Part shown: piece after piece, positions 1 through 64,000 of the stretch | How the letters are laid out: each line of letters starts with the position of its first letter | Numbering within the stretch: the first letter of the stretch is position 1 | Assembly: GCF_020387415.1 (NCBI RefSeq) | Contig: NZ_JAGWCB010000007.1 | Location: 1-64,000 of the forward strand | Source of the DNA: Ideonella benzenivorans | GTDB taxonomy: Bacteria; Pseudomonadota; Gammaproteobacteria; Burkholderiales; Burkholderiaceae_C | Reading direction: 5' to 3' | DNA: 64,000 nucleotides | Translations under genes and position numbers: made by a program | The notes under the pieces: generated by a model | Told to the model about the DNA's origin: nothing | The model's input: the letters and a program-made list of their open reading frames with translations, nothing else | Databases searched by the model: none

Positions 1-81
1 TACCGCCAGCGGGTGCTGCACAACCTCAGTCAGCGGGCCAGCAAGCTCGGCATGAAACTCGTCGCAGCAGAACCCGTCTAA
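1..81 (+). CDS. C-terminal tail of an unidentified protein (possible transposase), partial
   Basis: An open frame enters from the left edge and ends at TAA (79-81), giving 26 residues that finish ...GMKLVAAEPV. The tail is basic and helical (YRQRVLHNLSQRASK). Its position at the edge of an integron cassette array and its overlap with the antisense cassette ORF suggest an inserted transposable element, but the family cannot be told from so little sequence. The transposase identity is a guess; only the open frame and stop are seen. Confidence 0.35.
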   Translation, partial: YRQRVLHNLSQRASKLGMKLVAAEPV

Positions 82-522
82 AAAACACCTTTGCAAATCA
101 ATCACTTGGTTGGTGTTTCTTGAGAGGTGCCAGGCCACTGCAATGGCTGCAACCAAGGCCAGCACCGAAAAGCAGACGGTTGCGACTTCGTTCATAAATG
201 GGGCGATTGAACCAATGAAGCCTCCACACGACGTGCAATCACCGCCGTGTGAGTAGGGCCACGGATAGCCGCGCTCCCACACGCCAACCCAGAAGTAGCG
301 GTCTACCGCATGACTCACGCCGACGGTGAGAAACAAGAACGCCAATGCCTGAGCGCGAACCGCCCGCGCCTTTGCAAAGAAGCAAATAGCGCTTGCCGCC
401 AAAACCAAGGCCGTCGTGCCGAAGTGAAGGGCCAACTCGCTACCCGTGGCCAGAAACACAACCAACACTGCGGCAGCAAGGGCGCCAATGGTCTTGAGCA
501 AGATTAGTAGAGCGCGTGGCAC
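1..522 (-). CDS. Integron cassette 1: membrane protein, truncated at window edge
   Basis: From a GTG at 522, nine bases inside the cassette boundary (531), the minus strand is open to base 1 without a stop. The protein has hydrophobic segments at about residues 4-22 and 27-45, a further one near 50-62, a Cys-containing loop (GGDCTSCGGF) and a last one near 105-122, so it looks like a small multi-pass inner-membrane protein. No SD precedes the start, as is common for cassette genes. Bases 1-81 are also coding on the other strand, so the natural 3' end is probably missing and the gene was likely interrupted near 82-100. I do not recognise the family. Confidence 0.45.
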   Translation of the reverse strand, partial: MPRALLILLKTIGALAAAVLVVFLATGSELALHFGTTALVLAASAICFFAKARAVRAQALAFLFLTVGVSHAVDRYFWVGVWERGYPWPYSHGGDCTSCGGFIGSIAPFMNEVATVCFSVLALVAAIAVAWHLSRNTNQVIDLQRCFLDGFCCDEFHAELAGPLTEVVQHPLAV

Positions 523-530
523 TGGATGGC

Positions 531-656
531 ACCTAACGTAGAGTTAACCGGCGCGCGGCGGCGTGGCACCCTGGCCGTGCGGCCGATGATGAACCAAGGC
601 GGGTGCACGGCCAGGGTGCCATGCCGTTGCGCGTCCGGTTCAACGCCAAGTTAGGC
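531..656 (-). other. attC: attC recombination site (126 bp, long type)
   Basis: Read on the minus strand the site starts GCCTAAC (plus 650-656) and ends GTTAGGT (plus 531-537), the R'' and R' core sites of an integron attC. Between them lies a perfect 16-bp inverted repeat, GGCACCCTGGCCGTGC (565-580) and its complement (605-620), which would form the folded bottom-strand hairpin used by integron integrases. It sits just 3' of the PIN gene and before the membrane-protein cassette. The 126-bp length resembles the long attC sites of chromosomal integrons. Confidence 0.85.
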
Positions 657-693
657 CTCGCCACTCCGATCCGCTGGGTTCACGGTTGGCGCG

Positions 694-1785
694 CTACCGC
701 ACCGAGAAGTCGTCAACGGTGAAATCTCTGCTGGATAGATCATTGACGTTGTGAACGAAGCTGGCAGTAAAGTATGGGCGAATCATCGTAGTCAACTGCA
801 CTTGCGTCCCGTCTGTGTCTCGCTCGTAGAACCATCCTGAGCCCTCGATCTTCTGGCGGTGCACGAGATAGTCTGATTCGGGTATTGAGATCTTGATCTC
901 GACTCTGCGCAGGTTGTACATACAACTTACGTAGACGTCAGCACCGCCAACCTCACTCGTGGACAAGATGTCAAGGTCTTCAATTCCTTCGGTCACGTCT
1001 GCGGATAGTGAGGTTGCATTGGAGAGTGCTGGTGCGCCTGGGGTCAACAACGATTGAAGCTTGGAAATTACTTGTGGCTGAATGCTCTCAAGAAAATTCA
1101 CACCCTGCTCTTCGACATATTCCCCGAACGACATTTCCGCCCTTGAGTGGTCCAAGGCATGCTCGCTCTTGTCAATGGTCTTGTCGACGAAGTCGAACAG
1201 CGAGAGATAGGGCCGAATCACAACGGATGGACACAGTCGATCAATATCCTCTTGGAGGGAGGGATGAAACGCTGGCGTCTTCGAGCTCGGATCATAGAAG
1301 TCTGATTTGTTGGCTGATATGAAGACAATCTCGCTACCGGCTGGAAGTCTTGACAAGTGCTCAAGCAATGACAGCCAGATCAAGGTGTCCCTGTAACCCT
1401 TCTCATTTTCTTGAAATGGGCGTACTCGCTTTAACGCTCTCTCAACCACGACAGCGTGTGAGATAGATTGATACTCCACCAGCGCAACCGAGTCTAGCTT
1501 CAGGCGCAGGGCTTCCAGTAAGTCGTACGGTTCGATGCAAAATGTCGGTTCAGGAGTTGCAACCGGCTGTCCATTTAGCTTTGCAGCTGAGAGGAGATGC
1601 TTCTTGACTTCGGAGACGGCGGCGTGCAGATCTCGGTTCCGAATGTTCTCCGCCTCCTGCATGACCGCACGCGAAACGAGAAGTTCGTGGCCCTCGTTAT
1701 TGATGAAGTGGAACAGATAGCGGAAATTGGCGTTCCGGAGGAACCAGTCCCCATAGAAGACGTTTGTGTCTAGGAAGAACTTCAT
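694..1785 (-). CDS. Integron cassette 2: PIN-domain protein (DUF4935-like)
   Basis: A 363-residue protein that begins MKFFLDTNVFYGDW, the classic PIN-domain strand with the first catalytic Asp (LDTN). Further acidic residues expected of a PIN nuclease follow: QEAEN near residue 45, YRDTLIW near 130 and the ANKSDFYD segment near 160. The remaining half is not recognised and may sense or bind a partner. PIN proteins are Mg-dependent RNA nucleases; many are toxins, but no small antitoxin gene is next to it. ATG at 1785 lies 14 bp inside the cassette boundary with no SD. Its codon use is clearly less GC-rich than the surrounding chromosome, fitting mobile origin. PIN assignment is fairly sure; the role (toxin, RNA turnover or phage defence) is open. 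Confidence 0.8.
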   Translation of the reverse strand: MKFFLDTNVFYGDWFLRNANFRYLFHFINNEGHELLVSRAVMQEAENIRNRDLHAAVSEVKKHLLSAAKLNGQPVATPEPTFCIEPYDLLEALRLKLDSVALVEYQSISHAVVVERALKRVRPFQENEKGYRDTLIWLSLLEHLSRLPAGSEIVFISANKSDFYDPSSKTPAFHPSLQEDIDRLCPSVVIRPYLSLFDFVDKTIDKSEHALDHSRAEMSFGEYVEEQGVNFLESIQPQVISKLQSLLTPGAPALSNATSLSADVTEGIEDLDILSTSEVGGADVYVSCMYNLRRVEIKISIPESDYLVHRQKIEGSGWFYERDTDGTQVQLTTMIRPYFTASFVHNVNDLSSRDFTVDDFSVR

Positions 1786-1798
1786 GGGTGAATGTGAG

Positions 1799-1858
1799 GC
1801 CTAACGGACTAGGTAAGCGGGCCGCCGTAGGCGGATCCGCTTGACCGCCGGGTTAGGT
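1799..1858 (-). other. attC: attC recombination site (60 bp, '59-base element')
   Basis: On the minus strand the site runs from ACCTAAC (plus 1852-1858) to GTTAGGC (plus 1799-1805), 60 bp overall, the classic length. Internal complementary arms AAGCGG and CCGCTT plus GGCGG/CCGCC pairs allow the folded hairpin. It begins 4 bp after the stop of the 84-residue cassette gene and ends 13 bp before the PIN start codon, exactly where a cassette junction should be. Confidence 0.9.
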
Positions 1859-1861
1859 GTG

Positions 1862-2116
1862 TTAACGGCCACTAAACACCCGATATCCGGCGAAAGTAAA
1901 AACGATGCCGACCAATAGCCATAGCAGGCTGCCCAAAAACCCACCAGCGCGAGCACCAAAGAACTGCGTGACCAATAAAGTCAAACCGCAAATGGACTTA
2001 CAGCTAAGCCCACCGCTCTGCGCCGCACCGCCAAGCAGAAGGTTGGCACTTACCACGAGGGCAAAAATCCCAAGCGCCAGAACGAATGCACCTACCATTT
2101 TCGCTTCTCGTCGCAT
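1862..2116 (-). CDS. Integron cassette 3: small membrane protein
   Basis: An 84-residue protein starting at ATG 2116, four bases inside the cassette boundary GTTAGGC (2121-2127 on plus). It has two long hydrophobic stretches (about residues 8-32 and 56-80) separated by a loop with two cysteines (SCKSIC). It should be an inner-membrane protein with both ends on the same side. No family recognised. As the first cassette next to the putative attI it would be the best expressed of the array. Confidence 0.6.
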   Translation of the reverse strand: MRREAKMVGAFVLALGIFALVVSANLLLGGAAQSGGLSCKSICGLTLLVTQFFGARAGGFLGSLLWLLVGIVFTFAGYRVFSGR

Positions 2117-2120
2117 TTGA

Positions 2121-2200
2121 GCCTAACGTGTTGTATACGGCACCGAGCGACGGATAACACCGGACCGTGCTGCATAAAAACGCAGGGCAAACCTCTGGCA
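2121..2200 (-). other. First cassette boundary and candidate attI region
   Basis: GCCTAAC at plus 2121-2127 is the core site of cassette 3 (GTTAGGC on minus). To its right I find no matching GTTRRRY core that would make a further attC, so this is where attI should lie. A GTGTTATCC stretch on the minus strand (about 2154-2162) recalls repeats in attI sites, but there is no reliable attI consensus, so the right edge is arbitrary. Confidence 0.45.
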
Positions 2201-2520
2201 AGTGACTGATGTCATTGAAATTTCCAGCCTGCGCAGGGATGTGGCAGCAGCGTATTCAACCGGCAAAAGCGGCAGTGCGAACGGCGCTGAACCGACGGCT
2301 GGTCCGGTGGTGACGCATAACATCGGCCGGCGCCTCATAACAAGCCGGTCCAACATCACGCCAAGTCCCTGTTCCAGCACGTTTTCCTCCCGATTGACTG
2401 GGTGTTCACCAGTACTAAATTGACCCCAAAAGCGGCGCCTTGTTGGCTGATTTTGGCGAGGCCCGATGATCTTGCCAAGAGCGACTGGGCATGCACGCCC
2501 AAGGGGATTCTCCCCGGGTT

Positions 2521-2580
2521 GGGGAGGTGCTGAACCGACTCACTGGGACGCACCAGCTGTTGGCCAAGCTGCTCTATGGG
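2521..2580 (+). pseudogene. Decayed integron integrase (intI) fragment
   Basis: This frame reads GEVLNRLTGTHQLLAKLLYG, which matches the start of the catalytic domain of integron tyrosine recombinases (family pattern ...GTHRLxAxLLYGTG). The strand is opposite to the cassettes and the distance from the cassette boundary (about 400 bp) fits residue 130-150 of an integrase starting near attI. Around the fragment the frames are broken. The catalytic Arg, His and Tyr motifs are not found, although a short FPQDGSPDRP...RRH stretch in another frame (about 2606-2660) could be a second scrap. Bases 2128-2714 otherwise hold no gene I can support. Confidence 0.5.
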
Positions 2581-2714
2581 CCCAGTTCCTGGTCCGGGGA
2601 CGGGTCTTTCCCCAGGATGGATCACCCGATCGACCCATGCAGCGGTGGGGGCGCCGACACAAACCCCAAGCACCCGTCAGACATCCCGCCCCTGCCCTGC
2701 AAGGCGGCTACCCC

Positions 2715-3404
2715 TCACGCCAGATCGGTCTCCCCCGCCGGCGGCCAGGCCCGTGCGGGCAGATGGGCCCTCGGCGTGGCGTGCAGGTGCTCGCGGGTGT
2801 AGGGGTGCTCCCGGCCGGACAGGGCCAGCGACAGGCGGATCACCAGCGCATGGGTGATGGGCGGCGGGGCCCAGGCCACGCCCACGGCCAGCCACAGGGC
2901 CAGGCCCAGCGGGGCCAAGCTCAGGGCCGTTCGCAGGGCTGGGCGGGCGGGCCAGTCCTTGGGCAGCGCGGCCACCACCCAGGCGGAAAGGGCGCCGCCC
3001 AGCACAAAGCCGGCAATGGCTTCCGACACCGAATGCGCCCCCACCTCCACCCGGGAGACGGCGATCAGACCGGCCAGCAGGGTGCCCAGCACGGCCCCGG
3101 CCCAGCGGCCGCGGCCACTCAGGGCCAGCGCGCAGGTGGCCAGCAGCGGGATCTCCACGCTGGCGGCATACATGGCATGGCCGGAAAAGCCGGTGAAGTC
3201 CAGTGTCGCAATGCCCAGGCCCCAGCCCAGGAAGGCCACCTTGCTGGCGGTGGTCACCACCGTGCCCAGCGCCAGCGCCAGCGCCCAGCGCAGCGCGGCG
3301 GCGCGGCTGTCCTGGCGCTGGGCCAGCAGCAGCAGGGCCAGCGCGGCAGCCGGCAGCAGGATTTGGGCTTCGCCCAGGCGAGTGATCAGCGGCCAGAGGG
3401 TCAT
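2715..3404 (-). CDS. PAP2-family membrane phosphatase
   Basis: A 229-residue integral membrane protein with about six hydrophobic helices. The PAP2 signature is present in shortened form: a Lys in TASKVAFLGWG, the FSGHAMYA motif (PSGH type, with catalytic His) and SRVEVGAHSVSE, carrying the Arg and nucleophilic His. The last motif ends in Glu rather than the usual Asp. Family members dephosphorylate lipid phosphates such as undecaprenyl diphosphate or phosphatidylglycerol phosphate at the outer face of the inner membrane. An in-frame GTG at 3428 would add eight residues; neither start has a clear SD. First clearly chromosomal gene after the integron. Confidence 0.75.
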   Translation of the reverse strand: MTLWPLITRLGEAQILLPAAALALLLLAQRQDSRAAALRWALALALGTVVTTASKVAFLGWGLGIATLDFTGFSGHAMYAASVEIPLLATCALALSGRGRWAGAVLGTLLAGLIAVSRVEVGAHSVSEAIAGFVLGGALSAWVVAALPKDWPARPALRTALSLAPLGLALWLAVGVAWAPPPITHALVIRLSLALSGREHPYTREHLHATPRAHLPARAWPPAGETDLA

Positions 3405-3464
3405 CGGGGCAGGGGAGGGATATTGCACCGCATCATAACGACGGGTCTGGCCCGCGTCGGGATG

Positions 3465-3490
3465 AAAAAAGGCCCCGCCGAAGCGGGGCC
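3465..3490 (-). terminator. Rho-independent terminator (minus strand)
   Basis: GGCCCCGC, tetraloop, GCGGGGCC (3471-3490) with a run of six A on the left (3465-3470), so on the minus strand an 8-bp GC stem is followed by six T. It would end transcripts of the small gene at 3598-3825. Confidence 0.85.
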
Positions 3491-3597
3491 GAATCTAGAG
3501 GAGTCAGTGGCCCGAAAGCCATTCCCATAACGCGGGGAAAGCGCGATGCGTTGACGGGCTCCCCGGGGTCGCCGGTCGGCCCGCCCGCAGCATGGGG

Positions 3598-3825
3598 TCA
3601 GGCCTTGGCGATGCGCTTGCCGACGATGTGGATCACCTGCACCGGTGCCGTGTCGGTGTCGGCCAGGGCCATCGGCGTGGCGGCGGCCTGGGCCAGTTGC
3701 ACGTCGCGCACCTGGTGGTCGGCGATGCCGGAGACGCCGCCCAGCAGGGCCAGGCAGGTCACCAACGCCAGGCCCAGCAGGCCAACGCGGGTGGAGGCGG
3801 TCGAGGCGGTGAAGGGGGTGTTCAT
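3598..3825 (-). CDS. Small exported protein of unknown function
   Basis: A 75-residue protein. ATG at 3825 is preceded by CAGGAG with good spacing. It has an N-terminal hydrophobic segment (about residues 14-34, VGLLGLALVTCLALLGG) that looks like a signal peptide or anchor, followed by a short polar tail ending VIHIVGKRIAKA. It stands alone between two intergenic gaps and is followed by its own terminator. No family recognised. Confidence 0.6.
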   Translation of the reverse strand: MNTPFTASTASTRVGLLGLALVTCLALLGGVSGIADHQVRDVQLAQAAATPMALADTDTAPVQVIHIVGKRIAKA

Positions 3826-3978
3826 GGTGGGCTCCTGGGGTGGCGGCGGTGCCGTCGTGTTGCGTTGGGATGGACTGTAGGGAGCCCCCTCCGGCGCCAC
3901 CATGCGCTTGCGACGAAGCGCGCCCCGGCGGTGATGAGCGGCGGCCCGTGTGGATGAACGGCGGCCGCCGGAGCACCC

Positions 3979-4620
3979 TCAGGGCTGGGCGAGCCAGCCT
4001 GTGAGCGCCTGGGCGAGGGCCCACAGCGCGATGGCGCCCAGCAACAGGCCCGAGGCCTGGTTGATGCGCCGCCGCCAGCGGGCGTCCAGCCGGTGGCGCA
4101 GCCGGCCCACGGTCCAGGTCAGGCCCCACCACCACAGGGCCGAGCCCAGGCCCACGCCCAGCACCATCCAGCCGGGGGAGGTGGGATGGGCGGCGCTGCC
4201 CGCCAGGGCACTGAACACCGCCAGGAACGAGAAGATGGTGGCCGGGTTGGAGAGGGTCAGCAGGAAGGTGCCGCCAAAGTTGCGCAACAGGTCGCCGCCG
4301 GTGGCCAGTTCGGCGGCGTGTTCGGCCACCGGCTGGCGCCAGGTGCGCCAGGCCATCCAGCCCAGCACCAGGCCACCCAACAGGGACAGCGGGCCACGCA
4401 GGCTGACCAGGGTGCCGATCACCAGTTGCACGCCAAAGGCGCCCAGCGCGCCGTAGCAGGTGTCTGCCGCGGCGGCGCCCAGGCCGGTGGCCAAGCCGGC
4501 CCGGGGGCCCTGGGCCAGGGTGCGTTGGATGGTCAACAGCCCGATCGGGCCGACCGGGGCGGCAATCGACAGGCCCACCAGCAGGGCCTGGCCGAAGAGA
4601 AGCAGGTTGGAGAAGTCCAT
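3979..4620 (-). CDS. LysE/RhtB-family amino acid exporter
   Basis: A 213-residue membrane protein with the LysE family start: an N-terminal helix followed by SIAAPVGPIGLLTIQRTLAQG, the conserved APVGP-type motif, then GLGAAAADTCYGALGAFG. Five to six transmembrane helices are visible. Such proteins export amino acids (lysine, threonine, homoserine, cysteine) from the cytoplasm. It is divergent from an Lrp-type regulator with 87 bp between the start codons, a common pairing in which the regulator senses the exported amino acid. The substrate cannot be read from sequence. Confidence 0.85.
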   Translation of the reverse strand: MDFSNLLLFGQALLVGLSIAAPVGPIGLLTIQRTLAQGPRAGLATGLGAAAADTCYGALGAFGVQLVIGTLVSLRGPLSLLGGLVLGWMAWRTWRQPVAEHAAELATGGDLLRNFGGTFLLTLSNPATIFSFLAVFSALAGSAAHPTSPGWMVLGVGLGSALWWWGLTWTVGRLRHRLDARWRRRINQASGLLLGAIALWALAQALTGWLAQP

Positions 4621-4707
4621 GGCGTCATGGTAGAAGCCATGATCGACAGTGCACAGCTTGTTTCAGCGGTAAGTTGGCCAAACAGCTTTCTATTTTTCAG
4701 GTGAAAC

Positions 4708-5202
4708 ATGAATTCCACGGAAACCCCGGCGGGGCTGCAGCTGGACGAAAAGGCCTGGGCCCTGCTGCAGGCCCTGCAGACCGATGGACGGGCGCCGCTG
4801 AAGGTGCTGGCGCAGGCGGCGGGGCTGTCGTTGCCGGCCACGGCGGAGCGGCTGCGCCGGCTGCAGGAGGCAGGGGTGATCCGGGGTGTGCACGCCGTGC
4901 TGGAGCCAACGGCGCTGGGTTACGGGGTGCAGGCGGTGGTGGGCATCCAGGTGCCGCAGCCGGGCAAGCGGGCGCTGCTCGACACCTTGCGCAGCCTGCC
5001 CGAGGTGTTGGAATGCCACCATGTGAGCGGTGCCGACTCTTACCTGATGACCGTGGTGTCCCGCAACCTGCAGGATCTGGAGCGCTTTCTGGCCCGCATC
5101 AACGGCTTTGGCGAGACGCGCACCTCGATCGTCTTTTCCACCCCCATCCCGCGCCGGGGCCTGCAGGCGCCGCGGCAGGGTTGGGAGGATGAGCCCAGCT
5201 GA
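4708..5202 (+). CDS. Lrp/AsnC-family transcriptional regulator
   Basis: A 164-residue protein. It has an N-terminal winged helix-turn-helix (about residues 12-60: LDEKAWALLQALQTDGRAPLKVLAQAAGLS...RLRRLQEAGVIRG). A C-terminal RAM ligand-binding domain follows (about 70-145, with VLECHHVSGADSYLM). ATG is preceded by TTTTCAGGTGAAAC, whose AGGTG acts as SD. Divergent from the LysE exporter at 3979-4620, whose expression it probably controls in response to an amino acid. It is followed directly by a short perfect inverted repeat (5203-5218) without a T-run. Confidence 0.9.
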   Translation: MNSTETPAGLQLDEKAWALLQALQTDGRAPLKVLAQAAGLSLPATAERLRRLQEAGVIRGVHAVLEPTALGYGVQAVVGIQVPQPGKRALLDTLRSLPEVLECHHVSGADSYLMTVVSRNLQDLERFLARINGFGETRTSIVFSTPIPRRGLQAPRQGWEDEPS

Positions 5203-5434
5203 TTTGCGCCAGCGCAAAGGGCGGGAATGAACACCGGGATGACCCTGTTGTTCCGCCCTTGCCCGGGGCGTCGCCCTGCGTAGACTGGGTGCACGTGCCA
5301 CGATCAACCTGACCGCGAGCGCTGCGGGGAGGGGCGCCTTCCCTCGGGCGGTTCTTCAAGATGTTTTTCTGCCTGTCAGCCCCTGCCATGTCCCTGCCTT
5401 TTCGACAGCGCCGATCTCGGTGCGTGGAGCGGGC

Positions 5435-7474
5435 ATGAGCCGCGGCGCGTTGTCCAGCCGGATGTGGCCCTGGCACTCCGGCCGTTTTGGGTGGGGCCTG
5501 GTGCTGTTCCTGCTGGCCTTGGGCATCCGGTTGGCCTGGTTGCCGCCCGGTCCGCGCGCCAGCTTCGTCACGTTCTATCCGGCCGCCGTGCTGGCCTTCT
5601 ATGGGTTGGGCACGGGGCCCGGCATTCTGGTGGTGGTCGCCAGTGCGCTGGCGGGGGGCTGGATGCTGTCCCATCCCCACGGGGTGCTGGAGCCGAATGC
5701 CGAGGCCCTTTGGTCCACGCTGGCCTTCGCCTTCTTTTCCCTGATGGTCGGTGCGGTGGTGCACGAGTTGCGCAGCACCGGCCAACGCCTGCAGACCACC
5801 TTGGGCGCCCTGCGCGCACGGGAGCAGCAGCTCTCCCAGGTGCTGGACAGCCAGGAGGAATTGATCTGCCGCGTGCGGCGCGACCACAGGCTGGTGTTCG
5901 TCAACGACGCCTTCTGCCATGCCTTCGGGGCCGACCGCGACCGGCTGTTGGGGCAGGCCTGGTCCCCCAGTGTGCTGGCCGAGGACTGGGCCGAGCTTGT
6001 CCTGCGCCTGCGGGCGCTGACACCGGCAACCCCCCGGGTGGGGCTGGACTATCGCTTCCATGGGGCCCAGGGGCGGGTGCGCTGGGGACACTTTGAACAC
6101 CTGGCCTTTTTCGACGCGGCCGGGCAGCTGACCGAAATCCAGGTGGTCGGGCGCGACATCACCGACCGCAAGGCCCTGCAGATGCAGCTGGCCGAGGCGA
6201 CTGAGCGCATCCAGGACCTCTATGACAACGCGCCCTGCGGCTACTGTTCGCTCGACAGCGAGGGGCGTTTCGTGCACCTGAATGCGATGGCGCTGTCCTG
6301 GCTGGGGGCCCCGCGGGAGGCCCTGGTGGGGCAGCACAGCCTGCACGAGTTCCTGGGCGAGGCCAGCAGCCATTTGTTCCGGCTCTCCTTCCCCTTGCTG
6401 CAGGACAGTGGCCAGGTCGGCCCGCTGGAGCTGCGGCTTGAGTCGCGCGATGGCACGGCACGCTGGATCAGCATGACCTCCACCGCGGTGCGCGACGCGG
6501 CCGGGCACTATCAGATGAGCCGCTCGGTCATGTACGACATCACCGAGCTGCACGACGCACGCATCCAGCTGCAGCGCCTCAACCGCGAGCAGTCGGCCAT
6601 GCTCGACAACGAGCTGATCGGCATCGTCAAGGTCAACGGGCGCGAGGTCCAGTGGAAGAACCATGTGCTGGAGCGCATGTTCGGCTACGAGCACGATGAG
6701 CTGCTGGGGCAGGACATCCGCGTGCTCTATGCCGACGAGGAGACCTACCGGCGTGTCGGACAGGAGGGCTACCGCGGCCTGCACGAGCAGGGACAGTACC
6801 GGACCCAGGTGCGCATGCTGCGCAAGAACGGCGACCCGATGTGGGTGGACCTGAGCGGCACGGTGCTGTCCGAGGACCACGATTCCCTCTGGCTGATGCT
6901 GGACATCACCGAGCAGAAGGAGCATGAGGCACAGGTCGAGCACATTGCCTTCCACGACGCGCTCACCGGGCTGCCCAACCGGCTGCTGCTGGTGGACCGT
7001 CTGTCGCAGGCGATGGCGGTGGATGCCCGCCTGTCGCGCCACCTGGCGGTGTGCTACCTGGATCTGGACGGCTTCAAGGCGGTGAACGACCAGTATGGGC
7101 ATGAGGCCGGCGACCGGCTGCTGCAGGACATCGCCCGCCGGCTGGAAACCTGCGTGCGGGCCAACGACACGGTGGCCCGCATCGGCGGGGACGAGTTCGT
7201 GCTGCTGCTGTGCTCGCTGGAGGAACCGGCCTCGGCCCAGCCGGTGCTGGAACGGGTCGTCCACGCGGTCTCGCAGCCGGTGGACCTGGGCCACGGCCGG
7301 GTGGTGCAGATCTCCACCAGCGTCGGCGTGGCCTTCTTCCCCGGCCATGCCCGCAGCGGTTCGCGTTTGCTGGCGCTGGCCGATGCGGCCCTCTACGAGG
7401 CCAAGCACGCCGGGCGCAACTGCATCCGCCAGGCGGTGCAGCCGGAACCGGCGGAAGACCTGGCGGTCCGCTGA
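5435..7474 (+). CDS. Membrane-anchored PAS-PAS-PAS diguanylate cyclase
   Basis: A 679-residue protein. The order is three to four N-terminal transmembrane helices (about 20-110), PAS-like domains near 130-245, 255-375 and 385-500, and a C-terminal GGDEF domain. The active-site motif GGDEF is intact (residues 584-588), and RAND (575-578), five residues upstream, is a canonical RxxD inhibitory site, so it should be an active, product-inhibited cyclase making c-di-GMP. No EAL domain follows. I chose ATG 5435 over GTG 5420 because GGAG lies at SD distance. It is the first gene of a plus-strand run; the sensed signal is unknown. Confidence 0.92.
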   Translation: MSRGALSSRMWPWHSGRFGWGLVLFLLALGIRLAWLPPGPRASFVTFYPAAVLAFYGLGTGPGILVVVASALAGGWMLSHPHGVLEPNAEALWSTLAFAFFSLMVGAVVHELRSTGQRLQTTLGALRAREQQLSQVLDSQEELICRVRRDHRLVFVNDAFCHAFGADRDRLLGQAWSPSVLAEDWAELVLRLRALTPATPRVGLDYRFHGAQGRVRWGHFEHLAFFDAAGQLTEIQVVGRDITDRKALQMQLAEATERIQDLYDNAPCGYCSLDSEGRFVHLNAMALSWLGAPREALVGQHSLHEFLGEASSHLFRLSFPLLQDSGQVGPLELRLESRDGTARWISMTSTAVRDAAGHYQMSRSVMYDITELHDARIQLQRLNREQSAMLDNELIGIVKVNGREVQWKNHVLERMFGYEHDELLGQDIRVLYADEETYRRVGQEGYRGLHEQGQYRTQVRMLRKNGDPMWVDLSGTVLSEDHDSLWLMLDITEQKEHEAQVEHIAFHDALTGLPNRLLLVDRLSQAMAVDARLSRHLAVCYLDLDGFKAVNDQYGHEAGDRLLQDIARRLETCVRANDTVARIGGDEFVLLLCSLEEPASAQPVLERVVHAVSQPVDLGHGRVVQISTSVGVAFFPGHARSGSRLLALADAALYEAKHAGRNCIRQAVQPEPAEDLAVR

Positions 7475-7555
7475 ACGCCGGCCCCCCCGAACTTCGCAGG
7501 CAGGGGGCGGCCCAGGGCTCCTATCATCCGCGGGTTGTTTCAACCGTGATCGCAG

Positions 7556-9805
7556 ATGCTGGGCAGAACCAGAGCATTCATGGGTCTGGGCGCCGTGCTG
7601 GCGCTGACCCTGGGCGGCGCCCTGTGGTGGCAAGCCTCCCGCGGTGATGACGGACCGGCCACGAGCCGGCTGCCGGATGCACCGATCCTCCTCCCCGCCC
7701 GTGGCGTGCCGCCATCGCCCGATGGCATTGCCCTGGCGCCGGCCCATGCCGGCGCCGTGCGCGAACCGAGCGCCGCGACGGCCTGGGGTGGGCCCCGGCG
7801 TGGCGATGAGCCCACGCTGTCCGACCGGGTGGTGCGCTACCAGATCGAGGCCCGGCTGGACCCCGACCGGCACACGGTGGAGGGGCGCCAGCAGCTGACC
7901 TGGCGCAACCGCTCGGACCGCCCGGTCCAGTCGGTCTATCTGCATCTCTACCTCAATGCCTTCGAGGGCGAGGGCAGCACCTTCATGACCGAGCAGCGCC
8001 AGGGCTTCTCCTTCCGCAGCGGGATGGCGGTGGGCGATGGTGACTGGGGCTACACCACGCTGCGCCAGGTGACACAGGGCGGCCAGGCCGTGCCCTGGCG
8101 CTTCGTGCAGCCGGATGGCGGCCCCGTCACCGACCACACCGTGGTGCGGCTGGATCTGCCGCAGGCCGTCGGCCCCGGTGCCAGCACCACGCTGGCCATC
8201 GACTTCTTCGACCAGCTGCCCAGGGTGCTGGCGCGCACCGGCTACTTCGGCAGCTTCCACCTGGTGGGCCAGTGGTTCCCCAAGATCGCGGTGCTGGAGC
8301 TGCCCGGCGAGCGCGGTGCCAAGGAGGTGCGCTGGAACGCCCACGAGTTCCACCTGAACAGCGAGTTCTACGCCGACTACGGCCTGTACGACGTGAAGAT
8401 CAACGTGCCCCAGGACATGACGGTGGGCGCCGTGGGCGAACTGCAGGGCGCGCCGGTGGTGCAGGGCGGGCGCAAGACCTACCACTTCATGCAGGGCGAC
8501 GTGCACGACTTCGCCTGGACGGCCGACCGCCGCTATGCCAAGCCGCTGACCGCGCAGTGGACCGGCCCGGGCAGCCCACCGGTGACGGTGACCGTGCTCT
8601 ACCCGCCCGAGTACCAGGCCAACGCCCAGCCGGTGCTGCAGGCCACGCTGGATTCGCTGACCTACTTCTCGCGCACGCTGGGGCCCTATCCCTATCGCAC
8701 CGTCACTGCGGTGATCCCGCCCTACAACGCGGAGGAGGCCGGGGGCATGGAGTACCCCACCTTCTTCACCGCCGAGGGCTATGCGCACGCCGAGCCGGGC
8801 ACCTGGAATGCGTACAACCTGGACTTCGTGACCATCCACGAGTTCGGCCACGGCTACTTCTATGGCCTGCTGGGCTCCAACGAGTTTGAGGAGCCCATGC
8901 TGGACGAGGGTCTCAACGAATACTGGGACCTGCGCATGATCCGCGACCGCGGGCAGCCGATTGCGCTGACCACGCAGCGTCTGCGGCGCCTGGGCTGGGC
9001 GCCTCTCATCAGTGCGTTTGACATGGAGCGGCTGATGACGCTGGCGATCGGCGCCACCGATGCGCTGGGCGAGAATTCCTGGGACCGCTACAGCAGCGCG
9101 GGCTATGGCAGTGTCTACGGCCGCACGGCCACTGCGCTGCGCGATCTGGAGGCCACGCTGGGCCGGGCCACGGTCGAGAAGGCCTTCCGTGTCTACTACG
9201 AACGCTGGAAGTACCGCCACCCCGCCATCGGCGACCTGCAGGCCGTGCTGGCCGAAGTCTCCGGCCGACCCGAGGTGGTCAAGCGCCTGTTCGAGCAGCA
9301 GGTGTATGCGGTGCGGGCGGTCGACGACCGGGTCGAATCGCTGCGCAGTGAGGAGCTGCTGCCCGCCGCCGGCTGGCAGCAGGTCCAGGGCCGCTGGCAG
9401 CTGCGCAGCCGGGAGGACGTGGACCAGGCGGTGGCGGCACAGCGCCAGGCCTGGCGCCGGGCCCATCCCGGGGCGAAGAGCGGCCTGGGGCCCTTCCCCT
9501 GGCAGACCACCGTGATGCTGCGTCGACAGGGCGCGGCCGTGCCGCAGACCGTGCGGGTGCATTTCGCCGATGGCCATGTCGAGCAGCTGACCTGGGATGG
9601 CGCCCAGCCCTGGCAGCGTTTCCGCTGGGTCTGGGCGGCGCGCGCCGTGTCGGTCGAGATCGACCCGGAGGGCCGCAACCGTCTGGACAACCGTCTGCTG
9701 GACAACAGCCGGCGGCTGGAGGCCGATGGCCAGGCCTCACGCCGCTGGGCGCATGAGATCGCCGTCCTGGCCCAAACCCTGTTTGCCCTGGTGACCACGC
9801 TGTGA
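7556..9805 (+). CDS. M1-family zinc metallopeptidase
   Basis: A 749-residue protein with an N-terminal hydrophobic segment (about 8-26) that looks like a signal anchor or signal peptide. The gluzincin motif is intact: HEFGH at 428-432, then 18 residues to the third zinc ligand Glu451 in DEGLNEYWD. A GGMEYP stretch about 40 residues upstream matches the GxMEN substrate motif with the final Asn replaced by Tyr. The family cleaves N-terminal residues; members with altered exopeptidase motifs can differ in specificity. Its stop codon overlaps the start of the next gene, so the two are co-translated. Confidence 0.87.
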   Translation: MLGRTRAFMGLGAVLALTLGGALWWQASRGDDGPATSRLPDAPILLPARGVPPSPDGIALAPAHAGAVREPSAATAWGGPRRGDEPTLSDRVVRYQIEARLDPDRHTVEGRQQLTWRNRSDRPVQSVYLHLYLNAFEGEGSTFMTEQRQGFSFRSGMAVGDGDWGYTTLRQVTQGGQAVPWRFVQPDGGPVTDHTVVRLDLPQAVGPGASTTLAIDFFDQLPRVLARTGYFGSFHLVGQWFPKIAVLELPGERGAKEVRWNAHEFHLNSEFYADYGLYDVKINVPQDMTVGAVGELQGAPVVQGGRKTYHFMQGDVHDFAWTADRRYAKPLTAQWTGPGSPPVTVTVLYPPEYQANAQPVLQATLDSLTYFSRTLGPYPYRTVTAVIPPYNAEEAGGMEYPTFFTAEGYAHAEPGTWNAYNLDFVTIHEFGHGYFYGLLGSNEFEEPMLDEGLNEYWDLRMIRDRGQPIALTTQRLRRLGWAPLISAFDMERLMTLAIGATDALGENSWDRYSSAGYGSVYGRTATALRDLEATLGRATVEKAFRVYYERWKYRHPAIGDLQAVLAEVSGRPEVVKRLFEQQVYAVRAVDDRVESLRSEELLPAAGWQQVQGRWQLRSREDVDQAVAAQRQAWRRAHPGAKSGLGPFPWQTTVMLRRQGAAVPQTVRVHFADGHVEQLTWDGAQPWQRFRWVWAARAVSVEIDPEGRNRLDNRLLDNSRRLEADGQASRRWAHEIAVLAQTLFALVTTL

Positions 9806-10719
9806 CTGTTTCGCTGACCCTTCATCTGCCCGGGGATCTGCCCCCCTTGCCCCGCACCGGCCTGCTGCGCCAGATGGCACGCGCGATGGGCCACATGGCG
9901 CAGTGGCGCCTGCTGCTGGCCTGGTGGCTGGCGCTGGCCGTGCCCACGCTGCTGGTGGCGCTGCCGGTCTGGCAGGGCCTGGCCCGCCAGCTGGACCATT
10001 CGCTGCTCGGGCCAACCCTGGCCCAGGGGATGGCGCTGCCACTGCTGGCCGAAGCGCTGGCTGGCCTGTTCCCCTCCCAGGCGGTGGTCGGGCTGGGCAC
10101 CCTGGGCGTGGCCGGTCTGGCCTGGACCCTGCTCGTGTCGCCCTGGCTGGTGGCCATGGCGGGGGCCGCGGCCCGGCGTTCCGCCCCGCTGGCCTGGAAC
10201 GAACTGCTGCGCACCGGCTTGGCCGACTATGCGCGCATGGCGCGGCTGCTGGTCTGGAGCTTGTGCCTGTTGGGCCTGGCCCTGGGGCTCGGGGCGGCGC
10301 TGATGCACGCGGCCGAGCTGCGGGCCGGGCAGCAGGTGCTGGAGGCCGATACGGTGTGGACGAACCGTCTGGCCGAAGGCGTGACCGCGCTGCTGGTGCT
10401 GCTGGCCCAGGTCAGCGTCGAGCAGGCCCGGGCCCGGCTGGTGCTGCAGCCACGCCTGCGCTCGGTGGTGCTGGCCTGGTGGCGCGCGCTGCCCCAGCTG
10501 TGGCGTGGCCGCGGCCTGTGGTTGTTCCTGGCCCTGTCGCTGGGGGCGGGGCTGGCGCTGGCCGGGCTGACCGGGTTGCGCCTGGCTTTGGCGGCACCCG
10601 GTGTTGGCCATGCGGTCGGGGCCGTGCTGCTCGGTCAGGCCGGGCTGCTGGCCCTGGTGTGGCTGCGCTGTGTGCGTCTGCAAGCCTTGGTGGACGAGGG
10701 GCGCCAGCCCGGCCGCTGA
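9802..10719 (+). CDS. Integral membrane protein coupled to the M1 peptidase
   Basis: A 305-residue Leu/Ala-rich membrane protein with about six hydrophobic segments (near 33-55, 75-95, 99-120, 150-172, 190-205 and 245-290). GTG at 9802 overlaps the peptidase stop as GTGA, showing translational coupling. The N-terminal 30 residues are polar and cytoplasmic-looking. No family recognised. Tight coupling suggests it works with the peptidase, for example as its membrane partner or a transporter for its products; that is inference only. Confidence 0.7.
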   Translation: MTVSLTLHLPGDLPPLPRTGLLRQMARAMGHMAQWRLLLAWWLALAVPTLLVALPVWQGLARQLDHSLLGPTLAQGMALPLLAEALAGLFPSQAVVGLGTLGVAGLAWTLLVSPWLVAMAGAAARRSAPLAWNELLRTGLADYARMARLLVWSLCLLGLALGLGAALMHAAELRAGQQVLEADTVWTNRLAEGVTALLVLLAQVSVEQARARLVLQPRLRSVVLAWWRALPQLWRGRGLWLFLALSLGAGLALAGLTGLRLALAAPGVGHAVGAVLLGQAGLLALVWLRCVRLQALVDEGRQPGR

Positions 10720-10745
10720 CCGCGGCACAGGCGGGCGCCATTTCG

Positions 10746-12287
10746 TCACAGAACGAAGGAGCGCACCAGTTCGTCGAGCTGGGCCGCCTGGTCCTGCAGG
10801 GCCTGCGCGGCGGCGGTGCTCTGCTCCACCATCGCCGCATTCTTCTGGGTGGAGTCGTCCATCTGCATGATGGCCACGTTCACCTGTTCGATGCCGGTGC
10901 TCTGTTCGCGGCTGGAGCTGCTGATCTCCGAGACCAGCGTACTGACCTGCTGGATGCCGGTGACCACCTGCTGCATGGTGGCGCCCGCGCTGGCCACCAT
11001 CTTGGCGCCATCGTCCACCTGCGCCACCGAGGTGTCGATCAGGGCCTTGATCTCCTTGGCCGCCTGGGCGCTGCGCTGCGCCAGGGTGCGCACCTCGCCG
11101 GCCACCACCGCGAAACCGCGGCCTTGCTCGCCGGCCCGGGCGGCTTCCACCGCGGCGTTCAGCGCCAGGATGTTGGTCTGGAAGGCGATGCCGTCGATGA
11201 CGCTGGTGATCTCCACGATCCGCTTGGACGAATCGGCAATGTTGTTCATGGTGCTGATGACCTGGCCCACCACCTGGCCGCCCTCGCTGGCCACACCGGA
11301 GGCCTGGGCCGCCGATTGATTGGCCTGGCCGGCGCTGTCCGCGCTGAGCTTGATGGCCGAGGTCAGCTGCTCCATTGCCGAGGCGGTTTCCTCCAGCGAG
11401 CTGGCCTGCTGCTCGGTGCGGGCGGACAGATCCTGGCTGGCCTGGGCCACCTCGCGGGCGGCCACCGTGATCTGCTGGGCGCCGTTGCGCACCTGGGTCA
11501 CGATCCGGTGCAGGCCTTCGACCATGCTTTGCAGCGCGTACATCAGCCGGCCGACCTCATCCTGTCCGTGCACCGTCAGCTTGGCGGTCAGGTTGCCCGA
11601 AGCGACGGATTCCGCCAGGGCAATGGCCTGCTGGATCGGCCGGGTGATGGAGCGGGTGATGGCGACGGCCACGCCCACGGCCAGCGCCACCGCCAGCAAC
11701 GCTGCCACGATCATCTGGAGGCGCATGCTGGCCATGCGTTCCTTGGCCTGGGCCACGTCGTCGTTCATGCGCTGCGACTGCATCGCCACCATCTTGTCGA
11801 TCAGGGCGTAGTAGGCCACTTGAGGCGCCTGCAGCTCGTCGCCATAGACGGCCATGGCCTGTTCACGGTCGCCCGCCTTCTGCAGATCGAAGACCTTGCG
11901 CACCACCACGCCGTAGGCCTTGCGGGCCTTGCCCTGCTCGGCAAACAAGGCCTTGGCTTCCGGGTCGGTGAGCATCTTCTCGAAGCGGGCCAGGTTCTCC
12001 GTGTTGGTCTTGCGGATGCCGTCGTAGTCGGCCAGCAGCCCCTTGATCTTCTCCGGGTCGGAGGTGAGCAGCAGCTTGGCCAGGGTCTGGGCACCCCGCT
12101 CGCCAGCCGATTTGATCTGGCTGCTCAGGGCAATCTGGGCATAGCGGTCCTGGACCATGGTGTCCATGGAGCGGCTGACCTGGCCCAGCACCGAAGCGGA
12201 CAGGCCCAGGACGACCAGGAGCAGGGCGATCACGGCCGAGAAGGCCAAGCCTAGTCGGGTGCCGATGGAGAGATGGGAGAGCTTCAT
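10746..12287 (-). CDS. Methyl-accepting chemotaxis protein (4HB type)
   Basis: A 513-residue chemoreceptor. A first transmembrane helix (about 12-32) precedes a helical periplasmic four-helix-bundle ligand domain (35-185). A second transmembrane helix (about 190-210), a HAMP domain (210-265) and a signalling domain follow, the last with the hairpin tip [20 protein letters not shown] and [19 protein letters not shown]. It ends [10 protein letters not shown] with no CheR-binding pentapeptide. I chose the start MKLSHLSIG at 12287 because the basic residues then precede the first helix directly. Ligand unknown. Confidence 0.92.
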
Positions 12288-12692
12288 GCGGATTGTGGAG
12301 GCAGAAGAGGGACCACCCGGGCCAGGCCGTCCTGGACAGACTGGGCCGCGGGGCATCACCGGGGCAGCCAGAGCGCGACAGAGATCGCCGCTGGATACGC
12401 CGTTTAGCCGGATATCGGCTGGCGTTTCTTGGAGTTAACCCTGATTCAATATGTAAAGAATGCCAAAACACCCCTTGCCGGCATTTAAGACTTTCCCCCA
12501 ACGGTCGTTTAGCAATCCCCGTGCTCAACGACCCTGTCAGAGTTGACAGGGGGATTTGCACGGGGGGGCGCTCCTATCATGAAAAAAAGCGACCCGCGGC
12601 CGGCTTGGTCAGCATGACGGGCGAATGCACAGGAGACACCTGCGCACGGGGATATTCCCGTGCGATCGTTGTTTCACTCGTTGGGGAGAACC
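12288..12692. promoter_or_regulatory. Intergenic region with inverted repeat, between divergent genes
   Basis: About 400 bp without a supportable gene. It must hold the promoters of the chemoreceptor (minus) and of the E1-like gene (plus). The clearest element is CCCTGTCA-GAGT-TGACAGGG (12532-12551), an 8-bp inverted repeat with no T-run, more like an operator than a terminator. A locally AT-rich stretch (CAATATGTAAAGAATG, about 12447-12462) may contain a -10 region; no convincing -35/-10 pair could be assigned. Confidence 0.4.
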
Positions 12693-15290
12693 GTGTCCAC
12701 CAAGCCCAAGCAGTACCCGTGGCTTCATCAGAGGAACTTTCTTTTCACGGGCGACCCGCTCAGTGAGTGGCGGGGGCAGCCCCGCGGCACCGCCGACCCG
12801 GCCGCGGTGCTGGAATTCGTCGAGGCCCATCGCTGGCATGGGTATCGCTGTGCCAGCCTCGATCCCCTGGGCGCGGCGCTCAGGGCCGATGACGCCCACC
12901 TCTCCCCCGAACGCTTTGGCCTGTTCGCCGGGGATGCCCTCCGGGAAGAGGATGTCCAGCGCTTTGGCGTGTCGGACGTGCTGGCCCTGGACCGCTGGGT
13001 CAAGGCCACCTACTGCAGCGCCTGGGCCCTGGATTGCAGTGCGCTGCGCGACACGGCGCGCGCGGCCTGGCTGTTCGCCCAGTGGGAAAGCGCCGAGACG
13101 ACGGCTCCCACCGCGGCCGAGCGCTTGCGGCTGCTGGAGCGGCTCACGCAGGTCCAGGCCTGGGAGGCCCATGCGGCGCAGTGCCATCCCCATGGCAAGC
13201 GTTTTTCACTCGAAGGCTGCGAGGCGCTGATCCCGCTGCTGGATCAGCTGGTGGCGCAGGCGGCAGGCCAGGGTGTGCAGGAGGTGGTGCTGGGCATGGC
13301 CCACCGTGGGCGCGTCAATGTGCTGGTGAACCTGCTGGGCATGCCGGCGGCCGAGGTCCTGGATTACATCGCCGCCACCCCGGAACATCCGGAGCGCCAG
13401 TGCGACCTGATCTATCACCTGGGGCGTGAGCACACCGTGCAGACCGCCGATGGGCCGGTGCACCTGACCCTGGCCTACAACCCGTCCCATCTGCAAAGCG
13501 TCTTCCCCGTCGCCGGGGGCATGGCCCATGCTGTGGCCGCCGGCAGGGGGCTGTTCGTCAGCCTGCACGGCGACGCTGCGTTCGCAGGGCAGGGCGTGGT
13601 GATGGAGACCCTGATGCTGACCCAGCGCGAGGGCTACGACCTGGGCGGCTCGGTGCATGTCGTGGTCAACAACCAGGTGGGCTTCACCGCGCTCAACCCG
13701 ATGGACGCCCGGACGCCGCGCTACTGCACGGACATCACCCGCATGATCGATGCCCCCGTGCTGCGGGTGAGCGCGGAGGCCCCCGAGCTGGTGCTGCGCG
13801 CGGCCAACCTGGCCCTGGCCTACCGGGCCCGCTTCCACGCCGACGTGGTGATCGATCTGGTGGGTTACCGCCGGGGCGGGCATTCCGAGCATGACGCACA
13901 GGCCGTGACCCGGCCGCTGCTGGCCACGCAGGCCCAGAACCAGCCCACCCCGGCGACGGTGTACGCGACCCAGCTGGCCGACGCCGGTGTGGCCAGCCCG
14001 GCGGAGCTGGCCGCCCGCATCCAGTCCTGCCAGCAGGCGGCGGTGGCCGCGTGGCAGGCCCCGGCGTCCAGCTCAGCCCCGCAGCCGGCCATGCCGCACT
14101 TTCGCCCCCTGAACATCCCGCCCGCAGTGCCGCAGATGCAGGCTTGGCTGCGCACCCTGTGCGCCCTGCCGGCGGGCTTTGTGCTGCATCCCGCGGTGCA
14201 GACCGTGCGCGACCAGTGGCTGCGGGCCGCGGAGGGGGACCAGGCGCCAGTGGACTGGTGCCTGGCCGAGAACCTGGCCTATGCCTCGCTGCTGAGCGCC
14301 GGGGTGCCGGTTCGGGTGTCGGGCATGGACGTCCAGCGTGGCACCTTCATGCACCGGCATGCCGTCTGGCACGACCAGGCGCAGGCGACCCGCCACGTGC
14401 CGCTGCGGCAGCTGGACGGGGCGGCGGCTTTTGACGTCATCAACTCGCCGCTGGCGGAGGAGGCGGTGCTGGGCTTTGAATATGGCCGCAGCGTGCGCGA
14501 CCCTGCCACGCTGGCGGTCTGGGAGGCGCAGTTCGGCGACTTCGTCAACGAGGCCCAGGTCTATCTGGACCAGTACATCAGCTCGGGCCAGGCCAAGTGG
14601 GGCCAGTCCAGCGCGCTGGCGGTGTTCCTGCCGCACGGCTACGAGGGCAATGGCCCCGAGCATTCGACCGGCTACATCAGCCGCTTCCTGCTGCTGTGTG
14701 GCGACGAGAACCTGCGGCTGGTCTGCCCGTCCACTGCGGCACAGTGGTTCCACCTGCTGCGGCGCCAGGGCCTGGACCCGGTGCGCAAGCCCTTGATCGC
14801 GATGACCCCCAAGGGCCAGCTCTACGGCGAAGCCCTGTCCCACACCACCTTGCAGGCCCTGGCCGAAGGCGAGTTCCAGCCGCTGCTGGGGGACGAGGCC
14901 GCCGTGGGCTCACCCTCGGTCACCCGGGCCGTGCTGTGCAGCGGCAAGTTCTATTACGACCTGCTGCGGGCGCGCGAGGACCTGGAGGCCGAGGAAGTGG
15001 CCCTCTGGCGGCTCGAACAGCTCTATCCCTTCCCGCGGCGGGCGCTGGAGCAGCAGCTGCGGGCCCTGCCGGGGTTGAAGGAGCTGGTGTGGGCCCAGGA
15101 GGAACACCTCAACCAGGGCGCCTGGCAGGGCGTGCGCGACGAGCTGGCGCGGGCCTGCGAGACGGTGGGCGTGCGCCTGCGCCATGTGGCCCGGCGGACC
15201 AATGCTGCGGGTGCAACGCCCTCGGCCGTGGTGCACCGGCGCGAGCAGCGTGAGCTGGCGTTCAGTGCCCTGAGCGAGATCCCCACCTGA
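12693..15290 (+). CDS. Stand-alone 2-oxoglutarate dehydrogenase E1-like protein
   Basis: An 865-residue ThDP-dependent dehydrogenase subunit of the SucA family. Diagnostic stretches are present: GMAHRGRVNVL, IYHLGREH, LAYNPSHLQSVFP, GDAAFAGQGVVMETL, VVNNQVGFT, YEGNGPEHS and WAQEEHLNQGAW. The family decarboxylates 2-oxoglutarate and passes the succinyl group to E2. This copy is shorter than usual SucA (about 930-950). It lacks the typical N-terminal E2-docking segment, starting instead with a divergent WLHQRNFLFTGDPLSEW, and no E2 or E3 gene is nearby. I chose GTG 12693 because GGGGAGA sits just upstream; GTG 12660 has none. It may be a paralogue of the TCA-cycle enzyme, possibly a 2-oxo-acid decarboxylase. 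Confidence 0.85.
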   Translation: MSTKPKQYPWLHQRNFLFTGDPLSEWRGQPRGTADPAAVLEFVEAHRWHGYRCASLDPLGAALRADDAHLSPERFGLFAGDALREEDVQRFGVSDVLALDRWVKATYCSAWALDCSALRDTARAAWLFAQWESAETTAPTAAERLRLLERLTQVQAWEAHAAQCHPHGKRFSLEGCEALIPLLDQLVAQAAGQGVQEVVLGMAHRGRVNVLVNLLGMPAAEVLDYIAATPEHPERQCDLIYHLGREHTVQTADGPVHLTLAYNPSHLQSVFPVAGGMAHAVAAGRGLFVSLHGDAAFAGQGVVMETLMLTQREGYDLGGSVHVVVNNQVGFTALNPMDARTPRYCTDITRMIDAPVLRVSAEAPELVLRAANLALAYRARFHADVVIDLVGYRRGGHSEHDAQAVTRPLLATQAQNQPTPATVYATQLADAGVASPAELAARIQSCQQAAVAAWQAPASSSAPQPAMPHFRPLNIPPAVPQMQAWLRTLCALPAGFVLHPAVQTVRDQWLRAAEGDQAPVDWCLAENLAYASLLSAGVPVRVSGMDVQRGTFMHRHAVWHDQAQATRHVPLRQLDGAAAFDVINSPLAEEAVLGFEYGRSVRDPATLAVWEAQFGDFVNEAQVYLDQYISSGQAKWGQSSALAVFLPHGYEGNGPEHSTGYISRFLLLCGDENLRLVCPSTAAQWFHLLRRQGLDPVRKPLIAMTPKGQLYGEALSHTTLQALAEGEFQPLLGDEAAVGSPSVTRAVLCSGKFYYDLLRAREDLEAEEVALWRLEQLYPFPRRALEQQLRALPGLKELVWAQEEHLNQGAWQGVRDELARACETVGVRLRHVARRTNAAGATPSAVVHRREQRELAFSALSEIPT

Positions 15291-15297
15291 GGCCGGC

Positions 15298-16548
15298 TCA
15301 GCCGGGAGAACGGTGGGCGAGCGCCCCGCCTGGGCGCAGCAGCAGGAAGCAGCCGGCGGCGGCCGCCGACAAGGCGGCCGCCAGACCAAAGGTCCAGGTG
15401 GGCGCCACCGCCCACAGCGCACCGGCCACCAGCGAGGCCGGCAGGTACAGCACCCCGGTCACCGAGTTGTAGACGCCGATGGCCGAGGCCCGGCGCGCCG
15501 GCTCCAGGTCGGCGATGAAGGCCTTGCTCTGCGATTCGTCGATGGCGTAGAACAGCCCGTACAGCGCGAACACCGCGATGATCTCTTCGCGGCTGTCGGC
15601 CCAGGCCAGCCACAGGTTGAGCAGGCCGTAGACGGCGTAGCCCAGCAGCACGATGCGGGGCCGGCCGATGCGGTCGCCCAGCCAGCCGATGGCCGGTGCC
15701 GCGGCCACACACACCGCGTTGAACAGCGCATAGAGCAGCACCACCTCGGCCACGCTGAACCCGATGGCATGGGCCCGCAGCAGGATGAAGCCCAGGCTGA
15801 AGTAGGCCAGCGCGAACAGGCCTGCGGGCCACAGAAAACGCTTGAAGCCGGGGCTCAGCTGCTGCCAGTTGTGGCGCACGCTCTCCCGCGGGTGCGGTTC
15901 TTCGGGCCGGTCCGGAATGCGGGTCAGCAGCAGCACGCTCAGCAGCGCGGGCACCAGGGCGATGGCGAACAGCCAGTGGTAGGTGCCGGGGTGTTCGCCC
16001 AGATGCTGCAGCAGCGCGTAGGCCAGCAGGGGGCCAAGCACCGCGCCGGCCTTGTCCAGCGCCTTGTGCACGCCAAACGCATAACCACGGGTGGCGCGGG
16101 CCGCGATGGCCGAGAGCCAGGCGTCCCGCGGCGGGCCACGAAAGCCCTTGCCCAGGCGCTCGATGACCCGGAAGGCCGACAGCGCCAGCACACTGGTCGA
16201 GAGCACCAGGATCAGCTTGGCCAGGGTCGAGAAGGCGTAGCCGGCGACGGCAAATCCCTTGCGCCGGCCGCTGCGGTCGGACAGCCAGCCCGCCAGGTAG
16301 TTCAGCGACGAGGCCGAGAAATCCGCGAGCCCCTCGATCAGGCCCAGCAGCGCGCTGGAGGCGCCGGCCACGGTGGTGAAGAAGACCGCGAACACCGAGA
16401 AGATCATCTCGGAGCTCACGTCGGTCAGGAAGCTGACCAGACCCAGCTTCAGCACGTCTGGCGGAAGCTTGGAGGGACTGGCCGGTTCCGAGAGATCGGC
16501 GGGCGGGGAAGGCGGCACGTTCGGGAGCGCAGGGTGGGGATGCCGCAT
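15298..16548 (-). CDS. MFS transporter
   Basis: A 416-residue protein with twelve predicted membrane helices. The MFS loop 2-3 motif appears as GWLSDRSGRRKGFA (about residue 88), and a second copy in the C-half reads GWLGDRIGRPRIVL. After an unusual Pro-rich N-terminal 30 residues the first helix starts at VSFLTDVSSEMIFSVFAVFF. It follows DctA on the same strand with a 15-bp gap, so the two are probably co-transcribed. Such transporters move small solutes across the inner membrane; the substrate is not evident. Confidence 0.85.
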   Translation of the reverse strand: MRHPHPALPNVPPSPPADLSEPASPSKLPPDVLKLGLVSFLTDVSSEMIFSVFAVFFTTVAGASSALLGLIEGLADFSASSLNYLAGWLSDRSGRRKGFAVAGYAFSTLAKLILVLSTSVLALSAFRVIERLGKGFRGPPRDAWLSAIAARATRGYAFGVHKALDKAGAVLGPLLAYALLQHLGEHPGTYHWLFAIALVPALLSVLLLTRIPDRPEEPHPRESVRHNWQQLSPGFKRFLWPAGLFALAYFSLGFILLRAHAIGFSVAEVVLLYALFNAVCVAAAPAIGWLGDRIGRPRIVLLGYAVYGLLNLWLAWADSREEIIAVFALYGLFYAIDESQSKAFIADLEPARRASAIGVYNSVTGVLYLPASLVAGALWAVAPTWTFGLAAALSAAAAGCFLLLRPGGALAHRSPG

Positions 16549-16563
16549 TCTCCGCCAGGTGGC

Positions 16564-17931
16564 TCAGTGGGCTGGCGTGCCCTGGGGGGCCGTGACGACC
16601 CCGGCCTGGGGCAGGCCCAGGGACGGTTCGGGCACCGGCACCTGTTCCACCAGGGCGGCGTGCAGCTTGGCCTCGTCCAGGTGGCCGACCCACTTGGCCA
16701 CCACCAACGTGGCCACGCCGTTGCCCACCAGATTGGTCAGCGCGCGGGCCTCGCTCATGAAGCGGTCGATGCCCAGGATCAGCGCCAGGCCGGCCACCGG
16801 CACATGGCCCACCGCGCCCAGCGAGGCCGCCAGCACGATGAAGCCCGAACCGGTCACGCCCGCGGCCCCTTTGCTGGTCAGCAGCAGCACGGCCAGCAGC
16901 GTGATCTCCTGCATCAGGCTCAGCGGCGTGTCGGTGGCCTGGGCGATGAAGACGGCGGCCATGGTCAGGTAGATCGAGGTGCCGTCCAGGTTGAAGGAGT
17001 AGCCGGTCGGGATCACCAGACCGACCACCGACTTCTCGGCGCCGGCGTGTTCCAGCTTGCGCATGATGCCGGGCAGGGCCGATTCGCTCGACGAGGTGCC
17101 CAGCACGATCAGCAGTTCCTCGCGGATGTAGCGCAGGTACTTCAGGATCGAGAAGCCGTGGAGCCGGGCCACGGTGCCCAGCACCACCAGCACGAACAGC
17201 AGGCAGGTGGCGTAGAAGGCCGCCATCAGCTGGGCCATCTGCAGCAGCGAGCCCACGCCGTATTTGCCGATGGTGAAGGCCATCGCGCCGAAGGCGCCGA
17301 TCGGAGCCACCTTCATGATCGCGCCGACGATTGCGAACAGCACCTGCGAGACCTTCTCGATGAAGGTATAGACCACGTTGCGGCGGCCGCCGAACTTCTG
17401 CAGCGCAAAGCCGAACAGCATCGAGAACAGCAGCACCTGCAGGATCTCGCCCTTGGCGAAGGCATCGACCACGCTGTCCGGGATGATGTGCAGCAGGAAG
17501 TCGGTGGTGGTGCTCATCTTGCCGGGCGCCACGTAGTTGGCAATGCCCTTGGTGTCCAGCGTGGCCGGGTCCACGTGCATGCCCGCGCCCGGTTGCACCA
17601 GGTTGACGATGACCAGGCCGATGATCAGCGCGATGGTGGAGAAGACCTCAAAGTACAGCAGGGCCAGGCCACCGGTCTTGCCCACCTTCTTCATGTCTTC
17701 CATGCCGGCGATGCCCAGCACCACCGTGCAGAAGATGATCGGGGCGATGATCATCTTGATCAGCTTGATGAAGCCATCGCCCAGCGGCTTCATCTGGGTG
17801 GCGAGGTCCGGGGCGAAGCGGCCCAGCAACACGCCCAGCGCGATGGCGAACAGCACCTGGGCATACAGCGAACGGTAAAAGGGGGCCTTGGCGGGCTGAG
17901 TGGCCGCCGAAACAGAAGAGGGGGAAGACAT
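16564..17931 (-). CDS. dctA: C4-dicarboxylate:cation symporter DctA
   Basis: A 455-residue protein of the glutamate/dicarboxylate symporter family. Family hallmarks are [20 protein letters not shown] in the N-half, the serine-rich re-entrant loop [13 protein letters not shown], the [23 protein letters not shown] substrate/Na+ helix and [19 protein letters not shown]. It imports succinate, fumarate and malate with protons or sodium. The C-terminal tail after [22 protein letters not shown] is about 40 residues, slightly long and Pro-rich. It leads a two-gene unit with the MFS gene. No DctB/DctD kinase-regulator pair is present in this window. Confidence 0.93.
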
Positions 17932-18019
17932 GGTGGAGGGGGGAGGGTGAAGCCGAAATTATCGACCTCCGTCACACCCCTGCCGCATGTGGGCTCTGCG
18001 TAATCGGCGCCGTGGTGGC

Positions 18020-18790
18020 TCAGGCGCCGTGGTGGAGCAGGAATTTCAGCGTCATGCCCAGCCCGGTGGCGATCACGACCGCGCGCACCCAGACGGGCGG
18101 CAGCCGGCGGGTCAGCGCGGCGCCCAGGTAGCCTCCGGCGATGGCGGCCAGTGCCATGCCCAGGGCCTGGGGCCAGTGCACCTGGCCCGCCCAGGCAAAG
18201 GTCAGCACCGAGACGGCCGACAGCACCAGCGAGTTCAGGTTCTTCAGGGCGTTGGCCTCGCGCAGGTCCTGCACGCCGGTGGCCTGGTAGAGCGCCAGCA
18301 GCAGGATGCCCAGCCCCCCATTGAAATAGCCGCCATAGACCGACACTGCCGCCAGCCCGAGCGCACGCTGCCAGCGCGGCGCGGTGGCTGGCGCGCGGGC
18401 GGCCGATGGTCGATGCAACTGGCGAATCAGCCAGGGCCCGGCCGCGAACACGGCGGTGGCAAACAGCAGCAGCCAGGGCACGACCGCGACGAACAGCCGG
18501 GCCGGCGTGACCAGCAGCAGCCCGGCGCCAGCCAGACCGCCCAGGGCGCAGATCCCGCTGTCGCGCCACAGCAGCGAGGCGGGCAGGCGGGCCAGTTCGG
18601 CGCGAAACCCCAGCGTGCTGCCGAGGTAGCCCGGGCTGACGGCGACGGTGCTGGTGGCGTTGGCCGCGATCGGCGGCAGACCGACCTGGAACAGGGCCGG
18701 CAGGGTCAGGAAGCTGCCGCCGCCGGCCAGCGCGTTGAGGGCGCCGGCACACAGGGCGGCAGACAGGAGCAGGAACCAAGTGTCAGACAT
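18020..18790 (-). CDS. TSUP/TauE-SafE family transporter
   Basis: A 256-residue membrane protein with about eight helices. The family motif of the first half, GALNALAGGGSFLTLPAL, and of the second half, YGGYFNGGLGILLLALY, are both present. These proteins are thought to export or import sulfur-containing or carboxylate anions such as sulfoacetate or sulfite. It is a single gene, upstream of and divergent to the BON lipoprotein gene. Substrate unknown. Confidence 0.87.
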   Translation of the reverse strand: MSDTWFLLLSAALCAGALNALAGGGSFLTLPALFQVGLPPIAANATSTVAVSPGYLGSTLGFRAELARLPASLLWRDSGICALGGLAGAGLLLVTPARLFVAVVPWLLLFATAVFAAGPWLIRQLHRPSAARAPATAPRWQRALGLAAVSVYGGYFNGGLGILLLALYQATGVQDLREANALKNLNSLVLSAVSVLTFAWAGQVHWPQALGMALAAIAGGYLGAALTRRLPPVWVRAVVIATGLGMTLKFLLHHGA

Positions 18791-18981
18791 CGGGCGGCAT
18801 GTTGGCGGCAGGGGGCGGTGTTGGCCACCGGGGTCTGCCCCGGTTCACGGCCGGCGGTGTTCCTGGGTGGGATGCTGACGCCGGCATGCGGTCTCGTCCT
18901 ACATGGAAACGGCCGTTTGGGAGGGGGCTGGGACCGGCCCCACCGCGCACACTGAAAGCCCAACCATCCCAGGAGACTTCC

Positions 18982-19317
18982 ATGCCCATGCAGACGACGG
19001 GTTCTCTTCGCATCGCCCTGGCCGCAGCGTTGGTCGCCACGGCGGCCCTGAGCGTGCTGCCCGGCTGCGCCGTCACCCGCGGCCAGTCCACCGTCGGCGA
19101 GTACATCGACGACGCTTCGATCACCACGGCGGTCAAGGCCAAGTTTGTCGAATCCAAGTCGGTGGAGGCCGTGGCCATCAAGGTGGAGACCCTCAACGGC
19201 ACGGTGATGCTGTCGGGGTTTGCCAAGAGTCAGAACGAGCGGGCCGAGGCTGAGCGCCTGACCTGGAGCGTCAAGGGCGTGAAGGCCGTGCGCAACGAAC
19301 TGGCCGTGCGCCCATGA
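18982..19317 (+). CDS. BON-domain lipoprotein
   Basis: A 111-residue protein with a lipoprotein signal peptide: a hydrophobic core (about 11-28) and lipobox LPGC, with the acylated Cys near residue 29. A single BON domain follows (VGEYIDDASITTAVKAKF ... LNGTVMLSGFAKS ... VKGVKAVRNELAV). BON domains bind phospholipid surfaces, so the protein probably sits in the outer or inner membrane and supports envelope integrity or stress resistance. AGGAG lies 6 bp before ATG 18982. It resembles OsmY/YraP-type proteins but has only one BON copy. Confidence 0.88.
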   Translation: MPMQTTGSLRIALAAALVATAALSVLPGCAVTRGQSTVGEYIDDASITTAVKAKFVESKSVEAVAIKVETLNGTVMLSGFAKSQNERAEAERLTWSVKGVKAVRNELAVRP

Positions 19318-19468
19318 ACGCCCACCGATGACCCCTCGGGTGGACCCGCACCGCTGTAGGACCGGTCCGACATGTTTCACCGAACTTTGGGGCTGCCACG
19401 ATGACGGTCTCCCGCCGATAATTTCTTTCCCAGGTCGGCCTGGGTCGATCCGGCAGACCGTTGACACC

Positions 19469-19894
19469 ATGAACGCGATCCCTTCCACCTCCGATCTCGA
19501 CCCGGCACAACGGGCCTTGCGCTTCTACCTGGTGGAAGACAGCGAGGTGATCCGCCAGAACCTGACCGCGACGCTGGAGGAGATGCTGGGCATGCAGGTG
19601 GTGGGCTGGGCCGGCACCGAAGCCGATGCGGTGGCTTGGCTGGCGCAGCCCGGGGCAGGTTGCGACCTGATGATCATCGACATCTTCCTGACCCGCGGGA
19701 CGGGTCTGGAGGTGCTGCGTCGGGCCCGGGCGGTCTGGCCGGACGCTCGTCTGGTGGTGCTGAGCAACTACGCCACACCCGAGATGCGCCGTCGCTGCCT
19801 GGCGCTGGGGGCGGACCGCGTCTTCGACAAGTCGGCCGAGCTGGAGGATCTGATCGCTTATTGCGAGGCCCTGTCCCATGCGCCGCGGGCCTGA
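19469..19894 (+). CDS. Single-domain response regulator (receiver only)
   Basis: A 141-residue CheY-like receiver. Acidic residues ED (23-24) and the phosphoacceptor Asp71 in LMIIDIFLTRG are present, as are the conserved Ser/Thr in VVLSNYA and Lys in VFDKSAE. There is no output domain. It lies 27 bp upstream of a histidine kinase on the same strand, so it is probably a phosphorylation partner or phosphate sink of that kinase. ATG 19469 lacks a clear SD; an earlier in-frame start at 19328 would add a non-conserved extension. Confidence 0.83.
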   Translation: MNAIPSTSDLDPAQRALRFYLVEDSEVIRQNLTATLEEMLGMQVVGWAGTEADAVAWLAQPGAGCDLMIIDIFLTRGTGLEVLRRARAVWPDARLVVLSNYATPEMRRRCLALGADRVFDKSAELEDLIAYCEALSHAPRA

Positions 19895-19921
19895 CCGGGC
19901 GGTGCGGCCCAAGGGCGGCGC

Positions 19922-21319
19922 ATGAAGACCAATCTGCAGTCCTGGGGACTGCGCGCGCGTCACAGCATCTTTGTGCTGCCGATGGTGGCGCTGGCGGCGC
20001 TGGCCATGCTGGGGTTCAGCGAGCTGGCCTACCAGCAGGCCCGCACGCGGATGGACGATCTGGTGCTGGTCGGTCGCATCCGGCTGGAGCTGATCACGCT
20101 GCTGCAGCGCCTCACCGATGCCGAGTCGGGCCAGCGGGGCTACCTGATCACCGGCCGGCCCGAGTACCTGGAGCCGTACCGCCATGCGAGCACCGATGTC
20201 CGGGCTTCCCTGGATGCGTTGCAACGCTTCTACCTGGCCGACAGCGACGAGGCCGCGCGCCGACAGCTGGGCGAGTTGCGCGAGGCGGTGGAAGGCAAGC
20301 TCAGCGAGATGAGCCTGGTGCTGTCCAAGTACGACGCCGGCAAGCACGGGGTGGCGGCGGACCTCTTCGACAGCGGCATCGGTCTGGACAAGATGCAGTC
20401 CATCCGCGGCCTGGTCAACCAGCTCTCCAACCGGCAGAACGCCAAGATCGAGCGGGGGCTGAGCGGCGTGTTCGACACCCTGCTGCTGAACCGGATCGGT
20501 GTGGCGCTGCTGACCTTGATGGCCGCGCTGGTGCTGGTGCTGTACCTGCGCCAGCAGCGGGCGCTGGGCGTGGAGCGTCAGCGCCAGGCCCAGCGCCTGC
20601 TGGACGAACGCAACCACCTGGAACGCGAGGTGGCCCGGCGCACCGCGGAGCTGACCGAGCTGGCCCGCCACCTGCAGACCGCCCGCGAGGACGAGCGGGC
20701 CCGTTTGGCCCGTGAACTGCACGACGAGCTGGGGGCGCTGCTGACGGCGGCCAAGCTCGATGTGGCCCGGCTCAAGCCCCGCCTGGTGGGCGTGCCCGAG
20801 GCGCTGGAGCGCCTGCAGCACCTGACGACCACCCTCAACAGCGGCATCGCCCTCAAGCGCCGCATCATCGAGGACCTGCGTCCCTCGACCCTGAGCAACC
20901 TGGGCCTGCTGCCGGCGCTGGAGGTGTTGTGCGACGAGTTCGCCCAGCGGGCCGGCTTGCCCGTCCACAGCTCGCTCACCGGGGTGGCGCTGGCGCCGAG
21001 TGCCGAGCTCACCGTGTTCCGCATGGTGCAGGAGGCCCTCACCAACACCGCCAAGTACGCCCAGGCCAGCGAGGTCTGGGTCACGCTGGACAGCCAGGGC
21101 GAGGAGGCCCGGGTGGAGGTGCGCGACAACGGCTGCGGGTTCGACACGGGCGGGCCGCGCAGCGGCCACCACGGCCTGCTGGGCATGCACTACCGGGTCG
21201 AGGCCGAGCATGGCCGGCTGGAGGTGTTGTCCAGTCCGGGTCAGGGCACGACCCTGCGGGCCTGGCTGCCCCAACAGCCGCTGGTCGCCTCCCCCGAGAG
21301 TCCTTCGCTTCAGGGATGA
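19922..21319 (+). CDS. CHASE3-type sensor histidine kinase (NarL-system class)
   Basis: A 465-residue kinase. It has two transmembrane helices (about 18-38 and 190-212) flanking a periplasmic CHASE3-like helical sensor (LTDAESGQRGYLITG...). A coiled coil (215-260), a HisKA_3 dimerisation domain with RELHDELG (His267) and a HATPase domain follow (N box EALTNTAKYA, G1 DNGCGFDT, G2 GHHGLLGM). This class pairs with LuxR-type response regulators; one lies 1 kb away on the other strand (22377-23009) and a receiver-only protein is just upstream. The signal is unknown. Confidence 0.9.
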   Translation: MKTNLQSWGLRARHSIFVLPMVALAALAMLGFSELAYQQARTRMDDLVLVGRIRLELITLLQRLTDAESGQRGYLITGRPEYLEPYRHASTDVRASLDALQRFYLADSDEAARRQLGELREAVEGKLSEMSLVLSKYDAGKHGVAADLFDSGIGLDKMQSIRGLVNQLSNRQNAKIERGLSGVFDTLLLNRIGVALLTLMAALVLVLYLRQQRALGVERQRQAQRLLDERNHLEREVARRTAELTELARHLQTAREDERARLARELHDELGALLTAAKLDVARLKPRLVGVPEALERLQHLTTTLNSGIALKRRIIEDLRPSTLSNLGLLPALEVLCDEFAQRAGLPVHSSLTGVALAPSAELTVFRMVQEALTNTAKYAQASEVWVTLDSQGEEARVEVRDNGCGFDTGGPRSGHHGLLGMHYRVEAEHGRLEVLSSPGQGTTLRAWLPQQPLVASPESPSLQG

Positions 21320-21481
21320 GTTCTGGGCCTGCCCAGGGGGCTGGCCCGACCCTTGCCTAGGGGATGTCTGATGCCGCAGTGAACCAATGGCATCAAGACG
21401 GGTCTATGGACGACACCCCCAGCACCGGCAACGGGGCGGCGGCGGTGTCAGGGAGTGGACAAAACGACAAGGTGAACGATC

Positions 21482-21655
21482 ATGAACGACGACAAGGATG
21501 CATGGCTGGATGAGGTGAAACAGTGGGTGTTCGGTGCCCAGTTGCCGGCTCACATGCGTCCGACGTCCCCGGCCCACGCGCCCAAGGCCGACCAGGAGGC
21601 CGCCAACGCCCCCCTGGACACGCCACCGGGCAACCAGATCGCGCGCGTGGCCTGA
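21482..21655 (+). CDS. Very small acidic/Pro-rich protein
   Basis: A 57-residue frame beginning MNDDKDAWLDEVKQWVFGAQ and ending NQIARVA. AAGGTG lies at SD distance from ATG 21482. The N-terminal 20 residues would form an amphipathic helix; the rest is Pro/Ala-rich and probably disordered. It lies 160 bp after the histidine kinase and before two other small proteins. No homologue recognised; coding status rests on the RBS and sensible composition only. Confidence 0.4.
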   Translation: MNDDKDAWLDEVKQWVFGAQLPAHMRPTSPAHAPKADQEAANAPLDTPPGNQIARVA

Positions 21656-21784
21656 GGCTCGCGTGTCGGCGCTGTCTGACAGCGCCACGGGTGGCGGGCT
21701 GATGGCCGGCCCCGGGCGTCCTTTCTAGAGTGGTGGCCATCGGCGCATCGGGCGTCGATCCGAACCGCTGAAAGGAGCCCCTCC

Positions 21785-22060
21785 ATGACACCCGCCCGTT
21801 TGCTCTTTGCTGGCGTGGAAGTGGCCGTGCTGGCACTGGCCTTGTGCACACTCGGCTGGCGCGCGCCCGCAGCAGGCACCGCCCCGGTGCATCGGCTGTC
21901 GGCGCCCCTTCCGGAGACGGTCGAGGAACCCGGGCCGCTGGAGTTGCGTGACCTGGTGCTGCATCCGGACATCGAGGAGAGCTTTCCCGTCCACTCGTGC
22001 GAGCAGGACGGGCTGGCCGCCGATGACCCTGCGTGCGATGTGCCGCCGTTGCTGACCTGA
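21785..22060 (+). CDS. Small membrane-anchored or exported protein
   Basis: A 91-residue protein with an excellent SD (AAAGGAG 9 bp before ATG). Residues 5-25 (RLLFAGVEVAVLALALCTLGW) form a signal peptide or anchor. The remainder is acidic and Pro-rich with a Cys pair (SFPVHSCEQDG...DPACDVPP) that could form a disulfide outside the cytoplasm. It is the first of two small anchored proteins between the kinase and the LuxR regulator. No family recognised. Confidence 0.6.
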   Translation: MTPARLLFAGVEVAVLALALCTLGWRAPAAGTAPVHRLSAPLPETVEEPGPLELRDLVLHPDIEESFPVHSCEQDGLAADDPACDVPPLLT

Positions 22061-22132
22061 GAATGCGGCTGTCCCACCCGGCATGCACCGGGGGCGATGG
22101 TCTTCACCAGATCTCACCCGAAAGGAGATGCC

Positions 22133-22354
22133 ATGACTCAGCAAAACCGCCGTGTCTGGTCGCGTCGCCTGCTGGGCGTGCTGCTGGTGTACCTGGGCGT
22201 CTGTGCGCTGGCCGTCTGGTTGGCCAGCGTGCAGCCCCGCAACGCTGGCGCGATCGAAGAGCATGCGGTGCAGCTGTCCCTCGCGGCCGAGGCGGCCTGG
22301 GACGACTGGCTGCCAGTGCCCGGCCCGGAGCAAGCTGCCGACCGGCTGCAGTGA
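22133..22354 (+). CDS. Small single-pass membrane protein
   Basis: A 73-residue protein preceded by GAAAGGAG and ATG 22133. A basic N-terminus (QQNRRVWSRR) precedes one transmembrane helix (about 12-31, LLGVLLVYLGVCALAVWLAS), giving an N-in orientation, and an acidic tail of about 40 residues lies outside. It sits 72 bp after the 91-residue protein, likely the same transcript, and converges on the LuxR regulator gene. Function unknown; possibly part of the same envelope-signalling unit. Confidence 0.58.
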   Translation: MTQQNRRVWSRRLLGVLLVYLGVCALAVWLASVQPRNAGAIEEHAVQLSLAAEAAWDDWLPVPGPEQAADRLQ

Positions 22355-22376
22355 ACCCCCGCCGCAGGGGGCGGGC

Positions 22377-23009
22377 TCACTGGATCAGGCCGTTCTTCAG
22401 GGCGTAGTAGGTCAGGTCGCTGTTGGACGAGAGCTTGAGCTTCTCCATCACCCGGGTGCGGTAGGTGCTGACCGTCTTGACGCTCAGCGCCATGCTGTCG
22501 GCCATCGCGCTGATGGTCTCGCCCTTGGCCAGACGCAGAAAGACCTGGAACTCGCGTTCAGAGAGCTGCTCGTGGGGCGGCCGGTCGCCGGTGCCGTTCA
22601 GGTTGTCGGCCAGCAGTTCCGCCACCGTCGGGGTGATGTAGCGCCGCCCCAGGTGCACCGTGCGGATTGCCTTGACGATCTCTTCCGGGTCGCATTCCTT
22701 GTTCAGGTAACCGGCCGCGCCCTGGCGCAGCAGGGTCGTGGCGTAGTGCGCCTCGGGAAAACCGCTGAGGATCAGCACCGGCAGGCTCGGCGCACGGGCC
22801 TTGATGGCGGCCAGCGCATCCACACCGCTCTGGTCGGGCATGGACAGGTCCATCAGCATCACGTCCAGATCACCCTGGCGCACCAGGTCCAGGGCCTCGC
22901 GCCCGTTGGCGGCCTCGCCGGTCACCCGCAGGTCCACCTCCTCGGACAGGAACTGACGCAGGCCAGTGCGGACAATGGCGTGGTCGTCGACGATGGCAAC
23001 GCGGATCAT
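22377..23009 (-). CDS. LuxR/NarL-type response regulator
   Basis: A 210-residue regulator. The receiver domain has DD (8-9), phosphoacceptor Asp54 (VMLMDLSMPDQSG) and Lys near residue 104 (YLNKECD). The C-terminal LuxR helix-turn-helix reads LSEREFQVFLRLAKGETISAMA...VKTVSTYRTRVMEKL (about 145-200). ATG 23009 is preceded by AAGGAGAG. A GacA/UvrY-like domain layout. The HisKA_3 kinase at 19922-21319 is of the class that phosphorylates such regulators and is the likely partner. Confidence 0.92.
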   Translation of the reverse strand: MIRVAIVDDHAIVRTGLRQFLSEEVDLRVTGEAANGREALDLVRQGDLDVMLMDLSMPDQSGVDALAAIKARAPSLPVLILSGFPEAHYATTLLRQGAAGYLNKECDPEEIVKAIRTVHLGRRYITPTVAELLADNLNGTGDRPPHEQLSEREFQVFLRLAKGETISAMADSMALSVKTVSTYRTRVMEKLKLSSNSDLTYYALKNGLIQ

Positions 23010-23140
23010 GGTGCTCTCCTTGCCTGTCATTGTCCGGGCACCGGACGGCAGGCGTCTGTCGGTCCAATCCTACGAGTTCGTGCATCAGGGGCCACGGTAA
23101 GCTGGGCATCTTTTCATTCCAACCTGCAGAGGAGCACACC

Positions 23141-23332
23141 ATGGGCATGTTCGGCGGCCACGGTCTGATCGGCTTGATCATCGGGATCGTCCTCTTGGTC
23201 GTCCCCGCCTGGAAGATCGTCGAGAAGGCCGGCTACCCGGGGCCGCTGGCCCTGCTGGTGTTGGTCCCGGTGGTCAACGTGGTGGCGCTGTGGCTGTTTG
23301 CCTTCAGCGCCTGGCCGCGCGGTGGAAGGTGA
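23141..23332 (+). CDS. Small two-helix membrane protein
   Basis: A 63-residue protein with SD AGAGGAG before ATG 23141. It has a Gly-rich start (MGMFGGHGLIGLIIGIVLLV) and two hydrophobic helices (about 7-24 and 33-56) joined by a short polar turn (WKIVEKAGYPG), with a basic end. The layout resembles small DUF805/superinfection-immunity-like membrane proteins but is too short to assign. Monocistronic, between the regulator (divergent) and a chemoreceptor. Confidence 0.62.
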   Translation: MGMFGGHGLIGLIIGIVLLVVPAWKIVEKAGYPGPLALLVLVPVVNVVALWLFAFSAWPRGGR

Positions 23333-23531
23333 CCTGACGACGGTGGCGTCTGCCGGTGCCGCGCGGGAGATGGGTGGGGAATTTCCCTCACTTTTCACTC
23401 CTTTGCCTGGCTGGCAACTCCCTGACACTGGCGCGGTTCCGGAGTGATCCGCTCGTCAACCTGAGGGTATCGATGGGCTTCTTCGGTTGTTGTCCGCTTT
23501 TTCAGGGACCCCATTCGACGGGGAAGTCACG

Positions 23532-25307
23532 ATGTTCAATCAGCTCAAGATTGGCCAGCGCCTGGGCTTGGCCTTTGGCACCTTGCTGGCGCTGCTGGCC
23601 CTGGTGGCCGGTGTCAGCGTCCTCCAGATGAGCCGCCTCGCGGCCAATTCGCAGTTCTATGCCGACAACCTGGTGCCCTCCTACCAGGGGCAGCATGAGA
23701 TCGCCCTGTTGTTGGGGGATCTGCGGCGCATTTCCTTCGCCCATGTCCTGGCCGACAACGACCAGGACATGACGGATTACGAGACCCGGATCACCCAGGC
23801 CCAGGCCCAGCTTGAGAAGGCCTTTGATCACTATGGCAAGGCGCTGGTCGCCGATGACGAGGACAAGCGTCTGCTGAGCGCCGCGCACGAGGCCATCCTG
23901 GCCTACGGGCGGTCCTGGGCGTCCGTTCGCGAGGTGTCCCGGCAAACGATCAGCGACCCGTCGAAGACGGTGGAGGCCCGCACCCGGCTGAAGGCCACTC
24001 TGCCGAGCTACACCGCGGCCCAGGCGGCCATCACGGCCTGGTGGACCTACAACGTCAAGCTGGCCGATCAACAGGCCGAAGTGGCCGCCGCCACCAAGGA
24101 AAGTGCCCGCCTGATCGTCGGGGCCCTGACCGTGCTGGCCCTGGGGCTGGGGGTGGCTGCCGCCTGGGTGATCACCCGCTCGATCACCCGCCCGATCCAG
24201 CGCGCGGTGGAACTGGCAGACACCGTGGCCCACGGGGACCTGAGCACCACCATCCGCGCCGAGGGGCGCGATGAGATGGCGCAGCTGCTGCAGGCTCTGG
24301 CCCGCATGCAGGCGGAACTGGCCCAGGTGGTGAGCACGGTGCGCCAGAATGCCGAGAGCATTGCCACGGCCAGCACGCAGATTGCCCAGGGCAACCTGGA
24401 CCTGTCCAGCCGGACCGAGGAGCAGGCCAGTGCGCTGGAGGAAACGGCCGCCACCATGGAGCAACTGGGTTCCACCGTGCGCCACAACGCGGACAACGCC
24501 CGGCAGGCCAACCAGCTGGCCCAGGGGGCCTCAACCGTCGCCGCCCAAGGGGGCGAGGTGGTGAACCAGGTGGTCGCCACCATGCAGGGGATCAGCGACA
24601 GCAGCCGCAAGATCGGCGACATCATCGGCGTCATCGATGGCATTGCCTTCCAGACCAACATCCTGGCCCTGAACGCGGCTGTTGAAGCCGCCCGGGCCGG
24701 CGAGCAGGGCCGCGGTTTCGCGGTCGTCGCCGGCGAGGTCCGGTCCCTGGCGCAGCGCAGCGCGGAGGCCGCCCGCGAGATCAAGACCCTGATCACCCGC
24801 AACGTCGAGCAGGTCGAACAGGGCTCCAGCCTGGTCGGCCAGGCGGGGCAGACCATGGACGAGATCGTCGGCTCCATCCGGCGGGTCAGCGACATCGTCG
24901 GCGAGATCAGCTCCGCCACGACTGAGCAGAGCAGCGGCATCCAGCAGGTGGGTGACGCCGTCAGTCAGATGGACCAGGTGACGCAGCAGAACGCCGCGCT
25001 GGTCGAGGAGAGTGCGGCAGCTGCCGACAGCCTGAAAAACCAGGCCCGTGACCTGGTGGAGGCGGTGGCGGTGTTCCGCCTGGCGCCGGGCATGGGGCAG
25101 GCCGCGGCCGCGGCCTCGGCGGCAACGGCCAAGGCGGTGCCGCCGGCGCCCCGGGTGACCCCTGCCAAGCCGAGCGCCGTGGCGCCCAAGGCGACGGTGC
25201 AGAGTGCTTCGGTCAAGGGGACAACCACCCAGCCGGTGGCCGCGCCGGCACCGAAGGAACGTGAGTTGGCCCCGGCTGGCGGCAGCGACGACTGGGAAAC
25301 CTTCTGA
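23532..25307 (+). CDS. Methyl-accepting chemotaxis protein with C-terminal pentapeptide
   Basis: A 591-residue chemoreceptor. A transmembrane helix (about 10-32), a helical periplasmic ligand domain (35-190), a second transmembrane helix (about 192-212) and a HAMP domain are followed by a signalling domain with [20 protein letters not shown] and [19 protein letters not shown]. After an Ala/Pro-rich linker it ends SDDWETF, matching the xWxxF pentapeptide that recruits CheR/CheB. GGGAAG upstream of ATG 23532 serves as SD. Compared with the receptor at 10746-12287 it should be a full-length, methylation-competent major receptor. Confidence 0.92.
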
Positions 25308-25337
25308 TCGGGCCGGCCGGCGCCTGCCGTCGGCCGC

Positions 25338-26567
25338 TCAACCCGCTGCTTCGCTGTGCTCGACACCAAAGGTGTGGCGCAGGTAGCGCAGGAAACGGGC
25401 GTCTTCGCACACTGTCTTGCCTTCGGCATCGGAGAGCTTGGCGGTGGGCATGCCATTGCACTCCAGCAGCTTCATCACGATGTTGAGCGCACCGTTGGGG
25501 CTGTCGTTGGTCAGGGTGGTGCCGATGCCAAAGCCCACCAGATGGTCGTCCCGCCAGCACAGGGCCTCGTAGATGTCCAGGGCCGTGGTGTCCAGCCGCA
25601 GGCCGTCCGAGAACACCTTGCGTTTGCTGCGCGGGTCGATGCCCAGCTGGCGGTAATGCGCATCCACCTGCTCGGCCCAGACCAGCGGGTCGCCGCTGTC
25701 GTGGCGCAGGCCGTCGAACAGCTTGGCGAAGAACAGATCGAAATCCTGCAGGAAGGCGGGTGTGGTCACCACGTCGGTCAGCGCGATGCCCAGGTCGCCG
25801 CGGTACTCGCGCACCCAGCCATCCAGGGCCGCGACGAGGGACTGGCGCAGCTGCACGCCCGGCATGGCCTGGAAGGTCTGCAGCCATTCATGGGCCATCG
25901 TGCCGATGGGGGTGAGGTCCAGCAGGCGTGCCAGGTGCAGATTGGAGGTGCCGCCGAAATGCTCGGGCATGCGCTCACGCAGGGTCTCCAGCACCTCCAG
26001 CTGCCATTCGGCGCTGAAGCGACGGCGCAGGCCGAAATCGAACAGGGCGAACGGATGCCGCGGCGGCTGGGGGGAACTCTGCATCACGGCCAGCCGGGCC
26101 AGCGCGTGGTCGATCATCGCGTGCAGCCGCCGGCGCATCTGTGGCACCGTGTCCGGCATCTGCAGCCGCTGCTGGTAGAGCGCCTGCACGATGGGCAGCA
26201 CATAGAGCTCGAAGGGCATCACATGCAGCTGCGGGCCCTCGGCCTCGATCACCAGCCGCTCGCCGTCGGTACGGACCTGGATGAACTCGCGGTTGAGCTG
26301 GAACAGGCGCAGGAACTCGATGTAGTCCGGCTTCATGAAGCGCAGCGAACGCACGTAGGCCAGTTCCTCTTTCTGGAAGCGCAGCGTGCACAGCGCGTCG
26401 AGCTGCGCGTTGACGTCATCGGCGAGTTCGGCCAGCGGGAAGACCGGCTGGCTGCGGCAGGCGAACACATAGCGGGCCGTGTTGGCCGGCATCTGGTGCA
26501 GCATGGCCTGCTGCATCGTGAGCTTGTAGAGGTCGGTCTCCAGCAGCGACTGGACAAGGGAATGCAT
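25338..26567 (-). CDS. pncB: Nicotinate phosphoribosyltransferase
   Basis: A 409-residue NAPRTase of the shorter PncB type. It begins with the family N-terminus SLLETDLYKLTMQQAMLHQ, followed by FDFGLRRRFS and GTSNLHLARLLDLTPIGTMAHEW, where the phosphorylatable His is expected, and DSGDPLVWAEQ...SDGLRLD. It joins nicotinate and PRPP, with ATP hydrolysis, to make nicotinate mononucleotide in NAD salvage. I chose MHSLV at 26567 because the conserved N-terminus follows at once; ATG 26591 adds a Pro-rich leader. Single gene. Confidence 0.95.
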   Translation of the reverse strand: MHSLVQSLLETDLYKLTMQQAMLHQMPANTARYVFACRSQPVFPLAELADDVNAQLDALCTLRFQKEELAYVRSLRFMKPDYIEFLRLFQLNREFIQVRTDGERLVIEAEGPQLHVMPFELYVLPIVQALYQQRLQMPDTVPQMRRRLHAMIDHALARLAVMQSSPQPPRHPFALFDFGLRRRFSAEWQLEVLETLRERMPEHFGGTSNLHLARLLDLTPIGTMAHEWLQTFQAMPGVQLRQSLVAALDGWVREYRGDLGIALTDVVTTPAFLQDFDLFFAKLFDGLRHDSGDPLVWAEQVDAHYRQLGIDPRSKRKVFSDGLRLDTTALDIYEALCWRDDHLVGFGIGTTLTNDSPNGALNIVMKLLECNGMPTAKLSDAEGKTVCEDARFLRYLRHTFGVEHSEAAG

Positions 26568-26696
26568 GGGGTCTCCAGGGGGCTGCGGCATCCTATCCCA
26601 GGGGCTGTCCCCACAGCGGCGGATGGGCTCTGCCGCGGCAGGTGGCTAGCATCGTGAGTCCCTGGAACTCCGGGGCCATCCCCAGGAGGAGACGCC

Positions 26697-27491
26697 ATGC
26701 AATATCCCGGTCGCGTGATCAAGGTGGGCGAAACCGACGCCCGCGTCGTCAAGGCCCTGAAGACCGCGCTCAACAAGACCCTGGCCTTGCGGGGCGGCGA
26801 GGCCCTGACCCTGGACCCCGACAACCCCAGCTTCGGCCCGCGCATGAAGCAGGCGGTGCAGCTGTTCCAGGCCCGCCATGTGGACGCACAGGGCCAGCCG
26901 CTCAAGACCGATGGCGAGGTCGGCTCCATCACCTGGGCGGCCCTGTTCGGCGAGACCCAGGTGCCGGTGGTGGAAGCGGTGATCGACCCCTTCCTGGGCG
27001 CGGTGCTGGCCCAGGCCGGTGCCGCCGCCGACGCCGGGGTGCGCGAGCAGCCGCGCAACAGCAACCGCGGGCCCGAGGTGGACCAATACCTGAAGCGCGC
27101 CGGGGCACCGCTGGGCCTGGCCTGGTGCTGTGCCTTCACCTACTGGTGTTTCGACGAGGCCGCGCAGCACGCCGGCCGACCCAACCCGATGTTCCAGACC
27201 GCGGGCTGCCTGGCCCATTGGAACAACGCCACCCGGCGGGGCGCGCGGCGGCTGCTGGCCCGTGACGCGGTGGCCAACCCCGGGCTGGTCCGCCCCGGCA
27301 TGGTGTTCATCATGGATTTTGGTGGCGGGCTGGGCCACACCGGCTTTGTCGAGCGGGTCGAGGGCGGGTACCTGCACACCATCGAAGGCAACACCGATGC
27401 CTCCCAGGGCCGCGAAGGCGGCGGCGTCTACCGCCTGCGGCGCAAGGTGGGCAGCATCAGCAAGGGCTTCATCGACTACGCAGGGTGCTGA
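26697..27491 (+). CDS. Peptidoglycan-binding and CHAP-like amidase protein
   Basis: A 264-residue protein. An N-terminal peptidoglycan-binding-like repeat (about 8-85, with FGPRMKQAVQLFQARH and DGEVGSITWAALFG) precedes a C-terminal CHAP/NlpC-like cysteine hydrolase region. That region has the likely nucleophile in AWCCAFTYWCF (about 143-153), the His in GGGLGHTGFVERV and the acidic HTIEGNTD. No signal peptide is seen, which is unusual for a wall hydrolase; export by another route, release on lysis, or an intracellular target are possible. Phage-type endolysins share this layout, but no phage gene is nearby. SD GGAGGAG before ATG. Confidence 0.78.
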   Translation: MQYPGRVIKVGETDARVVKALKTALNKTLALRGGEALTLDPDNPSFGPRMKQAVQLFQARHVDAQGQPLKTDGEVGSITWAALFGETQVPVVEAVIDPFLGAVLAQAGAAADAGVREQPRNSNRGPEVDQYLKRAGAPLGLAWCCAFTYWCFDEAAQHAGRPNPMFQTAGCLAHWNNATRRGARRLLARDAVANPGLVRPGMVFIMDFGGGLGHTGFVERVEGGYLHTIEGNTDASQGREGGGVYRLRRKVGSISKGFIDYAGC

Positions 27492-27521
27492 GCGGCAATA
27501 TCTCGGCGCGCTTGGGCCGGC

Positions 27522-28052
27522 TCAGCGGCGCGTCACCGTGAAATTCAGGCGGATCGGAAAGTCCATCTGACAGGGTTGACCGCCACAGACCGCCGGCTTG
27601 AAGGGGATCAGCATCAGAATCCGGGCAACGGCCTGCGTGAGTTCGTTGCTCGGGGACTTGAAAACGCTGACGCTGCTGACATGTCCCGTGTCGTCCACGG
27701 TGGCCACGGCGGAGAGCCGACCGCTTTCCAGCAACTTGTCTTGCACCTTGCGGATGGGGTCGTAGATGGCGCGCAATCCCTCTTGCGGGAAAGGTGGCTC
27801 GTCGCCTGGTTGGATGTCCTCCCACCAGCTGTTCAGCGCAGCCTTGTCTTCCTCGGACAGTTGGTCATAGGTGCGGTTCAAGGCCACCTCCGACCCCGTC
27901 ATTTGGTCCTTGCGGATGTTGGTCCCCAACCGGGGGCTGTCCTCCTTGAGGGTGTACCGCGGCGGCGTGATCGGGGCAGCTTGTGCCGGGGTGGCCAGCG
28001 CAGGCAGCAGCAGAGAGGCCAGGGCAACGGTCCAGCGAAACGACGACATCAT
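27522..28052 (-). CDS. Exported protein with TonB-C-terminal-like domain
   Basis: A 176-residue protein. A clear signal peptide (MMSSFRWTVALASLLLPALATPAQA) is followed by a polar region and a C-terminal domain (about 100-176). That domain has ATVDDTGHVSSVSVFKSPS, AVARILMLIPFKPAVC and DFPIRLNFTV, the pattern of TonB/energy-transducer C-terminal folds. It lacks the N-terminal anchor and Pro-rich spacer of real TonB, so it is probably a free periplasmic protein of unknown role. Two Cys near the end (VCGGQPCQ) may pair. Confidence 0.62.
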   Translation of the reverse strand: MMSSFRWTVALASLLLPALATPAQAAPITPPRYTLKEDSPRLGTNIRKDQMTGSEVALNRTYDQLSEEDKAALNSWWEDIQPGDEPPFPQEGLRAIYDPIRKVQDKLLESGRLSAVATVDDTGHVSSVSVFKSPSNELTQAVARILMLIPFKPAVCGGQPCQMDFPIRLNFTVTRR

Positions 28053-28136
28053 GCAGGTGAGCGCAACAAGGGGAATCGCCCAGTTTCGGTGGCACCAACG
28101 AGCAGGACATCCCACAGTGTGAGGATGCTTCGCGAC

Positions 28137-30215
28137 TCAGTCCCATTGCCCACGCAGCCGGGCCCGCAGGTCCAGCAGGCCGGCCGGCGGGGCGGTGGGC
28201 AGGGCGCCGTCGGCGCGGGGGGTGATGCGCTCGAAGTGTTCGGCCGCCATCGCGTCGGGGATGAAGCGGCTGCGCGGGCCGTAGAGGTGGCGGTCGCCGT
28301 GGCGGCCCTGCTGGGTGACATAGAAGCGCTGCGGCACCATCAGGTCCAGGTGCTGGCGGGCGCGGGTCATGGCCACGTAGAGCAGGCGGCGTTCCTCCTC
28401 GATCTCCTCGGGCGTGCCCACGCCCAGGTCGCCGGGGATGCAGCCGTCCACCACATTGAGCAGGTACACCGCCTGCCACTCCTGCCCCTTGGCCGAGTGG
28501 ATGGTGGAGAGGATCAGGTAGTCCTCGTCCAGCAGCGGGTCGCTGGCGGTGTCGCTGCCGGCCTCGGGCGGGTCCAGCGCCAGCTCGGTCAGGAAGCGCT
28601 CGCGGCTGCGGTGGCTGCCGGCGATGGCCGCCAGCTGGGCCAGGTCGGCCAGGCGCGGCACCGGGTGGTCGTTCAGCCGCTCCAGGTGCGGGGCGTACCA
28701 GTCGACGATGCGCTGCAGCTCGCCGGGCCAGCCGGTGCCCGCGTCCTGGCGCAGGGCCAGCCACAGCGTGGCCAGGGCCTGCCAGTCGGTGGCCGCGGCC
28801 GCGGGCGGCACGTAGGCGCGCAGCGCGGCGGCCGGGTCGCTGGCGGCGTCCATCGCATCCAGCAGGCGGCGGGCATGGGCCGGGCCGATGCCGGGCACCA
28901 GCAGCGCGGTGCGCAGGCCGGCCAGTCGGCAGCGTGGGTTGTCGGCCCAGCGCAGCAGGGCCAGCACGTCCTTCACATGCGAGGCTTCCAGGAATTTCAG
29001 GCCGCCGAATTTGACGAAGGGGATGCGCCGGCGGGTGAGCTCCAACTCCAGCGTGGCGCTGTGGTGCGAGGTGCGGAACAGCACGGCCTGGCGCTTGAGC
29101 GTCATGCCTTCCTCGCGCCGGGCCAGGATCTGCTGGGCCACCCAGCGGGCCTGGGCGGCATCGTCTTCCACCGTCACCAGGCGGGGCTGAGCCGAAGACG
29201 CCTTGTCGGTCCACAGCGTCTTGGCAAAGCGCTCCGGGGCCAGCGCCATCACCGCGTTGGAGGCGTCCAGGATGGGCTGGGTGGAGCGGTAGTTGCGCTC
29301 CAGTGTCAGCACCCGGGCCGGCGGGCTGAAGCGGGCCGGGAAGTCCAGCATGTTGCGCACCTCGGCGGCGCGAAAACCGTAGATGGACTGTGCGTCGTCG
29401 CCCACCACGGTCACGCCCTCACCCGTGGGCTTGAGGGCATGCAGGATGCCGGCCTGCAGCCGGTTGGTGTCCTGGTACTCGTCGACCAGCACATGGTCGA
29501 AGCGGGCCGACTGCGCCGCGGCCAGCGTGGGCTCCTGCAGCATCAGCAGCCAGGACAGCAGCAGGTCGTCGTAATCGAGCGCCTGCTGGTCCTGCTTGGC
29601 GGCGGCATAGGCCTTGAACAGGCGCTTGAGTTCGTCCTCCCAGTCGGCGCACCAGGGGAAGGCCTGGGCCAGCACGGCCGCCAGCGGGGCCTGGCTGTTG
29701 ACGCAGCGTGAGTAGATGGACAGGCAGGTGCCCTTCATCGGAAAGCGCCGCTCGGTGGCCGAGAGGCCCTGCTCCTGGCGGACGAGGGCCATCAGGTCCT
29801 CGGCATCGCCGCGGTCCAGGATGCTGAACTGCGGCGACAGGCCCAGGGCCTCGGCCGATTCACGCAGCAGCCGGGCGCCCACGCTGTGGAAGGTGCCGGC
29901 CCAGGGCAGGGCGGGGGCGGCCTGCGTGCCCTTCAGGCCCAGGGCCCGGTGCAGCAGGTGGCCGGTGCGGCGCTGCATCTCCAGCGCGGCGCGGCGCGAG
30001 AAGGTGAGCAGCAGGATGCGCTGCGGGTCGGCGCCCTGCAGCACCAGGTGGGCCACCCGCGCGGCCAGGGTCATCGTCTTGCCCGAGCCGGCGCCGGCCA
30101 CCACCAGCAGCGGTCCGCCCTGGTGGCAGGCGGCGGCGCGCTGCTCGGGGTTCAGCGTCTGCAGGGGATCATCCAGGGCGGGGGCGGCAACAGGGCTCAT
30201 CGCAGCCGACAGCAT
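28137..30215 (-). CDS. UvrD/Rep-family ATP-dependent DNA helicase
   Basis: A 692-residue superfamily 1A helicase. Motif order: Q-like LNPEQRAA, Walker A GAGSGKTMTL, Ia LLLTFSRRAALEMQRR, II VDEYQDTN, III GDDAQSIYGFRAAE, IV RNYRSTQPIL, V STIHSAKGQEWQAVYLLN and VI VAMTRARQ. It unwinds DNA 3'-5' in repair or replication restart. It is shorter than E. coli UvrD, especially after motif VI, and closer to compact UvrD paralogues seen in addition to the main one. Start MLSAAM at 30215 is favoured by GAGG upstream; MSPVAAP at 30200 is possible. Confidence 0.92.
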   Translation of the reverse strand: MLSAAMSPVAAPALDDPLQTLNPEQRAAACHQGGPLLVVAGAGSGKTMTLAARVAHLVLQGADPQRILLLTFSRRAALEMQRRTGHLLHRALGLKGTQAAPALPWAGTFHSVGARLLRESAEALGLSPQFSILDRGDAEDLMALVRQEQGLSATERRFPMKGTCLSIYSRCVNSQAPLAAVLAQAFPWCADWEDELKRLFKAYAAAKQDQQALDYDDLLLSWLLMLQEPTLAAAQSARFDHVLVDEYQDTNRLQAGILHALKPTGEGVTVVGDDAQSIYGFRAAEVRNMLDFPARFSPPARVLTLERNYRSTQPILDASNAVMALAPERFAKTLWTDKASSAQPRLVTVEDDAAQARWVAQQILARREEGMTLKRQAVLFRTSHHSATLELELTRRRIPFVKFGGLKFLEASHVKDVLALLRWADNPRCRLAGLRTALLVPGIGPAHARRLLDAMDAASDPAAALRAYVPPAAAATDWQALATLWLALRQDAGTGWPGELQRIVDWYAPHLERLNDHPVPRLADLAQLAAIAGSHRSRERFLTELALDPPEAGSDTASDPLLDEDYLILSTIHSAKGQEWQAVYLLNVVDGCIPGDLGVGTPEEIEEERRLLYVAMTRARQHLDLMVPQRFYVTQQGRHGDRHLYGPRSRFIPDAMAAEHFERITPRADGALPTAPPAGLLDLRARLRGQWD

Positions 30216-30427
30216 ACTGGATGTAACCTCAGTGCCGAGGCCTGGGCGGGGGTGAACCGTGCAAAAGACCGCCGGGAGGCCGGTCTGGGCAATCGCGCAC
30301 GCCTTGCCGATTCGGGTTACCGGTGCCTTCAGGGGCCAGGGCACCATGCCTTGGCCGGATCTGGCCGGGGCCTCTCGTGCGAGCGGGCTGAGGTGAGATC
30401 CGGGATCGATGCTTGAAAGGTGACCGT

Positions 30428-31798
30428 GTGATCGAAGCTCTTCTTGAACCCCTGCACTTCCCCGATGCCCCTCGTCGGGTGAGCGCCCAGTTCCCCGGCC
30501 CCCGCGCCGCGGAGGCCCTGGCCCTGTCGGCCAGCACCGAATCGATGGCCCGTGGTGGCGGTCGCATGCCCCTGGTGATGGACCGGGCCTTTGGCGCCAC
30601 CTTCCAGGACCCGGACGGCAACACCTTCATCGACCTGTCTGCGGGCGTGGGCGTGAGCAGCGTGGGGCGTTGTCACCCCAAGGTGCAGGCGGCCATCCGA
30701 GCCCAGTCCGAGGTGCTGATGCATGCGCTGGAGGTCAACAGCACCCGGCGCACCGAGCTGGCGGTGAAGATGTCCGAGATCGCGCCGGAGGGCCTGCGGG
30801 GGGACTGCATCACCTTCTTCACCCAAGGGGGCAGCGATGCGCTGGAGGCGGCCGTCAAGTTTGCCCGGCGGGTCACGGGTCGGCACCAGATCCTGGCCTT
30901 CCACGGGGCCTACCACGGGGTCTGGAACGCCTCGGTGGCGCTGACCACCGGCACCGCCTACCGCGCGGGCTACGGCCCCTTCATGGCGGGGGTGATCCAT
31001 GCGCCCTATCCCTATGCCTACCGCTTTCCCTTCGACACTTCGCGCCAGAGCGCGGAGGAGATCGCCGGGGCCTACGTCGACCACCTGCTGAACACGCCCT
31101 ACACCGGGGCCGACGACGTGGCCGCGGTGATCGTCGAACCGGTGCAGGGCGAAGGGGGCTATGTGCCGCCCGCGCCGGAATTCCTGCAGCGGCTGCGCCA
31201 GGCCTGCGACCGCTGCGGCGCGCTGCTGATCGTTGACGAGGTGCAGTCCGGCGCGGGGCGCACCGGCAAGATGTGGGCGGTGGAGCACAGCGGCGTGCGG
31301 CCGGACATGCTGACCTTCGGCAAGGGCATCGGCGGTGATGTGCCGATGGCCGGGGTGATCATGCGCAGCGACCTGGCCGCGAAGATCCCGGACGGCTCGG
31401 TGCCCAACACCTTTGCCGCCAATTCGCTGTCGGCCGCCGTGGCGCTGACCAACATCGAGATCCTGCAGGACCCAAACCTGAAGCTCATCGACCGGGCCCA
31501 TGCCCTGGGGCTGCAGGCGCAGGAGCGCATCCGCGGCTACGGCAGCCCGTACATCGGCGAGGTGCGGGGGCGCGGGTTGATGATTGGCATCGAGCTGGTC
31601 GAGGACCGCGACAGCAAGCAGCCCTTGGGCCGGGAGAAGATGGGCCAGCTGATGGGCCACCTGATGAACCACGGCGTGCTGATGGTGCCCTGCGGCCGCC
31701 ATGGCAACGTGATGCGGGTGATGCCCTCGCTGACCATCACCCGGGCCCTGTTCTTCAAGGCGCTGGACATCTTCGCCGAAGGCTTGGCCACGCTCTGA
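30428..31798 (+). CDS. Class III PLP-dependent aminotransferase (omega-amino type)
   Basis: A 456-residue aminotransferase. It shows GGSDALEAAVKFAR (cofactor phosphate binding), FHGAYHGVW, VEPVQGEGGY, VDEVQSGAGRTG (Asp contacting the pyridine nitrogen) and FGKGIGGD with the PLP Lys299. The family includes 4-aminobutyrate and other omega-amino-acid transaminases that release semialdehydes; a succinate-semialdehyde dehydrogenase-like gene at 46085 could use such a product. GTG 30428 is chosen for the AAAGGTGA SD; TTG 30413 is an alternative. It converges with an AraC regulator. Substrate not determined. Confidence 0.88.
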   Translation: MIEALLEPLHFPDAPRRVSAQFPGPRAAEALALSASTESMARGGGRMPLVMDRAFGATFQDPDGNTFIDLSAGVGVSSVGRCHPKVQAAIRAQSEVLMHALEVNSTRRTELAVKMSEIAPEGLRGDCITFFTQGGSDALEAAVKFARRVTGRHQILAFHGAYHGVWNASVALTTGTAYRAGYGPFMAGVIHAPYPYAYRFPFDTSRQSAEEIAGAYVDHLLNTPYTGADDVAAVIVEPVQGEGGYVPPAPEFLQRLRQACDRCGALLIVDEVQSGAGRTGKMWAVEHSGVRPDMLTFGKGIGGDVPMAGVIMRSDLAAKIPDGSVPNTFAANSLSAAVALTNIEILQDPNLKLIDRAHALGLQAQERIRGYGSPYIGEVRGRGLMIGIELVEDRDSKQPLGREKMGQLMGHLMNHGVLMVPCGRHGNVMRVMPSLTITRALFFKALDIFAEGLATL

Positions 31799-31833
31799 GC
31801 GTGGCGTGAAGACCTCCGTTGCGCAGGCAGCCC

Positions 31834-32787
31834 TCAGCTGTCCAGCCGGCGGGGGGTGACCGCGCGGGCCGTCCGGGAGGGCGGCTCGCCGAAGAGCTCC
31901 TGGTAGTCCGCGGCGAAATGGCTGAGGTGGAAGAAGCCCCACTGGGCCGCCGCATCGCCGATGGAGAGTTCGCGCGGGTGCGTGGAGAGCAGGGCGCGCC
32001 GAACGCCATTGAGCCGCACCGAGCGCATGTAGTGCAGCGGGGTGGTTTCGGCCACCGAGCGGAAGCTGTTCTGCACCGTGCGGCGGCTGACCTGCAGCCG
32101 CTCGCACAGCTCGCCGACCTTGGGGGCGTTGAGCGCCTGGGTCATGGCCAGACGGTGGCACTTCTCGACAATGAAGCTTTGCGTCGTGCTGCCATGGCGC
32201 TGCCGGCGGTCGCAGGCCGGGTCGGTCAGCAGCGAGAGGATCTCCTGCAGCAGGGATGATTCAGGATCCTGGGGCGGGTTGGCTGCGGGAGGCTGCAGGC
32301 CGGCGTGGAAGGTGGCCAGCAATCGCTGCCGGCCCACCCGGAAATGATCGGCCGGCAGCTTGATGACCGGCTGGCGCATCAGCGCGCGGATCTCCTGCCC
32401 CGCCGGGGTCTGGTCCAGGGCCTGCTCGAACAGCGCGCGGTCGAAGTTCATGGCCAGCAACTCGGTGCCCTGCGGGGTGTGGAACATGAACTCCTCGCCA
32501 CCACGCAGGACGAAGAGGCTCTCGCCATCGGCCTCGCGGCCCTGGAAGAGGATGGGGCCGGGGGTGTGCACGGGCAGGGCGAAGCAGACCCTGTCCCGCG
32601 GCGAGACGCCCTGCTGGACCACGCGCTGGCTGATGTATTCGCGGAACACCTGGTGCCGGGCACCATCCCATTGCAGCAGGGTGCTCTCCAGTCGCCCACT
32701 GGTGAGCTGGCTGTAGGTCTGCTCCCAGGCCCGGACGGAGGCCGCATGGACATGCACATCGCAAAACCGCTGGATGCTCGGGTTCAT
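31834..32787 (-). CDS. AraC-family transcriptional regulator
   Basis: A 317-residue regulator. The N-terminal two thirds is a cupin-like effector domain (LFQGREADGESLFVLRGGEEFMF). The C-terminal AraC domain spans about 215-310, with HTH1 VGELCERLQVSRRTVQNSFRS and HTH2 SIGDAAAQWGFFHLSHFAADY. The conserved N-terminus of the second half (TPLHYMRSVRLNGVRRAL) is typical. Likely targets are the convergent aminotransferase gene and the APC permease/outer-membrane barrel genes upstream, but no binding sites could be assigned. Confidence 0.9.
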   Translation of the reverse strand: MNPSIQRFCDVHVHAASVRAWEQTYSQLTSGRLESTLLQWDGARHQVFREYISQRVVQQGVSPRDRVCFALPVHTPGPILFQGREADGESLFVLRGGEEFMFHTPQGTELLAMNFDRALFEQALDQTPAGQEIRALMRQPVIKLPADHFRVGRQRLLATFHAGLQPPAANPPQDPESSLLQEILSLLTDPACDRRQRHGSTTQSFIVEKCHRLAMTQALNAPKVGELCERLQVSRRTVQNSFRSVAETTPLHYMRSVRLNGVRRALLSTHPRELSIGDAAAQWGFFHLSHFAADYQELFGEPPSRTARAVTPRRLDS

Positions 32788-32965
32788 GGGTGGGACTCCG
32801 GGGCTGCCGCCAATTGCCAAATACTCGTTTAGATCAAATATTGCAGAAATTGGCTTCAAACCGGCAGAGGGCTAACCCAGCCTTCCGTTCAGGTGATGCA
32901 AGCCTTGAGACTGCGGGGGGAGTGAAGCAAGATCTCGGCCAGAAGTGCTGGTTTCTCTTCAAAGC

Positions 32966-32996
32966 AAAAAGCAACCCCGCACGAAGGCGGGGTTGC
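32966..32996 (-). terminator. Rho-independent terminator (minus strand)
   Basis: GCAACCCCGC-ACGAAG-GCGGGGTTGC (32971-32996), a perfect 10-bp stem, with AAAAA on its left (32966-32970) giving a T-run on the minus strand. It ends the permease/outer-membrane barrel transcript and separates it from the AraC gene. Confidence 0.9.
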
Positions 32997-33033
32997 GGGG
33001 GGATGGCCGGGCGCTGTCCGCCCGTGGCGATGT

Positions 33034-34338
33034 TCAGAAAGGCACGATGAGCAGCAGCTGGGCATACAGGTTGGTGCCCGCGCGGTTCTGCACACCACCC
33101 CGGCTGGCATCGGCGCCGGGGCGGTACAGGCCGATCAGGGGGGAGACCGTCAGGTGTTCGCCGGCCACCCATTCCGCGTACAGGTCGAGCTCGCGGCCGT
33201 CCAGGTTCAGGGTCTGCCGCTGGCTGAGCGTGCGGAAGTCGTGGAACAACGCCCCCACGGTCAGAGATTCCAGCGGCTTGGCGCTCAGCGTGATGCGGTG
33301 GATGCGGGTGTTGCTGTTGAACGGGCCGGCATAGTTGCTGGCCACCTCGCCCTGCAACCAGCCAAGGTAGCCGCCGGTGAACAACGCATCCCAGTTGCTG
33401 CTGTAGCGCGTGAAACGGTAGCTGAGCTTGGGGCCGCCGGGCAGGGCCTTGAACTCATGGCTGGCCTGCAGGTACCAGGCCGTGTCGGTGCCGGCGTCCT
33501 TCTCCTGGCGTGCCAGCTCGGCCGCCAGCTCGGTGTCCGGCAGGCCGGCCGACCCTTCGGCGTGCAGGCTGTAGACGTTCATGCCCTTGCGCTGGGCCTG
33601 GGCCGGGCTGGCGTAGCGCGCATCCACGCCCAGGCCGCGGATGTAGGCCAGGCCGACGGTGCCGGGCGCGCTGCTGTAGTCCAGGGTGCCCACGGCCAGG
33701 CGGGTGTCGGCCTGGGCCTTGTTGTCCGAGCGCAGCCACATGGCGCTGCCGTGCAGGCCCTGGGCATCGCCGAGCTTGAGCACCGCGGTGTTGGCGAAGG
33801 CATGGCGGGCACCGATGTAGTAGGCGCCGCCCCGGTCCAGACCGCCGCCGCCCAAGGCCTTGCCGGCGTTCAGGCCGTCGTCGTTGATCAGAAAGCCGCG
33901 GCCGACGGCGACCACCTGGCGGCCCACCGAGACATCCAGGCCGTCCTGACCCAAGGCCGGCAGCAGGCCGCCCGAGCGCCAGCCCAGAGAACCTTCTTCC
34001 AGGCTGGTGCGGCGTTCGCTGCCATTGCTCACGCCGCCCGCGTCGCCATCGCCCCAGGTGGCCGAGCTCACCAGCGACAGGGCGCCGTAGGTGCTGCCGC
34101 CCCAGCGCTCGGTGTGGCCGCTCAGCCCGTACTTGGCAAAGCCCTCTTGCCACCGTGCGGCGCCGGAGACGCCGTCGTAGCGGTCGTGGCTGTCCATGAC
34201 GCCGAACACGGCCAGCAGGTCGGCATTGAGCTGGTTGCCGTCCTGGCTGTAGAGCGTGTAGGCCGCTGCGGTCGAAGGCAGGACGGCCGAAGCGGCCAGG
34301 GCCATGGCGCCAAGCGCCCCTTGGAATGCATGTCGCAT
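33034..34338 (-). CDS. Outer-membrane beta-barrel porin-like protein
   Basis: A 434-residue protein with a signal peptide (MRHAFQGALGAMALAASAVLPSTAAA). The mature part has alternating hydrophobic/polar strands with many aromatic belts and ends LLLIVPF, a terminal Phe typical of proteins inserted by the BAM complex. It resembles large substrate-specific porins rather than the trimeric porin at 56501. GGAG is 8 bp before ATG. It follows an amino-acid permease by 26 bp on the same strand, so it probably lets the permease substrate through the outer membrane. Confidence 0.75.
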   Translation of the reverse strand: MRHAFQGALGAMALAASAVLPSTAAAYTLYSQDGNQLNADLLAVFGVMDSHDRYDGVSGAARWQEGFAKYGLSGHTERWGGSTYGALSLVSSATWGDGDAGGVSNGSERRTSLEEGSLGWRSGGLLPALGQDGLDVSVGRQVVAVGRGFLINDDGLNAGKALGGGGLDRGGAYYIGARHAFANTAVLKLGDAQGLHGSAMWLRSDNKAQADTRLAVGTLDYSSAPGTVGLAYIRGLGVDARYASPAQAQRKGMNVYSLHAEGSAGLPDTELAAELARQEKDAGTDTAWYLQASHEFKALPGGPKLSYRFTRYSSNWDALFTGGYLGWLQGEVASNYAGPFNSNTRIHRITLSAKPLESLTVGALFHDFRTLSQRQTLNLDGRELDLYAEWVAGEHLTVSPLIGLYRPGADASRGGVQNRAGTNLYAQLLLIVPF

Positions 34339-34364
34339 GAGAGAGACTCCGCGGAGTGGTGAGA

Positions 34365-35813
34365 TCAGAGCTTGTGGCTGCCCAGCGCGGCAAAGCGCGC
34401 GGGCGCGGTGCGGCGCAGGCGCTGGGCCAGCTGCCAGCCCGCCAGCAGGGAGGCGGGGATCACGGCGCACAGGCCGTAGGACAGGGTCTTGCTGGCGCCG
34501 GTGAGCACGTCGAAGTGCGCGATGGCGATGCCCAGCACGGCCAGCAGGGCCACGCAGGAGACCCAGGGCAGGGTGTGCACGCGCCAGCGGCCCAGGGCAG
34601 GGGCAGGGTGGCGCTGGAAGTAGCGCACGGTGGCCAGCGAGGTCATGGCCATCAGCAGCAGCAGGCACAGCGCGGCCAGGTTCGAGAACCAGGCGAACAG
34701 GTGCAGGATGGGGTCGGCGCCGGTGAGCACGAACACCATCACCACCGCCGCCGCGATCAGGCTCTGCAGCGCCGAGCCCATGTGCGGGCTCTGGTGGGTG
34801 GGGTGGGTGGTGCCCAGCCAGGCGGGCAGCAGGCCGTCGCGTCCGATGGCATAGAAGTAGCGTGCGGCCGAGTTGTGAAAGGCCAGCAGGCCGGCATAGA
34901 CACTGACCATGAACAGCACCCGGATCACCGCCGTCAGGCGCGGGCCGGCATAGTGGTCCGACAGGCCGTAGACGAAAGTGGTCGGATCCTGCAGGGCCTG
35001 CAGCTGGGGCACGATCTTGTCGGCGCCCGCGCCGATCACGAAGCACCAGATGGACAGCGCGTAGAAGCTGCCCACCAGCAGGATGGAGGCGTAGGTGGCC
35101 AGCGGGATGGCGCGCTGCGGGTCCTTGGCCTCCTCGCCGTAGATGGTGGTGGCCTCGAAGCCGATGAAGGCGGCAAAGCAGAACAGCAGGCCGATGGATG
35201 GCGTGCCGCTGAAGACATGCTGGGCCGAGAAGGCCGACAGGTTGATGCCGCTGTCGCCGCCGGCGCGCAGGATCGAGATGTCCAGCACCAGCATCGTGAT
35301 GTACTCGGCCACCACCACCAGGGACAGCACGCGCGCCGACAGGTCCACATTGCGGTAGCCAAGGACGGCGATGCTGGCCATGGCCAGCAGGGCGCACCCC
35401 CACCAGGGGGCCTGCAGGCCGAACACCTCGGCCAGGGTGCCCGAGACCACGGCCCCGAACATGCCGTACAGCCCGATCTGCAGGATGTTGTAGGCCATCA
35501 TCGCCAGCATGCCGGCCGCGCCACCGGCGCTGCCGCCCAGTCCGCGGGAGACGAAGGCATAGAAGCCACCGGCATTGGTCACGTGCCGGGCCATGCTGGT
35601 GTAGCCGACCGAGAAGATCAGCAGCAAGGCCAGCATGGCAAGCAGCAGGGCCGGGGTACCGGCGCCGTTGCCCAGCATGATCCCGATGGGAAAGCCACCG
35701 GCCAGCACGCTCAGCGGGCTGGCGGCGGAGATGACGAAGAAGATGATGAAGCCCACGTTGAGCGCGTTCTTGCGCAGCGCCGTGGAGCGACCGGGAACCG
35801 AGACTTCTGGCAT
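34365..35813 (-). CDS. APC-family amino acid/amine permease
   Basis: A 482-residue protein with twelve hydrophobic helices. The first helix has the family pattern GFIIFFVISAASPLSVLAGG, and the conserved FIGFEATTIYGEEAKDPQRAIP (helix 6 and following loop) is clear. It imports an amino acid, amine or omega-amino acid with protons. It heads a two-gene unit with the barrel at 33034-34338. Proximity to a class III aminotransferase suggests uptake of that enzyme's amino donor (inference). AGGA precedes ATG 35813. Confidence 0.88.
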   Translation of the reverse strand: MPEVSVPGRSTALRKNALNVGFIIFFVISAASPLSVLAGGFPIGIMLGNGAGTPALLLAMLALLLIFSVGYTSMARHVTNAGGFYAFVSRGLGGSAGGAAGMLAMMAYNILQIGLYGMFGAVVSGTLAEVFGLQAPWWGCALLAMASIAVLGYRNVDLSARVLSLVVVAEYITMLVLDISILRAGGDSGINLSAFSAQHVFSGTPSIGLLFCFAAFIGFEATTIYGEEAKDPQRAIPLATYASILLVGSFYALSIWCFVIGAGADKIVPQLQALQDPTTFVYGLSDHYAGPRLTAVIRVLFMVSVYAGLLAFHNSAARYFYAIGRDGLLPAWLGTTHPTHQSPHMGSALQSLIAAAVVMVFVLTGADPILHLFAWFSNLAALCLLLLMAMTSLATVRYFQRHPAPALGRWRVHTLPWVSCVALLAVLGIAIAHFDVLTGASKTLSYGLCAVIPASLLAGWQLAQRLRRTAPARFAALGSHKL

Positions 35814-35980
35814 GACGATCCTGGAGCAAAGGCTTGGAAGTGGCGCCATGCTAGGGATCGTCCCGGGCCCACCACTAGCCCAAATCGGCAGCTGATGTCA
35901 GCTGCACCAAGACCGCGCGCAAACAGGCGCGGTGCACCAGAAAGGGCTTGGGCGGTGCACATGGCGCCGGCCCCACAGGC

Positions 35981-36742
35981 TCAGGGGTCGAGCCTGGACT
36001 CCGAGGTCTCGGAGATCCGCAGCGTGATGCCCTGCGCGGCCGCCGTCACCAGGCCGGCCAGGTAGTCGCGCCGGAAGGCCTCGAAACGGGCGGCCGGCCC
36101 CACCAGCGTGATGCTGCCCAGCACGCGGTGCTTCTCGTCAAAGATCGGCGCCGCAATGCCCGACTTGCCGGGGTCGAGTTCACCCTCGCTGACGCAGAAG
36201 CCGTCCTTGCGGATGGTGAGCATGGCCTTGGAGAAGCTGCGCCAGTCCTGGCCCAGCTGGCGGGCTGAGCCTTCCTGCGGTGCGTTGTCGTAGATGCGCC
36301 GCAGTTGCCGCGGCAGCAGGTAGGCCAGGATCACCCGCGCCGTCGCGCTGCGGAACAGGTCCATCGGCCGGCCGCGGCCGAAGTTCAGCAGGTCGGGGTC
36401 GGCGCCGGGTTGGTGCAGCACATTGATCACGGTGGCCCCGTACAGCTCGCTGATCAGCACGGACAGGCCGGTGAGGGTGGCCAGCTCGGCCACCGGTTGG
36501 CGGCTGGCCGCCAGCAGCGGGTCGAACTCGGTCATCTGTCGGTCGAGCTCGATCACCCGCGGGCCCAGGGCGTAGCCACGGGGCAGGCGCACCAGCAGGC
36601 CGGCGTCGAGCAGCTCGCGCAGATAGCGGTAGGCACTGGCGGAGGTGTAGCCCAGCTGGGTGCAGATGTGCTCGACCTCGATCACGGGTTGCTCGGGCTT
36701 GAAGAGGTCAAGCACTTTCAGCATGCGGCTCAGGCTGTTCAT
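35981..36742 (-). CDS. IclR-family transcriptional regulator (first copy)
   Basis: A 253-residue regulator. The N-terminal winged HTH (SLSRMLKVLDLFKPEQPVIEVEHICTQLGYTSASAYRYLREL) and C-terminal IclR effector domain (about 75-245, with GKSGIAAPIFDEKHRVLGSITLVG) are complete. It is divergent from the ThDP enzyme gene across 408 bp that contain a TATC-N7-GATA palindrome. It is similar in layout to the second IclR gene at 47543-48295. I infer it controls the 37151-47533 operon and responds to a pathway intermediate. Confidence 0.92.
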   Translation of the reverse strand: MNSLSRMLKVLDLFKPEQPVIEVEHICTQLGYTSASAYRYLRELLDAGLLVRLPRGYALGPRVIELDRQMTEFDPLLAASRQPVAELATLTGLSVLISELYGATVINVLHQPGADPDLLNFGRGRPMDLFRSATARVILAYLLPRQLRRIYDNAPQEGSARQLGQDWRSFSKAMLTIRKDGFCVSEGELDPGKSGIAAPIFDEKHRVLGSITLVGPAARFEAFRRDYLAGLVTAAAQGITLRISETSESRLDP

Positions 36743-37150
36743 GGGACTCGTCGGGGGCGGGCTGCGGGAGAAGGCGCACAGGTTAGCGGATCGGCCCGGG
36801 GGCTGTCGCACCAGGATGGCGCAGCCCTTCGGGTGGGGCTGGGTCGGCGGCAGGGCTTATAGCACATTGATCGCCATTGCGAATTTGAGTTCATCCAATG
36901 GTTGATACCAGTGAACAGTACTTGTCAAATTATCGCTATTCGATAAAACTGCAAACAAGCTTCGATTTGATCTGGATCGTGGCGCGCGGTGCAGACGCAG
37001 TGGTCTGCGCCTTCTCTCCACCTGGCAGAGCCGCTCTGCCAACGGCGCGGATGTGAGACCGATGAGTTGTTCCAAGTTCTGTAGAGGGGGCGGTGTGCAG
37101 ACCGCCCTGGCCCCGGTGTCGGGTGGTATGGCGGTTCAGGAGGCACGGGC
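36743..37150. promoter_or_regulatory. Divergent regulatory region with 17-bp palindrome
   Basis: The region between the IclR gene and the ThDP enzyme operon. Its middle is AT-rich compared with the genes. TTATCGCTATTCGATAA (36930-36946) is a near-perfect palindrome whose inner 15 bases follow a 4-7-4 plan (TATC-GCTATTC-GATA). TCGC-CATT-GCGA (36871-36882) is a second small inverted repeat nearer the regulator. These are candidate IclR operators. Promoter hexamers were not assigned with confidence. Confidence 0.5.
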
Positions 37151-38704
37151 ATGACCGGCGCCGAGCAACTGTTGGCCGCGCTGCATGCGGCGGGGGTGGA
37201 CACCTGCTTTGCCAACCCCGGCACCACCGAGCTGGATGTCGTGCGCGCCTTCGAGGCCGTGCCAGGCCTGCGGCCGGTCATCGGCCTGCAGGAAAACGTC
37301 TGCACCGGCGGGGCCGATGGCTATGCCCGCATGCTGGGGCGGCCGGCCGCCACGCTGCTGCACCTGGGGCCGGGCTTTGCCAATGGCATTGCCAACCTGC
37401 ACAACGCGCGGCGCGCCCATTCCCCCATCGTCAACATCATCGGGGACCACACCAGCTGGCACCTGCCCTTTGATGCGCCCCTGACCTCGGACATCGAATC
37501 GCTGGCCCGCCCGGTCTCCGGTTGGGTGCACCGCATCACCAGCCCGGCCGAGACGGCGGCGGTTGGCGCCGAGGCGGTGCGGCAGAGCCATGCGCGGGGC
37601 GGGCAGTCCGCCACGCTGATCTTCCCGGCCGATCACCAGGCCGACCCGGTGCCGGTGGAGGGCGCGGTGGCGCTGCCCCAGGGGGCGGCGGACGGCCTGC
37701 CCAACGATGGTGACGACGTCGCCACCGCGCTGGCCCGGCTCAGCCAGGCCCGGCGCATCGTCTTTCTGCTGGGCGGCGGGGACGAGCTGAGCGGTCTGGG
37801 CGCACGGGCCCAGTGCGCGGTGGCCCGTCTGTGCCAGGTGCTGCCGGCCACGGCCTATGCCGAAACCTTCCCCTCCCGATCGGAACGCGGTCAGGGCCTG
37901 CCGGCCTACGACCGTCTGCCGTACTTCCCCGAGCCGGCCCGCGCCGTGCTGGACCCGGCGGACCTGGTGGTGCTGGTCGGTGCCCCGGTGCCCATCACCT
38001 ACTTCGGTTATGTGGGCCATCCGAGCCAGCTGGTGCAGGACGACCGCCTGCTGGTGCTGAGCCGGCCTGGCGAGGCGGTGGCCGAGCGCCTGGAGCATCT
38101 GGCCGAGATCCTCCAGGCCCCGCCCTATGCGCCGACGGTGCTGCCGCTGCCCGAGGCCCCCACCGGCGCCCTGACCCCGGCGGCCGTGGGCAGGGTGCTG
38201 ACCGCGGCGCTGCCTGAGCATGCCATCGTCTCGGTCGAAGGCGGCACCTGTGGCTATCCCTTCTATGCGGTGTCGGCAGCGGCCAAGGTGCACACCACCC
38301 TGACCAACACCGGCGGCGCCATCGGGCAGGGCCTGCCCGTGGCGATGGGGGCGGCCATCGCCTGTCCCGACCGGCCGGTGCTGGCGCTGCTGTCGGACGG
38401 CAGCACCCAGTACACGATCCAGACGCTGTGGTCGCTGGCGCACGAGAAGCTCAACGTGGTGGTGCTGATCACGGCCAACCACCAGTACGCGATCCTGCGC
38501 AACGAGCTGCGCCGCAACGGCGCGCCGCTCAGCGCGCAGGCGGCCCACCTGACCGACCTGGGCAGCCCGGCCATCGACTGGGTGGGCCTGGCGCAGGCCT
38601 ATGGCGTGCCGGCCAGCCGCTCCACCACCGCCGAGGAACTGGCGGCACAGCTGGCCCACGCGCTGGACCAGCCCGGTCCCTTCCTGATCGAGATGGCGCT
38701 CTGA
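37151..38704 (+). CDS. ThDP-dependent enzyme, benzoylformate decarboxylase/acetolactate synthase-like
   Basis: A 517-residue ThDP enzyme. The cofactor-activating Glu is in GLQENVCTGGADGYA (about residue 48). RRAHSPIVNIIG aligns with the segment that holds catalytic His70 of benzoylformate decarboxylase. The Mg/ThDP motif reads SDGSTQY...ITANHQY, that is SDG...AN instead of GDG...NN. It probably decarboxylates a 2-oxo acid to an aldehyde or joins it to an acceptor; acetolactate synthase itself is unlikely in this setting. First gene of the catabolic operon, with SD AGGAGG 10 bp before ATG. Confidence 0.82.
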   Translation: MTGAEQLLAALHAAGVDTCFANPGTTELDVVRAFEAVPGLRPVIGLQENVCTGGADGYARMLGRPAATLLHLGPGFANGIANLHNARRAHSPIVNIIGDHTSWHLPFDAPLTSDIESLARPVSGWVHRITSPAETAAVGAEAVRQSHARGGQSATLIFPADHQADPVPVEGAVALPQGAADGLPNDGDDVATALARLSQARRIVFLLGGGDELSGLGARAQCAVARLCQVLPATAYAETFPSRSERGQGLPAYDRLPYFPEPARAVLDPADLVVLVGAPVPITYFGYVGHPSQLVQDDRLLVLSRPGEAVAERLEHLAEILQAPPYAPTVLPLPEAPTGALTPAAVGRVLTAALPEHAIVSVEGGTCGYPFYAVSAAAKVHTTLTNTGGAIGQGLPVAMGAAIACPDRPVLALLSDGSTQYTIQTLWSLAHEKLNVVVLITANHQYAILRNELRRNGAPLSAQAAHLTDLGSPAIDWVGLAQAYGVPASRSTTAEELAAQLAHALDQPGPFLIEMAL

Positions 38705-38771
38705 GGCGCCCCCGAACCCCAACGCAATCACCCGGGGGCGGCCCAGGCCTGGCCCCCACAGGAGCACACAC

Positions 38772-39566
38772 ATGGATCTGAAACTCAAGGGCAAGGTGGC
38801 CGTCGTCACCGGTGGCAGTCTGGGCATCGGCCGGGCCGTGACGGAGGCGTTCGCCGCCGAAGGCGTGCGCGTGGCCATCGTTTCGCGCAGCCGCGCCAAG
38901 CTCGAAGAAGTGGCCGCGGAAATCTCCGCCCAGTACGGTGTCGAAGTCTTCGCCGCGCCGGCCGACGTGAGCAACACCGAGCAGGTCAACGCGATGATGG
39001 ACCAGGTGGCGGCCCACTTCGGCCGCATCGACATCCTGGTCAACGGCGCGGCCCACCCGGGCGGTCTGGTGCGCTCGGAGATTGAGAAGGCCGACCCCGA
39101 GGGCCTGCTCGAGGACATCAACATCAAGGTGGTGGGCTACATGCGCTGCGCCAAGGCCGCCTCGGCCCACATGCGCAAGAACGGCTTTGGCCGCATCGTC
39201 AACATCGGTGGCCTGACCGGCCGCGGCAGCAAGCAGCTCTCGGGTCTGCGCAACGTGGCCATCTGCCACATGACCAAGACCTTGTCCGACCAGCTGGGCC
39301 CGCAGGGCATCACCGTCAACGTGATCCACCCCGGTGTGGTCGAGACCCCGCACATCCACGAGCTCTACGAGAAGGAAGCCAAGCTGCAAGGCCTCACAGC
39401 CGAGCAGGTCGAGGCCAACTACGCCAAGGCCACGCCGATCCGGCGCGTGCTGCAGCCCAGCGAGATCGCCGACGTGGTGCTGTTCCTGGCCTCCGAGCGG
39501 GCCGGCGCGATCACCGGTGAGTCCATCGGTGTGGATGGCGGCATCACCCGCGGCATCTTCCTTTGA
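38772..39566 (+). CDS. SDR-family protein with altered active site
   Basis: A 264-residue Rossmann protein of the short-chain dehydrogenase/reductase family. The nucleotide motif TGGSLGIG (13-20), the NGAA strand (91-94) and the PG motif (VNVIHPGVVETP) are standard. The catalytic positions are not: the usual Ser is replaced in NIGGLTG (144-150), and YxxxK is absent, with SGLRN (157-161) at the expected place and no Tyr between residues 124 and 198. It may bind NAD(P) without classic reduction chemistry, or use other residues. SD AGGAG before ATG. Part of the operon starting at 37151. Confidence 0.85.
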   Translation: MDLKLKGKVAVVTGGSLGIGRAVTEAFAAEGVRVAIVSRSRAKLEEVAAEISAQYGVEVFAAPADVSNTEQVNAMMDQVAAHFGRIDILVNGAAHPGGLVRSEIEKADPEGLLEDINIKVVGYMRCAKAASAHMRKNGFGRIVNIGGLTGRGSKQLSGLRNVAICHMTKTLSDQLGPQGITVNVIHPGVVETPHIHELYEKEAKLQGLTAEQVEANYAKATPIRRVLQPSEIADVVLFLASERAGAITGESIGVDGGITRGIFL

Positions 39567-39583
39567 GCACAGGAGCAAGCACC

Positions 39584-40621
39584 ATGAAGGGAACCATCCT
39601 GGTGGGAACGGCCGGCCAAGGCATTCTGCGCAGCGTGGACGACGGCGCCTCCTGGCACCGCCTGGGCCTGAAGGAAGCCATCGAGTTCGACGGCGTCGTG
39701 CGGGCCATCGCGGTCGATCCGGCCCACCCCGAGCGCGTGCTGGCCGGAGCCGATGCCGGCCTGTGCCTGAGCGAGGACGGCGGTGCGCACTTCCGCCGCG
39801 TCGAGTCGCCGATGAACGGGCTCACGGTGTGGGCCATCGCCTTCCACCCCGCCAACCCGAAGCTGGTGTTTGCCGGCACCGGGGCGCCGTCGCGGGCCCG
39901 CATGTACCGCTCCCAGGACGGCGGCGAGACCTGGCAGGCGCTGGGCGTGGAACTGCCCGAGTTCTGCCAGGGGGTGAACCGCCCGCGCATCCTCACCATC
40001 GCCGGCCACCCCGACAAGGCCGAGGAGGCCTGGTTCGGGGTCGAAGAGGGCGGTGCCTGGCGCACCGCCGATGCGGGCGAGCACTGGACCCGCGTGGACA
40101 CGCCCGAGTGCCCGATCAACAACTCCGACATCCACGCCATCGCGGTGCTGCCGGCCCTGGGCGAGCAAGCCGTCAAGCATGTGGTGCTGACCGTCAACTC
40201 GGTGTACGACACCAGCGACGACGGCAAGACCTGGCAGGGCAAGGCCTCGAAGGAGCGCTTTGACGGCATGTACTACACCCGCACCGTGCATGTGGTGGAT
40301 GCGGCGGGCAGCACGCTGCTGCTGGCCATTGGCGACGGCACACCGGGCACGCGCACTCAGATCTACCGCTCCACCGACCGGGGCGTGAACTGGACACCCG
40401 CGCTGCTGCACACCCGTCCCAACTCCACCGTCTGGGCCTTCGGCTCCCATGCGGCCGACCCGCAGCTGATCTTCGCCGGCACCAAGTACGGCGACCTGCT
40501 GCGCTCGATGGATGGCGGCGCGAGCTGGTTCAAGGACTGGCGCGAGTTCAGCGAGATCACCGCCGTGGCCTGGACGCCCTTCGTGGCGCCGGTCAAGGCC
40601 CATCCCCAATCCATCAACTGA
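39584..40621 (+). CDS. Cytoplasmic seven-Asp-box beta-propeller protein (copy A)
   Basis: A 345-residue protein containing seven Asp-box (BNR) motifs spaced through the chain: SVDDGASW, SEDGGAHF, SQDGGETW, TADAGEHW, TSDDGKTW, STDRGVNW and SMDGGASW. This indicates a seven-bladed propeller like the sialidase/GH74/VPS10 fold. No signal peptide, so it is cytoplasmic, and no sialidase Arg triad is evident. Related propellers bind or hydrolyse sugars, but here the neighbours are aromatic-catabolism enzymes; it may be a lactonase-like enzyme or a scaffold. SD AGGAG precedes ATG 39584. A paralogue lies at 58351. Confidence 0.8.
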   Translation: MKGTILVGTAGQGILRSVDDGASWHRLGLKEAIEFDGVVRAIAVDPAHPERVLAGADAGLCLSEDGGAHFRRVESPMNGLTVWAIAFHPANPKLVFAGTGAPSRARMYRSQDGGETWQALGVELPEFCQGVNRPRILTIAGHPDKAEEAWFGVEEGGAWRTADAGEHWTRVDTPECPINNSDIHAIAVLPALGEQAVKHVVLTVNSVYDTSDDGKTWQGKASKERFDGMYYTRTVHVVDAAGSTLLLAIGDGTPGTRTQIYRSTDRGVNWTPALLHTRPNSTVWAFGSHAADPQLIFAGTKYGDLLRSMDGGASWFKDWREFSEITAVAWTPFVAPVKAHPQSIN

Positions 40622-40634
40622 GGCACGCGCGGCC

Positions 40635-41120
40635 ATGAGTACCTCCACCGAGCCCAAGCTCAAGGTCCGTCGGACCCACCTGTCGCTCTTCGTCAAGGAC
40701 CCCGTGGCCAGTGCGGCCTGGTACGCCGACGTGCTGGGCATGAAGGAAACCGCCCGCGGACCCCAGTGGGTGATGATGTCCTTCGGTCCCAAGCACCATG
40801 ACATCGCCCTGATCCAGGCTGAGATCCCCGCCGGCACCGAGGTGCTGCGCGGGCCGATCAACATGCAGCACTACGGCCTGGAGATCGATGGGGACATGAC
40901 CGAGCTGCGGCGTCTCTACGGCATGTTGCTGAAGAAGAACGTCCCCATCGTCAAGACCACCGACCACCTGGTGGGCGTGGGCGTGTATTTCACCGATCCG
41001 GACGGGCACCGCCTCGAGTTCTTCTGCGAGGTCATGCACGACGACGCGCAGGCCCAGCGGGCCTTCGGCGAACACCATGGTCCCAGCGATCCGATCACGC
41101 TGGAACCCATTTTTGAATGA
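40635..41120 (+). CDS. VOC-family protein, single-module extradiol-dioxygenase-like (copy A)
   Basis: A 161-residue protein with one vicinal-oxygen-chelate module pair. Candidate metal ligands are His15 (RRTHLSLF), His79 (MQHYGLEI) and Glu128 (HRLEFF). Their spacing (64 and 49 residues) is close to that of the His146/His210/Glu260 iron site of BphC-type extradiol dioxygenases (64 and 50). It may therefore cleave a hydroxylated ring, or act as an isomerase or glyoxalase-like enzyme. It lies between the propeller and AA_synth genes; its paralogue at 59403 has the same neighbour on its 5' side. Confidence 0.82.
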   Translation: MSTSTEPKLKVRRTHLSLFVKDPVASAAWYADVLGMKETARGPQWVMMSFGPKHHDIALIQAEIPAGTEVLRGPINMQHYGLEIDGDMTELRRLYGMLLKKNVPIVKTTDHLVGVGVYFTDPDGHRLEFFCEVMHDDAQAQRAFGEHHGPSDPITLEPIFE

Positions 41121-41131
41121 ACGAGCACACC

Positions 41132-41734
41132 ATGAAATCTCCGAACTTCGGCATCTACCACATCCGCAAGTGGTTCCAGTACATCGAGGACACCCAGGCC
41201 ACCGAGAGCGGCCAGCCGGCGGACGGCCTGCCCTTGCGCAAGTACGTGATCGCCGCCTGCATCCACAACCCCTACGCGGGACGCTATGTGGAGGACCTGA
41301 GCGTCTGGATCGAAGGCTCGCCCGAACTGGGGCATGAGTTCGGCCGTCGCATCCAGGAACTGTCGGCCGGGCGCGAGATCCAGAGCTATGGCAAGGCCAT
41401 CCTGGTCGGTGTGGATGGCGACTACGAGCATGGCAATGCCCTGCTGACCAACCCGGCGGCCAACCCGGTGCGCGACGCCCTGGGCGGTGGCAAGGCCTGG
41501 GTGCCCTCGACCGGCAAGCGCGGCGGCCCGGGCACCATCCTGGACATTCCGCTGGCCCACAAGGATGCGCTCTACGTGCGCTCCCACTACGACACGATCA
41601 GCGTCAGCTTCAACGACGCGCCCTCGCGCGACGAGGTGCTGATCTGCTGGGCCTTCGCCACCCGCGGCCGTCTGAATGCGCGCCTGGGCGGCATCAAGGC
41701 CTCCGAGATCAAAGGCGAGAACGGCCTGGTGTGA
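41132..41734 (+). CDS. AA_synth/DUF1185 family protein
   Basis: A 200-residue protein of the 'amino acid synthesis' family, recognised from IRKWFQYIEDT at the start, NPYAGRYVEDLS, ESYGK-like QSYGKAILVG, ALGGGKAWVPS and KRGGPGTILDIPLAHKD. The biochemical role of the family is not established despite its name; members occur in catabolic operons. Start ATG 41132 has a GAGCACACC leader like its neighbours and matches the family N-terminus. ATG 41117, which overlaps the previous stop as ATGA, is an alternative. Confidence 0.8.
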   Translation: MKSPNFGIYHIRKWFQYIEDTQATESGQPADGLPLRKYVIAACIHNPYAGRYVEDLSVWIEGSPELGHEFGRRIQELSAGREIQSYGKAILVGVDGDYEHGNALLTNPAANPVRDALGGGKAWVPSTGKRGGPGTILDIPLAHKDALYVRSHYDTISVSFNDAPSRDEVLICWAFATRGRLNARLGGIKASEIKGENGLV

Positions 41735-41736
41735 GC

Positions 41737-42585
41737 ATGACGATGGAGCGCAGTTCCTTTCAGTTCACCGTGGCCGGGCTGTCGCTCCACGTCACCGCGT
41801 GGGGCCCGGCCCAGGGGCGGCCCCTGCTGGCCCTGCATGGCATCCGTGGCTTTGGCGAGACCTTTGCCGGCCTGGCCCAGGCGCTGCAGCCCGAGTTCCG
41901 GGTCTGTGCGCTGGACCAGCGGGGCCGGGGGGCCTCCCAATGGGACCCGGCCCACGAGTACTACACCGACCGCTATGTGGCCGACCTGCTGGCCGTGGCC
42001 GATGCGATGGGCCTGCAGCGCTTTGACCTGCTGGGGCACTCGATGGGGGGCATCAACGCCATCGTCTTCGCATCGCAACACCCGGAGCGGGTGGGGCGCC
42101 TGGTGATCGAGGACGCTGGCCCGGGGGCCTTCGAGCACAGCCCCGGGGCCACCCGCATCCGGCGCGAGATGGCGTCCACGCCGGACCGCTTCGCCAGTTG
42201 GGACGCCGCCAGCGCCTTCATGCGGGCCCAGCGCCCCAGCGTCACCGAGGAAGCCCGCCAGCAGCGCCTGCACAGCATGCTCAAGCCGCTGGACGACGGC
42301 AGCTTCACCTGGCGCTACGACCATGTGGGCATTGCCGCCACCCGCCTGAACCCGGACCCGGCCCGCGTCGTGGACCTGCGCCCGCATGTGGCGGCCCTGC
42401 GCTGCCCGACGCTGGTGGTGCGCGGTGGGCGCTCCGACTACCTGCAAGCCGAGATGGCCGCCGAGATGCGCGCGCTCAACCCGCGCCTGCGCGAGACCGT
42501 GATCCCCGACGCCGGGCACTACGTGCACGACGACCAACCCGCCCTGTTCAACGCACAGGTGCGTGCCTTTCTGCTGGAAGCATGA
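41737..42585 (+). CDS. Alpha/beta hydrolase (MhpC-like fold)
   Basis: A 282-residue hydrolase. Oxyanion segment LHGIRGFGETF, nucleophile elbow GHSMGG (Ser102) and catalytic His261 (DAGHYVHDD) are intact, with the acid probably in the VVRGGRSDYL segment. In meta-cleavage pathways such enzymes split ring-fission products; that role fits the adjacent monooxygenase and VOC genes but is not proven. Starts at 41731 (GTG overlapping the preceding TGA), 41737 and 41743 are all in frame. Its stop overlaps the next start. Confidence 0.87.
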   Translation: MTMERSSFQFTVAGLSLHVTAWGPAQGRPLLALHGIRGFGETFAGLAQALQPEFRVCALDQRGRGASQWDPAHEYYTDRYVADLLAVADAMGLQRFDLLGHSMGGINAIVFASQHPERVGRLVIEDAGPGAFEHSPGATRIRREMASTPDRFASWDAASAFMRAQRPSVTEEARQQRLHSMLKPLDDGSFTWRYDHVGIAATRLNPDPARVVDLRPHVAALRCPTLVVRGGRSDYLQAEMAAEMRALNPRLRETVIPDAGHYVHDDQPALFNAQVRAFLLEA

Positions 42586-42884
42586 CCATGATGATCGAGA
42601 TGAGAACCTACACCCTGGTGCCCGGGGGGGTGAGGGAGTACCTGCGGATCTACAACGAGACCGGCCGCAGCGTGCAGCTGGAGATCCTGGGTCAGCTGGT
42701 GAGCCTGATGACCCCGGAGACGGGTGAGCTCAACCAGCTGGTCTTTCTCTGGGCCTTTCCCAGCTTCGAGGCCCGGCGCGAGCGCCGCGCCCGTCTGATG
42801 GCCGACCCCCGCTTCACGGAATTCCGCAAGTCCGTCCGTCACCTGCTGGTGAGCCAGGAGAACCGGCTGCTCAACGAAGTCTGA
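42582..42884 (+). CDS. NIPSNAP-family protein
   Basis: A 100-residue alpha/beta-barrel-type protein starting MTMMIEMRTYTLVPGGVREYLRIYNETG, the NIPSNAP signature, with LNQLVFLWAFPSFEARRERRARLMADPRF in the second half. ATG overlaps the hydrolase stop (ATGA), so it is translationally coupled. Small ferredoxin-like folds of this family are frequent in aromatic-degradation operons, where they may act as enzymes or chaperones; the function is unknown. Confidence 0.82.
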   Translation: MTMMIEMRTYTLVPGGVREYLRIYNETGRSVQLEILGQLVSLMTPETGELNQLVFLWAFPSFEARRERRARLMADPRFTEFRKSVRHLLVSQENRLLNEV

Positions 42885-42910
42885 GCCCGCACGCAGCAAG
42901 GCACACAAAC

Positions 42911-44584
42911 ATGATCAAGCAAACAGAAGTGCAGGTGCTGGTGGTAGGGGCCGGCCCGGTGGGCGTGTCCCTGGCCAACCTGCTGGGATGCTATGGCGTC
43001 CAGACCCTGGTGGTGGACCGCAGTCCCACGGTGCTGGACTTTCCGCGCGCGGTCGGCCTGGACGACGAGGCGCTGCGCACCTTCCAGGCGGCCGGGCTGG
43101 CCGAGGACATGTTGACCGACATGATCCAGAACGTGCCGATGCGCATGTACACGGCCGACAAGCGCTGCTTTGCCGAGATCCTGCCGAGCACGCGGGAGTT
43201 CGGCTGGTACCGGCGCAACCTGTTCTCGCAGCCGCTGGGCGAGACCACGCTGCGCAAGGGCCTGGCGCGCCACCCGCAGGTGCAGCTGCAGCTCGGCGTC
43301 GAGCTGGTGGGCCTGCAGCAGGATGCGAGCGGCGTGACCGCCGAGCTGCGCGATGCCGACGGCGCCATCCAGCGCGTGCGGGCGCAGTACTTGGTGGGCT
43401 CCGACGGGGCGCGCAGCACTGTGCGCGAGGGCCTGCTGAAGCTGCCCTACGAGGGGGTCACCCATCCCAACAAGTGGGTGGTGATCGAGTGCGAGGATGA
43501 CCCGCTGGACGCGCCCTACACGGCCCTGCACTGCGAGCCGGCGCGGCCCCATGTCTGCCTGCGCCTGCCCTATGGCCTGCGGCGCTGGGAGTTCATGCTG
43601 TTTCCCGGCGAGGATGGCGAGCAGATGCTGGCGCCCGACCAGGTCCAGGCCCTGCTCAAGGGGCATGTGCCGCACCCCGAGCGGTTGAAGATCATCCGGG
43701 CCCGGGTCTACACCCACAACTCGCGGGTGGCGGGCGAATTCGTCCATGGCCGGGTCTGCCTGGCCGGGGATGCAGCCCACATCACCCCGCCCTGGATCGG
43801 ACAGGGCCTGAATGCAGGCATGCGCGACGCCTTCAACCTGGCCTGGAAACTGGCCTGGGTGGTGCAGGGCCGGATGAAGCCCGAGCAGCTGGCCAGCTAC
43901 CACCTGGAGCGTCACGCCCACGCCAAGGCCATGATCGATCTGGCGGACATGTTCGGCGCCACGCTGTCGCTGCGCAACCGCCCGCTGGCCTGGCTGCGCG
44001 ACCGCTTCTTCCTGGCCATCCAGCACATCCCGCGCTTTCGCGACTATGTGCTGCAGATGAAGTTCAAGCCCATGCCCCGTTTCTCCGAGGGCGTGGTGCT
44101 CAACAGCGGCAAGGCCCGGCAGGACGAGCGGGTGGGGCGCATGTTCATCCAGCCCCTGGTGGAGGTGAACAACGGCGAGCCCCAGCGGCTGGACGATGTG
44201 CTGGGGCCGCGCTTTGCGCTGCTGAGCTGGCGCAGCGACGCGCTGGCCCAGGTCGACGAGGGCCTGAAGGCCCAGTTGCAGCGCCTGGGCTGCGCCGCCT
44301 TCGTGGGCGTGCGGGCCCGCAGCAGCGCCAACGAGGTGGCGCAGGTGCTGCGCACGCCGGGCCTGTCCACGGTGGTGCAGGACATGGAGAACGCGCTGCA
44401 CTTCTGGTTCCAGCAGGCCGGGGTGGACTGGGTGCTGCTGCGGCCGGACCGCTTCGTGGCGGCCGCCGGCCAGGTCGGCGATGCCCCCGACCAGCTACGC
44501 CGCTTCTGCGAGGCCGTGCTGCCCGTGGCCCCGGCGCAGCCCGCCGGGGCCGCGCCGCGCACCTCTGCGGCGGTGGCGGCCTGA
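42911..44584 (+). CDS. FAD-dependent aromatic monooxygenase, MhpA-like (copy A)
   Basis: A 557-residue class A flavoprotein hydroxylase. Dinucleotide motif VVGAGPVGVSLANLL (about 11-25), VGSDGARSTVR (the DG motif) and LAGDAAHITPPWIGQGLNAG (the GD motif) are complete. A C-terminal thioredoxin-like domain (about 400-540) is as in MhpA/PheA. It uses NAD(P)H and O2 to hydroxylate a phenolic ring. It is paralogous to 59889-61514, sharing LDDEAL, YTHNSRVA and the GD segment. SD is weak (AAGGCACACAAAC). Substrate unknown. Confidence 0.9.
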   Translation: MIKQTEVQVLVVGAGPVGVSLANLLGCYGVQTLVVDRSPTVLDFPRAVGLDDEALRTFQAAGLAEDMLTDMIQNVPMRMYTADKRCFAEILPSTREFGWYRRNLFSQPLGETTLRKGLARHPQVQLQLGVELVGLQQDASGVTAELRDADGAIQRVRAQYLVGSDGARSTVREGLLKLPYEGVTHPNKWVVIECEDDPLDAPYTALHCEPARPHVCLRLPYGLRRWEFMLFPGEDGEQMLAPDQVQALLKGHVPHPERLKIIRARVYTHNSRVAGEFVHGRVCLAGDAAHITPPWIGQGLNAGMRDAFNLAWKLAWVVQGRMKPEQLASYHLERHAHAKAMIDLADMFGATLSLRNRPLAWLRDRFFLAIQHIPRFRDYVLQMKFKPMPRFSEGVVLNSGKARQDERVGRMFIQPLVEVNNGEPQRLDDVLGPRFALLSWRSDALAQVDEGLKAQLQRLGCAAFVGVRARSSANEVAQVLRTPGLSTVVQDMENALHFWFQQAGVDWVLLRPDRFVAAAGQVGDAPDQLRRFCEAVLPVAPAQPAGAAPRTSAAVAA

Positions 44585-44621
44585 CCGCCTGACCGCCCGA
44601 TCGACACCGAAAGGACTGCCC

Positions 44622-46052
44622 ATGTACCCGACCCTGGCCCTCTACATCGACGGCGAGTTCATCGACGCCAGCCGCACCGCCCGCGCCCAGGATGTGCGCG
44701 ACCCGGCCACCCAGCAGCTCCTGGGGCAACTGCCCTGGGCCGAGACGGCGGATCTGGAGCGCGCCGTGCAGGCGGCCGACCGGGCCTGGCGCCAGTGGCG
44801 CCGCAGCTCGCCGATGGAGCGCGCCGCCGTCCTGCGCAAGGTGGGCGAACTGGCCCGCCTGCGGGTGGAGGAGATCGCCCAGGCCATCACGCTGGACAAC
44901 GGCAAGCCGTTGGCCGAAGCGCGGGCCGAGGTGCTCAACAGCGCCGAGCATGCCGAGTGGAACGCGGAGGAGTGCCGGCGCATCTATGGCCGGGTGGTGC
45001 CGCCGCGGGACCCGGCGGTGCGCCAGCTGGTGACCCGCGAGGCCATCGGCGTGTGCGCGGCCTTCAGTCCCTGGAACTTCCCGATGGGCCAGGCCATCAA
45101 GAAGGTCGCTGCCGCGATCGGTGCCGGCTGTGCCGTGGTGCTCAAGGGGCCGGAGGAATCCCCCAGCGCGGTGCTAGCCCTGGCCCAGCTGTTCCATGAC
45201 GCGGGTCTGCCCCCGGGCGTGCTCAACGTGGTGTGGGGCGTGCCGGGCGAGATCTCCCAGCACCTGATCACCCATCCGCTGGTGCGCAAGGTGTCGTTCA
45301 CTGGCTCGGTGCCGGTGGGCAAGCAGCTCGCCGCCCTGGCCGGTGCGCACATGAAGCGGGTCAGCATGGAGCTGGGCGGGCATTCGCCGGTGATCGTGTT
45401 CCCGGATGCCGACCTGGATGCGGCTGTCGCCCTGCTGGCCCGCCTGAAGACCCGCAATGCCGGGCAGGTCTGCGTCTCGCCCTCGCGTTTCTTTGTCCAC
45501 CGGCAGGTCTACCCGGCCTTTCTGGAGCGCTTTGGCCAGGCGATTGCCGGGGTGCGGCTGGGCCACGGCCTGGCCCCCGAGACCCAGATGGGGCCGCTGA
45601 TCCATGGCCGGCGGCTGCAGGCCATCAGCGAGCTGGTCGACGATGCGCTCTCCTGTGGCGGGGAGCTGGTGACCGGTGGACAGCGCCTGGAAGGGGCTGG
45701 CCACTTCTACCGCCCGACGGTGATTGCGGGCGTGCCCGAACACGCCCGCGTGCTGTGCGAGGAGCCCTTCGGGCCGATCGCCCCGGTGATGCCCTTCGAC
45801 GACACCGAGGAGGTGATCGCCCGGGCCAACAGCGTGCCCTTCGGCCTGGCGTCCTATGTGTTCACCGAGTCGATCAAGACCGCCACCCGGGTCTCCGAGG
45901 GCCTGGAGGTGGGCATGGTCAACATCAACCATTCGGGCATGGCCCACCCCGAGCTGCCCTTTGGCGGCATCAAGGACAGCGGCATCGGCAGCGAGGGAGG
46001 CACCGAGACCTTCGACGGCTACCTGGTGACCAAGCTGACCACCCAGATCTGA
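44622..46052 (+). CDS. Aldehyde dehydrogenase (first of three)
   Basis: A 476-residue NAD(P)-dependent dehydrogenase. SPWNFP cofactor loop, SFTGSVPVGKQ, general base Glu250 (MELGGHSP) and nucleophile Cys284 (AGQVCVSPSR) are all present. It oxidises an aldehyde to an acid, perhaps the product of the ThDP decarboxylase or hydrolase upstream. AAAGGA precedes ATG 44622. The next gene is a second dehydrogenase 32 bp on. Confidence 0.92.
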   Translation: MYPTLALYIDGEFIDASRTARAQDVRDPATQQLLGQLPWAETADLERAVQAADRAWRQWRRSSPMERAAVLRKVGELARLRVEEIAQAITLDNGKPLAEARAEVLNSAEHAEWNAEECRRIYGRVVPPRDPAVRQLVTREAIGVCAAFSPWNFPMGQAIKKVAAAIGAGCAVVLKGPEESPSAVLALAQLFHDAGLPPGVLNVVWGVPGEISQHLITHPLVRKVSFTGSVPVGKQLAALAGAHMKRVSMELGGHSPVIVFPDADLDAAVALLARLKTRNAGQVCVSPSRFFVHRQVYPAFLERFGQAIAGVRLGHGLAPETQMGPLIHGRRLQAISELVDDALSCGGELVTGGQRLEGAGHFYRPTVIAGVPEHARVLCEEPFGPIAPVMPFDDTEEVIARANSVPFGLASYVFTESIKTATRVSEGLEVGMVNINHSGMAHPELPFGGIKDSGIGSEGGTETFDGYLVTKLTTQI

Positions 46053-46084
46053 GACCCCGAGACCTGAGACCGAGAACCTCTGCC

Positions 46085-47533
46085 ATGCTTGAACTGAACG
46101 ATCCCTCCCTGCTGCCTGGTCGCTGCCTGCTGGGCGGTCAATGGCGCACGGCCGAACGCACCATCGACGTGATGAACCCCGGTCGCGGCGGTCTGGTGGG
46201 CACGGTGCCCCGCATGGGCCGTGCGGAGACCCAGGCGGCCATCGAGGCGGCGGCCACGGCCTGGGCCGACTGGCGAGCCCGCCCGGCCAAGGAGCGCTCG
46301 GCCATCCTGCTGGCCTGGTACCAGGCGGTTCTGGGGGCCCAGGAGGACCTGGCCCGCATCATGACCGCCGAGCAGGGCAAGCCACTGGCCGAGGCCCGCG
46401 GGGAAGTGGCCTATGCCGCCTCTTTCCTCCAATGGTTTGGTGAAGAGGCCAAGCGCGTCTATGGCGACACCATCCCGGCCCCATTGCGCTCGCAGCGCAT
46501 CGTGGTGACCAAGGAGCCGGTGGGCGTGTGCGCCGCCATCACGCCCTGGAACTTCCCCGCCGCGATGATCACCCGCAAGGCCGGGGCCGCGTTGGCCGCG
46601 GGCTGCACCATGGTGGTCAAGCCGGCCAGCCAGACGCCCCTGACCGCGTTGGCCCTGGCCGTGCTGGCCGAGCGCGCGGGGGTACCGGCGGGGGTGCTGT
46701 CGGTCATCACGGGCTCGGCCAGTGAGATCGGCGACGAGCTGACCCGCAACCCGCTGGTGCGCAAGCTCAGCTTCACCGGCTCCACCGAGGTCGGCCGCAC
46801 CCTGATGCGCCAGTGCGCGGACACGGTCAAGAAGGTGTCGATGGAGCTGGGCGGCAACGCGCCCTTCATCGTCTTCGACGATGCCGATCTGGACGCCGCG
46901 GTGGAGGGGGCGCTGGCTTCCAAGTACCGCAACGCGGGCCAGACCTGCGTCTGCGCCAACCGCTTCTATGTGCAGGCCGGGGTGTACGAGCGCTTTGCCG
47001 ACAAGCTGGCCGCCGCCGTCTCGGCCCTGCAGGTGGGGCCGGGCGATGAAGCCGGGGTGACGGTCGGCCCGCTGATCGACACCCGGGCGGTGGACAAGGT
47101 CGAAGAGCATGTGGCGGACGCCCTGGCCCAGGGGGCTGCGGTCCGCCTCGGCGGCCGGCGCCATGCCCTGGGTGGCTCGTTCTATGAGCCCACCATCCTC
47201 ACCGGTGCCACGCAGGCGATGAAGGTGGCCCGCGAAGAGACCTTCGGTCCGCTGGCGCCGCTGTTTCGCTTCGAGACCGAGGACGAGGTGGTGGCCATGG
47301 CCAACGACACCGAGTTCGGTCTGGCCAGCTACTTCTACGCCCGGGACCTGGGACGCGTCTGGCGGGTGGCCGAGCGCCTGGAGTACGGCATGGTCGGCGT
47401 CAACACCGGCCTGATCTCCAACGAGGTGGCGCCCTTCGGTGGCGTCAAGCAGTCGGGCCTGGGCCGCGAAGGCTCGCACTACGGCATCGACGACTACCTG
47501 GTCATCAAGTACATCAACATGGCCGGCATCTGA
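46085..47533 (+). CDS. Succinate-semialdehyde dehydrogenase-like protein
   Basis: A 482-residue aldehyde dehydrogenase closest in feel to GabD: TAEQGKPLAEARGEV, PWNFPAAMITRKAGAALAAGC, general base Glu254 (MELGGNAP), nucleophile Cys288 (AGQTCVCANR) and SNEVAPFGGVKQSGLGREGS. GabD oxidises succinate semialdehyde to succinate. Last gene of the operon that starts at 37151; it converges with the second IclR gene 9 bp away. It would drain a C4 semialdehyde from ring cleavage or from the aminotransferase at 30428 into the TCA cycle. Confidence 0.88.
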   Translation: MLELNDPSLLPGRCLLGGQWRTAERTIDVMNPGRGGLVGTVPRMGRAETQAAIEAAATAWADWRARPAKERSAILLAWYQAVLGAQEDLARIMTAEQGKPLAEARGEVAYAASFLQWFGEEAKRVYGDTIPAPLRSQRIVVTKEPVGVCAAITPWNFPAAMITRKAGAALAAGCTMVVKPASQTPLTALALAVLAERAGVPAGVLSVITGSASEIGDELTRNPLVRKLSFTGSTEVGRTLMRQCADTVKKVSMELGGNAPFIVFDDADLDAAVEGALASKYRNAGQTCVCANRFYVQAGVYERFADKLAAAVSALQVGPGDEAGVTVGPLIDTRAVDKVEEHVADALAQGAAVRLGGRRHALGGSFYEPTILTGATQAMKVAREETFGPLAPLFRFETEDEVVAMANDTEFGLASYFYARDLGRVWRVAERLEYGMVGVNTGLISNEVAPFGGVKQSGLGREGSHYGIDDYLVIKYINMAGI

Positions 47534-47542
47534 GCCGGGCCG

Positions 47543-48295
47543 TCATGGGGGCGTCAGCCGCTGGGCCAGGCGCGCCGTGACCTGCTGGGCCGACTGCAGC
47601 AGCAGGCGGCCGAGTTCCTCTTCCTTGAAGCGCTCGTAATGGTCGGGATGGAAGATCAGCGTCATGCTGCCGGCGATCTCGCCGGTCGGGAAGAACACCG
47701 GTGCGGCGATGCCGACCGCGCCGGTCTCCACCTCCTGGCGCGACACCCAGTAGCCGTTGCGGCGGATGGCCTCCATCAGCGCGGCAAAGGCCGGCCAGTC
47801 GCCGCCCAGGGCCTGCACGTCGGGCTCTTGCTGGTGGCTGTTCCAGATGCGCTTGAGCCGGCTGCCGCGCAGGTGGGCCAGGATCACCTTGGAGCTGCAG
47901 CTGCGGAAGGTCGGGACGGCCTGGCCGCGGCCGTACAGCAGGTCCGTCCTGGCCACCGGCGCGGTCTGGTGGATGTTGATGATCTGGTCGTTGTACATCG
48001 AGGCGAGCAGGCCCATCGAGTAGGTCATCTGCGCGACCTCCGAGAGCACCTCGTCGGCCGAGTTGATCAGCGGGTCCGACTCGCGAATGCGGTAGTCGAA
48101 CTGGATGATCCGCGGCCCCAGGCCATAGGTGCCGGCGTTGCTGACGAGCAGGCCCGCGTGCATCAGCTCGGCGATGTAGCGGTAGCAGGTGGTGCGGGCC
48201 AGATGCAGTTGGTCGGCGATCTGGTCGGCGGTGAGTGCGGTGTTCTCTTTGGTGAAGAGATCCAGCACCGAGAGCATCCGGGTGAGGCTGGACAT
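47543..48295 (-). CDS. IclR-family transcriptional regulator (second copy)
   Basis: A 250-residue regulator with N-terminal winged HTH (SSLTRMLSVLDLFTKENTALTADQIADQLHLARTTCYRYIAEL) and C-terminal effector domain (about 75-245, ending in the GAVGIAAPVFFPTGEIAGSMTLIF segment). It resembles the copy at 35981-36742 in length and motif layout. It is divergent from the ABC transporter operon; the 383-bp gap carries three TCCC-N7-GGGA palindromes, two of them near its own promoter region, so auto-regulation and control of the transporter are likely. Confidence 0.92.
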   Translation of the reverse strand: MSSLTRMLSVLDLFTKENTALTADQIADQLHLARTTCYRYIAELMHAGLLVSNAGTYGLGPRIIQFDYRIRESDPLINSADEVLSEVAQMTYSMGLLASMYNDQIINIHQTAPVARTDLLYGRGQAVPTFRSCSSKVILAHLRGSRLKRIWNSHQQEPDVQALGGDWPAFAALMEAIRRNGYWVSRQEVETGAVGIAAPVFFPTGEIAGSMTLIFHPDHYERFKEEELGRLLLQSAQQVTARLAQRLTPP

Positions 48296-48342
48296 GCGTT
48301 CGGGTGGGTTGTAGAGGCGAACGGGCGCGGATTGTACGAAGC

Positions 48343-48357
48343 ACCCGTGATGCGGGA
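48343..48357. promoter_or_regulatory. Operator-like palindrome, site 1
   Basis: ACCCGTGATGCGGGA, 4-7-4 layout (CCC...GGG), about 48 bp upstream of the second IclR start codon. One of three 15-mers in this gap that fit (T/A)CCCnnnATnnGGGA. Confidence 0.55.
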
Positions 48358-48380
48358 TCGGTCGGTTCACGACAATTAAA

Positions 48381-48395
48381 TCCCGTAATTCGGGA
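48381..48395. promoter_or_regulatory. Operator-like palindrome, site 2
   Basis: TCCCGTAATTCGGGA, the most perfect of the three palindromes (TCCCG/CGGGA arms), about 86 bp upstream of the IclR start codon. Its core GTAATTC is close to GCTATTC in the palindrome upstream of the ThDP operon. Confidence 0.6.
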
Positions 48396-48467
48396 CTACA
48401 CCGGTTGTTTCTGTGGGTGGCCGATGAAAAACTGGCACCAACAGCGACATGTGTTGCGACGAGAGCC

Positions 48468-48498
48468 CCAATTTGGTGAGAAATGGATCCCAAATTGG
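48468..48498. repeat. Inverted CCAATTTGG / CCAAATTGG pair
   Basis: CCAATTTGG (48468-48476) and CCAAATTGG (48490-48498) are complementary to each other, 13 bp apart. They lie upstream of the sigma-54 promoter, where an activator or IHF might bind. Function unknown. Confidence 0.4.
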
Positions 48499-48528
48499 AG
48501 GATTCAAGCCGAATGAGTGGCTCTCAAG

Positions 48529-48544
48529 CTGGCACGGTCGTTGC
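48529..48544 (+). promoter_or_regulatory. Sigma-54 (RpoN) promoter
   Basis: CTGGCACGGTCGTTGC matches the -24/-12 consensus YTGGCACGNNNNTTGC at every fixed position, with correct GG-N10-GC spacing. Transcription would start near 48556, about 120 bp before the substrate-binding-protein gene. Sigma-54 promoters need an enhancer-binding protein; none is encoded in this window, so nitrogen control through NtrC or a distant activator is implied. Confidence 0.8.
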
Positions 48545-48559
48545 CTTTCATCAAACAAG

Positions 48560-48574
48560 TCCCTCAATGTGGGA
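48560..48574. promoter_or_regulatory. Operator-like palindrome, site 3
   Basis: TCCCTCAATGTGGGA, 4-7-4 layout, 15 bp beyond the -12 element of the sigma-54 promoter, so just downstream of the predicted transcription start. A repressor bound here would block the transporter operon. Confidence 0.55.
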
Positions 48575-48678
48575 CTGATTAGCGGGTTGGGCGAAGACGA
48601 TTCGCTCTGGATCAAGGTGGCGGCGCGCGGGGTGCTGTTCACCGGTGAAGTGGGATCAGCAAGGAAAGGACAGCTGAG

Positions 48679-49848
48679 ATGAATGAAGTGAGCAAGCGGG
48701 CGGTGCAGGCCGCCGTGTCCATCGTCACGGCCCTGGCTGCCGGCATGGCAGGGGCGGCCGAGCCGATCCGCATCGGATCGCTGGCCTCGATCTCCGGGCC
48801 GATGAGCCTGCCCGAGTCGTCGGCGGCCGCCAAGGCGGTGTTCGACCGCGTCAACGCGCAGGGCGGCATCCAGGGGCGACCCATCGAGTACATCGTGCTG
48901 GACGACAAGGGCGATGCCGGGGCCACGGCCCAGGCGGCGCGCGATCTGGTGGATTCCAAGGGCGTGATGGCTTTTGCCGGCACGGCCAGCCTGCAGGACT
49001 GCACGGTCAACGGCAACCTCTACAAGCAGCGTGGCGTGCTCTCGATCCCCGGTGTGGGCGGCGAGTTCAGCTGCTACCGCAACAAGAGCTTCGCGCCGGT
49101 GAGCGTGGGTCCGGCCCGCGGCACGCTGGCCACCCTGATGTTCACCTCCGAACGCCTGAAGAAGCAGAAGATCTGCGCCTTCCTGCTGGGCATTCCCGCC
49201 CACGGCGCGGGCAATGCCTGGGCGGTGGAGAACTTCGGCAAGCTCACTGGCAAGAAGCTGGCCCTGGTGGACACCACCGTGCTGCCCAACGATGACATGA
49301 CCCCGCATGTGCTCAAGGCCAAGAAGGCCGACTGCGATGCCATCGTCTTCAGCGGCACCGAGCAGATGGACCTGGCCTGGTACAAGGCCATGAAGACCCA
49401 GGGCATGCAGAGCGTGACCGCGGTGTTCCTGACCCCGGCCTACACCACCAACTTCGCCAAGCTGCTGGGCAAGGACGGCGACGGTGTCTACGCCAACTCC
49501 GAGTACGAGCCCTTTCTGTCGGACAGCCCGGTGCTGGCCGACTGGCGCAAGCTGATGGCCCAGGCCAAGGTGCCCGAGTCCTCGTTCGCCCAGGGCGGCT
49601 ATGTGTCGGCCATGCTGCTGGTCGAAGCCCTCAAGCGTGTGAAGGGCCCCATCACCCGCGAGTCGGTCACGGCCGAACTGCGGGCCACCAAGGGTGAGCG
49701 CGCCCTGCGCAACCCGATGTTGGGCCAGGCCTTCGCCTTTGACGAGCGCGCGGATGTGCTGAAGACCTCGGCCACGAAGTTCCTGCTGTTGACGGACGGC
49801 AAGTGGAACACCGTGACGCCGGAGTTCTTCATCACCACGGCGAAGTGA
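48679..49848 (+). CDS. ABC transporter substrate-binding protein (LivK type)
   Basis: A 389-residue periplasmic binding protein. The signal peptide ends near AAGMAGAAEP, and the type I fold begins IRIGSLASISGPMSLPESSAA, as in branched-chain amino acid binding proteins, with GRPIEYIVLDDKGD and PAHGAGNAWAVENFGK later. In catabolic clusters such proteins often bind aromatic acids rather than amino acids. First gene of the operon behind the sigma-54 promoter; the permease and ATPase genes follow directly. Confidence 0.9.
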   Translation: MNEVSKRAVQAAVSIVTALAAGMAGAAEPIRIGSLASISGPMSLPESSAAAKAVFDRVNAQGGIQGRPIEYIVLDDKGDAGATAQAARDLVDSKGVMAFAGTASLQDCTVNGNLYKQRGVLSIPGVGGEFSCYRNKSFAPVSVGPARGTLATLMFTSERLKKQKICAFLLGIPAHGAGNAWAVENFGKLTGKKLALVDTTVLPNDDMTPHVLKAKKADCDAIVFSGTEQMDLAWYKAMKTQGMQSVTAVFLTPAYTTNFAKLLGKDGDGVYANSEYEPFLSDSPVLADWRKLMAQAKVPESSFAQGGYVSAMLLVEALKRVKGPITRESVTAELRATKGERALRNPMLGQAFAFDERADVLKTSATKFLLLTDGKWNTVTPEFFITTAK

Positions 49849-49870
49849 TCGATTCAGCGGGCAGTTCGAG

Positions 49871-50740
49871 ATGATGGATATCCTGGCCTCCGGGCTGATC
49901 GTGGGGGCGGCCTATGCCGCCCTCGGGATCGGGCTCACCTTGGTTGCAAAGATGAGCGGGGTGGTGAGCTTTGCGCAATCCGCCGTCGCTTTGTTGGGCT
50001 GTTTCACCGGCTTGGTCGTGGCCAAGGCCGCGGACCTGCCCCCCATCGGTGGGGTGCTGATCGGCGTGCTGGTGGGCACCCTGGTGGGCGGGATCTTCGG
50101 CGCCATCATCGCCCGCTGGTTCCAGGGGGCCGACGTGCGGGTCAAGTCGTCGGCCACCATCGCGCTGATGATCGGCGGGCTGACCCTCGGGGCCCGCGTC
50201 TTCGGTGACGTGCCCCGGGAGGCGCCCAGCCTGGTCGGCGGCGCGGTGGTGTCGCTGGGCGGCGTGCGGCTGGATGCGGGGCTGTTCCTCGCCCTGGGGC
50301 TGGCCGCGGGCCTGGCCGTCGGGCTGGACCTCTTCGTGCGCCGCACCCACGCCGGCACCCGCCTGATGGCCTTTGCCGAGCGTCCGGTCACGGCGGAGCT
50401 GATCGGCATCCCCTCGACCTTCCTGACCATCGCGGTCTGGGCGGCCGCGGGCGGCATCTCGTCGCTGTCGCTGAACATCATCATGTCCTCGACCGCACGC
50501 AGCGCCAACTTCATGTCGTTGAGCCTGCTGATCATCCCGGCGCTGTGCGCGGCCCTGATCGGCAAGTTCCAGGGCTTCTACGCGACCCTGGTCGGCGGGC
50601 TGGTGCTGGGCATCCTGGAGGCGGGCCTGCTGGCCTGGCCGGAGGTGGCGTCCTATGCGCAGGCGGTCTATCTGCCGGTGATCCTGGTGGTGCTGTTCTG
50701 GATGAACCGGAAGGAGGTGTGGGATGGTCAGCGTGGTTAA
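49871..50740 (+). CDS. ABC transporter permease (LivH type)
   Basis: A 289-residue inner-membrane permease with about eight helices. It begins DILASGLIVGAAYAALGIGLTLVAKMSGVVSFAQSAVALLG, the LivH pattern, and carries the coupling-helix segment GTRLMAFAERPVTAELIGIP. It starts 22 bp after the binding protein and its last 17 bp overlap the next gene. It imports the ligand delivered by the LivK-type protein. Confidence 0.92.
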   Translation: MMDILASGLIVGAAYAALGIGLTLVAKMSGVVSFAQSAVALLGCFTGLVVAKAADLPPIGGVLIGVLVGTLVGGIFGAIIARWFQGADVRVKSSATIALMIGGLTLGARVFGDVPREAPSLVGGAVVSLGGVRLDAGLFLALGLAAGLAVGLDLFVRRTHAGTRLMAFAERPVTAELIGIPSTFLTIAVWAAAGGISSLSLNIIMSSTARSANFMSLSLLIIPALCAALIGKFQGFYATLVGGLVLGILEAGLLAWPEVASYAQAVYLPVILVVLFWMNRKEVWDGQRG

Positions 50741-52400
50741 GCGTCTGGGCCTGGGCGGGGACCTGGTGCTGCTGGCCATCGGGCTGGGCGGCTTCCTGAT
50801 GAGCCCCTATTACGTGTTCCTCTTCACCTCGGTGGCCATCACCGCGCTGATCTGCCTGAGCGTGGGGGTGACGACCGAGCGGGCGGGCGTGATCTCGCTG
50901 TGCCAGGTCGCCTTTGCGGGCGTGGGGGGTTGGACCAACACCTGGCTGCTGCACCTGTTCCCCGAATCGGCCTGGGCCGTGCCGGTGGGCTTGCTGCTGG
51001 CCGGCCTGGTGCCCGCGCTGATGTCGCTGGTGCTGGTGCTGCCCACGCTGCGGGTGCGCGGTGTCCACCTGGCCATCGTGACGCTGGCCTTTGCCCTGGT
51101 GGTCAACCTGGTCCTCACCCGGATCAACTTCCCGGGCTTCGACGAGGGCTTCAGCTATCTGCGCAGCGGTTGGCTGGAAAGCGACCCCGCGCTGCTGATG
51201 CTGTGCGTGCTGCTGGTCATCGCCATCAGCCGCACCCTGGTGTGGATGGAGCAGCGCCCGGTCGGCGCCGCGTGGTTCGGTGTCAAGTTCAGTGAGCGTG
51301 CGCTGGCGGCCTTCGGGGTCAGCGTGCCGGGCGCCAAGCTCAAGGCCTTTGCGGTCGGCGCCTTTGTCGCAGGCATCGCCGGCGGGCTGCTGGAACTGCA
51401 GCTGGGTTCGCTGTCGGCGCGCAACTTCGAGCCCATGTCCTCGCTGGTGATCTTCGCGCTGGCGGTGCTGTCGGGCTCGCGCTTCCTGTCCGGGGCGCTG
51501 GTGGCGGCGCTGCTGACCTGGTTCGTGCCGGAATTCCTCACCGCCATCGGGCTGGGGGAATGGAAGGACATGGGGGATCTGCTGTTCGCCGCCGGCGCGC
51601 TGCATGCCCTGCACGGTCGCATGCGCAGCCATGCGGCGGCCCGCCCGGGTGACAACCCGGTGTCCGGCACGGAACTGCCGGCGCTGGTGGTCTCGGACAA
51701 GGCCCAGCCGGCCGAGCTCACGCTGGACCAGCTGACGGTCCGCTACGGGGCGACCCAGGCCGTGTCCGATGTCTGCGTGTCCATCCGGCGGGGCAGCGTG
51801 ACCGGTCTGGTGGGCCCCAACGGAGCGGGCAAGTCCTCGCTGGTCGATGCCATCACGGGCTTCACCGCTGCCTCCGGCCGGGTCCTGCTGGATGGCAAGG
51901 ACTACAGCGCGCTGGCGCCGGCGGCGCGGGCGCTGGGGGCGATGCGCCGCACCTTCCAGGTGGGGCGCGCGATCCCGGAACTGACGATCCGCCAGTACGT
52001 CAGCCTGGCCAGCGGGCGCGCGCAGGACGACCAGACACTGGGGCCCCTGCTGTGCTGGCTGGGCTGCCCCGCCGCGGACACGCTGATCGCCCAGCTGGAT
52101 GTGGGCACGCGCCGGCTCATCGAGCTGGCCGCCGCCCTGGCCTCGCGTCCCCGCCTGCTGCTGCTGGACGAACCGGCCGCGGGCATGAGCGCCCACGAGT
52201 CGGGGCGGCTGGGCCAGGTCATCCAGGCCATTCCGCAGGTCTTTGGCTGCACGGTGCTGCTGATCGAGCACGACCTGCCGCTGATCCGCAAGGTGTGCAG
52301 CGATCTGCTGGTGCTGGAGTTCGGCAAGGTGATCGCCAAGGGACCGGTGGATGAGACGCTGGCCTTGCCCCACGTCGTTGAAGCCTACATCGGAGCATGA
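50724..52400 (+). CDS. LivM-LivG fusion: ABC permease and ATPase in one chain
   Basis: A 558-residue fusion. Residues 1-300 form a LivM-type permease with about nine helices (SVGVTTERAGVISLCQVAFAGVGG). After a linker (300-325), residues 330-558 form an ABC ATPase with Walker A GPNGAGKSS, a degenerate signature LDVGTRRLIELAAAL in place of LSGGQ, Walker B LLLLDEPAAG and the switch His in LIEHD. Permease-ATPase fusions of this type occur in bacteria. SD AGGAGGTG lies inside the preceding gene; the start overlaps it by 17 bp and the stop overlaps the next start (ATGA). Confidence 0.93.
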   Translation: MVSVVKRLGLGGDLVLLAIGLGGFLMSPYYVFLFTSVAITALICLSVGVTTERAGVISLCQVAFAGVGGWTNTWLLHLFPESAWAVPVGLLLAGLVPALMSLVLVLPTLRVRGVHLAIVTLAFALVVNLVLTRINFPGFDEGFSYLRSGWLESDPALLMLCVLLVIAISRTLVWMEQRPVGAAWFGVKFSERALAAFGVSVPGAKLKAFAVGAFVAGIAGGLLELQLGSLSARNFEPMSSLVIFALAVLSGSRFLSGALVAALLTWFVPEFLTAIGLGEWKDMGDLLFAAGALHALHGRMRSHAAARPGDNPVSGTELPALVVSDKAQPAELTLDQLTVRYGATQAVSDVCVSIRRGSVTGLVGPNGAGKSSLVDAITGFTAASGRVLLDGKDYSALAPAARALGAMRRTFQVGRAIPELTIRQYVSLASGRAQDDQTLGPLLCWLGCPAADTLIAQLDVGTRRLIELAAALASRPRLLLLDEPAAGMSAHESGRLGQVIQAIPQVFGCTVLLIEHDLPLIRKVCSDLLVLEFGKVIAKGPVDETLALPHVVEAYIGA

Positions 52401-53107
52401 GTCGCATGAACGTTCTGGAAATCGATGGCGTGTCGGCCTCCCGCGGGGGATCGCAGGTGGTGCGCCAGGTCAGTTTTGCGATTCCCGACCGCAGCATCAC
52501 CGTGCTGCTCGGGCCCAACGGGGCCGGCAAGAGCACCCTGCTCGACGGCATTGCCGGCGTGCTGGCGCTGGACGAGGGCACGGTGCGGCTGGAGGGCGAC
52601 TCCCTGCAGGGGCTCAAGGCGCGCCAGCGCTTTCAGCGCGGCGTGGCCTATGTGGAGCAGGGGCGCACCGTGTTTCCGCGCTTGTCGGTGCGCAAGAACA
52701 TCGAGGCCGCCGCCCCCAGTGCCCAGGCCGCAGCACGCGGGCTGGCCCAAACGCTGGAGATCTTCCCGGAGCTCGAGAAGCGTCTGGAGGTGCCCGCCGG
52801 CATGTTGTCGGGCGGCGAGCAGCAGATGATCGTGCTGGGCCGGGCCTTGATCAACCAGCCACGGCTGCTGCTGATCGACGAGCTTTCGCTGGGTCTGGCG
52901 CCGCTGGTGGTGCAGCGCTTCATGCCGCTGCTCACGCGCCTGAAGGCGCAGAGCGTGGCGGTGCTGCTGGTGGAGCAGTACGCCCAGGCGGCGCTGGCCA
53001 TTGGCGACGACGCGGTGGTGCTGGCCCATGGCGAGGTGGTGTTGCGCGAGCGTTGCGAGCGCCTGCGCGAAGACCCGGCCCTGCTGCAGCGGGCCTATCT
53101 GGGGTAA
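52397..53107 (+). CDS. ABC transporter ATPase (LivF type)
   Basis: A 236-residue ATPase. Walker A GPNGAGKST, Q-loop YVEQGRTVFPRLSV, signature LSGGEQQMIVLGRAL, Walker B LLLIDELSLGLAP and the H-loop replaced by VEQYAQ, as is normal in LivF. It pairs with the ATPase half of the preceding fusion. Translation is coupled to it through an ATGA overlap. Confidence 0.94.
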   Translation: MSRMNVLEIDGVSASRGGSQVVRQVSFAIPDRSITVLLGPNGAGKSTLLDGIAGVLALDEGTVRLEGDSLQGLKARQRFQRGVAYVEQGRTVFPRLSVRKNIEAAAPSAQAAARGLAQTLEIFPELEKRLEVPAGMLSGGEQQMIVLGRALINQPRLLLIDELSLGLAPLVVQRFMPLLTRLKAQSVAVLLVEQYAQAALAIGDDAVVLAHGEVVLRERCERLREDPALLQRAYLG

Positions 53108-53174
53108 GACAGGAATGACGATCGGGCCCGTTCTCGACATCGTGGACACGGGCCCCTGGCTTGAGGGCAAGGCA

Positions 53175-54824
53175 ATGGAAACCAAGTTTGATTACGTGAT
53201 CGTGGGCGGCGGCTCGGCCGGCTGCGTGGTGGCCAACCGGCTGTCCGCCAATCCGGCGGTGAAGGTCTGTCTGATCGAGGCGGGGCCGGACGATCGCCAG
53301 TTCCCGACCAACCAGCTGGTGAACACGCCGGCCGGCACGATGGGCCTGATGGCCAACCCACGCTACGACTGGATGTACACCTTGCGGGGTGGCCAGGAGG
53401 TGGCCCGCCGCGACATCTTCTGCCCGCGCGGCAAGGTGCTGGGCGGCAGCAGTGCCATCAACGGCACCATCTACATCCGCGGCAACCCGCGCGACTACGA
53501 CCAGTGGGCTCGGCTGGGCAACACCGGCTGGGGCTATGACCAGGTGCTGCCCCTGTTCAAGCGCCACGAAAACCGCCTGGCCGGTGGCAACGCCTTCCAC
53601 GGCACCGGGGGCGAGCTCAACGTCACGAACCTGCGCAGCCCGCAGGGGGTGAGCAAGGCCTTTGTGGAGGCCGCACTGGAAGCCGGCTACCCCGCCAACG
53701 GCGACTTCAACGGCACGACCCAGGAGGGCTTCGGCTTCTTCGAGGTCAACCAGACGCGGGGCGAGCGCATGAGCTCGGCGCGGGCCTTCCTGCACCCGGT
53801 GGCCCACCGGCCCAACCTCACCCTCCTGACCGGCACGGCCACACAGCGCGTGGTGCTGCAGGGCCGGCGCGCCACGGGCGTGGAGGTGCTGGTGGACGGG
53901 CGCAGGCAGTTGATCGAGGCCCGCCGCGAGGTGGTGCTGTCCGCCGGCGCCATCGGCTCACCGCAGCTGCTGATGCTCTCGGGCATCGGCCCGGCCGAAC
54001 ACCTGCGCAGCCACGGCATTGCCGTGATGCACGACCTGCCCGGCGTGGGCGAGAACTTCCAGGACCACCAGGATGTGCTGGTGATCGCCAAGAGCCAGAG
54101 GCACGACCTGTTCGGCTGGTCGCTCGCGGCCCTGCCCTGGATGGCGGCCTCGCCCTTCCAGTTCTACCTGGCCCGGCGCGGCCCCTGGACCTCCAACACC
54201 GTGGAGGCGGGCGGCTTCCTCAAGAGCAACCCGACGCTGCAGGACCCGGACCTGCAGTTGATCATCCGGCCCCTGCTGGCCAACCAGCCGCAGCGCAAGA
54301 TCCCGGTGGGCCATGGCTTCTCGGTGCACATCTCGCTGCTGCGCCCGGCCAGCCGTGGTGCGGTGCGCCTGGCGTCGGCCTCAGCGGCCGACAAGCCGGA
54401 CCTGCGGCCGAACTTCCTGAGCGAGCGGGTGGATCTGGAGCGTCTGATGTACGGCGTGCGGGCCGTGCGCAAGATCATCCGCACCCCGGCCATGGCCGGC
54501 TACTTTGCCGAAGAGCTCTGGCCGGGCGCGGCGGCCGACTCGGACGCCGAGATCGAGCAGTTCGTGCGCGAGCATGTGGCCACCACCTTCCACCCCGCCG
54601 GCACCTGCAAGATGGGCGTGGACGAACGCGCCGTGGTGGACCCCCAGCTGCGGGTCCATGGCATCGAGGGCCTGCGCGTGGCCGACGCCTCCATCATGCC
54701 CACCATCATCAGTGGCAACACCAACGCACCCACCATCATGATCGGCGAGAAGTGCGCCCAGATGATGCTGGCGGGCGAGACGGTGGCCCGCCCCACGCCG
54801 TCGGGCGTGGCGGCCGCGGCCTGA
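53175..54824 (+). CDS. GMC-family FAD oxidoreductase (choline/alcohol dehydrogenase-like)
   Basis: A 549-residue flavoprotein. N-terminal FAD motif DYVIVGGGSAGCVVANRLS, GMC signature 1 PRGKVLGGSSAINGTIYIRG, signature 2 GAIGSPQLLMLSGIGP, and C-terminal catalytic His region TTFHPAGTCKMG with NTNAPTIMIGEKCA. It oxidises a primary alcohol to an aldehyde using FAD. An aldehyde dehydrogenase follows at once, so an alcohol-aldehyde-acid sequence is likely. I prefer METKF at 53175 (AAGG upstream) to ATG 53115. Confidence 0.92.
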   Translation: METKFDYVIVGGGSAGCVVANRLSANPAVKVCLIEAGPDDRQFPTNQLVNTPAGTMGLMANPRYDWMYTLRGGQEVARRDIFCPRGKVLGGSSAINGTIYIRGNPRDYDQWARLGNTGWGYDQVLPLFKRHENRLAGGNAFHGTGGELNVTNLRSPQGVSKAFVEAALEAGYPANGDFNGTTQEGFGFFEVNQTRGERMSSARAFLHPVAHRPNLTLLTGTATQRVVLQGRRATGVEVLVDGRRQLIEARREVVLSAGAIGSPQLLMLSGIGPAEHLRSHGIAVMHDLPGVGENFQDHQDVLVIAKSQRHDLFGWSLAALPWMAASPFQFYLARRGPWTSNTVEAGGFLKSNPTLQDPDLQLIIRPLLANQPQRKIPVGHGFSVHISLLRPASRGAVRLASASAADKPDLRPNFLSERVDLERLMYGVRAVRKIIRTPAMAGYFAEELWPGAAADSDAEIEQFVREHVATTFHPAGTCKMGVDERAVVDPQLRVHGIEGLRVADASIMPTIISGNTNAPTIMIGEKCAQMMLAGETVARPTPSGVAAAA

Positions 54825-54856
54825 GCCCGTTCCCTTCGGAATTCCTGGAGTACCCC

Positions 54857-56323
54857 ATGTCTCAGTCCCAGATGGTCCTGAACTACATCAATGGCCAATC
54901 CGTGCCCGCGCAATCCGGCAGCACCTTTGACAAGGCCGAACCGGCCACCGGCGTCGTGCGCTGGCAGGTGGCCTCCGCCCGGGCGGAGGATGTCGACCAG
55001 GCGGTGCAGGCCGCGCAGGCCGCGTTCAAGGGGGCCTGGTCGGCCCTGTCGGGCGCTGCCCGCGGTCGCCTGATCCACCGACTGGCCGACCTGCTGGAGG
55101 CCCGCGCCTCGGCCTTTGCCGAGCTGCTGGCCCGTGAGCAGGGCCGCCCGGCCAGCGACCTGATGATGATGGACCTGCCGATGTGCGTGGACACGCTGCG
55201 CTACTTCGCGGGTTGGGCCGACAAGCTCGAAGGCCGCACCATCCCCACGGGCGGCTTCATGGGCACGCCCACGTTGAACTACACCCGGCGCGAGCCGGTG
55301 GGCGTGGTGGCCTTGATCGTGCCCTGGAACGCACCGCTGATGATCGCCATCTGGAAGCTGGCGCCGGCCCTGGCCGCGGGCTGCACGGTGGTCATCAAGA
55401 CCTCCGAGGATGCCCCGGTGGCCGTGGGGGCGCTGGCTGCCTTGCTGGACGAGGCCGGCCTGCCGCCCGGGGTGGTCAACATCGTGCACGGCATGGGGCC
55501 GGAGGCGGGCGCCTCGCTGGTGGCCCATCCCCTGGTGCGCAAGATCAGCTTCACCGGCAGCACCCAGGTGGGCCGCCTGATCGGCCAGGCCGCTGCCAGC
55601 AGTTTCAAGCGGGTGACGCTGGAACTGGGTGGCAAGGCGCCGCAGATCGTGTTCGCCGATGCCGATCTGGACCAGGCGGTGCTGGGCCTGGCGATGGGGC
55701 TGTTCGTCAACCAGGGCCAGGTCTGCGCGGCGGGCTCACGCCTGCTGGTCCAGCGCAGCATCCTGCGCGACGTGGAGGACCGGCTGGCGGCCTGCGCGCG
55801 CGACATCCGGCTGGTGGGCCACGAGGCCGAACCGGCGCCGCCCTGGGTGCAGATGGGCGCGCTGATCAGCCCCCGGCACCGGGACCGGGTGCAGGAACAC
55901 ATCGACCGTGCCCTGGCCGAAGGGGCCCGCTGCATTGCCGGCGGCGAGGGCGCTCTGCCCAGCGGCGGCTACTACCTGCGCCCGACCCTGTTCACCGACG
56001 TGACGCCGGACATGCACCTGGCGCGCGAGGAGGTGTTCGGGCCGGTGGGGGCCATCCTGCCCTTTGACACCGAGGAAGAGGCCATCGCGCTGGCCAACGA
56101 CTGTGTCTACGGCCTGTCGGCCTCGGTGTGGACGCGCGACCTGGCCACGGCCCACCGCGTGTCCGCCCAGCTGGAGGTGGGGGCCGTGGCCGTGAACTGC
56201 TGGAGTCCGCTGGATGCGCGCCTGCCCTGGGGCGGCGTCAAGGACAGCGGGGTGGGCAAGGACTTGTCGCGCCTGGCGCTGGACGCCTACCTGGAAGAGA
56301 AGACGGTGACCGTCGCGCTCTGA
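54857..56323 (+). CDS. Aldehyde dehydrogenase (third of three)
   Basis: A 488-residue aldehyde dehydrogenase. PWNAPLMIAIWKLAPALAAGC, SFTGSTQVGR, Glu256 (LELGGKAP), Cys290 (GQVCAAGSR) and EVFGPVGAILPF are present. It probably oxidises the aldehyde produced by the GMC enzyme just upstream. GGAG precedes ATG 54857. It is more like betaine/aromatic aldehyde dehydrogenases than like GabD, but the substrate cannot be assigned. Confidence 0.9.
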   Translation: MSQSQMVLNYINGQSVPAQSGSTFDKAEPATGVVRWQVASARAEDVDQAVQAAQAAFKGAWSALSGAARGRLIHRLADLLEARASAFAELLAREQGRPASDLMMMDLPMCVDTLRYFAGWADKLEGRTIPTGGFMGTPTLNYTRREPVGVVALIVPWNAPLMIAIWKLAPALAAGCTVVIKTSEDAPVAVGALAALLDEAGLPPGVVNIVHGMGPEAGASLVAHPLVRKISFTGSTQVGRLIGQAAASSFKRVTLELGGKAPQIVFADADLDQAVLGLAMGLFVNQGQVCAAGSRLLVQRSILRDVEDRLAACARDIRLVGHEAEPAPPWVQMGALISPRHRDRVQEHIDRALAEGARCIAGGEGALPSGGYYLRPTLFTDVTPDMHLAREEVFGPVGAILPFDTEEEAIALANDCVYGLSASVWTRDLATAHRVSAQLEVGAVAVNCWSPLDARLPWGGVKDSGVGKDLSRLALDAYLEEKTVTVAL

Positions 56324-56500
56324 ATCCACTGACCTGTCACTGAAAGACGCCGGCTCCCTCCCTTGCCCGGGGGCCGGTTGCCTGGCAGGCCACACGCTTG
56401 ACCTGGGAACACACCGCGAAGCCTTTGGCGACGCGGTGAGGGCGAACTCATCTCTGCAATTTGAATTTCGGGGGTTTTTATGTTGAACGAGGAGAGATTC

Positions 56501-57595
56501 ATGCCGGTGGGAATTCGTGCGGTGGCGACCGCGGTGTTGTGCTGTCTGGCGGGTGCCGCCCAAGCCCAGCAGGCGTCGTCGGTGAACATCTATGGCCTGC
56601 TGGACGTGGGCCTGGACTACAACAGCAACGTGGGTGGCAAGTCCCAGAAGGACGAGACCACCGGCATCCTGGCGCCCAACATCCTGGGTTTCAAGGGCGA
56701 GGAGGATCTGGGCGCCGGCCGCAAGGCCTTCTTCCAGCTCGAAACCCAGTTCGCGGTGGACACCGGCAGCACCATTGGCAACATGTGGGGCCGCCATGCC
56801 CTGGTGGGCCTGAAGTCGGCCACGCTGGGCTCGGTCCAGGCCGGCACGGTGTCGGACTTCATGTTCGACAAGCTCGGCGTCGGCCGCTGGGGCGGCGGCA
56901 AGATGTTCCCCTACGTCAGCCTGACCTTCACCCGCATGGGCCCGTTCTCGCGCTTCATGCCGACCGGCTCCTTCGACTATGACCGCGTGGCCCTGTCCAG
57001 CCGCATCAACAACGCGGTGCGTTACGACAGCCCGGACTACAACGGCTTCAGCTATGGCGCGCTGTACGGCTTTGGCGAGCAGTCCGGCGGCGTTGGCCTG
57101 AACAACACCGTCAGCCTGGGGGCCACCTACCTGACCGGTCCCTGGACGCTGCAGGCGGCCGGCACACGCCAGCGCCGCGGGGATGTCAACGACGGGCGCG
57201 ATGGCCTGCAGACCTTCGGTGCCGGCGGCCGCTACGACTTTGCCAACGGCTCGTCCTTCGACTTCCTCTACACGAACGCGAAGAACACCTTCACCGACGG
57301 CAAGATCAATTCCTTCGAGATGGGCTACCTCTACCCGACCTCGGCCAACACCGGTCTGATCGGCCAGTACACCTACATGAAGGGCAATGACGTGATCGGT
57401 GGTGCGGGCGCGCACCAGATCAACACCAGCTTCCACTACAAGCTGTCGATGCGCACGCGGGTCTATGCCTCGTATGCCTGGCAGAAGGTGGTGGGCGGCG
57501 ACGGTCTGGACCATGCCCAGATCATCGCGACGGCGGGCCAGTCCAGCAGCGACACGCAAGGGCTGTTCCGCCTGGGCCTGTTCCACGCCTTCTGA
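56501..57595 (+). CDS. Trimeric general porin (betaproteobacterial type)
   Basis: A 364-residue outer-membrane porin. A signal peptide ends at ...AGAAQAQ. The mature start SSVNIYGLLDVGLDYNSNVG and the repeated aromatic-girdle strands are typical of Burkholderiales porins, and the chain ends LGLFHAF with terminal Phe. GAGGAGAG lies at SD distance from ATG 56501; the earlier ATG 56480 lacks one. Its position after transport and oxidation genes suggests it admits the pathway substrate. Confidence 0.9.
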   Translation: MPVGIRAVATAVLCCLAGAAQAQQASSVNIYGLLDVGLDYNSNVGGKSQKDETTGILAPNILGFKGEEDLGAGRKAFFQLETQFAVDTGSTIGNMWGRHALVGLKSATLGSVQAGTVSDFMFDKLGVGRWGGGKMFPYVSLTFTRMGPFSRFMPTGSFDYDRVALSSRINNAVRYDSPDYNGFSYGALYGFGEQSGGVGLNNTVSLGATYLTGPWTLQAAGTRQRRGDVNDGRDGLQTFGAGGRYDFANGSSFDFLYTNAKNTFTDGKINSFEMGYLYPTSANTGLIGQYTYMKGNDVIGGAGAHQINTSFHYKLSMRTRVYASYAWQKVVGGDGLDHAQIIATAGQSSSDTQGLFRLGLFHAF

Positions 57596-57625
57596 ACGTC
57601 GGCCCGGCGTCCGTGGGGAGCATCG

Positions 57626-58108
57626 GTGGCTCAGTCCAAGCTGGCGCGGCACCTCGACTTGGACGAGGCGTTCGCACTGGGGGTGCCGCTGCTGGAGGGG
57701 CTGCACCAGGCGCAAGCCCTGTATGCCCGCCAGATGGATGCCCTCCTGCGGTCCCACGGTCTGACCACGGGCACCTGGCTGCTGCTGGCCGAGCTGAAGG
57801 ACGCGGGGGGCTGCCCCCTGTCCGACCTGGCTTCGCGCATGAGCGTGCACCTGTCGACCCTCACCAAGACGGTTCAGCGCCTGGAGCAGGGCGGGTGGGT
57901 CCACCGCAGTCGGCCACCGGGTGACCTGCGGGTGTCCCTGCTTCAGCTCACCGCATGGGGGGGCGAACGTCTGGACGCGGTCAACGGTGCGCTTTCCGGC
58001 CCGCTGGCGCCCGGTGCCGTGGGCTTGTCCCCGGCGCAGTGGGGACAGGTGGCGCCGCTGCTGGCGACCCTCGTGCACCCGAGGCGGCGGCCACGGGTTT
58101 CACTTTAG
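57626..58108 (+). CDS. MarR-family transcriptional regulator
   Basis: A 160-residue winged-helix protein. The DNA-binding core is GCPLSDLASRMSVHLSTLTKTVQRLEQGGWVHRSRPPGDLRVSLLQLT (about 68-118), with the wing containing the usual D-R pair (GDLR). N- and C-terminal helices should form the dimer. GTG 57626 is preceded by GGGAG. It lies after the porin and before the third operon, and a 7-bp inverted repeat upstream of that operon is a candidate target. MarR proteins commonly respond to phenolic ligands. Confidence 0.87.
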   Translation: MAQSKLARHLDLDEAFALGVPLLEGLHQAQALYARQMDALLRSHGLTTGTWLLLAELKDAGGCPLSDLASRMSVHLSTLTKTVQRLEQGGWVHRSRPPGDLRVSLLQLTAWGGERLDAVNGALSGPLAPGAVGLSPAQWGQVAPLLATLVHPRRRPRVSL

Positions 58109-58153
58109 GACGAGACCTTGCCCTCAAGGTCTGCTCGCGAGAGCGAGTTCACG

Positions 58154-58181
58154 GCGGGTGCTTGCACCCGCTTTTTTTTTT
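58154..58181 (+). terminator. Strong rho-independent terminator
   Basis: GCGGGTGC-TT-GCACCCGC followed by ten T (58172-58181). It ends the transporter/porin/MarR transcript and separates it from the third catabolic operon. Confidence 0.93.
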
Positions 58182-58260
58182 GCAGACACAAGCCCCGTTC
58201 CTCCGCTTGTCCGCAGATCAAGGAATCGCGCCGGAGAAGGCAGACGTTTGCGCTCCATCA

Positions 58261-58297
58261 AATTGCTTGTTTTCGTCTAAATGAGAATTCAGCAATT
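58261..58297. promoter_or_regulatory. Inverted repeat upstream of the third operon
   Basis: AATTGCT (58261-58267) and AGCAATT (58291-58297) are exact complements, 23 bp apart, in an AT-rich stretch 54-90 bp before the propeller B start. The segment is the likely promoter/operator of the operon, perhaps for the MarR protein encoded just upstream. No firm -35/-10 pair was assigned. Confidence 0.45.
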
Positions 58298-58350
58298 AAT
58301 TCAGCGGTGGGCGGCCTGCCCGCTGCATCTCTTTCAAAGGAGTGCCGAAC

Positions 58351-59391
58351 GTGAGCGAAGGAACGTGGTTGGTGGGAACGGCCGGGCAGGGGGTGCTGCG
58401 CAGTGCCGATGGCGGGGCCTCCTGGCATCGGCTGGGACTGCGGCAGGTGATGGAGTTCGATTCGGTGGTCCGGTCCCTGGCGATCAGTCCCGCCGATCCG
58501 GCGACGGTCTATGCCGGCGCCGACATGGGGCTGTGCGTCAGCCACGATGTGGGTGGCCGCTGGGAGCGGGTGTCTGCCCCGTTCGATGGCCAGACCGTCT
58601 GGAAGGTGGCGGTGGACCCACAGGATGCCCAGCGCATCTTCGTGGGCACCGGTGCGCCTTCGCGGGCGGTGCTGTGGCGTTCGCTGGATGGTGGCCGCAG
58701 CTGGACCCGCGCGCCGGTGGACATCCCCGAGCTCTGCGCCGGCGTGAACCGTCCGCGCCTGCTGGCCTTCGCCTTCGACCCCACCGATCGCAACCGCCTC
58801 TGGTTCGGGCTGGAGGAGGGCGGCCTGTTCCGCAGTGCCGATGGGGGCGACCACTGGGAGCGCGTGGACGATCGCCTGTTGTGGGACTTCCACACCGACA
58901 TCCACGCCATCCATGTGCTGCCCAACCACGGGCGCAAGACGGTGGTGGTGGTCTGCGTCAATGCCGTCTACCGCAGTCACGACGACGGCCAGACCTGGGA
59001 AGGCATGCTGCCCCATGACGACTACGGGCTGTACTACGCCCGCACGCTGGGCGCGCCTGCCGGCAGCGAGGACACCCTCTACCTGGGCATTTCGGATGGC
59101 ACGCCCGGCACCACCAGCCGCATCCTGGTGAGCCGGGACGCGGCCGAGCACTGGGAGGTGCTGCCGCTGCCACAGCAGCCGAACGCCTGCTTCTGGGCCA
59201 TCGCGGTGAACCCGGCCGATGCGCGCCAGGTGATCGCCGGCACCAAGTACGGCCACCTGTTCACCTCCGGCGACGGCGGGCTGGGCTGGCGCAAGCAGTG
59301 GCGTGAGTTCAGCGAGATCAGCGATGTGCTGTGGTCGCCGGCCGTGGCCGACATCCACCCGGCCCACCAGTCGATTGCGCACAAGCGCTGA
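58351..59391 (+). CDS. Cytoplasmic seven-Asp-box beta-propeller protein (copy B)
   Basis: A 346-residue paralogue of the protein at 39584. Asp-box-like motifs are SADGGASW, SHDVGGRW, SLDGGRSW, SADGGDHW, SHDDGQTW, SRDAAEHW and SGDGGLGW, again seven. Other stretches shared with copy A are VGTAGQG, FVGTGAPSRA, GVNRPR, ISDGTPGT and WREFSEI. No signal peptide. GTG 58351 follows AAAGGAG at 9 bp. First gene of the third operon; the VOC and monooxygenase paralogues follow in the same order as in the first operon. Function unknown. Confidence 0.8.
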   Translation: MSEGTWLVGTAGQGVLRSADGGASWHRLGLRQVMEFDSVVRSLAISPADPATVYAGADMGLCVSHDVGGRWERVSAPFDGQTVWKVAVDPQDAQRIFVGTGAPSRAVLWRSLDGGRSWTRAPVDIPELCAGVNRPRLLAFAFDPTDRNRLWFGLEEGGLFRSADGGDHWERVDDRLLWDFHTDIHAIHVLPNHGRKTVVVVCVNAVYRSHDDGQTWEGMLPHDDYGLYYARTLGAPAGSEDTLYLGISDGTPGTTSRILVSRDAAEHWEVLPLPQQPNACFWAIAVNPADARQVIAGTKYGHLFTSGDGGLGWRKQWREFSEISDVLWSPAVADIHPAHQSIAHKR

Positions 59392-59402
59392 AGGAGCCGA
59401 GC

Positions 59403-59855
59403 ATGAAGCCCACCATCGTGCGCAACCACATTGCGCTGTTCGTCTCCGATCCCGATGCCTCAGCCCGCTGGTACGCCGATGTGCTGGGCATGCAGGAGTG
59501 CGGCCGCTCCGAGCACTGGATCATGATGTCCTTCGGTCAGAAGCACCATGACATCGCCCTGATCCAGGCCGAGGCAGGGGCCCACCAGGGCGGCCTGGGC
59601 CTGCAGCACTACGGCATGGAGGTCGCTGGCGATCTCGACACGCTGCGGCGCCTGTACGGCATGTTGCTGTCGAAGAACGTGACCATCGTGAAGATCACCG
59701 ACCGCGAGATTGGCATTGGTCTGTACTTCACCGACCCCGATGGCAACCGCCTGGAGTTCTTCCTCGAGACGGACCACGAGGATGCCCGCGCCAAGGCGCG
59801 TTTCCAGGCTGCGGGGGGCCCCAGCCGCCCCATCACGCTCGAACCGATCTTCTGA
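59403..59855 (+). CDS. VOC-family protein, single-module extradiol-dioxygenase-like (copy B)
   Basis: A 150-residue paralogue of the protein at 40635. Candidate metal ligands His9 (VRNHIALF), His69 (LQHYGMEV) and Glu118 (NRLEFF) are kept, spaced 60 and 49 residues; a four-residue deletion lies between the His residues. Conserved segments MMSFGxKHHDIALIQAE and YFTDPDGxRLEFF are shared. GGAGCC before ATG acts as SD. Possible ring-cleaving dioxygenase or isomerase acting on the product of the following monooxygenase. Confidence 0.82.
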   Translation: MKPTIVRNHIALFVSDPDASARWYADVLGMQECGRSEHWIMMSFGQKHHDIALIQAEAGAHQGGLGLQHYGMEVAGDLDTLRRLYGMLLSKNVTIVKITDREIGIGLYFTDPDGNRLEFFLETDHEDARAKARFQAAGGPSRPITLEPIF

Positions 59856-59888
59856 GCGCGGCCCCCTCACTTTTTCAGGAGCACAGTC

Positions 59889-61514
59889 ATGAAACTTCAC
59901 AACACCCAAGTGGTCATCGTGGGCGGTGGCCCCAACGGCATTGCAGCGGCTCACCACATGGGCCTGTACGGGCTGGACTGCGTGGTGCTGGAGACGGCCA
60001 CCGACATCCTGCCGTACCCACGCGCCGTTGGCATGGACGACGAGGCCCTGCGCGTGCTGCAGACCGTCGGTGTGGCCGAGGATGCCCACCAGGACATGAT
60101 CAGCCACGTGCCGCTGCGCTACTACAACGCCCGCGGGACCTGCTTTGCCGAAGTGAAGCCCACCAGCGTGGACAACGGCTGGCCCATGCGCAACCTGTTC
60201 ATGCAGCAGCTGCTGGAGGCCACGATGCGCGAGCATCTGGTCCGCCGGCCCAGCGTGGACCTGCGCCTGGGCCACGAGATGACCGAACTCCAGCAGGACG
60301 AGGCCGGCGTCACCCTGACGGTCAAGCAGCCCGACGGCGAGCTCTATGCGCTGCGGGCCCAGGTCGTGGTGGGCGCCGACGGCGGGCGCTCCAGCGTGCG
60401 CAAGCTGCTGGGCCTGGAGCTGGTGGGCCTGACCCACCCGCGCAAGTGGGTCGTGGTCGATGCGGTGAACGATGAGCTCGACGCCCCCTACACCGCCCTG
60501 CATGCCAACCCGCAGCGGCCCTTCGTCTGCATCCAGCTGCCCTACCGCCAGCGGCGCTGGGAGTTCATGCTGATGGAGGACGAGGATGAGGACACGATGT
60601 GCGAGGAGGGCAACATCCGGCGCCTGATCCGGGCCCACATCGGCGATGCGGTCGACCGGCTGGAGATCATCCGCATCCGCGCCTACACCCACAACTCGCG
60701 CGTGGCCCAGCGCTTCGTCAAGGGGCGGGTGGCGCTGATCGGCGACGCGGCCCACATCACCCCGCCCTGGGCCGGCCAGGGCCTGAACTCCGGCCTGCGC
60801 GACGTGGGCAACCTGTGCTGGAAGGTGGCGATGGTGGTGCTGGGTCGGGCCGACGCCGCCATTCTGCAGACTTATGACACCGAACGCCGTGGCCATGCCA
60901 CCGACCTGATCACCCTGGCCGACAACATGGGGGCCGTTCTGGGCATGACCAACCCGCTGGTCGCCGGTGTGCGGGACTGGCTGTTCCAGGCCGTGGACAC
61001 GGTCGACAGCCTGCGCGAGCACCTGCTGGAATTCCGCTTCAAGCCGCGCGCCATCCTGACCCAGGGGCTGGTCCACCATGAGCGCCCGCTGGACGTGCGC
61101 GAAGAGGACCAGGTCGGGCAGCTGTTCATTCAGCCCTGGGTCGAGGATGCCCAAGGCCAGCGTCAACGGCTGGACGATGTGCTGGGCCCCTGGTACGCGG
61201 TGATTGGCTTTCGCACCAACCCCATCGCCCATCTCGGCGAGGAGGCGCAGGCCACCTGGCGGGCCCTGGACACCCGCTTCATCCAGGTCAACCGCTCCCG
61301 CAGCGGGTACGGGCGCCACCAGCCGCTGCAGACCGAAGGGGTGGTGTGCGTGGAGGATGTCGACAACCGCCTGGAGCAATGGTTCGGGCAGGTGCGTGAC
61401 ACGGTGGTGGTGGTTCGCCCCGACCGCTTCATCGCGGCCATCACCACGCCCGAGCGGCTGGCGTCGACGCTGGCCAAGCTCAAGCGCCAGTTTGAGGCGG
61501 GGCGCGGGCACTGA
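59889..61514 (+). CDS. FAD-dependent aromatic monooxygenase, MhpA-like (copy B)
   Basis: A 541-residue class A flavoprotein hydroxylase paralogous to 42911-44584. FAD motif VIVGGGPNGIAAAHHMG, DG motif VGADGGRSSVRK and GD motif LIGDAAHITPPWAGQGLNSG are intact, with a thioredoxin-like C-terminal domain. Differences in the substrate region (about 180-260) suggest a related but distinct phenolic substrate. AGGAG precedes ATG. It is followed by a flavin reductase-like gene, although class A enzymes reduce their own FAD. Confidence 0.9.
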   Translation: MKLHNTQVVIVGGGPNGIAAAHHMGLYGLDCVVLETATDILPYPRAVGMDDEALRVLQTVGVAEDAHQDMISHVPLRYYNARGTCFAEVKPTSVDNGWPMRNLFMQQLLEATMREHLVRRPSVDLRLGHEMTELQQDEAGVTLTVKQPDGELYALRAQVVVGADGGRSSVRKLLGLELVGLTHPRKWVVVDAVNDELDAPYTALHANPQRPFVCIQLPYRQRRWEFMLMEDEDEDTMCEEGNIRRLIRAHIGDAVDRLEIIRIRAYTHNSRVAQRFVKGRVALIGDAAHITPPWAGQGLNSGLRDVGNLCWKVAMVVLGRADAAILQTYDTERRGHATDLITLADNMGAVLGMTNPLVAGVRDWLFQAVDTVDSLREHLLEFRFKPRAILTQGLVHHERPLDVREEDQVGQLFIQPWVEDAQGQRQRLDDVLGPWYAVIGFRTNPIAHLGEEAQATWRALDTRFIQVNRSRSGYGRHQPLQTEGVVCVEDVDNRLEQWFGQVRDTVVVVRPDRFIAAITTPERLASTLAKLKRQFEAGRGH

Positions 61515-61650
61515 GCCGGGCCAGGTTCCGGGGCGACCGGGCGGCGGGATGCCCTCACCCGCTTGCTAGGATCGCTGCAAGGGGGGCCGTGGAGGACCTT
61601 CACGCCATGGCCACCCGGCCGGCAGCCCCCGGAACCTGCAAGGAACTGGA

Positions 61651-62286
61651 ATGGACATCGATTTTTCGGGGCTGACGGCCTACCAGCGCTACAAGCTGAT
61701 GGCCAGCTTGATCGTCCCGCGCCCGATCGCCTGGGTCACCACGCTGGGGCCGCAAGGCGTGGTCAATGCCGCGCCGTTCTCGATGTTCAACATGATCGGT
61801 GAGGACCCGCCGATCCTGATGCTGTCGGTCAACCGCCTGCAGGACGGTCGGCTGAAGGACACGGCGGCGAACATCCTGGCCCACGGCGAGTTCGTGGTGC
61901 ACCTGTGTGACGAGCCCCTGGCCGAGCAGATGCACGCCTGCGGCGAGAGCCTGGCGCCGGAGGTGAGCGAGCTGGAGCGCTTCGGGCTGGCGACCGCGCC
62001 GTCCCAGTCGGTGCGGCCGCCACGCATCGCGCTGGCGCCGGTGGCCTTCGAATGCACCCTGCACGAGACGATGGAGACCGACAGCCGCTACGTGTTCATC
62101 GGCCGGGTGCGCTGGCTGCATGTGCGTGACGGGCTGGTGGACACCGACACCTGGCGGGTGCGGCTGCAGGATTACCACCCGGTGGGGCGGTTCGGCGCCA
62201 GCTTCTACGTCAAGACGAACGAGCGTTTCGTGATCGGCGCGCCGGGGGACACGGCGCCCACCCGCACCGCCATTGACGAACTGTGA
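61651..62286 (+). CDS. Flavin reductase-like FMN-binding protein
   Basis: A 211-residue protein of the flavin-reductase-like/DIM6-NTAB family. RPIAWVTTLGPQGVVNAAPFSMFNMIGEDPPILM near the start is the FMN-binding signature, and the C-terminal half has YVFIGRVRWLHV. The family includes flavin reductases and FMN-dependent oxidoreductases. With two class A monooxygenases nearby that do not need it, it may reduce a ring-derived intermediate rather than supply flavin. Separated from the monooxygenase by 136 bp; AAGGAA before ATG. Confidence 0.85.
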   Translation: MDIDFSGLTAYQRYKLMASLIVPRPIAWVTTLGPQGVVNAAPFSMFNMIGEDPPILMLSVNRLQDGRLKDTAANILAHGEFVVHLCDEPLAEQMHACGESLAPEVSELERFGLATAPSQSVRPPRIALAPVAFECTLHETMETDSRYVFIGRVRWLHVRDGLVDTDTWRVRLQDYHPVGRFGASFYVKTNERFVIGAPGDTAPTRTAIDEL

Positions 62287-62445
62287 GCCTGGCCCGGCCC
62301 ACGGGCGGAATTAGAAGGCGCACTTCTTGCTTACAATTTTCATCAGCCAGGCTGCTTGCCCCAAATGGGTGAGAACCGCTGGGCCAGAAGTCCTCAATCG
62401 GAGCGCGGAGGAGACAGATTCCGTTTTGTTCGATTCGAGGTTGTC

Positions 62446-62835
62446 ATGCCATTGCTGAAGTTCAACATCATCCGCGGCCGTTCCCGTCAAGAGATCGACA
62501 CGCTCCTGGACGCCGCCCACGAGGCCATGCTCGAGGCCTTCAAGGTGCCCGAACGCGACCGCTACCAGATCGTGCTGGAGCACGACGCCCACATGCTGCG
62601 CGCCCTGGACACGGGCCTGGGCATCCCCCGCAGCGAGAAATTCGTGCTGCTGGAAGTGGTCTCCCGCCCCCGTTCCAAGGAAGCCAAGCAGGCCTTCTAC
62701 AAGCTGATGGCGCAGACGCTGGAAAGCCGCTGTGGCATTTCGCCCAACGACCTGATGGTCAGTTTCGTGATCAACAGCGATGAGGACTGGTCCTTCGGCG
62801 GTGGCCGGGCCCAGTTCCTGACCGGCGAGCTCTGA
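62446..62835 (+). CDS. Tautomerase-superfamily protein
   Basis: A 129-residue protein that begins MPLLKFNIIRGRS; after Met removal Pro would be the N-terminal catalytic base. At twice the 4-oxalocrotonate tautomerase length it resembles the fused-subunit cis-CaaD/MSAD-like group, with two beta-alpha-beta halves (RDRYQIVLEHDAHML and CGISPNDLMVSFVINSDEDWSFG). It would tautomerise an unsaturated keto acid from ring cleavage. It lies 159 bp after the flavin reductase-like gene, so it may have its own promoter. Confidence 0.87.
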   Translation: MPLLKFNIIRGRSRQEIDTLLDAAHEAMLEAFKVPERDRYQIVLEHDAHMLRALDTGLGIPRSEKFVLLEVVSRPRSKEAKQAFYKLMAQTLESRCGISPNDLMVSFVINSDEDWSFGGGRAQFLTGEL

Positions 62836-63113
62836 AGCCCGCTTGACCACTGCCGCGGCTGTCATGCGACGGCCCTAAGCGGCAGTTGGCCCAACGGCGT
62901 TGACCTGACGCAAATCGCGCTGTGCGGTGCCTCTCGCAGAGGCTTGCAACAGCGCCGGGTTGATGCCGTTTCATCCCCCATCGGGATCGGGGCGCTCCCG
63001 CCACACTGGGAGGCTGCGACACACGTGCTGCCCATGTTTTCTCGCATCTGACCGCGGGACGCTTCGTGGGCGCCGCCGAGGTGTCGTGCCTGGAACCCAA
63101 TGGGGAGTGCTTG

Positions 63114-64000
63114 ATGATCGACAGACTGTCATTCCGACAAAAGATATTCGTGCTGGTGGGCGCCGCGGTGGTGGCGGTGTTTGCGCTGGCGGTTCAATCG
63201 CTGATCCAGGTCTCGCGCCTGACCGAGGCGGCGCACCGGGGCAAGCTGGTGTCGGCGGTGGAATCCGCCTATGGGCTGGCCGAGGGGTTCCGACAGCAGG
63301 TGCTGGCCGGCAAGATGACCGAGGCCCAGGCCCAGGCGGCCGCCAAGGAAGCCCTGCGCCAAGTCCGCTACGGCGATGGGATGAAGGAGTACATCTTCAT
63401 CTGGAGCACCGAGGGGCGCAGCGTGATGCACGCCGTGAACCCGTCCTGGGAGGGCCAGGTCAAGCTGGGCCAGATCAAGGACGCCCGTGGCGGCGACGTG
63501 ATCCAGCTGATGATCGATGCGATGGCGGCCAGCCGGACCGGGCGGGCCGAGCTGGACACCGATTTCGTGCGCCCGGGTGAAACCCAGGCCGTGCCCAAGA
63601 AGCTCTACCTGATGAAGGTGGAGGGCTGGAACTGGCTGGTGGGCTCAGGGGTGTACACGGACGACGTGCAGGCGGCCGTGCTGGGCGAGCAGCTGCGCAC
63701 CGGCGCCAAGGTCACGGTGGTGCTGGTGCTGCTGGTGCTCCTGGGCGGGATGATCAGCCGCGGCGTGCTGCGGCAGATCGGTGGAGACCCGGCCGAGGCG
63801 TCGCGGGTGATGGATGAGGTGGCGCACGGCAATCTGGCCGTGCAGCTGCCCCAGACGGCGCCGGGCAGCATGCTGGGCCGCCTGGTGTCCATGGTCACCG
63901 CCCTGCGGGGCACCGTGACCCAGGTGCGCCAGTCGGTGGACAGCATCTCGGTGGCCGCGCGGGAGATCGCCACCGGCAACACCGACCTGAGTGCGCGCAC
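63114..64000 (+). CDS. Methyl-accepting chemotaxis protein, cut by window end
   Basis: The first 295 residues of a third chemoreceptor. It has a transmembrane helix (about 10-30), then a periplasmic single-Cache-type ligand domain (35-185, with YGDGMKEYIFIWSTEGRSVMH and GWNWLVGSGVYTDDV). A second transmembrane helix (about 198-218), a HAMP-like linker and the start of the signalling domain follow (ISVAAREIATGNTDLSAR). GGGGAG precedes ATG 63114. Cache domains of this type bind small organic acids; its place after the catabolic genes suggests a link to the pathway substrate. Confidence 0.9.
   Translation, partial: MIDRLSFRQKIFVLVGAAVVAVFALAVQSLIQVSRLTEAAHRGKLVSAVESAYGLAEGFRQQVLAGKMTEAQAQAAAKEALRQVRYGDGMKEYIFIWSTEGRSVMHAVNPSWEGQVKLGQIKDARGGDVIQLMIDAMAASRTGRAELDTDFVRPGETQAVPKKLYLMKVEGWNWLVGSGVYTDDVQAAVLGEQLRTGAKVTVVLVLLVLLGGMISRGVLRQIGGDPAEASRVMDEVAHGNLAVQLPQTAPGSMLGRLVSMVTALRGTVTQVRQSVDSISVAAREIATGNTDLSAR

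Follow-up and report, generated by a model that had tools for sequence, protein, structure and literature searches.

The 64,000-nucleotide stretch of Ideonella benzenivorans DNA analysed here (hereafter the window) carries, twice and in the same order, the genes of an Asp-box beta-propeller, a small protein of the VOC (glyoxalase/dioxygenase) superfamily and an MhpA-like FAD monooxygenase. The preferred reading, to which a probability of about one half is given, is that these are two anciently diverged versions of one module for the catabolism of phenolic compounds, in which the propeller would act on the ring-fission product. The fixed unit of the module is the pair of propeller and VOC genes, and the fact that both versions keep the propeller beside a probable ring-opening enzyme suggests an unrecognised step in bacterial aromatic breakdown.

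Layout of the two modules

Module A begins on the forward strand with a TPP enzyme of the acetolactate synthase/benzoylformate decarboxylase-like type (37151..38704; PF02776, PF02775; NF005760 above its cut-off) and a short-chain dehydrogenase (SDR, 38772..39566; PF13561), the latter being located immediately 5' of the propeller in A-type loci. There follow, on the same strand, the propeller of 345 residues (39584..40621, ATG start; PF15902/PF02012), the VOC protein (40635..41120, ATG start; PF00903), an AA_synth protein (DUF1185, chorismate-mutase-like fold; 41117..41734; PF06684), an alpha/beta hydrolase, possibly acting on C-C bonds (41731..42585; PF00561), a NIPSNAP protein (42576..42884, start approximate; PF07978), the monooxygenase (42911..44584, ATG start; PF01494), an SSADH-like aldehyde dehydrogenase (44622..46052; PF00171; best NCBIfam model TIGR01780, under its cut-off) and a second aldehyde dehydrogenase (46085..47533, start approximate; PF00171), which was not among the survey queries. 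Divergent from the module, on the reverse strand, are an IclR regulator (35981..36811; PF01614, PF09339), with homologues at several module loci, and an APC-type amino acid/amine permease (34365..35849; PF00324/PF13520).

The region between the modules contains a second IclR regulator on the reverse strand (47543..48493; PF01614, PF09339) and, on the forward strand, a branched-chain-type ABC uptake system of four genes (48679..53107; PF13458, PF02653, PF00005), a GMC oxidoreductase (53175..54824; PF00732, PF05199; NF002550 just over its cut-off), an aldehyde dehydrogenase whose nearest models are those of StyD, under cut-off (54857..56323; PF00171), a porin (56480..57595; PF13609) and a MarR regulator (57626..58108; PF01047). 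Copy B, also on the forward strand, comprises a propeller of 346 residues (58351..59391, GTG start; PF15902), a VOC protein (59403..59855, ATG start; PF00903) and a monooxygenase (59889..61514, ATG start; PF01494), with a flavin reductase-like protein (61651..62286; PF01613) and a tautomerase (62446..62835; PF14552) encoded downstream on the same strand.

The pairing of the three genes in the same order and strand, as described in an earlier note on this DNA, is confirmed by the open frames, by the families common to both copies (Sortilin/BNR, PF15902 and PF02012; Glyoxalase, PF00903; FAD_binding_3, PF01494) and by the pairwise identities, which amount to 50% over 343 columns for the propellers, 62% over 153 columns for the VOC proteins (62-63% across comparisons) and 47% over 520 columns for the monooxygenases. 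Both monooxygenases exceed the cut-off of 546 bits of the MhpA-like model NF004831 (752 bits for copy A and 723 for copy B). Within the host's own genome (4.49 Mb, 99% complete), the propeller B query retrieves only the two window propellers at E <= 0.001 and the VOC B query only the two window VOC proteins at E <= 1e-8; two more MhpA-like monooxygenases, 39% and 36% identical to copy B, are encoded outside the window.

The same note regarded the AA_synth, hydrolase and NIPSNAP genes as inserted in copy A between VOC and monooxygenase. They are present as described, but their insertion is unsupported because the arrangement of copy A is the commoner one: AA_synth, the TPP enzyme and the SDR are each clustered with 15 of 20 close propellers, for AA_synth including 3 of 5 B-type loci. 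NIPSNAP is confined to A-type loci (9/10, window included). Copy B looks reduced.

Recurrence of the module and descent of its versions

The survey comprised 20 close propellers, two in the window and 18 elsewhere; 15 of the 16 outside genomes or records were fetched around the propeller, a second Novosphingobium humi record (H6) being left out, and additional weak matches to the propeller profile in L036 and L062 were not counted. Within each of the pairs L034/L035, L037/L038 and L064/L065 the loci are closely related and do not count as independent. A same-strand VOC gene lies at most 63 bases from the propeller in all 20 cases, and this adjacency is not due to chance. The module is found in several genera of the host's order, in one other genus of its class and in Novosphingobium, an annotated example being that of Burkholderia pyrrocinia pBPJTT.

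All three genes stand together at 13 further loci (L034-L036, L057-L062, L064-L067), so that the neighbourhood survey proposed in the earlier note does find the trio together elsewhere. The further claim, that the trio acts on one chemistry with the propeller as partner of both hydroxylation and cleavage, is supported in part. The trio is not privileged, the VOC gene alone being constant. An MhpA-like monooxygenase belongs to the cluster of 15 of the 20 close propellers; since the other five lack it, and have an HsaA-type enzyme adjoining (one locus) or 9-22 kb off (four loci), the propeller tracks ring cleavage and not one particular hydroxylase. Conversely, a VOC gene adjoins an MhpA-like monooxygenase with no propeller at L079 and at L084 of the host's own genome; the propeller is therefore not needed wherever such enzymes pair.

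These loci were collected by way of the propeller, and for this reason a reverse search starting from the VOC protein matters. With VOC B alone as query against 72,556 plasmids, six records were retrieved at 1e-12, and they are the same six that hold a propeller at least 45% identical. A monooxygenase search of the plasmids matched 48 records; the three plasmid monooxygenases that reach 46% identity or more to copy B are found in three of those six. Among 16 control loci (11 with unlinked monooxygenases and 5 with distant VOC proteins, 2.8-9.7 kb each) no propeller was found. At 31 loci with distant propellers, a VOC gene was detected by profile in four, an FAD monooxygenase in two and an HsaA-type enzyme in one; many of the 27 without VOC are short contigs, and L027 was not extended.

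As regards descent, the co-duplication for which phylogenies had been suggested appears as parallel descent, best seen for propeller and monooxygenase. The propeller tree contains an A clade (99/98) and a B clade that includes L006 (100/100), and the monooxygenase tree the corresponding clades A7 (100/100) and B5 (100/100), L062 being represented by the first piece of a gene split over two frames. When true MhpA and actinobacterial relatives were taken in, the module monooxygenases formed one clade (99/96) that leaves out true MhpA, both that of E. coli and that of Burkholderia, and an independent origin of the two was accordingly rejected. Three Burkholderia-type loci (K3) are discordant, grouping with A in the propeller tree and with B in the monooxygenase tree; in AU tests, A7+K3 was not rejected for the monooxygenase (p 0.137 and p 0.275, two trees), and B+K3 with L006 was rejected for the propeller (p 0.023).

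The VOC tree is less resolved. Fifteen core rows split into B and A with 100/99, but a first tree with outgroups had stars on 7 of its 22 inner branches, with neither window copy inside a starred set. A second, without L087, L088, L090, L037_2 and L038_2 (the VOC profile likewise omitting the distant rows L087 and L088), recovered B5 (97/93); A7+K3 formed no clade, yet was not rejected (p 0.178). A recent duplication is rejected because the propeller and monooxygenase copies are closer to counterparts elsewhere (72-78%) than to each other; VOC B behaves alike (76% to its counterpart), whereas VOC A, with 65-66% to its best A-type relative and 63% to VOC B, is hardly nearer to the former. On these comparisons of sequence, A and B represent an old split.

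The propeller and its proposed place in ring fission

Both VOC proteins match the Glyoxalase/dioxygenase fold (PF00903, 54 and 61 bits for A and B against a cut-off of 20.6) and contain the His-His-Glu metal ligands H9, H69 and E118. Of the 20 aligned copies, 18 have these residues and Y108, and all 20 have H49; in two Novosphingobium records the second VOC copy lacks part of the triad and still stands beside a propeller. The scores of 30 and 38 bits fall short of the cut-off of 320 of the catechol 2,3-dioxygenase model TIGR03211, whose 303 positions are twice the VOC length, and for copy B all catechol 2,3-dioxygenase matches stay under the model cut-offs. Matches to RecA in the PDB search were taken to be spurious, arising from weak matches that recur in fused RecA chains. 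The VOC protein is probably a metal-dependent ring-cleaving dioxygenase of the extradiol type.

Seven Asp-box-like motifs are present in both propellers, and the AlphaFold2 model of propeller B (pLDDT 84.1, pTM 0.87), with its all-beta repeat pattern, predicts seven blades. Inspection by eye revealed no apparent secretion signal in the sequence, and the protein is apparently cytosolic. Its structural neighbours include Ycf48 and BNR and GH74 glycosyl hydrolases, the best match being PDB 3b7f (TM 0.75 by query, 19% identity). Conserved charged and polar residues, Arg, His, Asp, Glu and Tyr among them, lie mostly on one predicted face: conservation of at least 95% is reached by 19 of 46 polar residues of the top face, compared with 3 of 40 in the remainder when Asp-box loops are excluded (p = 4e-4) and 9 of 59 when they are counted in (p = 0.004), the regions having been drawn after the list of conserved residues was known and L011, which contains a stop, being left out of the structure alignment.

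From the gene neighbourhood only, we infer that the propeller serves ring fission or the step that follows, either as an enzyme or as a partner. In the proposed sequence of events, the FAD monooxygenase would hydroxylate a phenolic acid and the VOC protein would then cleave the ring; the propeller, product of the adjoining gene, would use its charged face to bind the anion formed by ring fission, or the corresponding lactone or enol, and would hydrolyse or isomerise it, and the alpha/beta hydrolase, TPP enzyme, SDR and aldehyde dehydrogenases would carry the fragments into central metabolism. A bolder proposal, offered tentatively and at somewhat less than even odds, is that the propeller represents a new class of catabolic enzyme acting directly with the small VOC dioxygenase in or right after ring fission, the pair being a portable ring-opening unit that can receive its substrate from unrelated hydroxylases (MhpA-type and perhaps also HsaA-type).

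The propeller could instead be a non-catalytic scaffold, assembly factor or protector of an oxygen-sensitive VOC protein, as Ycf48 is in photosystem II assembly. This is rather unlikely. In its favour, the pairing holds in 20/20 close copies and 6/6 VOC-found plasmid records, including those copies whose VOC triad is incomplete; Ycf48 also appears as a structural neighbour, and HcdB, an extradiol dioxygenase of a comparable pathway, is described as losing activity on aerobic purification (PMC6222606). The charged and polar conservation on one face, which resembles an active site, speaks against it, as does the lack of a VOC gene by profile at 27 of the 31 distant loci, many of them short contigs.

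Release of a phenol from a sugar or acid conjugate, upstream of hydroxylation, is a less probable task for the propeller; it would agree with its best sequence and fold matches, the BNR and GH74 glycosyl hydrolases, and with the public annotation (pBPJTT example) as a sialidase family protein, but not with the absence of an apparent secretion signal, with the scores for the F510_1955 glycosylhydrolase model NF045728 (100.9 and 98.3 bits, where 175 are needed) or with a constant neighbour that is the VOC gene. That the propeller is merely carried along in a mobile catabolic operon, with no part in the chemistry, is the least probable of these readings. Close copies do sit on six large plasmids and are scattered (2/399 genomes of the order and 4/398 of the phylum, own genome counted in), and loss of the propeller would be invisible in a set found mostly by the propeller itself; against this stand the 6/6 records of the VOC-started search, the conserved charged face and the retention of the propeller by both versions in the window and in genome G1296, which also carries A and B.

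Some neighbouring genes may bear on the substrate. A class III aminotransferase of type PRK07481 occurs near the modules L035 and L058, with a relative in L034; L006 has a PRK06148-like aminotransferase and a kinase, and L037 and L038 a glutamine-synthetase-like gene. APC permeases lie near the window module, L034, L035, L064 and L065, those of the B-type loci L064 and L065 being 72-74% identical to the window's. An amine substrate, with supporting genes at a minority of loci, is a lead only.

If the propeller acts on the ring-fission product, its role could fill a gap in meta-cleavage and help to predict the compounds degraded by these strains. In soil bacteria, the function of proteins named 'sialidase family' or 'BNR glycosyl hydrolase' is often not known; for one such group, the strict association with a dioxygenase that probably cleaves the ring offers a testable place in aromatic catabolism.

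Comparison with known catabolic systems

The mhp pathway of E. coli (MhpABCDFE) likewise combines an MhpA-like FAD monooxygenase, 43% identical to copy A, with ring cleavage and a subsequent hydrolase. It uses mhpB, a LigB-type dioxygenase, where the window module has the VOC protein; no propeller was found in the 9.5 kb of the mhp region examined, and the module monooxygenases stand outside the MhpA clade, in their own. A Pfam scan of 26 reading frames of positions 34365-62835 found none of the domain types that mark relatives of mhpB, mhpD, mhpE and mhpF.

The literature consulted comprises portions of PMC11069340, PMC8552027, PMC7913881, PMC2954203, PMC6222606 and PMC11052242. Among the matches listed, as titles and abstract openings with few subscription journals, no description of a propeller-VOC pair was found. 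For Pseudomonas veronii SM-20, mention is made of a BNR repeat protein that is encoded next to an RND exporter and separated by some genes from a catechol 2,3-dioxygenase (PMC11052242). The best structural match, Reut_B4987 (PDB 3b7f), is a BNR protein of Ralstonia eutropha JMP134, by title a putative glycosyl hydrolase, and distant in sequence.

The fde (naringenin) and ifc (isoflavone) systems, in the portions consulted, likewise combine an FAD monooxygenase with a glyoxalase-type protein linked to ring dioxygenation, and in ifc also with an alpha/beta hydrolase. These portions describe cupin proteins for ifc and the Rieske protein FdeD for fde, neither type being found among the Pfam-scanned window genes, and mention no propeller.

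Finally, the text portions on the hcdABC/hcdDEFG system of Pseudomonas mandelii 7HK4, which degrades 7-hydroxycoumarin, mention no propeller and do not identify the neighbouring hp genes; they describe HcdC as a member of the fumarylacetoacetate hydrolase family, a domain not found among the Pfam-scanned window genes, HcdE as a dehydrogenase and HcdF as a cupin, and TgnF is cited there (PMC7913881). As in the window module, an FAD hydroxylase, an extradiol dioxygenase (type I), a hydrolase and an AA_synth (DUF1185) protein, HcdD, are described together in this system (PMC6222606, PMC7913881).

Gene content of the island and its paired copies

A catabolic island spans 34 to 63 kb of the window (genome 4.49 Mb). 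The 16S gene of this genome has its best match in a plasmid collection on a record of Mitsuaria sp. 7, at 96.1% identity, which puts the organism in the Burkholderiales. It comprises, in order, a permease, an IclR gene, a TPP enzyme, an SDR, propeller A (39584), VOC A (40635; a probable extradiol-type dioxygenase, PF00903), AA_synth, an alpha/beta hydrolase, NIPSNAP, FAD monooxygenase A (42911), two aldehyde dehydrogenases and a second IclR gene, followed by an ABC uptake system, a GMC oxidoreductase, an aldehyde dehydrogenase, a porin and MarR and, finally, by propeller B (58351), VOC B (59403), FAD monooxygenase B (59889), a flavin reductase-like protein and a tautomerase. Copies A and B share 50% identity in the propeller, 62% in the VOC protein and 47% in the monooxygenase, across most of each length, which confirms the pairwise paralogy described in the earlier note. 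A search of the same genome at E <= 0.001 gave no further propeller beyond these two, and the genome's two other MhpA-like monooxygenases are 39% and 36% identical to copy B, versus 47% for copy A.

Amine-type genes (APC permease, class III aminotransferase, cytochrome b561 and a glutamine-synthetase-like gene) were seen near the modules of the window (APC permease, 34365-35849) and of the outside loci L034, L035, L058, L064, L065, L006 and L037, which hints at an aromatic amine as the module substrate.

Recurrence of the propeller-VOC pair

Close propellers, defined by an identity of at least 44%, were found, besides the own genome, in 1 of 399 genomes in the order-level search, 3 of 398 at phylum level, 5 of 299 at family level and none other among the 369 at class level, as well as in one MAG of a genome collection and in six plasmid records. 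Two window copies and 18 from elsewhere were compared, and all 20 have an adjoining VOC gene on the same strand, with at most 63 bases separating the aligned parts. One of the outside loci, L036, is carried by a Variovorax. The TPP enzyme, the SDR and AA_synth are each present in the cluster of 15/20, the alpha/beta hydrolase in 13/20 and an MhpA-like monooxygenase in 15/20. The B. pyrrocinia plasmid pBPJTT has the A-type gene order by public annotation, with NIPSNAP after the monooxygenase. In locus L062 the module monooxygenase (12877-14531) lies in two frames, through either a sequencing error or gene decay.

The hydroxylase is exchanged clearly in one case and loosely in four, since locus L006, which has no MhpA-like gene in its cluster, carries a neighbouring monooxygenase of HsaA type on the opposite strand, and on two Novosphingobium plasmids the distance to such an enzyme is 9 kb for the second propeller copy and 22 kb for the first; a search of these two plasmids alone gave no MhpA-like enzyme at 1e-60.

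The association also emerges from the reverse direction. A VOC-only query against 72,556 plasmid records gave six matches at 1e-12, and their accessions are those of the propeller's best six. Monooxygenase B matched 48 plasmid records at 1e-60, the best three (46-51%) being among those six accessions and the remainder reaching about 44% or lower. The propeller was found in none of 16 control loci of 2.8-9.7 kb each (11 with an unlinked monooxygenase and five with a distant VOC). In two of the 11 monooxygenase loci, namely L079 and L084 of the own genome (C14 near 550845), a VOC match lies just upstream of the MhpA-like gene and no propeller was found within the 4 kb examined; therefore, the monooxygenase-VOC pairing also occurs without the propeller, and L084 is a third monooxygenase-VOC pair in the own genome.

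Among 31 more distant propeller loci, the VOC profile detected a VOC in four (L007, L069, L072 and L076); a FAD monooxygenase is present in two (L069 and L070) and an HsaA-type monooxygenase in one (L072). In L069, whose propeller is 38% identical, propeller, FAD monooxygenase and VOC are consecutive. In L039 (plasmid pLA3 of Novosphingobium pentaromativorans US6-1) an annotated longer VOC, missed by the profile, lies directly upstream of the propeller. The propeller-VOC link is strict within one subfamily and occasional beyond it. On its other side the L039 propeller borders an amidohydrolase, and the genes upstream include one with a ThuA domain and two that encode fumarylacetoacetate hydrolases. 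The distant propellers of L040 and L063 directly precede a GMC oxidoreductase and an SDR, which suggests other catabolic roles in the wider family.

Descent of the two versions

In the propeller tree, the A clade (10 rows) is supported at 99/98 and the B clade, including L006, at 100/100. The monooxygenase tree, which includes true MhpA as well as relatives from actinobacteria, recovers a module clade (99/96) and within it seven A-type and five B-type rows (each 100/100). With 15 core VOC rows, the five B-type rows part from the remaining ten at 100/99; with outgroups they retain 97/93 and the A side is poorly separated, and with all outgroups the window copies fall outside every starred set. 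One outside genome holds both an A (L059) and a B version (L058), and the trees of propeller, monooxygenase and core VOC rows all place each of them on the side of the window copy of its own type. The placement of three Burkholderia-type loci differs between trees: grouping them with the A-type monooxygenases is allowed by tests (p 0.137 and 0.275) and grouping them with the B propellers is rejected (p 0.023).

Taken together, these parallel trees, the genome with both versions and the tests show that the split is old and that the genes have largely moved as a group, with a possible exchange in the Burkholderia-type loci. The co-duplication that the earlier note raised for testing holds in that sense for the A and B clades, and less well for the poorly separated A side of the VOC tree and the discordant Burkholderia-type loci. 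The view of AA_synth as an insertion in copy A finds no support: the gene sits between VOC and monooxygenase in 10/10 A-type loci, window included, and in 3/5 B-type loci, so that window copy B looks like a reduced form.

Protein features and relation to known pathways

The propeller has seven Asp-box-like motifs and was modelled with pLDDT 84.1 and pTM 0.87, its nearest solved structure being a putative glycosyl hydrolase (3b7f). Polar residues conserved at >=95% number 28, of which 19 map to the predicted top face, six to Asp-box loops and three elsewhere; R136, D183, H185, Y229 and R231 are among those on the top face. With regions drawn after the residue list was known, the top face is enriched (19/46 versus 3/40 elsewhere, p = 4e-4; 19/46 versus 9/59 with Asp-box loops counted, p = 0.004). 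Because many of the conserved residues are Arg, the ligand may be anionic, for example a ring-fission acid.

As regards the VOC protein, H9, H69, E118 and Y108 are conserved in 18/20 copies and H49 in all 20; by their spacing, H49 and Y108 are presumably the counterparts of the acid-base residues of extradiol dioxygenases. Its best profile matches include catechol 2,3-dioxygenase (1mpy) and homoprotocatechuate dioxygenase, but also Fos-type transferases, and the matches of a fold search, based on a model whose confidence is modest (pLDDT 74.9), include ChaP oxidases and Fos proteins as well as a homogentisate dioxygenase (9u42). The deviants are the second copies of two Novosphingobium megaplasmids (L037 and L038), where the VOC beside the second propeller has an incomplete metal triad and no longer has the Tyr, whereas the first copy retains both in full; a non-catalytic VOC adjoining a propeller is possible there, judging from these residues.

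The mhp pathway of E. coli, the hcd coumarin cluster (PMC6222606, PMC7913881) and the fde (naringenin) and ifc (isoflavone) clusters follow the same logic as the module, hydroxylation and then ring cleavage, in the parts of their descriptions available, which contain no propeller; hcd also has an AA_synth protein. This family (PF06684, DUF1185), named for amino acid synthesis, occurs in 15/20 close-propeller clusters and also in hcd, and part of it may belong to ring-cleavage catabolism. On the strength of the shared logic and the propeller's absence from those parts, the module can be classed as a variant of a known pathway type, in which the propeller-VOC pair is the new element.

Follow-up and report, generated by a model that had tools for sequence, protein, structure and literature searches.

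The window, a 64,000-nucleotide stretch of the Ideonella benzenivorans genome, contains two sets of genes that each encode a beta-propeller protein (PropA, PropB), a VOC protein (VOCA, VOCB) and an FAD monooxygenase (FMOA, FMOB). As the first-pass annotation had stated, the two trios share the same order and strand (Table 1), and their members are pairwise paralogues. By BLASTP, the propellers are 50% identical over 343 amino acids (E = 3e-113), the monooxygenases 47% over 520 amino acids (E = 2e-162) and the longest VOC reading frames 58% over 177 amino acids, or 65% when aligned from the start codons. All six genes are open frames. Both propellers match the Pfam domains Sortilin-Vps10 and PSII_BNR, both VOC proteins Glyoxalase and both monooxygenases FAD_binding_3. 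A search of the organism's own genome found two propellers only, PropA and PropB.

In copy A, three genes with the Pfam domains AA_synth, Abhydrolase_1 and NIPSNAP separate VOCA from FMOA. The AA_synth protein scores 217.8 bits against a Pfam gathering score of 27, has 2qtp and 3byq as its kin in the PDB and is the only such match in the genome. The structural kin of the hydrolase include the AAMS hydrolase 3kxp and MhpC (1u2e). The closest models to aldehyde dehydrogenase 1 are succinate-semialdehyde dehydrogenases, with a TIGR01780 score of 478 bits that lies under the cut-off of 646. Copy B is followed by a flavin-reductase-like gene; none was present among the genes scanned downstream of the other compact copy, at locus L138. 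A promoter and terminator scan of positions 56000-63000, which is uninformative for this organism, returned no sigma-70-like site.

Table 1. Features of the two gene sets and their flanks, with positions in the window
Feature	Position	Strand	Evidence or remark
IclR-type regulator	35981..36811	-	PF01614; divergent to operon A, an arrangement shared by many relatives
TPP-dependent enzyme, acetolactate synthase / benzoylformate decarboxylase type	37151..38704	+	NF005760, 649 bits (cut-off 363); heads long operon A
SDR dehydrogenase, operon A	38772..39566	+	PF13561; at most 87% identity in syntenic loci
PropA, seven-bladed Asp-box beta-propeller	39584..40621	+	Pfam; AlphaFold2 model
VOCA, single-domain extradiol-type dioxygenase	40635..41120	+	PF00903; H15, H79, E128, H55, H111, Y118
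AA_synth protein (former DUF1185)	41117..41734	+	PF06684, 9e-65
Alpha/beta hydrolase	41731..42585	+	PF00561
NIPSNAP protein	42582..42884	+	PF07978; start codon deduced from the sequence
FMOA, class A FAD monooxygenase, MhpA-like	42911..44584	+	NF004831, 752 bits (cut-off 546)
Aldehyde dehydrogenase 1	44481..46052	+	PF00171; ORF as listed, Pfam domain from about 44680
Aldehyde dehydrogenase 2, operon A	46079..47533	+	PF00171, 1.2e-167; second such gene also in many relatives
MarR regulator preceding copy B	57626..58108	+	PF01047
PropB, second propeller	58351..59391	+	50% identity to PropA; own-genome search
VOCB, extradiol-type dioxygenase	59403..59855	+	Arg at the His111 position (alignment)
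FMOB, class A FAD monooxygenase	59889..61514	+	NF004831, 723 bits (cut-off 546)
Flavin-reductase-like protein, downstream of copy B	61651..62286	+	PF01613
Tautomerase-family protein, downstream of copy B	62356..62835	+	PF14552

Operon Architecture and Linkage

A gene-neighbourhood survey found the trio in other genomes as well. Within 399 genomes of the family, each of the 11 strong propeller places, PropA's and PropB's among them, is also the site of one of the 11 VOC matches and of one of the 11 best-scoring monooxygenase matches (VOC matches were counted at E ≤ 1e-25, with the first few candidates per genome scored). Because the linked set recurs at all 11 strong places, the linkage exceeds chance. 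The monooxygenase family also occurs apart from the propeller, and the next best matches (664 and 646 bits, genome G477) have none nearby. The trio is present in betaproteobacteria, Acinetobacter and actinomycetes. Inspection covered 3 of the 5 weak propeller places in the family sample and 16 of 29 places outside the I. benzenivorans genome in the order sample, and 7 of 34 plasmid records were fetched.

Among the 80 closest propeller loci, the most constant neighbour is AA_synth (79 loci), followed by the hydrolase (76), the VOC protein (66) and the monooxygenase (65); the full trio is found in 65. Relatives of the TPP enzyme and of the SDR are each near the propeller in 65 as well. The first-pass annotation had regarded the AA_synth, hydrolase and NIPSNAP genes as inserted into copy A. 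Synteny overturns this view, since copy A is a widespread long operon of which these genes are conserved members, along with the TPP enzyme and SDR upstream and the aldehyde dehydrogenase genes downstream. Copy B is instead a reduced form of the gene set that lacks all of them. AA_synth adjoins the propeller at 9 of the 11 strong places, and the two exceptions are compact copies.

Origin of the Two Copies

To call the module duplicated is misleading, since the two paralogous trios do not stem from a recent local event. PropA is 79% identical to a Hydrogenophaga propeller, and PropB is 71% identical to the propeller of genome G582 and 64% to that of Acinetobacter gerneri. Each copy is thus far nearer to genes of other genomes than to its sister at 50%, and recent tandem duplication was rejected. 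The phylogenies proposed as a check on co-duplication agree on the kin of copy B, which has the same two nearest relatives in the propeller, VOC and monooxygenase trees. Neither result that would have refuted the annotation, a trio confined to this genome or separate origins for each pair, was obtained, apart from the less certain position of VOCA. On this evidence, the trio is an anciently split set, and the split predates the presence of both copies in I. benzenivorans.

In the VOC tree of 38 rows VOCA joins the B clade with support of 96/89, but a grouping with nine VOC rows from Comamonadaceae, Herbaspirillum and a Variovorax plasmid was not rejected (AU p = 0.207), and VOCA may or may not have been captured from a B-type source. 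Novosphingobium humi was examined for a co-duplication of its own. The identity of its two propellers is 83%, but that of the adjacent VOC genes is only 42% over 115 amino acids, and the 30-kb stretch contains no monooxygenase match, so this is a duplication of the propeller without a second trio.

The Monooxygenase and the VOC Protein

FMOA and FMOB both exceed the NF004831 cut-off (Table 1) and are predicted to be MhpA-like class A FAD monooxygenases, the family name being an annotation and activity on 3-(3-hydroxyphenyl)propionate putative. Residues of the VOC proteins were placed in register by a HMMER alignment with the catechol 2,3-dioxygenase 3hpv. The metal triad of two histidines and a glutamate (H15, H79, E128) is present in all 81 aligned proteins, as are H55 and Y118, and H111 is present in 80. 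In catechol 2,3-dioxygenase, the catalytic His, His and Tyr that correspond to H55, H111 and Y118 are H199, H246 and Y255. VOCA has the full extradiol residue set and, by family and catalytic residues, is a predicted type I extradiol dioxygenase that would cleave the ring. Matches of the VOC profile to recA in the PDB were sums of weak repeats and were disregarded.

VOCB lacks one residue of the set, and is the sole protein of the 81 with arginine (codon cgc) in place of H111. This substitution, together with the lack of AA_synth and the hydrolase in copy B in a genome whose one AA_synth match lies in operon A, could mean that copy B is decaying or specialised and that its trio has ceased to provide a functional route of ring cleavage. 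Such a fate seems quite improbable when all six trio genes are open and PropB retains each of the 28 residues tabulated in the comparison with remote relatives. Moreover, the compact trio of L138 has H111, and therefore compactness alone does not signify ruin. The trio of copy B could use the AA_synth protein and hydrolase of copy A in trans.

The Propeller

The AlphaFold2 model of PropA is a single seven-bladed propeller of 345 residues (pLDDT 93.6, pTM 0.92). Asp-boxes (S/T-x-D-x-G-x-x-W/F, between the third and fourth strands) occur in all seven blades of PropA, and PropB has six and one degenerate box. A crude check of both proteins revealed no strongly hydrophobic N-terminus or obvious export signal, and the propeller is probably cytosolic. 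GH74 xyloglucanases and Ycf48 share the Asp-box or BNR propeller fold. GH74 enzymes have two seven-bladed propellers and at least 700 residues, so this family was rejected for a protein with one. Matches in a viral structure library were generic phage and virus propellers.

Relatives of the propeller are currently labeled as sialidase, F510_1955 glycosylhydrolase or YCF48-related. PropA and PropB score 102 and 108 bits against the F510_1955 model NF045728 (cut-off 175) and 47 bits each against the Ycf48 model NF010237 (cut-off 326), and both assignments were rejected; both proteins clear the cut-off of the wider Pfam model PSII_BNR (27), with 35 and 42 bits. Invariant residues account for 39 of 89 positions on the top face vs. 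2 of 69 in the bottom A-B loops (Fisher p = 7e-10, for sets drawn from the model strands once the invariant list was known and with positions and sequences assumed independent). PropA and PropB carry a distinctive top-face residue set. In 21 remote propellers of 26-40% identity, E154, D182, H184, Y231 and R233 are present in every one and R135 in 20. Given the failed cut-offs, the apparent lack of an export signal and these residues, the existing labels should be treated with caution.

The neighbours of the remote propellers vary. Matches to a monooxygenase or VOC protein of the window's type occur at 0 of these 21 loci, some of which are clipped by contig ends. Some instead adjoin HpaD-like dioxygenases, HpaG-like FAH proteins, a LigK-like aldolase or a 4-sulfomuconolactone-hydrolase-like amidohydrolase, all scoring under the curated NCBIfam cut-offs, and others an HpcH aldolase or TctC proteins. 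The neighbours are thus partly ring-cleavage or later catabolic enzymes, and some, such as PhyH, TauD, PrpD and acyl-CoA dehydrogenase, have no obvious ring chemistry.

Possible Roles of the Propeller

The first-pass annotation had taken the joint retention of the three gene types to mean that they act on one chemistry, with the propeller as a partner of ring hydroxylation and cleavage. Their co-occurrence agrees with the first part. The tie of the propeller to the two oxygenases does not hold throughout, as 14 of the 80 loci have the propeller and AA_synth with neither VOC nor monooxygenase, in addition to the remote loci. A catabolic enzyme that acts after ring cleavage fits the propeller better than an oxygenase accessory.

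As a docking scaffold or assembly factor for the monooxygenase, VOC protein and hydrolase, the propeller would channel unstable diols and ring-fission products, which would account for the strict linkage in the 399-genome sample. Ycf48, which binds a photosystem II subunit, offers a precedent, and the solved fold relatives include this and other non-enzymes (Ycf48 with a D1 peptide, sortilin, DAIP). Additionally, propeller and monooxygenase distances correlate (Spearman 0.78, 79 loci, some duplicated between collections). This role is nonetheless unlikely in view of the 14 loci without either oxygenase, among them L031, in whose genome a search at E ≤ 1e-8 returned no VOC relatives, and of the five top-face residues that remain unchanged in remote relatives despite their differing neighbours.

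The propeller step could also be unrelated to ring fission, for example the hydrolysis of a side-chain lactone or the processing of a 2-oxo acid that the TPP enzyme produces or consumes. The TPP enzyme and SDR are as frequent near the propeller as the monooxygenase is, and a Novosphingobium locus (L154) has both with the propeller, VOC, AA_synth and hydrolase and no monooxygenase match. On the other hand, neither gene adjoins the propeller in copy B or L138, and only L077 among the 14 loci that lack both oxygenases has a TPP enzyme match, so that this explanation, too, has little probability.

From the genes, their linkage, the old split, the residue conservation and the predicted fold, which the analysis shows, we infer two versions of one catabolic set in which a probably cytosolic propeller would catalyse a step on the carboxylated products of ring fission, a reading to which we assign a probability of roughly 0.45. 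The monooxygenase, judging by its family, would hydroxylate a hydroxyaryl acid to a diol, whose ring the single-domain VOC protein would then cleave in the extradiol mode. The carboxylated product may then bind in a putative pocket on the top face of the propeller, with R135, E154, D182-x-H184, Y231-x-R233, R40, W83, W284, E324 and others as its candidate residues, and undergo isomerisation, lactonisation or hydrolysis. Onward processing of this product toward central metabolism, perhaps via succinate semialdehyde, may fall in copy A to the AA_synth protein, the hydrolase and the aldehyde dehydrogenases, and the TPP enzyme and SDR may process a side chain or 2-oxo acid. The invariant top face could, however, be a binding site without catalysis.

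More tentatively, propellers with R135, E154, D-x-H and Y-x-R on their top face may constitute a new class of cytosolic Asp-box enzymes, present in many bacteria, that isomerise, lactonise or hydrolyse acids from ring cleavage and related pathways. Fungi have a propeller-fold carboxymuconate-lactonising enzyme, to which such a class would be a parallel. If the propeller is an enzyme, aerobic aromatic degradation gains a step, and a family known by the sialidase, F510_1955 and YCF48-related labels gains a function.

Comparison With Known Systems

The ring-attacking half of the operon is of a known kind. The E. coli mhp pathway degrades 3-(3-hydroxyphenyl)propionate with an MhpA-type monooxygenase, extradiol cleavage and an alpha/beta hydrolase, and is not known to include a propeller. 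Operon A similarly pairs an MhpA-like monooxygenase with an extradiol-type VOC protein and a hydrolase related to MhpC. MhpB, however, is not a VOC protein, and in the mhp pathway mhpDFE follow; genes of this type were absent among those scanned at 34365-62835.

The operon also holds two families without settled function, the propeller and PF06684, which are testable together because their linkage is nearly constant among the closest loci. The trigonelline (tgn) pathway has a different type of oxygenase from operon A, and its genes are not known to include a propeller. Operon A resembles it in coupling a PF06684 protein with an aldehyde dehydrogenase closest to succinate-semialdehyde enzymes. 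TgnF, a PF06684 protein, is reported to stimulate the oxidation of succinate semialdehyde (cited in PMC7913881).

A literature search for the operon found no relevant published account, and neither a substrate nor a product nor an activity came to light for any propeller family member. In the hcd cluster of Pseudomonas mandelii 7HK4, which degrades 7-hydroxycoumarin and whose genes are induced by one substrate, the passages on the cluster describe HcdA as a class A FAD hydroxylase, HcdB as a type I extradiol dioxygenase, HcdC as a hydrolase of the FAA type and HcdD as a PF06684-type protein, for which the authors observed no stimulating effect (PMC6222606, PMC7913881). The likeness is one of description rather than sequence, and the hydrolase of operon A is of the alpha/beta type. 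Neither a TPP enzyme nor a NIPSNAP protein appears in those passages (PMC6222606, PMC7913881), and the words "propeller" and "sialidase" are absent from PMC7913881.

The best structural match to PropA is PDB 3b7f (YP_299179.1) from Ralstonia eutropha JMP134, likewise a single seven-bladed Asp-box propeller (TM 0.72/0.68). The two proteins are 20% identical, and the function of 3b7f is equally unassigned. Its Asp-boxes occupy five of the seven blades (PMC2716378), compared with seven of seven in PropA.

Organization of the two copies

The six genes named in the first-pass annotation were confirmed at their coordinates (see table), and the pairwise homology between the copies is genuine. The Asp-box beta-propeller proteins (PropA, PropB) are 50% identical, the extradiol-type VOC dioxygenases (VOCA, VOCB) 58% (65% from the start codons) and the MhpA-like FAD monooxygenases (FMOA, FMOB) 47%. 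Copy A is held in a run of plus-strand genes, operon A. Copy B is a compact trio, preceded by a MarR gene and followed by flavin-reductase-like and tautomerase-family genes.

Genes of operon A and of the compact copy B
Gene	Set	Start	End	Strand
TPP enzyme	operon A	37151		+
SDR	operon A	38772		+
PropA	operon A	39584	40621	+
VOCA	operon A	40635	41120	+
AA_synth (PF06684)	operon A	41117		+
Alpha/beta hydrolase	operon A	41731		+
NIPSNAP	operon A	about 42582		+
FMOA	operon A	42911	44584	+
ALDH	operon A	44481 (ORF)		+
Second ALDH	operon A	46079		+
PropB	copy B	58351	59391	
VOCB	copy B	59403	59855	
FMOB	copy B	59889	61514	

The copies are separated by genes for an IclR protein, a branched-chain-type ABC transporter, a GMC oxidoreductase and a porin, and by an ALDH whose best models are phenylacetaldehyde dehydrogenase (618 bits against a cut-off of 800); the transporter, which includes a fused permease-ATPase gene, the oxidoreductase and the ALDH lie within 48679-56323. 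Upstream of operon A, at 30413-35849, are a class III aminotransferase, an AraC regulator and an amino acid permease, and the compact copy of genome G582 (locus L138) also has aminotransferase, ALDH and AraC genes beside it. These neighbours hint at an amine precursor. Elsewhere in the window, a PIN_12 domain gene (694-1785) has a third-position GC of 0.62, below nearly all other genes called.

Recurrence of the trio

The trio does occur elsewhere, with propeller, VOC and monooxygenase coinciding at 11 strong loci in 399 family genomes. The first candidates only were scored per genome (five propellers, eight VOC, three monooxygenases, seven AA_synth), so weaker copies may be absent from these counts. 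The propeller profile (A3) matched at E<=1e-25 in 13 of the 399 genomes, at 16 places, of which 11 in nine genomes are strong (E<=1e-150, the window's two counted) and five weak. The VOC profile (A4) gave 11 matches at E<=1e-25, all adjoining the strong propellers. The monooxygenase profile (A5) matched in 64 of the 399 genomes at E<=1e-80, and its top 11 places (at least 799 bits) are these same loci; the matches ranking just below them, two in genome G477 at 664 and 646 bits, are without a propeller nearby. A search with the window's AA_synth protein (E<=1e-50) found 10 places, nine adjoining propellers and one apart from them (G497, 47%). The two strong propellers without AA_synth belong to compact copies, one in the window genome and one in G582. 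In a sample of 399 genomes from the order, propellers matched in 20, with the strong class confined to the window's own genome and G267, which carries the long operon.

A wider contig scan found 244 propeller relatives, of which the best 80 were kept, biasing the survey to close kin. Neighbours were called by tblastn with the window proteins (same strand, within 8 kb, set identity thresholds). Among these best 80 of 244 loci, AA_synth was found at 79, hydrolase at 76, VOC at 66, monooxygenase, TPP and SDR at 65 each, NIPSNAP at 52 and the first ALDH at 46. VOC and monooxygenase co-vary, with both at 65 loci, VOC alone at one and neither at 14; at the 70 loci clear of contig ends the counts are 59, one and 10, and AA_synth and hydrolase are present at 69 and 67. 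The AA_synth, hydrolase and NIPSNAP genes of copy A had been described as inserted between VOC and monooxygenase, but this conservation makes them regular members of the operon. The range of the long operon extends to Streptomyces, Nonomuraea, Lentzea, Kibdelosporangium and Acinetobacter gerneri.

Neighbours were also scanned at three loci without VOC and monooxygenase, in Achromobacter (L031), Reyranella (L040) and Bradyrhizobium (L077). There, propeller, AA_synth and hydrolase adjoin glutathione transferase and TctC genes, which is a second, transporter-linked propeller context. No VOC relative was found at E<=1e-8 in the Achromobacter genome, and the Reyranella genome has four weak ones (best 5e-23). 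A Novosphingobium humi plasmid (L154) carries two propellers (8143-9159 and 20945-21973), 83% identical and separated by about 12 kb. One belongs to a long operon in which no monooxygenase was matched, and the other adjoins a different VOC gene.

Predicted hydroxylation and ring cleavage

Across 81 VOC proteins picked by similarity to the window's VOC, some of them duplicates, H15, H55, H79, Y118 and E128 are present in all and H111 in 80. These six residues align with conserved residues of the catechol 2,3-dioxygenase 3hpv, position 111 being that of a catalytic histidine. The sole exception is VOCB, with arginine at 111 (codon 59703-59705). Additionally, FMOA and FMOB both exceed the NF004831 cut-off. 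Together, the conserved residues and these scores support a putative pairing of hydroxylation with extradiol cleavage.

The propeller and its proposed role

The AlphaFold2 model of the propeller (38 sequences) has seven blades, with a pLDDT of 93.6 and a pTM of 0.92. PropA has one Asp-box in each of its seven blades and PropB six plus one degenerate; as of 2009, structures with n blades and n Asp-boxes were stated not to be known (PMC2716378). A crude check for a strongly hydrophobic N-terminal run, as an export signal, found none in the propellers. The closest solved fold is 3b7f, itself of unknown function, followed by GH74, Ycf48, DAIP and sortilin. Positions invariant in the 38 sequences are concentrated on the top face, taken as the mouths of the inner strands plus the loops linking strands two and three: 39 of 89 are invariant there, compared with 2 of 69 for the bottom loops. 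According to PMC2716378, known Asp-box glycosidases have their catalytic and ligand-binding residues in the top-face loop 2-3. E154, D182, H184, Y231 and R233 are kept in all of the 21 remote propellers examined (26-40% identity), R135 in 20 and W83 in 19.

The partners of these remote propellers differ. No window-type monooxygenase or VOC was matched at the 21 loci, several of which are short contigs. Some adjoin ring-cleavage or later catabolic enzymes, namely two-domain HpaD-like dioxygenases, HpaG-like FAH, a LigK-like aldolase and a 4-sulfomuconolactone-hydrolase-like amidohydrolase, all scoring below curated cut-offs, as well as HpcH aldolase and TctC. Others adjoin genes for PhyH, TauD, PrpD or acyl-CoA dehydrogenase, and the setting of the propellers is thus mixed. 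Because the site is constant while the partners vary, an enzyme fits better than a scaffold. Carboxylic products of ring cleavage are a recurring theme among the partners, and on these two grounds we propose that the propeller would isomerise, lactonise or hydrolyse the ring-fission product. In copy A, the hydrolase, AA_synth protein and ALDH would then act after it.

Searches of the open-access literature turned up no account of this trio or of what the propeller does. The 7-hydroxycoumarin cluster (PMC7913881, PMC6222606) resembles operon A in its PF06684-type protein HcdD, which is encoded there together with an FAD hydroxylase, an extradiol dioxygenase and a hydrolase. For TgnF, another PF06684-type protein, stimulation of succinate-semialdehyde oxidation is reported (PMC7913881); the authors tested HcdD for such an effect and saw none (PMC7913881, PMC6222606).

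History of the two copies

Trees were built from 45 of 101 propellers, 40 of 81 VOC proteins and 44 of 85 monooxygenases, chosen for spread. In all three, copy B groups with the compact trio of G582 and the long operon of Acinetobacter gerneri (L088), with SH-aLRT of 99 for the propeller, 100 for the monooxygenase and 89 for VOC; for the propeller tree the program gave a warning, namely that a Novosphingobium row (L010) joins the B clade by a long branch. PropA and FMOA are placed among Hydrogenophaga, Curvibacter, other Comamonadaceae and Herbaspirillum. VOCA has a best identity of only 69-70%, and a careful VOC tree places it with the B clade (96/89), the alternative with copy A's kin not being rejected (p 0.207). 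Judged from these agreeing placements, the copies are anciently split versions, each inherited as a set, and did not arise by local duplication; VOCA is a partial exception. The compact trio was seen in two genomes, the window's and G582, and each of them also carries operon A. As AA_synth was matched just once in the window genome, copy B may rely on copy A.
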